Assembly: GCA_026770585.1 (NCBI GenBank)
Contig: MU646688.1
Span: 266,442-286,702 of the forward strand
DNA: 20,261 bases
Direction: 5' to 3'
From: Baffinella frigidus
Lineage: Eukaryota > Cryptophyceae > Cryptomonadales > Baffinellaceae
The notes under the pieces were generated by a model, which did no database searches, was not told the origin of the DNA, and saw nothing but the letters and a program-made list of their open reading frames with translations. The position numbers were made by a program, and so were the translations under genes. Positions within the stretch are counted from its first letter, which is position 1. Each line of letters opens with the position of its first letter. This document shows, one piece after another, positions 1 through 20,261 of this stretch.

Positions 1-84
1 AAACCCTAAACCCTAAACCCTAAACCCTAAACCCTAAACCCTAAACCCTAAACCCTAAACCCTAAACCCTAAACCCTAAACCCT
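1..84 (+). repeat. Telomere, (CCCTAAA)12
   Basis: Twelve uninterrupted heptamers read as the C-rich strand, as expected for the left end of a chromosome running 5' to 3' inward. The motif is the plant/algal (Arabidopsis-type) telomere. The first mismatch is GG at 85-86. The array is short and may be clipped by the window or assembly. Confidence 0.93.
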
Positions 85-222
85 GGACCCTAAACCCTGA
101 ATCCTGATCCCTGAACCCTCAACCCTAACTAAACCTAAACCCTAAACTGTAAACCCTCAACCCTAAACCCCACACCCTTAACCCTAAACTCTAAACCCTA
201 AACCCCAAACCCCAAACCCTAA
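85..222 (+). repeat. Degenerate telomere-proximal heptamers
   Basis: Heptamer variants such as CCCTGAA, CCCTCAA, CCCCAAA and CCCTTAA keep roughly the 7-nt period but no longer form a perfect array. This is the transition from telomere to subtelomere. Confidence 0.85.
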
Positions 223-284
223 AGTGGGGCGTGGATGCAGGGTTTCCGAAGCGTGCGATGACCTATAGCTCCTACTCCTCCTGC

Positions 285-320
285 GAGGAGGCTGCCGCTG
301 ACTTTGCGCTGGGCGCCGAG
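285..320 (+). CDS. Candidate N-terminal exon, copy A (SCEEAAADFALGAE)
   Basis: The reading SSYSSCEEAAADFALGAE ends at GAG|GT (donor at 321). A Cys-Glu-Glu motif near the N terminus fits the start of the mature region in PF09826 proteins as I remember them. An ATG at 258 would start the same frame (MTYSSYSSCEE), but an acceptor at the upstream CTATAG is equally possible. The last 38 nt including the donor GT are identical to 616-653, showing a recent or conserved duplication. There is no hydrophobic leader, so this may not be the true first exon. Confidence 0.45.
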
Positions 321-322
321 GT

Positions 323-615
323 TCCCCCCCCCCACACACACACCACCACTACCACCACCACCACCACCACCACCACCACCACCCCGAAACCCTACACCCC
401 TACACCCGAAACCAGAAACCCGAAACACGTGACCAGAAACTCGAAACGTGAAACACGAAACCCTAGAAAGGTCAGTAGAAACTCTAGAAACGCGAAACGC
501 TGGGGGGTATTTGATTACCGCCATGACCTTTCTCGTAGCAATTTCTGGGCAAATATCCCTCTGGGGCCCCCTTTTCCGAGTATGAAATAGCCTCGACACC
601 TCGCACTCCTCGTGT
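323..615. repeat. Spacer with C-run, CA and CCA microsatellite
   Basis: Holds a C-run, then CACACA and about ten ACC/CCA triplets to about 380, then heptamer-like GAAACC words. The open frames here (poly-Thr on +, poly-Gly on -) are microsatellite translations. No coding signal is seen until copy B. Confidence 0.7.
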
Positions 616-651
616 GAGGAGGCTGCCGCTGACTTTGCGCTGGGCGCCGAG
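616..651 (+). CDS. Candidate N-terminal exon, copy B
   Basis: Second copy of the CEEAAADFALGAE block, preceded in frame by SHSS and followed by donor GTGCCC at 652. The upstream AAATAG resembles the CTATAG before copy A, so both copies seem to carry the acceptor side too. Which copy is used, if either, cannot be told from sequence. Confidence 0.45.
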
Positions 652-760
652 GTGCCCTCCCCCTACCCGAAACACCAAACACCAAGCACCAAACATCAAA
701 CTCGAAACTCGAAACACCAAGCCCTAAGCTCCAAACTCCTAAACAGCACGCCCCAAACCA

Positions 761-1262
761 GGCGTCGACCTGTTCAGACAGCACCGACTATGGCCCGTGG
801 ACCCACACAGTGGACTACGGACCTTTCATCAAAAGTCCCTACCCTGAAGGCAGTTAACTTTAAGGATTTTCTAGTGCAAATTTGGTCACGTTACCCCTAG
901 ATCTAGGGGTCCCGAAAGCCTCGAATCCTACCGTATGGCTTGCATCCGGAGACCAAGTAACTCTCAGCCCTGAACCCGAGACCTGAAACCCTAAAACCTA
1001 AACCCTAAACCCAGAACTCTAAACCCTAAACCCGAAACGCCACACCCAGAAGTAGGCGTGGACAAGGGAAGACAGCAGCGACGCTGGCCCGCGGACCTTG
1101 CACCCGGAGACCAACTAACTCTCAACCATCAATCCCAAATCCCAAAACCCTAACCTCTAAACCGTAAACGTGAAACCCGGAAGTAGGCGTCGACGTGGGA
1201 AGACAGCAGCGACGCTGGCCCGCGGGCCCTGCATCCAGAGACCAGCTACCGACTTCCTGTGC
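761..1262 (+). repeat. Four diverged copies of an exon-like block (GGCGTCGAC... / CATCCGGAGACCAA...)
   Basis: Copies lie at 761-810, 942-985 (3' part only), 1055-1125 and 1186-1262. The shared text runs GGCGTSGAC, GACAGCAGCGACGCTGGCCC, then GCAYCCGGAGACCAACTAACTCTC. In one frame the third copy reads VDKGRQQRRWPADLAPGDQL. Heptamer-like DNA separates the copies. They sit where the gene should encode its variable N-terminal linker, so they are probably exon copies, but I cannot match them to a family motif. Confidence 0.55.
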
Positions 1263-1410
1263 AGTCGCCCGACTACTGCAGGTTTAACCCAACAACAAAC
1301 TATAAACCTCACCCTGAACCATTCATCTAATCCCCAACCCCTCACCTCTAAACCCTAAACCATAACCCCCAAACCCTAAACCTTAAACCTGAACCCCCGC
1401 GCCCTCCCCC

Positions 1411-1640
1411 CGCACCGACTGCACGTGCTCCGACAGCGTAACTCCTCAATCCTAACCCCCCCCCGTTGCGACAGCCACAGCACATGTTCGGACTCCGACA
1501 GCGTACCCCTCAGCTGTAAACCCTCTTACTAAGTCCTCAACCCCACACACTAACCCCAAACCCCAAACCCTACAGCCACTGCACGTGCTCGGACTCCGAT
1601 CAGTACAACTGGTTGGACAGCGTAACCTCTCACCCTAACC
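1411..1640 (+). repeat. Three diverged copies of the CSDSxQYNW exon block
   Basis: Blocks at 1411-1440, 1465-1505 and 1571-1625 share CACTGCACGTGCTCGGACTCCGA and end in GACAGCGTA. The first two lack the QYNW-coding stretch present at 1571-1625 and 1777-1863. The third reads HCTCSDSDQYNWLDSV. Confidence 0.6.
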
Positions 1641-1776
1641 CCAACCCTCAAACCCTAAACCCAACCCTCAAACCCTAACCCTAACCCCCGAACCCTAACC
1701 TCAAACCCCAAACCCCAACCCCAACCCTCAAACCCTAACCCCAAACCCCAAACGCTAACCCCAAACCCCAAAACGT

Positions 1777-1863
1777 TGCAGTCACTGCACATGCTCGGAC
1801 TCAGAGCAATACAACTGGTTCTACGGAGGAGGAGCGCAGCCCGAAATGATGGCTATGGAATCG
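1777..1863 (+). CDS. Candidate linker exon (CSDSEQYNWFYGGG...)
   Basis: The longest open copy of this cluster reads SHCTCSDSEQYNWFYGGG followed by AQPEMMAMES. The Gly-rich and Met/Ala-rich composition suits the variable linker before the propeller. Its 3' end is followed by GCACAC, whereas a partial copy at 1941-1960 has GAATCG followed by GTAAAT, a normal donor. So either this exon uses a GC donor or its donor has decayed. Confidence 0.42.
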
Positions 1864-2170
1864 GCACACCCCGACCCCTCAACCCCAACCCCTCAACCCT
1901 CAACTCCAAACCTGAATCCCAAACCCGTTCCCCTCAACATGTTTGCAGTCGCGGAATCGGTAAATCCCGACCCCTGAACCCCAACCTCTAATCCCTAACC
2001 CCGAAACCCCACACCCTAATCCCTAACCCCCACACCCCGCACCCTAAACTCTGAAGTCGAGAGCTGCCAGGGTTTAGGGTTTAGGCCTAAACCCTGACCT
2101 CCTAAACCATAACCCCTACGCCCTAGACCCCAAAGGAACCTGCCCCAAAAACCTGGCGCTAAACTCTGAA
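1864..2170. repeat. Heptamer-like spacer
   Basis: Mostly CCCCAAC, CCCTAAC and CCCCAAA words with the partial donor copy at 1941-1966. A short patch at 2070-2084 is in the reverse orientation (GGGTTTAGG). No gene is seen. Confidence 0.7.
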
Positions 2171-2627
2171 GAAGGACGCGGGAGAGCGTCCAGAAGGACG
2201 CGGTCGGGCGTCCGAGGGGGCGGCTCGACGGTCACCGCTTAGCGTTTAGCGAGAGGTTGTCGTTTAGCGTTTACCGTTTAATCCCAACCTGTCAACCCCT
2301 CAGCCCCAAACCCGAAAGAAGGACGCGGGCGCGCCGACGGCGGCGGCCGCGGGGGGGACGGCGCCCACTAACCCCTACACCCCTCACCCCACACCCTAAA
2401 CCCCAAACACTAAACACCAAACCCTGACCCGTAACCCCGAAAGAAGAGCGCGGGAGCGCCGACTGGAGGCCGCGCGGGGGGGCGCCAAACCCAAACTCCA
2501 AACCCGAAACCCCGAGGCCGAGATGTGCAACGCACCCATGTCAAACATCCGAATGCGTGGACCGTAACTCCAGAAGCCTGAAGCAAGACGCGGTCGCGGG
2601 GGTGGCGGCGCCTGCGGCCGTTACCTC
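2171..2627 (+). repeat. Four earlier copies of the KKDAGAP linker exon
   Basis: Copies start at 2171 (itself an internal tandem duplication of AAGGACGCGG...GCGTCC), 2314, 2438 and 2571. All share GAAAG or GAAGC before AAGGACGCGGG, consistent with a retained acceptor-like AG. The copy at 2314 reads KKDAGAPTAAAAGGTAP. They precede the most complete copy at 2732. Confidence 0.65.
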
Positions 2628-2639
2628 CTACACCCTACA

Positions 2640-2700
2640 CCCCAAACCCCAAACCCCAAACCCCAAACCCCAAACCCCAAACCCCAAACCCCAAACCCCA
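2640..2700 (+). repeat. CCCCAAA heptamer array
   Basis: Nearly nine perfect copies of CCCCAAA, a one-base variant of the telomere repeat, without a single mismatch. This indicates local homogenisation of a variant heptamer inside the gene. Confidence 0.9.
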
Positions 2701-2731
2701 CACACGAAGCCGTAACACCCAAGCTCGAAAG

Positions 2732-2824
2732 CAGGACGCGGGAGCACCGGGGGCAGCGGCCGCGAAGGGGTCTTCAGCAGACGCCTCCTCCTCCACGGAC
2801 GACTACTCTGGCACCAACAACCAG
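2732..2824 (+). CDS. Exon: linker ending in DYSGTNNQ, PF09826 protein
   Basis: Reads QDAGAPGAAAAKGSS, then ADASSSTDDYSGTNNQ. The Ala/Gly/Ser-rich linker leading into a D-Y-S-x-T-N-x-Q motif directly before V-E-G-x-D-E-x-D-I-V-K-T-D-G is characteristic of PF09826 proteins. The acceptor is likely CTCGAAAG and the donor is CAG|GTGCTC at 2825, phase 0, matching the phase-0 start of the next exon. Earlier copies of the 5' half lie at 2171-2627 and later decayed copies of the 3' half at 2991 and 3172. Confidence 0.85.
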
Positions 2825-2887
2825 GTGCTCAGAGAGAACCCCTCCCCCCCCTCCAGGTGTGGGGTTCATGCGCCTGCTGTCGCGTGC

Positions 2888-2941
<54 letters not shown>

Positions 2942-5900
2942 GAGAGAGCCCACAGCGAGTGCGGCCCAGAATGTACCACCCACGGCGGGTGCAGACGCCT
3001 CGTCCTGGACGCCCGACTACTAGGGAACGAACAAGCAGGTCACGCGCCTCGTGTCGCGTCCTACAAGTACGAGGTGTTGGTACAAAGGCTGCCCGCATGA
3101 GTCAACTGGCGTGATCAGGCGGGGTTCTCTGGCGAGTGCGGGCGTGGGGGGGTCGGCGGCCACGGCTAGTGAGGACGCCACACGTTGGACGTTGGACGTG
3201 ATTCGGCCAGCAACAACCAGGTCATGGGCCTGCTTTCAGAATTACGGGTTTAGAGGGGTGAGGGTTTAGGCGTTAGGCCCTGAAGCCTCAACCCTCAACC
3301 CAGCCGTGGAACGCGTTGTCACACGCAAGGCCCTTCGAATTAATTCTTTGTTTCAGAAGTTGACTAAATTCGGGGGGGGGGGTGGAACGTGGAGGGGGCG
3401 GATGAGGGGGGCACAATTAAGACGGACGGCGAGTTCATCTTTATCCTCGTACCTTAACCCTACACCTTACACCCTACACCCTAAACCCCAAACCCTAAAT
3501 CCGCAGGGTTTTGAAAACATTAAGGGTTTTGAAAACCTTTTGGGCTTCGGGTTTCGGGGCAAACCCAACACCCTGATCAGAATCCCGAAACCGGAGGGGT
3601 GGAGGGCACGGACGAGGGGGATATAGAACACCCTGATCCCGAATCCCGAAACCTAGGTGGAGGGGACGGACGAGGGGGACATAGCCCTTTCGAAAACCTT
3701 TCGGGTTTCGGGTTTCAGGTTTCGGGTTATACGCAACATACTGACCCCCACAACCCCTGGCTGTAGGTGGAGGGGTTGTTTCAGAAGTTGACTAAATTCG
3801 GGAGGGGGGTTGTAGGTGGAGGGGGCAGACGAAGGCCATATAGTCAAGACAGACGGCGAATTCATCTTCATCCTCCCTGCCTAAGCCATGCACACTAAAC
3901 CCCCATAACCCAACTCCAACCCTGACACCCTGAACCCAGTTCCGCCAGCGATCTCACACGCGCGGCCCTTTGAATTAATGAATTGTTTCAGAAATTGACT
4001 AAATTCGGGGGGGGGGGGTAGGTGGAGGGGGCGGACGAGGGGGACATAGTCAAGACGGATGGCGAGTTTATCTTCATTCTCCCTGCCTACGAGCTCCAGC
4101 TGGTACTAGACCCTAACCCCTACACTCTAAACCCTCGACCCTACTCTTATCATACTCCCTACCTAGGAACTCCAGACAGTACCCTGAACCCTACACTCTG
4201 ACCCCTAAAACCCACACTCTAACTCCTCGACCCTAGACCCTAGACTTCAACCAGAACGCCCAGGCTGGTAACGCGTCCGTCTCTGGGCTGCTCACGAGAG
4301 CAGAAGATGCTCAAGACAGTCACCTACCCAATGTCATATATCACCAAGTATGCAACGTATACGAAGATAACTCGGTCGTGCCTCCCTAACCCCTGAACTC
4401 TAGATCCTAGACCCTAGCATAGTCAAGACGGACGGCGAGTTCATCTTTATCCTCCCTGCCTACGAGCTCCAGCTGGTACCCTAGACCCTAGACCCTAGAC
4501 CCTAGCCCCCAGACCCCAGACCCTAGACCCTAGACCCTACACTCTAATCATACTGCCTGCCTACGAACTCCAGATAGTACCCTGAACCTTACACCCTAGA
4601 CCACGACACCTGCACTCTGAACCTAGACCCTGAGCCCCAAAACGCTGAACCCACAAACCCGTACATCCGCCCTGCCTAAAATGGTACCTCATCGGTGCAC
4701 CCCTGAACCCTGGTTCTTACACTCTCAACCCTTTTGATACCTCAAACGCTACACCCCAACCCCCACACCCTACAACCTACACACTACACCCTACACCACA
4801 AACCCTATACCACAAACCCCACACTCCAAACCCTAAACCCCAAACCCCAAACCGTATGCCCGAAACGCAGGACCCAGCAAGAGGAGATAGCGAAGAGCTG
4901 TTCGGTACGGGCGTACCCGTTTCATCAAGCCGCGCGTGTCTCGAACCCCAAACCCTCAACCCTACACACCAAACCCTCACCCCCAAACCCCAGCGAAACC
5001 CTCACCCCGAAGCTCCAAACCCCAAACCCTGTGCCCGAAACCCAGGACCCAGCGACAGGTGATAGAGAGGGGGTACGTGTTTGATCAAGCCGCGCGCGTC
5101 TCAAACCCCAAACCCCAAACCCCAAACCGTACCCCATACACCCCAACCCCCGAACTCCCAAACTCGAGACCCTCAACCAAGAAAACATAACAGGAGATTG
5201 CAAGAGCGTATCTGTTTGATCAAGCGGCGCGTGCACCTTGCTCCCCAAACCCTCAACCCTACACACCCAACCCTCACACCCAAACCCCAACCAAGCCCTC
5301 ACCCTGAGCCTCCAAATCCCAACCCCTGTACCCTAAGCCCAGCACCCTGACACAGGTGATAGCAAGGGTGTACCCCTTCGATCAAGCCGCGCCTATCTCG
5401 GCCACGGACCTCCGCCCCTACCGCATTCGGGTGCTCGGGGTTTAGGATTTTAGCGCTGAAGGTTTATGGCGTTGGGTTTACCGGTTTTAGGGTGCAGGGT
5501 GCAGGGTTTTAGCGCTTAAGGTTTTATGGCTTAGGGTTTACTGGTTTTAGGGTGTGGGGTGCAGGGTGTAGGGTGTGAGGGTTAGAGATGTCTCGCACCT
5601 GGATGCATCCAGGTGCGCGTCCCACGATCCAGAACACAAGTGTAGACTGCATCAACCCTTGGATCGAGAAGAGGTGCGGGGTCTGGGTATGAGGATGTAG
5701 GGTTTCTCTCTCTCCCTCTCTCCCTCTCTCCCTCTCTCTCTATCTTTCTCTCTCGCTCGCTCGCTCTCTCTCTCTCGCTCTCTCTCTCCCTTGCTCTCTC
5801 TCCCTCTCTGTCAGAGTGTGTCGTGACGATGTCGCGAGAAGAAGAAGACCCTGCAGAGTCGCCCTCGTCGGCGCCCACCACCTAGGTATCAGAGTTCACG

Positions 5901-8900
5901 GTTTATCCGTCAACCGTTGGGTGTACGGTTTCGGGATGAGCATGTTAACGGTTTGAAGCTACTGAGTTAGGACCTAACCACGCATCTACATACTCGTCAC
6001 TGAATCGCACGCTCTCTCTCATACGCCTAACTAAACCTCACGATCTCTCTCATACTCGTAACTAAATCTCACGCTCTCTCTCATGCTCGTAAAATATTGT
6101 CACTCTCTCTCTCATACTCGTCACTAATTTTCACGCTCTCTCTCATACTCGTACCTAAATCGCACGCGCTTGCTTCCTCTGGGAGCAGCCGACGAAGTTG
6201 CTGCCGGGCGATATCCACTAGAATGTGCCAACAAACTCACCATCCATCGTCTAACAAATACAACATCCTCAAAAGTACACCAAATACACTGTGTATGTAT
6301 ACTAACAAATACACCAAATATACCATAGATATATTCTAACAAATACGGCGCACATCCGACGGAGATGTTGCTGGACGGAGACACCTGTTGTCTGTCATCC
6401 TCGGGGCAGCCTCTCGAACATACTGCATAAACATACCGTATATGGCCCATCCAATACACCGTATATTTACATTGCCTGGAAAATACACCGTATATGAACG
6501 AACAAATACACCATATATGGACACGAAAAAATACACCATATATGGACTAACAAATACACGAGATACACCGTATATGGGGTGAGAAATACCGTATGCAGAC
6601 TAACAAATCTCGCGCGGGGTGCAGCCGACGGAGATGCTGCTCGACGGAGACAATCTCGTGATTGTCGGGACAGCCTCCGGAACATAGTGCAGGCACGTAC
6701 CGTATATGACCAAACCAATACACCGTATATCTGCTCACGAATCCACAATATATGTACTAAATACATACAAATACACCAAATAAACGTATATGTATGGACT
6801 GGCAAATCGCACGCGGGGCGCACAGCCGACGGAGATGCTGCTGGACGGAGACAATCTCGTGATGGTAGATGGACTAACCGATACACCATATATGTACTAA
6901 CAAATACACGAACAACACCGTATATGGACTGATAAATACCGTATATAGACTGACAAATCTCTCTCTCTCTCGCAGCCGACGGAAATGCTGCTGGACGGAG
7001 ACAATCTCGTGATTATCGGGGCATCTTCTGGCACCCTCCGCTCCTCCGCCTCTGCTGGTCCTCCCCCCCTTCCATTCGGGCCTCAAGCCCTACGCCCTAC
7101 ACCTTGCGGGCTTGCGGTACTGGACAGTAGCTGGCCTTATCTCTGGGACACACTGTTCTCGGAGAAGACTACATTCTACTCGAAGAGGCAGTAATGGCTA
7201 GGGTCTAGAGACAACCTCGGCATCTTGGGAGCTGCCTCCGGAACCCTCAGCTCCTCCGCCTTTGCTGGTCCTAAACCCTAAAACCTAAACCCTCTGCTGG
7301 TCTCCACCAATCGCCCACTGGACTTGACAAACCTTCAACTCCCTGAAACATAGCCCCTAACCCCTACACCCGAAATCGCCTGCGGCAAATCGCCACCGAT
7401 CCTCCGCCTCTGCGGGTCCTGAACCCTAAAACCTAAACCCTACACCGTATACCCTACATCCGAAATCCGAAACCCCTAAACCCTATATCGCGAACCCCAA
7501 GCCCTACCGGACAAACTCCTTCCGAGTGGTCGGAGAAGTTCATACGATAACGGCCTAAAAACCGGGTAGTTGAGCCTACAGTAGGCCGTAGGCCCCATAG
7601 GCCCAAACGTTTCGTAGGAGCCCCCCTAGGCACATACGGCCTACCGTAGTGAATGATGTAGGCCTAACTACCCGGTTTTCAGTCTGTTACCCTATTAAAG
7701 TGAGGGTCTGAAAGTGGGGCTTGCGGCAGGGCCTGCTGAGTGCTCCTCATGTGTTTAGGGGAAGGGTTGGATTTTGGGGGTTGGAGTTATGTGTTTAAGC
7801 ACCCAAACCCCAAACCCCAAATTGGTACGCCGAATGCGCCTGGTGTGTTTCCGCGCGGGCGGCAGGGCATCAACGACCCCACACCCAAAACCCGAAACCC
7901 GAAACCCCTGAACCGAAACGGTAACAGGGCAAGAGAGCGACGAGCGCTACCTCCAGACTGCTGTCATCCAGGTTACTCCTAGACCCTCAACCCTGAACCC
8001 CAAACCCTAAACCCTAAACCCTAAACCCTGAACTCCACACCCTCAACCATAAACCCTGAACACCACACCGTAAACCCTAAACCCTAAACTCTGAACCCTG
8101 TAACCCCCAAACCCCAAATCCCAAATCCCAAACCCCCAACCCCAAACCCGGATCCATGAACCAGAAACCCGACATTCTAAACCCTCAATCTGATACCGTA
8201 AACCCGAAACACGAAATACGAAACCCTGAACCAGAAACCCGAACCCCGAAACCATCCAGGTCGCGGGTCCCACTCCTCTTTCACCCAAACCTGAAACTCG
8301 AAACATGGAACCCTAAACCCTGCACCCCACACCCGAAACACTAAACCCCAAACCCCAAACCCCAAACCCCAAACCCCAAAACGCAAAAAGCAAAGGCTAT
8401 ACCCGGACTCTTGAAATTCCGCCCCACAGGTGTGGAATGTGGTCCTCAACTCTAAACCCCAAACCCCAACCCCCAATCCCCAAACTCCAAACCCCAAACC
8501 CCAAACCCCAAACCCCAAACCCTAAACCCTAAACCCTAAACGCCAATCAGGTATGGAACGTGGCGAACAAAGCCGCGCCGGTCCTCATCAAACAGGTTAT
8601 TGTGATCCCCCCGTTCGAAAGTTGACTAATTGTTCGAAAGTTGACTAAAATGCAGCTGCCCCTGCTGCGAACAAGCTCTGCTCAGATTTTATGGGGAAAC
8701 TGATCTGATTACAACATTGAAGTTCAATGAAAATTACTACACATTTGCTTTAATATTGCTAGTGAAGATCGTTATGTGTATTAAACTTCATTGCCGAAAT
8801 GGTTCCAATCAAATCAGTTTTCGTTTGAGATGAGTCATGATGGTCGCGTCCGCCCCGGCCGGACAAAAGTAGGCTTAGCCCCCATCACCACTTTCAGGAA

Positions 8901-10410
8901 ACCCGAAACCCGACACCCGACACCCTACACTCTAAGGAATTCGGGTTTCGGAACCCCAATCCCTACTACACCGCTCGTCTATAGTCGGCATGTACTCTCT
9001 TTTGCCAATAGTTTCACGCGTCTTGTGATAAGGGTGTGGTGCAGGTGTAGTAGGGAGTGGGGTTTTGAAACCCAAATGCCGGTACCTTGAGGTCTAGTGG
9101 TGCCGTGTCCCACCTCGCATATAGGCCCGCGACACGGCCTCTCCTCTACAGGAGAATCTTGTTTGGACAGACGAGATCAAGACCCTGAACCCTTCCTCCC
9201 CTGGCCACTTGCAGGTGGAAGTGGAAGGGTCAGCGGTGACCTCGCGTCTGGTGGCCCGCGTCGCATACGTCGTCGTTCAGACCTCCCCCCAGGTACGTTC
9301 ATCTAATCGTATGTCCATCTAATCGTATGTCCATCTAATCGTGTCCTTGTAATAGTATGTCCATCTAATTATTTCCATCTAATCCGCCCGTGAACGATAC
9401 ATTTGTTGGATTCCGAGCTGTGTCTCCGCTGTCGCGTGTCGCGTGCGTCGTCGTCTAGACCTCCCCCCAGGTATACACGACCTTATTCTTTGTTAGGTCC
9501 ATCTATTGTTAGATAGACTTTATATGTTCCATCTAATGATTAGATGGACGTGTCCCGCGTCGCGTACGTCGTCGGCCAGACCTCCCCCCCAATACAATAT
9601 GCCCATCTAATCGTGCATCCATCTAATTTTGTGTCTATCCAATCTTATGTCCATCTAATAGCATGTCCATCTAATTATGTCAATGTAATCCATCCGCGAA
9701 CGATAACACGTTGGACACAATGTCCATGTAATCGCGACGTCAAAAAGCAATGCCCCTGGCAACGATAGAGGTGGTGTACTCCGAACGAGAAGTCGCGTGC
9801 TCGATCCACATCCACAGATTGCAAATCATGAACAACGTGATCGTTGGCAGATGATATGGATGTACCGGCGCTCCGGCACAAGAGGCGCGCAGGAGACCCA
9901 CGAGGCGCCCGATGCTGCTCATCAGGGGGCTCCTGCTGTCGAGAAGAAAGGGGCTCCAGGTGTCGAGGCAAAAGGGGCTCCAGGGACGGGCGGCAGCAGG
10001 CGGTCGTCGGTTGCGCCGGGCAGCGACGTGGACAGGTCGTGCCGAACCCCGAAACACTGCAAAACGTGTTTTGTTTGTCCTCAAGAGGCTCCAGCTGTAG
10101 GGCTCCAGGTGTAGGGGGGGGGGGGCGGAGGCGCGCAGGAGACGCAAGGGGCTCCAGGTGTAGGGACGGGCAGCAGCAGCAGCAGCAGGCGTTCGTCGGT
10201 TGCGTCGCCAGGCAGCGACGTGGACAGGTCAACGCGAAACCCGAAACATTTCAGATAGGCCCCTTTTTTTCTCAAGAGGCTCCAGCTGTAGGGCTCCTGG
10301 TGTAGGGAGGGGCGGTCGTCGGTTGCGTCACCGGGTAGCGACGTGGACAGGTGATATGCTGAAAGCCGAAACGGTGACGTGGACAGGTGCGAGAGAGGAC
10401 CGCGTCCTCC

Positions 10411-10459
<49 letters not shown>

Positions 10460-12887
10460 AGCGAGAGAGAGAGAGCGAGAGAGAGGCGCGCCTGGAGTAC
10501 ATTTTCACGCGCCCGCCCGAGAGGAGAGAACGAGAGAGAGAAAGAGAGAGAGAGAGTTCTTTATTAACAACCAAGTGGTCCATATTAGTCTTGTCACCGA
10601 GGTTGTTTTACGGGCAACAAGCGCCATGGGAGTTCGAGTTCCCTTTGTTGAAGCACACACCCGAATCCCGGAACCTGGAACCAAAAACGTGCCTCGAGGG
10701 TGGCCCTCGCTGGCTTGGCCTCGACGCAGATGTGCAGTAGCACACATCGCTGGCTTGGCCTCGACGCAGATGTGCAGATCTGCACACAACCACCCTTACG
10801 ACAGTACAAACGTATTCTACGTTCAACTTCCTTTCGGGTTGATTAATAAACACTAACCCCCCTAAATCCTGGATAAAATAAAATGTTTGTTTTCTGATTA
10901 GATTTTGTGGTGGGGTTGTGCAGGAAGATATCATTCGGAGTGCCCCTCTGGAGGAGCCTCACCTCCGCGCAGGCGACTACTGGTGCGCATGCGCATACAC
11001 CCGAAATTCCTACATCTTAACCCTAATCTACGCAACGCTAAACCCCAAAATCTTATCTGGAATCTACGCAACCCTAAACCCCTAAATCCTAAATCCCTAA
11101 ATCTTAAATCCCTAAATCATGCCAAACCCTGAAAACTATTCACTGAAGATTAAACACTGAACCCTGAACCAGAAACACCTGAACTTGTAGCGCACGCGAC
11201 CAGTCGTGCGAATCCTGAACCCCAAACCCTCAACTCTAACCTCGAACCCCCGAACCCTCAACCATAAACCATAAACCTTAAACACTTTAGGCCGACACGG
11301 GGAACAGTAAGTAGCCAAAATACGCAAGGCATGTGCGGTGGTGGCGCTGAGTGTTGAGCAATAGATTATCAATCTCTCGACATACTTTGGAATCACCTGA
11401 ACTTACCGCGCAGGCTGCCACTGGTGCGCACTCTAAACCCTAAACCCTGAACCCGAACCCTCAACTCTAAGGCCTAAACCATCATCACCTGAACCCTGAA
11501 CCCTAAACCCTGAACCCTGAACCCGAAACCCTGAACCCTAAATCCTAAACCCTAAACCCTAAACCCTAAACGTTAAACCATAAACCATAAACCATAAACC
11601 ATAAACCATAAACCATAAACCATAAACCATAAACCATAAACCATCAACCATAAACCCCAAACCCTAAACCCTACACCATAAACCATAAAACCTGCACCCT
11701 AAATCCTCAGCCCTAAACCCAAAACCCTGAACCCTGAACCCTGAACCCTGAACCCTGAACCCGAAACCCTAAACCCTAAACCCTAAACCCTAACCCTAAA
11801 TCCTAATGCCGAACCCTGAACCCTAAACTCTAAACCCTAACCCATCATCACCTGAACCCTGAACCCTGAACCCTAATCACCTGAACCCTGAACCCTGAAG
11901 TCTAACACCACAACCCTGAACCCCAAACTCCGAACCCCATACCCTAAACCCAAAATAGACGCGGCACGCTGGATGTTAATGGATCTGCAAATCTCTCTTT
12001 GCTATCTTGTGGGTGGATGTTGTGCTATGATAAAGCTGTGTCGAGGCTAAGATAGCCAATTTCGACGTGAAGATAGCATAAATCGGGGTGTACAATTAAA
12101 TCCGAATTGGCATGCAATCGCATCCACGTTTTACAAGCTAAAACTCGGTTGACAACGTTTTAAAACAGACGCGGCGCGGGGGGTGCCAATGGCGCGCATC
12201 TGCAACTGCAACTCCCTCACCAAGGTGCCTTTCCTTAGCCTTTGGGGGTTAGATTTTGGGGGTGGGGTTTGCGGTTTGCGGTTTGGGGTTTAGGGGTTGG
12301 AGATTGGGGTTTGGGGTTTAGAGTTTAGGGGTTTAGACTTCAGGGTTCTGGGGTTAGGGGTTGGAGTTGAGGGTTTAGGGTTGAGGGGTTGGAACAGATT
12401 TGCAGATTTGCATCTGCATCACCCCCGCAAAGGTGCATTAGAGTTGAGTTTTGGGGGCTTGGGATTTGGGGGTTGGGGTTTGGGGTTTAGGGTGTGGAGA
12501 GGATCTGCAATTGCGACGCCCGTACCAAAGGGACATTATGGTTCAGAGTTTAGGGGGGCCTAACCACTGAACTCGAAATCCGAAATCCGAAACACGAAAT
12601 CTGGAATCCGGAACCTGGAGCCCTGCTTCCGAAACCCGAAACCCGTCGCGCTCGGCTGGATTCTCCACCGTTACTTAAGTTGACGGATGTTCCACTTTTG
12701 CTTTAAGACGTTCCACCTCCAACTTTTGTCTCGGTGGGCAGCGCTCTTCGGGCAAGAGGAACGCTCCTTACTACCCAGGGGGTTGTGATTTGATGAGCAT
12801 CCCATCAATTTAGTCAACCCCGGAACCAGGTCGAGAACCTCGACACGCCCACCTACTTTTCGTCTCGGTCGTCGATATGTATGTATG

Positions 12888-12932
<45 letters not shown>

Positions 12933-15900
12933 ATATGTGTACATGTATATACATCTGTATGTATGTATATATATATGTATGACTTATTGGAATCCTCTGG
13001 AAGGTGGAGAAGCTCGACACGCCCAACGACCCAACGGCTTTTCGCCACGGTCCACGCGCTCCACACCTCCTGGCCCCTCGCCCCAAGGGTTGTCCCTGCG
13101 AACCAACAAAAGCAAACCTAACCCATCGCCCCTACTAGGGGTCGTGGGGTCCTGCAGCCCCAACCCGTGGGTTCGTGGGGACCCCCTCCTCTTTCCACCC
13201 TCGCCTCTCTCCTTTCTCTATCCTCCCTCTCCTCGCTCCTCTCTCTCGCTCCTCTCTCCCGCCTCGCTCTCGCAGGATCACAACCTGTACTGGATGATAA
13301 CAGTGGAAGCCCAAACTAGGTGTTATCATGCAGTACAGGAACCTCGACACGCCAAACGGTTTCGTCTCGGTCATCGCGATGCACACCTCCCTCTCCCCCT
13401 ACTTCCAACAGGGTGTGATGGCAAGAGGGTCCGACAGGAAACTCTACCTTAATGTTTGGATCCGGATGAAACCTGGGATTAACCTATCATCGCGAAGGTG
13501 GAGAACCTCGACGCAAGCCCACCCGATTCGTCTCGGTGATCGATGTGACACGCCCACCCGATTCGTCTCGGTGATCGATGTGTATATATGTATATATGTG
13601 TACATATGTATACATGTATGTATGACTTATCAACCCCAAACCCCAAAGCCTTGAACAGGTGGAGAACCTCGGCACACCCAACGGATTCGTCTCGGTCATC
13701 GCGATTCACACCTCGCCCGAGAAACTCGGAGAGATCTCCACCGCAACCCACGTCGGACGGTCTCAACCCCCCCTCACAAAGAAATCGATGATCTCACGTC
13801 AGACGGCGTCGAAACCCGAAACCCCTCAGGGGGTCCCGAAACGCACCTTGTCTTAAGCCTAAACCCTAAACCCTAAACCCTAAACCCTAAACCCTAAACC
13901 CTAAACCCTAAACTCTAACACCCTAAACCCTGATCCCCAAGCCCGCAACCTCAGACCCTAAACCCTAAACCCTAAGCCCTAAATCCTAAACCCTAAACCT
14001 CAAATCCTAAACCTCAAACCCTAAACCTCAAACCCTGAACCCTAAACCCTGAACCATGGAAGGTCTTCCTCCGCCCCAAACCCTAAACCCTAATCCCAAA
14101 CCCCGAAATCCCAACCGCCTAAACCCTGACCCCCCACACCCTATACCCAAACCTATGAACCCAAAACTTACAAAAGGTACACCGCAAACCCTAAACCCTA
14201 AACCCCAACCCCCTAAACCCTGATCCCCACACATGAAAAAACAGGGGCTACAACGTGATGATGTCTCTGTCGAACATCTACATCGCGCAGACAAACTGGA
14301 ACTACATGACCACCCAGGTCCCCACACTGCAAAAAACATTCACTAAAATGTTTTCAAGATCCCCGGAATCCGAAACATTTCACTGAAATGTCTGCAGGAC
14401 CCCCCCGGAATCCGGGGGGGGGCGTTATCAAGTTTGCACGAAAAGGAAAGGTCTTTCCGCCACCCCAGATCTCAAAAGGTTTGCTTTTCGTTTTGGAGGT
14501 TTGGGTGTTTGGGTGTGGGGCGGGGGGGTGAGACAACGTGATGGTGTCGCTCTCGAACATCTACATCAAGCAGACAAACTGCAACTACATCACTACCCTG
14601 GTGCCTCTCTCTGCCGTTGTCACATCAAATGCTTCTGAACCCCGAAACCCGAAACCCGAAACCCTAACCGAAACCCGAAACAGCGCTGCCCCTTAGCCGC
14701 CAATTCTTGGTGGATCTACGGCCCGCAACCTGAACCCTGCATCCTAAAGCTAAACCCTAAACCCTATACCCCGAAACCGAAAGCCTCCACACTCTACAGC
14801 CTAAACCCCACACCCACACCCCCAGACGCCCGGCGGACTCCCAACAGAAGGGGTCTGGACAGCCGTGCTCAAGTTCGCCATGAACGCTGGCACCCCCACC
14901 TTCGCCACGCTGCTCACCGTCCCAGGCTCTATCCTCAACCAGGTTCTCCTGAACCCATCCTGAACCAGTTTCTCTTGAACCCCGTGCCCCAAACCTGTTG
15001 CAGCTCTCTGTCCTCAACCAGGTTTCATCTCACAGAAAAGCCATTCCAAAAATGGTTTCTCTCCAACGAAATTTACTACACAAACGCTTCACTATTGCGA
15101 GTATCGTCAAATTGTGTGGTAACTTTCGTTGAAGAAACTCTTCCTAGACAGCTTTATTTGAGATAACGAACGCCGGAACCCTAAACCCTAAACCCTGGAC
15201 CCAAAACCTTGAACCCTCCTTCTCCACGCTCCTCACCGTCCCAGTCTCCATCCTGAAGCAGGTTCTCCTGAACCAGGTTCTCCTGAACCAGGTTCTCCTG
15301 AACCCCGTGCCCCAAAACATGTTGCTTCTTTGTCCTGAACCAGGTTGCGCCAACAACAACCTGTTAGGCAGTGCCCGAAACCTGAATCAGATAGGCATCG
15401 TGCCCAACAGCCAAACACTAAACCATAATCCCTCTTTTTCGAAACTCCACACAGTCCCGGGCTCTGTCCTGAACCAGGTTATCCTGAACCCCTCCTGAAC
15501 CAGGTTGTCGTGAACCCGTGCCCCACAACCTGTTGGTAGTGATTTACAATGGACTTATTCAACAACTTTAGAGGTAGATAATGGACTTGTTCAACAACAT
15601 TAGCAGTAGCCTCGCACGGCAACGTCCTCTTCAGCTTCCCATCCGGATCAACTCGGGGATGGATCTTGAGCCATTTCCTTCGAAAGAGGGTTCGAAAACG
15701 GGTCCTCGCTCGAAATAAATGGCTCATGCTCCATCCTCTATTTGATGCTCTATTTGATCTCAGCTGAGAAACGTTGACAGGCAGGCTAGCCTGGCCACCT
15801 TGAAAGTCACCCCCACCTTGCCTCGCCCCACCTTTCACGGCATTCACAGGGGTGCCACATCAGCGTCACAGCGCGGAGCAATACAGAGAGAGAGAGAGAG

Positions 15901-16055
15901 AGAGAGGGGGGGGCAGGGGGGTGGGAGGAGGGAGATGAGCTGAGAAACGTTGACAGTTTCCGGCCGCTGATTTAATGCAAGTGTTTTGCACTGGGGAAAG
16001 AATGCATATTAGATATAGTTAGAGTTAGAGTTATAGATATGGATATATATTTATA

Positions 16056-16122
<67 letters not shown>

Positions 16123-19100
16123 GTAGATGTAGGTAGATATAGATACATAGATAGCTACATACATACATACATACATACATACATACATGCATGCATACAT
16201 ACATACATACATCGATACATTGATACATCGATAGATCTAGATCGAGATAGATAGATAAACAATAAACCACAAATATTCTGAGCGAGTGTTGGTCCTGCAG
16301 TTTTCGATGGACGAGAGCAGCGGCAACTTCCGGATCGCGACCACTTATGGCGAAATGTGGGCAGACCCCCCGACGAGTACATCTGGGGTGTACATCTTCG
16401 ACCCGTCCGGCGAGAGGATTGGCGAGGTGCTTGGAACCATTTGATGCCCTTGGAACCATTTGAGGATCGGCGAGGTGTTTGGAACCATTTGTTTGTCCTT
16501 GGAACCATTTGGTGCTCTGGGGATACAGCCCCGTGTAGGATGACCGGAGTGATATTACACGGGGCTGTATCCCCAGAGGTGCTTGGAACCATTTTCATGT
16601 CCTTGGAACCATGTGTAGGTGCTTGGAGACGTTTTCTTGTGATTGGAACCATTTGAATATCCTTGGAACCACGTGTACGTCTTGGAAGCATTTACATGTC
16701 CACACTGCGAGCTACGAGGGGATTTTCTGGCCGACATTGCGCGGTTTTCCGTTAGGATAGCCCTATAAATAACCATATCTCCCTACGGATTGCCTACCGT
16801 AGGGTCTATGGATGATCCATTTATGGGTTGTGCACGGTCCAGGGGGGCGTGGGCTTAGGTGGCCCGCCTGCTATGTTTCTTGTGGGGTTCAGGTGACCGG
16901 CCTGCTGTTAGGTGACCTGCCTTCTGACTGGTGACTGTCTTGAGGATTTCAGGTGACGGGTCTCGCCAAGGGGGAGCGGATCTACTCGGTCAGGTTCCAG
17001 GGGGACATGGGCTACGTCGTCACCTTCCGCCAGGTCTGCCCTTACCCTAAAACCTGAACCCGTAACACTAAACCCTACAACCTAAAACCTAAAACCTAAA
17101 ACCTTAACCCCGAACCCCGAACCCCGAACCCCGAACCCCGAACCCCGAACCCTACACCCAAAATATTCGTCACCTTCCGTCACCTGCCGGCAGGATGAGG
17201 GTTTGGGGTTTAGGGTGTGTGGTTCGAGATTCAGTGTGTAGGGTTATCTACTCGGACCGGTTCCAGGAGGATATGGGCTACGTCGTCACCTTCCGCCAGG
17301 TTTGTCCTTAACCCTGAACGCTTAACACTAAGCCCTTAACACTAAACCCTAGACCCTAGACCCTAGACCCTAAACCCTAAACCCTAGAGTCTAAACTCTA
17401 AACCCTTAACCCTTAACCCTAAAGCCTAGACCCTAAATCCTAAAACCTAAAACCTAAAACCTAAACCCTAAAACTTCAACCCTAAAACCTAAAACCTAAA
17501 CCCTAAACCTAAAACCTAAAACTCTAAACCCTAAACCCTGACCCCTAAACCCCAAACCCTAAACCATAAATCCCAAACCCTAAACCCCAAACTCCTCGTG
17601 ACCTTGCGTCACCTGCCGGCAAGTTGAGGCTTGAGGGTTTGCGGATTGCGCTTTGCGCTTTGCGCTGTGCGCTTTGCTCTTTGCGGTTGAGGGTGTAGGG
17701 TTCTCTACTCTTTCAGCTTCCAGGGGGACATTGGCCACCCACACAGCGGGCTACGAAGAGATTTGCCGGCAGGAAATGCCCGAGTTTCTGCTACCTTATC
17801 CGTAGAACCCCCCTATGTCCCTACGGGTTGCCTGCCGTAGGGTCGTATGTCTTATCGCTCAAAGGTTGTTGAAGAAATGCCTTGAACGTCAGCTGTGTGG
17901 TTGGGCCACTTCGGCACGTTCCGCCAGGTTCATTCCCTGAAACAGAAACACCTTTATGGCTGCCAAACCCTCCCCCTAAAATCTAAACCCTAAAACCCCA
18001 CACCCATAAACCCTCATAGAGAGAGAGACATTTATTACTACCAAAGAGTCCTTACACCACCTGGACCCTAAACCCCAAACCTCAAACCCCAAATCCCAAT
18101 TCCTAAACCCCAAACCCGAAACTCCAAACCCAAACACGAAACACGAAACCCCAAACCCCAAACCCCAAACCTTACAACCAGGTGGATCCGCTGTTCGTGC
18201 TGGACCTTTCAGACCCGAAGAAACCTGTCGTCAAGGTGAGGAGAAGTTGACTCATCCCTTGAGAAGTTGACTCATCTTTTGTTTTGCCCGTTTGTGGATC
18301 GGTACTACTGAACCCTTGCTTCTTCGCGGCGCTATCCTGAACCCTTTCTTCGCTCGTGAAACAGCAGCGATACGCGTACCAGACCACTGTGTGCCGAACG
18401 CTGTGTGCCGAAACCTTGAGCGGGCTACGAAGGGATTTTCTGCTCGGATTTAAGCCATTTTCACTTACCTTATCCGTAGGAACCCCCTCTATGTCCCTAC
18501 GGATTGCCTACCGTAGGGTCATAAGATTTATCGCTCAAGGGTTATTCGAAATCCCTTTGACGTCCGCTGTATGGCTTGACAGCCTGTCCCGACGTGTCGA
18601 ATTTCCGCCTTGGCGACTTTGCAAATGGTGTAAAATCATACAAAACATTGAAACGCATCTTCTCGAGTTTCCTGGTTCAAAGGGAGTTTCCAAGTCGGCA
18701 ATTTGGCACTTCGAGAACGGCCAGGTCCCACCAGAGGATCTCTACTGAACCATTCTTCGCTCTAATGAACCATTATTCGTTCGTGGAGCTCTACTGAACC
18801 ATTCTTTGTTCGTGGAGTCTGCTGAACGATGTTTCGATGGTGGGGCAGGGTCAGCTGAAGATCCCCGGCTTTTCGGAATACCTCCACCCCGTCAACCGCA
18901 CCCACCTCCTCGGTCCTCCCCCCTGTCCCAACCCCGGTTGGGAGGCTGTGGACGCCCCAGCGAAATTCGCGTCAGTGCCTTGCCTCGCCTTGAAAGGCCC
19001 CTTACGACGGCGGAGGCCTCCACTTTTTGACGCGTTTTGTACGGGACTTTCCGACTGAATATGTATCATGTCGCAAAGTGGGCATCCTCCACACCGTGAA

Positions 19101-20064
19101 GCGCACCCCCCTTCTCGGCAGTAGCTACTGCACTTGACACTTGCTACTTCCGAAGTAGCAAGTGCGCTTCGGGTGCCTACCTGTGCCTCAAACCCCTTCA
19201 CGCACTCCACTGTTCACAACTTGCCTTACTTTCTTCGCGGTACAAATCCGTCAACTTTGAACCAGGCGCCCCCCCCCCTGTACCAAATCTGTTTGAACGA
19301 TCTCATGCGGAAACTGATTTAATTTAAAGCATTTGGGCAATGAAATTTACTACACATGATTATCATTACTTGTAATATTAAAGCGTTCGTGTAGTAATGT
19401 CCATTCTCGCCAGATGTACAACTGTTTTAAGTTGTCCTATGAGATCTTTGCGCGGTCGCGGTCATTCGGATTTCTGCTGGAGTAAATCTGGGCACGTCGT
19501 TGTTAGTTTTAGAGCAGGGACTCCAGTACGAATCAAATACTTTTAGGCGTCTGAATGTATTTGATGACGTGCCCAACTTTACTCGGACAGAGCTAGACTC
19601 CCTAGCTCTGCCTGAGTTTTATGCTGGCTCGTCCTTTAAAGTATTTAAGAGCAGAACTTCAGCACAAAAGGTTGAATAGAAAGCCTTTGGGACAAGCCAG
19701 AGTAAAAACTGAGAACGGGCAATCCGGATTCTGCTCTGCAACACCCACCATTCCAAACCGGGTTGATGGGGATTCAATCACTTCCATGGGTTTCTGGTGC
19801 GTTCAGTTTTCACGCAGGGCTCTTTGGGGGGCTATTCAAAAGTCAATTTTAGAAGGAAACGGTATTCAAAAGTCAATTTCAGAAGAAAATGGCTCCAAGA
19901 ACGGAATAAGGGCTCCAAGAATGGACCAGGAATGCCCCCACGAAGGGCCTTGCGTGGTGTATGGGAGGTTCCGCCTAGATTTATTAACCCCTGAACCCCT
20001 CACCCAACGCTCCCAGGGCTGGGCAAGGAGACGGTAGACAACAACGGGAGGGTCACGACGAAAG
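2732..20064 (+). CDS. Split gene for a secreted-type beta-propeller protein (PF09826/COG4880), gene model over all exons
   Basis: Proposed join: 2732-2824, 4022-4102, 5356-5430, 6976-7057, 7928-7971, 8551-8595, 9215-9292, one or more uncertain exons (perhaps 10924-10972), 12169-12224, 13659-13759, 14245-14317, 14826-14942, 16301-16426, 16953-17033, 18182-18235, 18849-18912, 20017-20064. This gives about 400 residues of a domain that usually lies in proteins of several hundred residues. Blade motifs occur in family order: DEGDIVKTDG, MLLDGDNLVIIG, VWNVANKAAP, SRLVARVAYVV, LSNIYIAQTNW, VPGSILNQ+FSMDE, GERIYSVRF, VTFRQ+VDPLFVLDLSD, IPGFSEYLHP. Every intron is GT-AG except one possible GC donor, and phases match across all secure junctions (for example G|GG between 7057 and 7928, CG|G between 13759 and 14245, G|GG between 18912 and 20017). 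COG4880 proteins are described as secreted beta-propellers of unknown function. No signal peptide exon was found; the 3' part lies outside the window. Confidence 0.88.
2889..2948. repeat. (GA)n microsatellite
   Basis: About 60 nt of AG/GA dinucleotide with one C interruption. Open frames over it (Arg-Glu or Leu-Ser repeats) are artefacts. Confidence 0.95.
2991..3038 (+). pseudogene. Decayed copy of the DYSGTNNQ exon end
   Basis: Reads ADASSWTPDY, stop, GTNKQ, then donor GTCACG. The homology to 2777-2824 is clear, but TCT became TAG. The intron start is also copied (CACGCGCCTCGTGTCGCGT, compare 2866-2886). Confidence 0.75.
3172..3220 (+). pseudogene. Second decayed copy of the DYSGTNNQ exon end
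   Basis: Starts GAGGACGCC and ends CAGCAACAACCAG|GTCATG. The centre is scrambled (ACGTTGGACGTTGGACGT), but the donor side matches 2810-2830. Confidence 0.65.
3389..3448 (+). CDS. Exon copy 1: VEGADEGGTIKTDGEFIFIL (possible alternative exon)
   Basis: Open 20-codon copy of the first-blade exon. It starts in phase 0 but has no convincing AG directly upstream (a run of G). It ends CTC|GTACCT, which lacks the PAYELQL extension of the copy at 4022 yet keeps phase 0. It could be an alternative exon or a decaying copy. Confidence 0.5.
3599..3687 (+). pseudogene. Two truncated copies of the VEGxDEGDI exon start
   Basis: 3599-3627 reads VEGTDEGDIE and 3657-3687 reads VEGTDEGDIA. Each is followed by unrelated heptamer text. 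The second keeps an acceptor (CCTAG|GTGGAG). Both share the A-to-T substitution relative to other copies, so one derives from the other. Confidence 0.7.
3816..3884 (+). pseudogene. Copy of the VEGADEG exon ending in a stop
   Basis: The acceptor TTGTAG is followed by VEGADEGHIVKTDGEFIF, then ILPA and TAA at 3882. The exon is nearly intact, but its last part is replaced by a stop and no donor follows. Confidence 0.7.
4022..4102 (+). CDS. Exon: first blade, VEGADEGDIVKTDG...ILPAYELQL
   Basis: The most complete of eight copies. It starts in phase 0 after GGGGTAG and reads VEGADEGDIVKTDG, EFIFILPAYELQL, then donor GTACTA at 4103. V-E-G-x-D-E-x-D-I-V-K-T-D-G followed by a hydrophobic strand is the hallmark opening of PF09826. 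Phase 0 at both ends fits the DYSGTNNQ exon before and VIARVYPFDQ after. The acceptor has a poly-G stretch instead of a pyrimidine tract, preceded by TTGACTAAATT, which could serve as branch point. Confidence 0.88.
4103..4874 (+). repeat. Intron with three partial copies of the first-blade exon
   Basis: Partial copies of the exon 3' end lie at 4149-4177 (in-frame TAG), 4418-4475 (IVKTDGEFIFILPAYELQL with donor GTACCC) and 4547-4576 (IILPAYELQI with donor GTACCC). The rest is CCCTAGA/CCCTGAA heptamers. A non-repetitive stretch at 4255-4387 reads AGNASVSGLLTRAEDAQ in one frame, but I recognise nothing in it. Confidence 0.7.
4875..4946 (+). pseudogene. Copy 1 of the VIARVYPFDQAA exon
   Basis: Reads QQEEIAKSCSVRAYPFHQAA, with 9 extra bases relative to the other copies, and is preceded by GAAACGCAGGACCCAG. 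It could be skipped or used; a GT (GTGTCTCG) follows at the position where copies 2 and 3 also have GT. Confidence 0.55.
5059..5103 (+). pseudogene. Copy 2 of the VIARVYPFDQAA exon
   Basis: Follows ACAG and reads VIERGYVFDQAARVS. Possible donor GTCTCA at 5098. The frame is open and phase 0 is kept, so use as an alternative exon is not excluded. Confidence 0.55.
5194..5240 (+). pseudogene. Copy 3 of the VIARVYPFDQAA exon
   Basis: Follows AACAG and reads EIARAYLFDQAARAP. GTGCAC follows CGGCGC at the same relative position as the GT in copies 1 and 2. Confidence 0.55.
5356..5430 (+). CDS. Exon: VIARVYPFDQAAPISATDLRPYRIR
   Basis: Fourth and longest copy. Acceptor CTGACACAG; reads VIARVYPFDQAAP then ISATDLRPYRIR; donor CGG|GTGCTC at 5431. 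Phase 0 at both ends joins ILPAYELQL to PTEMLLDGD, matching the family layout in which a short blade-one segment precedes the P-T-E-x-x-x-x-G-D motif. Unlike copies 1-3 it lacks the early GT, which lengthens the exon. Confidence 0.78.
5431..5580 (-). repeat. Telomere-like heptamers in reverse orientation
   Basis: GGTTTAGG, GGGTTTACCGG and GCAGGGT words, the G-rich strand on +. Two similar halves (5447-5515 and 5516-5580) share GGTTTATGGCGTTGGGTTTACCGGTTTTAGGGTG-like text, a tandem duplication of about 60 nt. Confidence 0.8.
5581..5987. other. Intron stretch with CT microsatellite, otherwise unrecognised
   Basis: Contains the palindrome CCTGGATGCATCCAGG (5598-5613), a CT-rich microsatellite at 5705-5815, and unique sequence at 5820-5985 ending in ACGGTTT words. 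No family motif is seen on either strand. Confidence 0.6.
5988..6170. repeat. Minisatellite, about 31-nt unit, six copies
   Basis: The unit is approximately TCACGCTCTCTCTCATACTC followed by GTAACTAAATC. Copies differ by substitutions and one internal change (AAAATATTG). Confidence 0.85.
6186..6215 (+). pseudogene. Most degenerate copy of the PTEMLLDGD exon start
   Basis: GCAGCCGACGAAGTTGCTGC followed by CGGGCGAT aligns with the start of the exon at 6976, with several substitutions. Confidence 0.6.
6353..6420 (+). pseudogene. Copy 2 of the PTEMLLDGD exon
   Basis: Reads PTEMLLDGD and then diverges (TCCLSSSG), but the DNA (GGGGCAGCCTCTCGAACATA) still aligns with copy 3. Confidence 0.7.
6625..6684 (+). 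pseudogene. Copy 3 of the PTEMLLDGD exon, with stop
   Basis: Acceptor GTGCAG, then PTEMLLDGDNLVIVG, TASGT and TAG at 6685. The stop replaces the CTC codon of the exon at 6976. Confidence 0.75.
6826..6864 (+). pseudogene. Copy 4 of the PTEMLLDGD exon, truncated
   Basis: Acceptor CACAG, then PTEMLLDGDNLVM, then GTAGAT, which would be a donor in phase 0. Minisatellite follows at once. Confidence 0.65.
6976..7057 (+). CDS. Exon: PTEMLLDGDNLVIIGASSGTLRS...
   Basis: The acceptor CTCTCTCTCTCTCGCAG has the best pyrimidine tract in the window. The exon reads PTEMLLDGDNLVIIG, ASSGTLRSSASA and one extra G before donor GTCCTC at 7058. P-T-E-x-L-x-D-G-D-x-L-V-V-I-G is a conserved blade element of PF09826. 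The phase-1 end pairs with GG at 7928 to give a Gly codon. The donor text G|GTCCTCCCCCC recurs at 18912. Confidence 0.9.
7210..7413 (+). pseudogene. Two later copies of the exon 3' end with donor
   Basis: 7210-7267 reads DNLGILGAASGTLSSSAFA and ends GCTG|GTCCTAAACC, the same donor as 7057. 7393-7413 keeps only CGATCCTCCGCCTCTGCGG|GTCCTG. Both donors run straight into telomere-like heptamers. Confidence 0.72.
7551..7683. mobile_element. Foldback element, MITE-like
   Basis: The arm AAAACCGGGTAGTTGAGCCTAC (7558-7579) is complementary, with two mismatches, to GTAGGCCTAACTACCCGGTTTT (7658-7679). Inside, CAGTAGGCCGTA (7579-7590) pairs with TACGGCCTACCGTAG (7636-7650). Overall about 130 nt of near-continuous hairpin, typical of a non-autonomous foldback transposon. 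Confidence 0.75.
7684..7927. other. Intron remainder
   Basis: Includes GGGGTTGGA/TTTGGGGGTTGG words in reverse orientation (7741-7795), CCCCAAA words, and GCGCGGGCGGCAGGGCATCAA, for which I have no assignment. Ends in the acceptor GTAACAG. Confidence 0.5.
7928..7971 (+). CDS. Exon: QESDERYLQTAVIQ
   Basis: The acceptor GGTAACAG is followed by GG, completing a Gly codon with the G at 7057, then QESDERYLQTAVIQ and donor GTTACT at 7972. Position and pattern match the strand just before the VYDVSD-type blade. Short (44 nt), but both phase joins work (phase 1 in, phase 0 out). Confidence 0.72.
7972..8550 (+). repeat. Intron of telomere-like heptamers with partial exon copies
   Basis: Almost entirely CCCTAAA, CCCCAAA, CCCGAAA and CCCTGAA words. 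Partial copies: ACCATCCAG|GTCGCG (8240-8255, compare the exon end at 7971) and CCACAG|GTGTGGAATGTG (8424-8441, reads VWNV, compare the exon at 8551). Confidence 0.82.
8551..8595 (+). CDS. Exon: VWNVANKAAPVLIKQ
   Basis: Acceptor CGCCAATCAG, 15 codons, donor CAG|GTTATT at 8596; phase 0 at both ends. V-x-N-V-A-N-K-A-A-P-V-L corresponds to the V-Y-D-V-S-D-x-x-x-P-x-L blade signature of PF09826. It joins VIQ to VEVEGS. Confidence 0.87.
8620..8656 (+). repeat. Tandem GTTCGAAAGTTGACTAA motif
   Basis: Two copies of TTCGAAAGTTGACTAA; the second runs into AATGCAG. The same GTTGACTAA word precedes the VEGADEG exon copies (3359, 3786, 3997). No exon follows this AG that I can recognise. Confidence 0.6.
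8693..8825. mobile_element. MITE-like foldback element, family 1 copy 1
   Basis: Left arm from GGAAACTGATCTGATT (8695) through CAATGAAAATTACTACACAT (8725-8744); right arm from ATGTGTATTAAACTTCATTG (8774-8793) through AATCAAATCAGTTTTC (8807-8822). The arms are roughly 50 nt and complementary. Related copies lie at 15036-15164 and 19309-19405. Confidence 0.8.
8943..9073. mobile_element. Foldback element with about 30-nt arms
   Basis: Left arm 8943-8972 (GGGTTTCGGAACCCCAATCC then CTACTACACC) is complementary to right arm 9044-9073, with three mismatches in 30. The 71-nt centre shows no coding motif. Different arm sequence from the other foldbacks. Confidence 0.78.
9074..9214. other. Intron remainder
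   Basis: Unique sequence with CGCATATAGGCCCGCGACAC and CTCTCCTCTACAGGAGAAT; no family motif. Ends in the acceptor GGCCACTTGCAG. Confidence 0.5.
9215..9292 (+). CDS. Exon: VEVEGSAVTSRLVARVAYVVVQTSPQ
   Basis: Acceptor CTGGCCACTTGCAG, 26 codons, donor CAG|GTACGT at 9293 (the most consensus-like donor here). Reads VEVEGSAVTSRLV then ARVAYVVVQTSPQ. The pattern V-x-x-x-G-x-x-V-x-S-R-L-V followed by V-x-Y-V-V is a conserved blade of PF09826. Phase 0 at both ends. Confidence 0.92.
9436..9470 (+). pseudogene. Decayed copy of the VAYVVVQTSPQ exon end, with stop
   Basis: Reads RVACVVV, stop, TSPQ, then donor GTATAC. The Gln codon CAG has become TAG. Confidence 0.8.
9550..9592 (+). pseudogene. Second copy of the VAYVVVQTSPQ exon end, donor lost
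   Basis: Reads VSRVAYVVGQTSPP; CAGGTA is replaced by CCAATA, so no donor remains. Confidence 0.78.
9736..9885. other. Unassigned intron/exon stretch
   Basis: Non-repetitive. One frame reads VVYSEREVACSIHIHRL before a stop near 9852. It falls where the family has a variable loop, so an exon could be hidden here, but I see no recognisable motif. Confidence 0.4.
9886..10352 (+). repeat. Three tandem copies of a block ending GCGACGTGGACAG|GT
   Basis: Copies end at 10034, 10227 and 10351; each contains GGTCGTCGGTTGCG, GGGTAGCGACGTGGACAGGT or close variants. Longer shared text: GCGCGCAGGAGAC (9886, 10132), CAAGAGGCTCCAGCTGTAGG (10082, 10273). The donor-like CAG|GT end suggests echo copies of an exon. 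One frame reads VVGCVARQRRGQ, which I cannot place in the family. Confidence 0.7.
10414..10556. repeat. GA microsatellites
   Basis: AG/GA runs at 10414-10490 and 10530-10556, separated by unique sequence reading LEYIFTRPPER in one frame (no assignment). Confidence 0.9.
10557..10923. other. Intron stretch with exact 31-nt tandem duplication
   Basis: TCGCTGGCTTGGCCTCGACG continuing to GCAG occurs at 10707-10737 and again at 10747-10777 without mismatch (period 40). The rest is unique and ends in the acceptor-like GGTTGTGCAG at 10923. Confidence 0.6.
10924..10972 (+). CDS. Candidate exon EDIIRSAPLEEPHLRA with GC donor
   Basis: After TTGTGCAG the frame reads EDIIRSAPLEEPHLRA plus one G; the next bases are GCGACT. 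If this is a GC-AG intron, phase 1 pairs with AC at 12169 to give Asp, which fits DAARGVPMARIC. A decayed copy at 11395-11435 also has CGCAG followed by GC. The family usually has a longer loop here, so another exon may be missing. Confidence 0.4.
11035..11290 (+). repeat. Heptamer-like intron DNA
   Basis: CCTAAATCC and CCCTAAA-type words, with AATCTACGCAACCCTAAACC repeated at about 11025 and 11063. No coding motif. Confidence 0.65.
11291..11435. other. Intron, unique, with a partial exon copy
   Basis: 11395-11435 (ACCTGAACTTACCGCGCAGG then CTGCCACTGGTGCGCA) is a diverged copy of 10958-10990. The remainder shows nothing I recognise. Confidence 0.5.
11433..11955 (+). repeat. Largest internal telomere-like tract
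   Basis: About 520 nt of heptamers. Locally homogenised variants occupy separate blocks: CCCTGAA (11480-11535, 11720-11762), CCCTAAA (11542-11570) and CCATAAA (11578-11652, about ten nearly perfect copies). Confidence 0.92.
11958..11993 (+). pseudogene. Decayed copy of the DAARGVPM exon with acceptor
   Basis: AAAATAG|ACGCGGCACGC, then TGGATGTTAATGGATCTGCA, aligns with AAAACAG|ACGCGGCGCGG at 12162. Acceptor AG and phase are kept, but the donor end is lost. Confidence 0.7.
11994..12168. other. AT-richer unique intron DNA
   Basis: No repeat or coding motif beyond two similar words, AAGATAGCCAATTTCGACGTG and GAAGATAGCATAAAT. Ends GGTTGACAACGTTTTAAAACAG, combining a GTTGAC word with the acceptor. 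Confidence 0.5.
12169..12224 (+). CDS. Exon: (D)AARGVPMARICNCNSLTK
   Basis: Acceptor TTTTAAAACAG; two bases complete an Asp codon if the previous exon ends in G, then AARGVPMARICNCNSLTK and donor AAG|GTGCCT at 12225. A Cys-containing stretch before a V-S-V-I strand fits the family's variable loop. Phase 0 out joins VENLDTPNG. Three other copies lie nearby. Confidence 0.66.
12236..12500 (-). repeat. Reverse-oriented telomere-like tract with two partial exon copies
   Basis: GGGTTTGGGG, GGGGTTTAGAG and TTTAGGG words with the G-rich strand on +. Embedded: ATTTGCATCTGCATCACCCC then GCAAAGGTGC (12406-12435) and GGATCTGCAATTGCGACGCC (12500-12519), both diverged copies of the exon end at 12195-12224 in + orientation. 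Confidence 0.75.
12549..12830. other. Intron with CCGAAA words and a faint VENLDTP copy
   Basis: CCACCTCCAACTTTTGTCTC then GG (12713-12734) resembles CCACCTACTTTTCGTCTCGG at 12849. TTAAGTTGACGGA at 12674 is another GTTGAC word. The rest is unassigned. Confidence 0.5.
12832..12878 (+). pseudogene. Copy 1 of the VENLDTPNGFVSVI exon, frameshifted
   Basis: Acceptor ACCAG, reads VENLDTPTYF, then shifts frame; TCGTCTCGGTCGTCGATATG matches the other copies. It runs into the TATG microsatellite. Confidence 0.78.
12879..12982. repeat. TATG/TA microsatellite
   Basis: ATGT, TA and ATATGTGTACATG runs, copied in shorter form at 13581-13625 after another copy of the same exon. Confidence 0.9.
13003..13088 (+). 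pseudogene. Copy 2 of the VENLDTPNGFVSVI exon, frameshifted
   Basis: Acceptor GGAAG, reads VEKLDTPNDPTAF; an extra T in TTTT shifts the frame from FATVHALHTSWPLAP. Ends CCAAG|GGTTGT. Confidence 0.72.
13089..13335. other. Intron with CT-rich tract
   Basis: CT-rich 13180-13270 ending TCTCGCAG at 13275, a good acceptor, followed by DHNLYWMITVEAQT in frame and a stop; I cannot place this in the family. Confidence 0.45.
13340..13433 (+). pseudogene. Copy 3 of the VENLDTPNGFVSVI exon (open frame)
   Basis: Acceptor GTACAG, reads NLDTPNGFVSVIAMHTSLSP; the first two codons are missing, which puts the join out of phase 0. The 3' end diverges from the copy at 13659. Could be an alternative exon only with a different upstream phase. 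Confidence 0.6.
13498..13582 (+). pseudogene. Copies 4 and 5 of the VENLDTPNGFVSVI exon (nested duplication)
   Basis: 13498 starts VENLDASPPDSSR and stops; at 13546 the block ACACGCCCACCCGATTCGTC then TCGGTGATCGATGTG repeats and reads TPTRFVSVIDV in frame. The internal duplication of about 39 nt is nearly exact. Confidence 0.78.
13659..13759 (+). CDS. Exon: VENLGTPNGFVSVIAIHTSPEKLGEISTATHVG
   Basis: Acceptor CCTTGAACAG, phase 0. Reads VENLGTPNGFVSVIAIHT, SPEKLGEISTATHVG, then CG and donor GTCTCA at 13760. The strand VSVIAI followed by a loop and STATHVG precedes the NIYIA blade as in PF09826. The last codon CG|G completes with the first base at 14245. This is the only one of the copies with the full 3' half and correct phase. 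Confidence 0.88.
13858..14230 (+). repeat. Telomere-like intron
   Basis: 13858-13910 is a clean CCCTAAA array of seven to eight copies; after that mixed CCCTAAA, CCTCAAA and CCCTGAA words. Confidence 0.92.
14245..14317 (+). CDS. Exon: GYNVMMSLSNIYIAQTNWNYMTTQ
   Basis: Acceptor ATGAAAAAACAG. The first G completes Arg, then GYNVMMSLSNIYIAQTNW, NYMTTQ and donor CAG|GTCCCC at 14318. V-x-x-S-x-x-N-I-Y-I-A is a recurrent PF09826 blade strand. Phase 0 out joins TPGGLPTEG at 14826. No pyrimidine tract precedes the acceptor. Confidence 0.9.
14318..14532. other. Intron with tandem duplication
   Basis: CATTCACTAAAATGTTTTCA (14337-14356) and CATTTCACTGAAATGTCTGC (14377-14396) are diverged tandem copies, each followed by a CCCCGGAATCCG-type word. 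TTTGGGTGTTTGGGTGTGGG is reverse-oriented heptamer-like. Confidence 0.6.
14533..14600 (+). pseudogene. Copy of the NIYIAQTNW exon, open frame, wrong phase
   Basis: Reads NVMVSLSNIYIKQTNCNYIT then TL, and donor GTGCCT. It is well conserved, with replacements A to K, W to C and Q to L, but lacks the first codons; splicing at GTGAG|AC would shift the frame relative to 13759. Possibly a decayed or silent copy. Confidence 0.7.
14601..14825 (+). repeat. Intron with GAAACCC words
   Basis: CCCGAAA array at 14641-14680, unique stretch 14683-14735, then CCCTAAA words and acceptor CACACCCCCAG. Confidence 0.65.
14826..14942 (+). CDS. Exon: TPGGLPTEGVWTAVLKFAMNAG...TVPGSILNQ
   Basis: Acceptor CACACCCCCAG, phase 0. 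Reads TPGGLPTEGVWTAVLKFAMN, AGTPTFATLLTVPGSILNQ, then donor CAG|GTTCTC at 14943. T-A-x-L-K-F followed by V-P-G-x-x-L-N-Q, with FSMDE in the next exon, is the most diagnostic stretch of the family (V-P-G-x-x-L-N-Q-F-S-M-D-E). 39 codons. Confidence 0.93.
15036..15164. mobile_element. MITE-like foldback element, family 1 copy 2
   Basis: Inner arms CAACGAAATTTACTACACAA (15064-15083) and TTGTGTGGTAACTTTCGTTG (15112-15131) are complementary apart from a few mismatches. The outer parts (AGAAAAGCCATTCC..., ...CTAGACAGCTTTATTT) are more diverged. Same inner consensus as the copies at 8693 and 19309. Confidence 0.78.
15214..15261 (+). pseudogene. Second copy of the TVPGSILNQ exon end with donor
   Basis: Reads PSFSTLLTVPVSILKQ then GTTCTC. 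The intron start after it is also copied (CTGAACCCCGTGCCCCAAAA, compare 14975-14993). Followed by a 15-nt tandem repeat AACCAGGTTCTCCTG. Confidence 0.82.
15450..15477 (+). pseudogene. Third copy of the TVPGSILNQ exon end with donor
   Basis: Reads HTVPGSVLNQ then GTTATC; again followed by GAACCCGTGCCCCACAACCT. The donor is intact. Confidence 0.8.
15549..15612. repeat. 32-nt tandem duplication
   Basis: ATGGACTTATTCAACAACTT then TAGAGGTAGATA is followed by ATGGACTTGTTCAACAACAT then TAGCAGTAG. Confidence 0.8.
15658..15735. mobile_element. Small foldback
   Basis: GATGGATCTTGAGCCATTT (15658-15676) pairs with AAATGGCTCATGCTCCATC (15717-15735), two mismatches in 19. Loop of 40 nt. Could be a foldback element or chance remnant. 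Confidence 0.6.
15762..15956. repeat. 19-nt direct repeat flanking 157 nt
   Basis: AGCTGAGAAACGTTGACAG is identical at 15762-15780 and 15938-15956. Between them lie unique sequence and a GA microsatellite (15884-15906). Confidence 0.85.
16010..16260. repeat. GA, GATA and CATA microsatellites
   Basis: AGAGTTAGAGTTATAGATAT, GA runs (16054-16092), GATA repeats to 16125, CATA repeats 16160-16215 and TCGATACAT words. Confidence 0.93.
16301..16426 (+). CDS. Exon: FSMDESSGNFRIATTYGEMW...VYIFDPSGERIGE
   Basis: Acceptor GTTGGTCCTGCAG, phase 0. Reads FSMDESSGNFRIATTYGEMW, ADPPTSTSGVYIFDP, SGERIGE, then donor GAG|GTGCTT at 16427. F-S-M-D-E-x-x-G-x-x-R-I-A-T-T is the family signature; the following V-Y-x-x-D strand and I-G-E lead into V-x-G-L-A-x-G-E. 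Longest exon of the window (42 codons) and, with 14826, the best evidence for the identification. Confidence 0.96.
16427..16695 (+). repeat. Minisatellite with TTGGAACCATTTG core
   Basis: About a dozen copies of CTTGGAACCATTT-type words of 20-30-nt unit. Four of them begin with GAGGTG or AGGTG (16424, 16468, 16576, 16615), so the exon end and donor (GGCGAG|GTGCTTGGAACC) appear to be part of the repeated unit. Confidence 0.85.
16515..16578. mobile_element. Perfect 23-bp inverted repeat
   Basis: CTCTGGGGATACAGCCCCGT continuing GTA (16515-16537) is exactly complementary to 16556-16578; 18-nt loop. It is flanked on both sides by GTG (16512-16514 and 16579-16581), a possible 3-nt target duplication. 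The lack of any mismatch contrasts with all other foldbacks here. Confidence 0.82.
16705..16830. mobile_element. MITE-like element, family 2 copy A
   Basis: GCGAGCTACGAGGGGATTTT, then the palindromic CCCTACGGATTGCCTACCGT then AGGG (16781-16804). Lower similarity than copies B and C, and the right end is lost or diverged. Confidence 0.7.
16831..16952. other. Intron with GGTGACC words
   Basis: AGGTGACCGGCCTGCTGTTA, AGGTGACCTGCCTTCTGACT and TGGTGACTGTCTTGAGGATT resemble the acceptor region AGGTGACGGGTCTCGCC; these look like partial acceptor-side copies of the next exon. Confidence 0.6.
16953..17033 (+). CDS. Exon: VTGLAKGERIYSVRFQGDMGYVVTFRQ
   Basis: Acceptor TTGAGGATTTCAG, phase 0. Reads VTGLAKGERIYSVRFQGD, MGYVVTFRQ, then donor CAG|GTCTGC at 17034. 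G-L-x-x-G-E-R-I-Y-x-V-R-F-x-G-D-x-x-Y-V-V-T-F-R-Q is one of the most invariant segments of PF09826. 27 codons, no ambiguity. Confidence 0.97.
17034..17160 (+). repeat. Heptamer intron DNA with CCCCGAA array
   Basis: CCTAAAA words (17083-17104), then six CCCCGAA copies (17107-17149). Confidence 0.9.
17161..17299 (+). pseudogene. Copies of the SVRFQGDMGYVVTFRQ exon
   Basis: 17246-17299 reads IYSDRFQEDMGYVVTFRQ and ends CAG|GTTTGTCCTTA, the same donor and intron start as 17034, but the upstream AG (GTGTAG) gives the wrong phase. 17165-17190 is a short copy, TTCGTCACCTTCCGTCACCT. The reverse heptamers between them are GGGTTTGGGGTTTAGGGTG. Confidence 0.8.
17300..17745 (+). repeat. Telomere-like intron with three more short exon copies
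   Basis: 17310-17590 holds CCCTAGA, CCTAAAA and CCCTAAA blocks. Short copies: CTCGTGACCTTGCGTCACCT (17600-17619) and TTCTCTACTCTTTCAGCTTC then CAGGGGGACATTGG (17701-17734). GCGCTTTGCGCTTTGCGCTG-like repeats (17647-17685) lie between. Confidence 0.78.
17738..17905. mobile_element. MITE-like element, family 2 copy B
   Basis: Starts CACACAGCGGGCTACGAAGA, contains ACCTTATCCGTAGAACCCCC, CCCTACGG (17819-17826) and CCGTAGGG (17835-17842), and ends GAACGTCAGCTGTGTGG. The ends ACACAGC...GCTGTGT are complementary. Confidence 0.82.
17906..18181 (+). repeat. Intron, heptamer-rich
   Basis: CACTTCGGCACGTTCCGCCAGGT (17907-17929) is a further TFRQ-type donor copy. GAGAGAGACATTTATTACTA (18019-18038) resembles GAGAGTTCTTTATTAACAAC at 10551. 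CCCCAAA and CCCGAAA words fill the rest; ends CTTACAACCAG. Confidence 0.7.
18182..18235 (+). CDS. Exon: VDPLFVLDLSDPKKPVVK
   Basis: Acceptor CCTTACAACCAG, 18 codons, donor AAG|GTGAGG at 18236; phase 0 at both ends. F-R-Q+V-D-P-L-F-V-L-D-L-S-D-P-x-x-P is a signature of the family and follows TFRQ exactly. Confidence 0.97.
18236..18418. other. Intron, first part
   Basis: A 22-nt tandem copy of GAGAAGTTGACTCATCYYTT (18241-18260, 18261-18280 approximately) lies just after the donor, another GTTGACT word. Then GAACCCTTGCTTCTTCGC and GAACCCTTTCTTCGCTCGTG repeats. No coding motif. Confidence 0.6.
18419..18570. mobile_element. MITE-like element, family 2 copy C
   Basis: AGCGGGCTACGAAGGGATTT near 18420-18438 pairs imperfectly with AAATCCCTTTGACGTCCGCT (18550-18569). 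The centre has CCTTATCCGTAGGAACCCCC, CCCTACGG (18495-18502) and CCGTAGGG (18511-18518). Best preserved of the three copies. Confidence 0.85.
18571..18848. other. Intron, last part
   Basis: Unique DNA, then three copies of CTACTGAACCATTCTTCGCT / AATGAACCATTATTCGTTCG / CTACTGAACCATTCTTTGTT-type text at 18745-18820 (unit about 35 nt). Ends GGTGGGGCAG. Confidence 0.6.
18849..18912 (+). CDS. Exon: GQLKIPGFSEYLHPVNRTHLLG
   Basis: Acceptor ATGGTGGGGCAG, phase 0. Reads GQLKIPGFSEYLHP, VNRTHLL, then one G before donor GTCCTC at 18913. G-x-L-K-I-P-G-F-S-x-Y-L-H-P is the strongest signature of PF09826. The phase-1 end pairs with GG at 20017. Confidence 0.96.
18913..19308 (+). other. Intron with a copy of the YLHPVNRTHLLG exon end and a short hairpin
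   Basis: 19085-19116 (TCCTCCACACCGTGAAGCGC then ACCCCCCTTCTCGG) reads LHTVKRTPLLG with one indel, a decayed copy of 18880-18912; the donor GT is replaced by CA. CACTTGCTACTTC-C-GAAGTAGCAAGTG at 19138-19164 is a perfect 13-bp hairpin with a 1-nt loop. Confidence 0.68.
19309..19405. mobile_element. MITE-like foldback element, family 1 copy 3
   Basis: Left arm GGAAACTGATTTAATTTAAA then GCATTTGGGCAATGAAATTTACTACACAT; right arm reduced to CGTGTAGTAATGTCCATT (19388-19405). The left arm matches the copy at 8695 along its length. Confidence 0.78.
19481..19610. mobile_element. Nested foldback element
   Basis: AGTAAATCTGGGCACGTCG (19481-19499) pairs with GACGTGCCCAACTTTACT (19566-19583); ATCAAATAC (19532-19540) pairs perfectly with GTATTTGAT (19557-19565); CAGAGCTAG and CTAGCTCTG (19588-19610) form another hairpin. 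Confidence 0.72.
19611..20016. other. Intron, unique DNA with a short tandem repeat
   Basis: A 138-codon open frame (19621-20037) crosses it but has no recognisable motif and runs out of frame into the next exon. GGTATTCAAAAGTCAATTTC then AGAAG occurs twice (19830-19885), and GGCTCCAAGAA twice. Ends AACGCTCCCAG. Confidence 0.6.
20017..20064 (+). CDS. Exon: (G)LGKETVDNNGRVTTK
   Basis: Acceptor CAACGCTCCCAG. GG completes the Gly codon started at 18912, then LGKETVDNNGRVTTK plus one G before donor GTGAAC at 20065. L-G-K-E-x-x-x-N-G-R-V-x-x-x-G follows H-L-L-G in the family, so order, phase and sequence all agree. The next exon would start the K-V-S-L-F-D-V strand and lies outside the window. 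Confidence 0.88.
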
Positions 20065-20068
20065 GTGA

Positions 20069-20261
20069 ACCCTAAACCCTAAACGCTAAACCATGAACCC
20101 TAAACCCTAAACCCTGAACCATAAACCCTAAATCCTGAACACCAAATCCCAAACCCTAAACCCTAAACCCTAAACTCTAAACCCCAAACCCTAAACCCCA
20201 AACCCCAAACCCCAAACCCCAAACCCCAAACCCCAAACCCCAAACCCCAAACCCCAAACCC
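20069..20261 (+). repeat. Telomere-like array at the window's right edge
   Basis: CCCTAAA, CCATGAA and CCCTGAA words, passing into a perfect CCCCAAA array from about 20196 to the end (nine or more copies). It lies in the intron after 20064, so it is interstitial rather than a second chromosome end. Confidence 0.92.

Follow-up and report, generated by a model that had tools for sequence, protein, structure and literature searches.

Partial exon copies in the introns of a beta-propeller gene of Baffinella frigidus

The gene and its exon copies

The stretch of DNA analyzed here, 20,261 nucleotides long and referred to as the window, lies inside a 403,253-bp contig (C380:266442-286702) of an assembly of 382,457,362 bases in 1364 contigs from Baffinella frigidus, a single-celled cryptophyte alga of the Arctic. 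It contains part of one intron-rich gene of the Beta_propel family (PF09826); the concatenation of its open exons, 281 residues, exceeds the Pfam cut-off for that family by a wide margin (254.9 bits versus 22.4, E=2.2e-75). Within the best 120 of 7593 protein matches, the top one is P0001, "beta propeller domain-containing protein [Baffinella frigidus]," a model of 778 amino acids whose record places it on a 408,514-base contig. The window accounts for residues 1-596 of P0001, which match it exactly and in order in 25 pieces, each 10 residues or longer; the remainder lies beyond the window. Because several full-length relatives have residues N-terminal to the start of the first exon, the start of the gene, judging from the alignment, may lie further upstream. 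We chose 21 exons (X1-X21) from open frames and splice sites. All sit inside the exact pieces of P0001, with differences in end or frame at X6, X9, X11, and X12. A tRNA scan, an Rfam scan at gathering scores, and a viral-contig scan of the window gave no match, and in a rhodopsin search for more Baffinella proteins 0 of 21 matches were so named, most being without a name.

Four pieces of P0001 in the window do not belong to parent exons but coincide with copies of X1, X6, X7, and X18. P0001 repeats peptides of parent exons, namely AAADFALGAE (622-651), PTEMLLDGDNL (6625-6657), and EDMGYVVTFRQV (17267-17302), and the X7, X18, and KVSLFDV repeats are absent from eight aligned relatives. On this comparison, P0001, a public protein model, seems to take exon copies for exons, and other gene models of the Baffinella genome may do the same, which users of these models should keep in mind. 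Beyond the window, KVSLFDVTDPTKPKE also occurs twice in P0001.

All exons and copies described below are on the plus strand, and the copies, given with the bases of the parent that they cover, were found by blastn. X6, X9, X10, X11, X12, and X21 are based on open frames, splice sites, and P0001; the other exons are P0001 pieces. X1 (MTYSSYSSCEEAAADFALGAE, 258-320, an exact piece) has a downstream copy at 605-651 (bases 17-63 of 63, 96% identity, GT donor kept), of which P0001 uses 622-651 as an exon. X2 (1187-1281; P0001 piece 1187-1279, end set by the GT) has two upstream copies with the AG kept, at 762-804 (bases 1-43) and 1056-1117 (bases 1-62, 87%). X3 (1574-1621) is preceded by copies at 1418-1434 (bases 5-21, weak, E=0.007) and 1473-1498 (bases 1-26) and followed by one at 1780-1820 (bases 1-41 of 48), the one clear exception in the window to the polarity considered below. 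X4 (2735-2824) has an upstream copy at 2322-2357 (bases 1-36, AG kept) and a downstream copy at 2991-3038 (bases 43-90, donor kept, in-frame stop). Upstream of X5 (VEGADEGDIVKTDGEFIFILPAYELQL, 4022-4102) are copies at 3389-3448 (bases 1-60, AG lost), 3599-3626 and 3657-3684 (both bases 1-28, AG lost in the former and kept in the latter), and 3816-3883 (bases 1-68, AG kept); for the first of these, masked self-comparison also reveals duplication of 59 nt of upstream intron (3313-3371). Downstream of X5 are copies at 4150-4175 (bases 53-78, in-frame stop), 4418-4475 (bases 24-81, donor kept, with the intron after the copy also duplicated), and 4548-4573 (bases 53-78), the last colinear with the copy at 4150 in a nested duplication. 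X6 (5356-5439, ending at 5430 in P0001) has upstream copies at 4909-4943 (bases 11-45; P0001 uses 4871-4915 as an exon), 5059-5095 (bases 1-37, AG kept), and 5196-5230 (bases 3-37, AG kept). X7 (PTEMLLDGDNLVIIGASSGTLRSSASA, 6976-7057; P0001 piece 6976-7059) has upstream copies at 6356-6383 (bases 1-28, AG lost), 6625-6683 (bases 1-59, AG kept; 6625-6657 is an exon in P0001), and 6826-6863 (bases 1-38, AG kept, 97%) and downstream copies at 7208-7267 (bases 23-82, donor kept) and 7393-7413 (bases 60-80).

In the second half of the window, X10 (VEVEGSAVTSRLVARVAYVVVQTSPQ, 9215-9292) is followed by copies at 9435-9470 (bases 43-78, donor kept, in-frame stop) and 9550-9589 (bases 37-76), and X11 (9893-10035, extended to 9851 in P0001) by copies at 10139-10227 (bases 49-143, donor kept, frameshift, intron unit also duplicated) and 10311-10350 (bases 107-143, donor kept). 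X13 (12165-12224) has a weak downstream copy at 12495-12528 (bases 26-59, E=0.01). Upstream of X14 (13659-13759) are three copies with the AG kept and a frameshift, at 12830-12874 (bases 1-43), 13004-13069 (bases 1-56), and 13498-13542 (bases 1-43), as well as copies at 13339-13389 (bases 6-56), adjoining a hairpin, and at 13549-13577 (bases 15-43), adjoining the copy at 13498. X15 (14246-14317) has a downstream copy of almost the full exon at 14533-14598 (bases 5-70 of 72, 88%), and X16 (14826-14942) has two with the donor kept, at 15214-15261 (bases 70-117) and 15450-15477 (bases 90-117). X18 (16953-17033) is followed by copies at 17246-17299 (bases 28-81, donor kept, 93%; P0001 uses 17267-17302 as an exon), 17704-17738 (bases 29-63), and 17902-17927 (bases 56-81, donor kept), and X20 (18849-18912) by one at 19086-19117 (bases 33-64, donor lost). 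X8 (7927-7971), X9 (8551-8595, ending at 8583 in P0001), X12 (10924-10982, where the P0001 frame differs from that chosen here), X17 (16301-16426), X19 (18182-18235), and X21 (20016-20064, where P0001 runs on past the window) have no copy over either the blastn or the local-alignment threshold.

In total, exon-by-exon blastn of the window at E<=0.05 yielded 42 direct copies, none of them farther than 3 kb from its parent, and 1 inverted copy, the local and direct arrangement expected of tandem duplication; in 100 windows subjected to local dinucleotide shuffling, the averages were 0.94 direct and 0.70 inverted matches per window. Copies at E<1e-3 occur for 14 of 21 exons. In a second test, by local alignment, 15 of 21 exons and 20 of 42 exon sides reached p<0.01; when the reverse complement was used, 0 of 42 sides exceeded z=4. 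A masked self-comparison of the whole window, blind to the exons, likewise found 37 direct versus 2 inverted pairs at E<=0.01, an excess whose absence would have undone the preliminary description of this locus. That description had counted at least a dozen exons with one to seven partial copies each, adjacent to the parent and in its orientation, and these statements hold (1 to 7 copies per exon at E<=1e-3); its phrase "nearly every exon" was generous, given the six exons without a copy. The splice sites that it singled out, at 7267, 15261, 15477, and 17299, are all the ends of copies that terminate at the last base of the exon, with the GT donor intact. Neighboring copies are mostly 100-450 bp apart (median 205.5 bp, range 37-457, 34 spacings), and the span between an exon and its outermost copy at E<1e-3 accounts for 7231 of 18170 bp of intron (39.8%).

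The introns hold other repeats as well. A dispersed element at 8685-8831, 15060-15131, and 19299-19405 occurs in direct and inverted copies and is MITE-like, to judge by an internal inverted repeat in the last of them. A segment at 16780-16810, 17745-17870, and 18419-18546 recurs at intervals of 0.7-1.7 kb, and one of its pairs (128 nt at 79%) is the longest direct pair of the masked self-comparison. There are two near-perfect hairpins, at 16515-16578 (30-nt arms, 90%) and at 13284-13339 (19-nt arms, 95%), the latter being the one that adjoins an X14 copy. To the eye, a minisatellite at 16430-16690 appears to be made of the last bases of X17 and its donor region (GAGGTGCTTGGAACCATTT), and 7539-7698 resembles palindromic elements with a TAGTTAGGCCTACGG / CCTACCGTAGGCC-like core that are found on several contigs (L012 6140-6661, L013 4461-6619, and L014 6087-6237). 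Degenerate CCCTAAA-like heptamers abound in introns, mainly on the gene-sense strand, with sense/antisense shares of 24.3/3.2% in the window introns, 30.0/0.2% in L011 and L023, 34.1/1.5% in L032 and L033, and 40.9/0.0% in L034. One of these four heptamer-rich genes is on the minus strand of its contig, and the orientation of the heptamers seems to follow transcription.

Polarity, flanks, and decay of the copies

The part of the exon that a copy retains depends on the side on which it lies. Among the 34 direct copies at E<1e-3, 16 upstream copies reach only the 5' end of the exon and none only the 3' end, whereas 13 downstream copies reach only the 3' end and 1 only the 5' end (16:0 versus 1:13, p=1e-7); of the 4 others, 3 reach neither end and 1 reaches both. 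When the dynein genes discussed below are pooled with the window, the Fisher p value is 7e-11. Besides the downstream copy of X3, the exceptions are a weak upstream match of X18 (bases 44-61, E=0.049) and one copy of D1, a dynein piece. Splice signals follow the same pattern. In 30 copies picked by hand from the 42, the set also used for the flank analyses below, AG is kept in 13 of 17 upstream copies and GT in 12 of 13 downstream copies. Such polarity is predicted by simple tandem duplication with one exonic and one intronic breakpoint, where the order of the units dictates the side on which a one-ended copy must lie (as found here and, at 9:0 versus 1:4, in the dynein gene), and is not predicted by dispersed or retroposed insertion. 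An origin of the copies from cDNA was considered and rejected; by eye, the sequence preceding the X14 copies is unlike the preceding exon.

The intronic flanks of the copies give a mixed picture. In ungapped comparison, identity is about 0.9 over the last exon bases, 0.67-0.68 over the five intron bases next to them, and about 0.4 further out, a drop that could mimic copying that stopped at the junction. With gaps allowed, flank similarity exceeded 95% of the null of unrelated flanks on 5 of 7 group sides upstream and 5 of 10 downstream (the best pair being scored on each side, with no correction), and long colinear intron homology is present at X5, X11, and X16, with nested copies at X5. On the remaining 7 of 17 group sides, e.g. 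at X15, X10, X4, and X20, flank homology was not above the null, a lack that plain tandem duplication would produce only with fast intron turnover; for these sides, fast turnover or later insertions must be assumed.

Copies have diverged to different degrees. In the 37 copies with E<=1e-3 (three at E=0.001 exactly; 5 of the 42 with higher values were left out of the divergence and substitution counts), identity to the parent is 77-97%, with a median of 86%, a graded series. The pooled pN/pS of 0.31 suggested that the copies themselves might be constrained and functional. This idea was discarded, as the constraint falls on parent-side changes, common to all copies: sites where all copies differ from the parent have 12 synonymous and 2 nonsynonymous changes. 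Private changes, each found in one copy alone, comprise 37 synonymous and 52 nonsynonymous, an omega near 0.5; exon sites covered by a single copy have 21 and 32, and changes common to some copies number 8 and 5. A model with a constrained parent (omega 0.06) and neutral copies fits both the private (p=0.91) and the single-copy (p=0.89) ratios. Private nonsynonymous changes are rarer than full neutrality alone predicts (p=0.003), a deficit that would be expected if older copies also record earlier changes in the parent. Recurrent local duplication followed by decay, as first proposed for this locus, is supported by the graded identities, the polarity, the flanks on 10 of 17 group sides, the constraint on the parent lineage, the fit of the window copies to neutral change, and the recurrence of the pattern in two other genes.

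Occurrence in other genes

A second gene on another contig, C30:53818-64715, encodes a dynein heavy chain (E=8.1e-121 to a solved dynein), and its chosen exons align with the solved protein in one stretch (1-259 on 2914-3173). We divided it into 19 peptide pieces (D1-D19) read by eye, which are not always whole exons. At E<=1e-3, 11 of these 19 pieces have local copies, 17 direct and 1 inverted, and 8 have none; two further direct matches represent two pieces that resemble each other. The polarity is again 9:0 upstream versus 1:4 downstream, with 2 full copies and 1 that reaches neither end. For the substitution counts, one of the 17 copies (D2, 16 nt) was left out, and for D1 the second full copy served as the parent. 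The pN/pS in this gene is 0.20. The partial copies (17 synonymous changes, 14 not) are compatible with neutral decay (p=0.14). The full or nearly full copies, of D1, D7, and D12, are nonetheless constrained (17 synonymous, 7 not), more strongly than a neutral copy should be (p=0.003); on these substitution patterns, some whole dynein copies may therefore code now or have done so formerly.

A dynein gene on a third contig (C23) carries a downstream copy of an exon 3' end (41 nt, 100%) and an upstream copy of a 5' end (69 nt, 84%) on 2 of its 5 exons; the other 3 have none, and there are four inverted matches of 12-18 nt with E between 0.009 and 0.03. In 1 kb of a dynein gene on C86, the two exons tested have no copy. 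At C65:237012-237473, a dynein AAA_9 match over positions 1-154 lies in a single open frame of 421 amino acids, the matches on C23 and C86 being shorter; judged by this frame, some genes of this genome may be intron-poor.

Since two dynein heavy chain genes, on C30 and C23, show it as well, the pattern is not peculiar to the beta-propeller locus. The subtelomeric setting that had been supposed for the window is not supported: the window occupies 266-287 kb of a 403-kb contig and is interior at the contig level, with no sign of a chromosome end adjacent, and the pattern extends to other contigs. More broadly, of 29 stretches sought from the genome, 11 were at least partly readable (63,240 bp), and in these random stretches the local repeats at E<=1e-3 number 53 direct and 18 inverted, compared with 28 direct and 1 inverted in the window at the same settings. 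An excess of direct repeats thus exists elsewhere but is weaker than in the window. Several of the inverted pairs are palindromic elements, and by eye no genes were identified in the open frames of the other random stretches.

Mechanism and relation to known systems

Local tandem duplication together with splicing explains the anatomy of this gene. It is probable that the introns of a conserved gene grew through many local tandem duplications, each straddling one splice junction. A duplication with its start in the upstream intron and its end within the exon would leave a truncated exon start upstream, usually with its acceptor; one that spans from within the exon to the downstream intron would leave an exon end with its donor downstream. 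The intact exon and its outer splice sites would survive either type, and the spliceosome would presumably skip the extra piece, making the change nearly neutral. From then on, the parent exon would remain under purifying selection while the partial copy decays, and the intron would have been lengthened. Replication slippage or end-joining, or perhaps unequal exchange, may make the duplications. Introns also contain local direct copies of their own sequence, which are harder to detect.

Several other mechanisms could, in principle, leave related patterns. First, duplication might be targeted to exon-intron borders, for example by breaks linked to transcription or R-loops, instead of falling uniformly along genes. 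A local direct copy is indeed found for exon tiles 3 times as often as for unmasked intron tiles (66 of 119 versus 115 of 640). However, the intron tiles have such copies too, and in intron-intron pairs both members decay and low complexity is frequent, so that such pairs are under-detected; this, with selection removing within-exon duplications, could produce an apparent focus without targeting. We therefore do not take the tile excess as evidence of targeting, which seems improbable. The earlier suggestion of a duplication process acting at exon-intron borders accordingly stands as regards a recurrent local process but not as regards border specificity, the conserved parent itself easing detection of exon copies.

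Second, the copies could be alternative or mutually exclusive exons retained for protein variation. The reading frame is preserved in most (of 37 copies, 3 contain an in-frame stop and 4 a frameshift), P0001 takes four of its window pieces from copies, and constraint appears to act on the full or nearly full copies in the dynein gene. Mutually exclusive tandem exons are full exons, however, and among the 34 copies at E<1e-3 just 1 extends to within 5 nt of both exon ends, so that most cannot replace an exon; moreover, their private and single-copy changes fit neutral copies, and the extra X7 and X18 peptides are missing from the aligned relatives. A functional role for the copies as a class is thus quite unlikely.

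Third, telomere-like heptamers, or telomerase acting at breaks, might seed the duplications. Sense-direction CCCTAAA-like sequence makes up 29.1% of non-exon, non-copy bases versus 0.4% of exon bases, but exon-internal breakpoints show no enrichment for telomere-like repeats (0.363 versus 0.334 background, p=0.34), and the CCCTAAA arrays of the window are interstitial, away from the contig end. We consider seeding of this kind very unlikely.

Fourth, in 1989 Rogers reportedly put forward a model of intron gain through tandem genomic duplication involving AGGT, and each pair of parent and copy could be the scar of a new intron born from a duplicated, AGGT-containing exon segment. GT begins 7 of 20 downstream exons, and intron gain through tandem duplication is accepted in the review PMC3443670. 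Against this, at the 95% level of the null, the 5' end of the intron resembles the next exon in 0 of 20 cases and its 3' end the previous exon in 1 of 20. Because intron ends are unlike the opposite exons, we favor intron growth over intron birth, the latter being highly improbable here. Finally, an assembly artefact, or interleaved paralogous loci or haplotypes, is the least likely explanation: the genome is repeat-rich, but the copies are 3-23% diverged and obey the same polarity on three contigs, and functional paralogues should be constrained on both lineages, against a private omega near 0.5 in the window.

Duplication across single junctions, followed by splicing and decay, suggests that the exon-fragment copies are a fossil record of genes growing by small local duplications that splicing hides. 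We extend this to Baffinella as a whole only tentatively, with somewhat less than even confidence: one-junction duplications may be a main engine of intron and genome growth, with the spliceosome as a neutralizing filter, introns lengthened at their edges and carrying a datable, oriented record, and an occasional full copy captured as a new exon. If so, this engine would help to account for a genome about six times that of Guillardia. Intron lengthening is usually ascribed to transposons; another route is represented here by a gene with dozens of copies, oriented and graded in age, and by the same rule elsewhere. The polarity rule would provide a simple genome-wide test of duplication and splicing jointly, and one-junction duplications would supply new exons and introns. 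According to PMC9756366, the published assembly of CCMP2293 comprises 534.5 Mbp, or 6.1 times that of Guillardia theta.

Among the papers listed from the open-licence literature on Baffinella, cryptophyte genomes, introners, intron gain or expansion, and exon duplication, we found no title or abstract opening that reports the oriented exon-fragment pattern, which does not imply its absence from print. Four known systems share features with it. In introners (PMC9860276), as here, DNA is repeatedly inserted into genes and hidden by splicing, but introners are dispersed families, whereas the Baffinella copies derive from the adjacent exon; that text has 0 occurrences of each of the terms "Baffinella," "cryptophy," "guillardia," and "tandem." Tandem and mutually exclusive exons (PMC9013439) likewise adjoin the exon in the same orientation, but they are whole exons in use, and the Baffinella copies are mostly one-ended fragments. 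The Rogers model, as reviewed in PMC3443670, shares with our system local tandem duplication within genes that splicing renders harmless, but the signature that it predicts at intron ends is missing here, and introns appear to grow rather than to arise. The closest published case that we found is the potato RdRp gene (PMC4974935), where one tandem duplication across an intron-exon boundary gave rise to a new intron. There, a single event inserted part of an exon and created a new intron that is spliced; in Baffinella, by contrast, one gene carries dozens of copies, which are probably skipped and have lengthened the introns that contain them.
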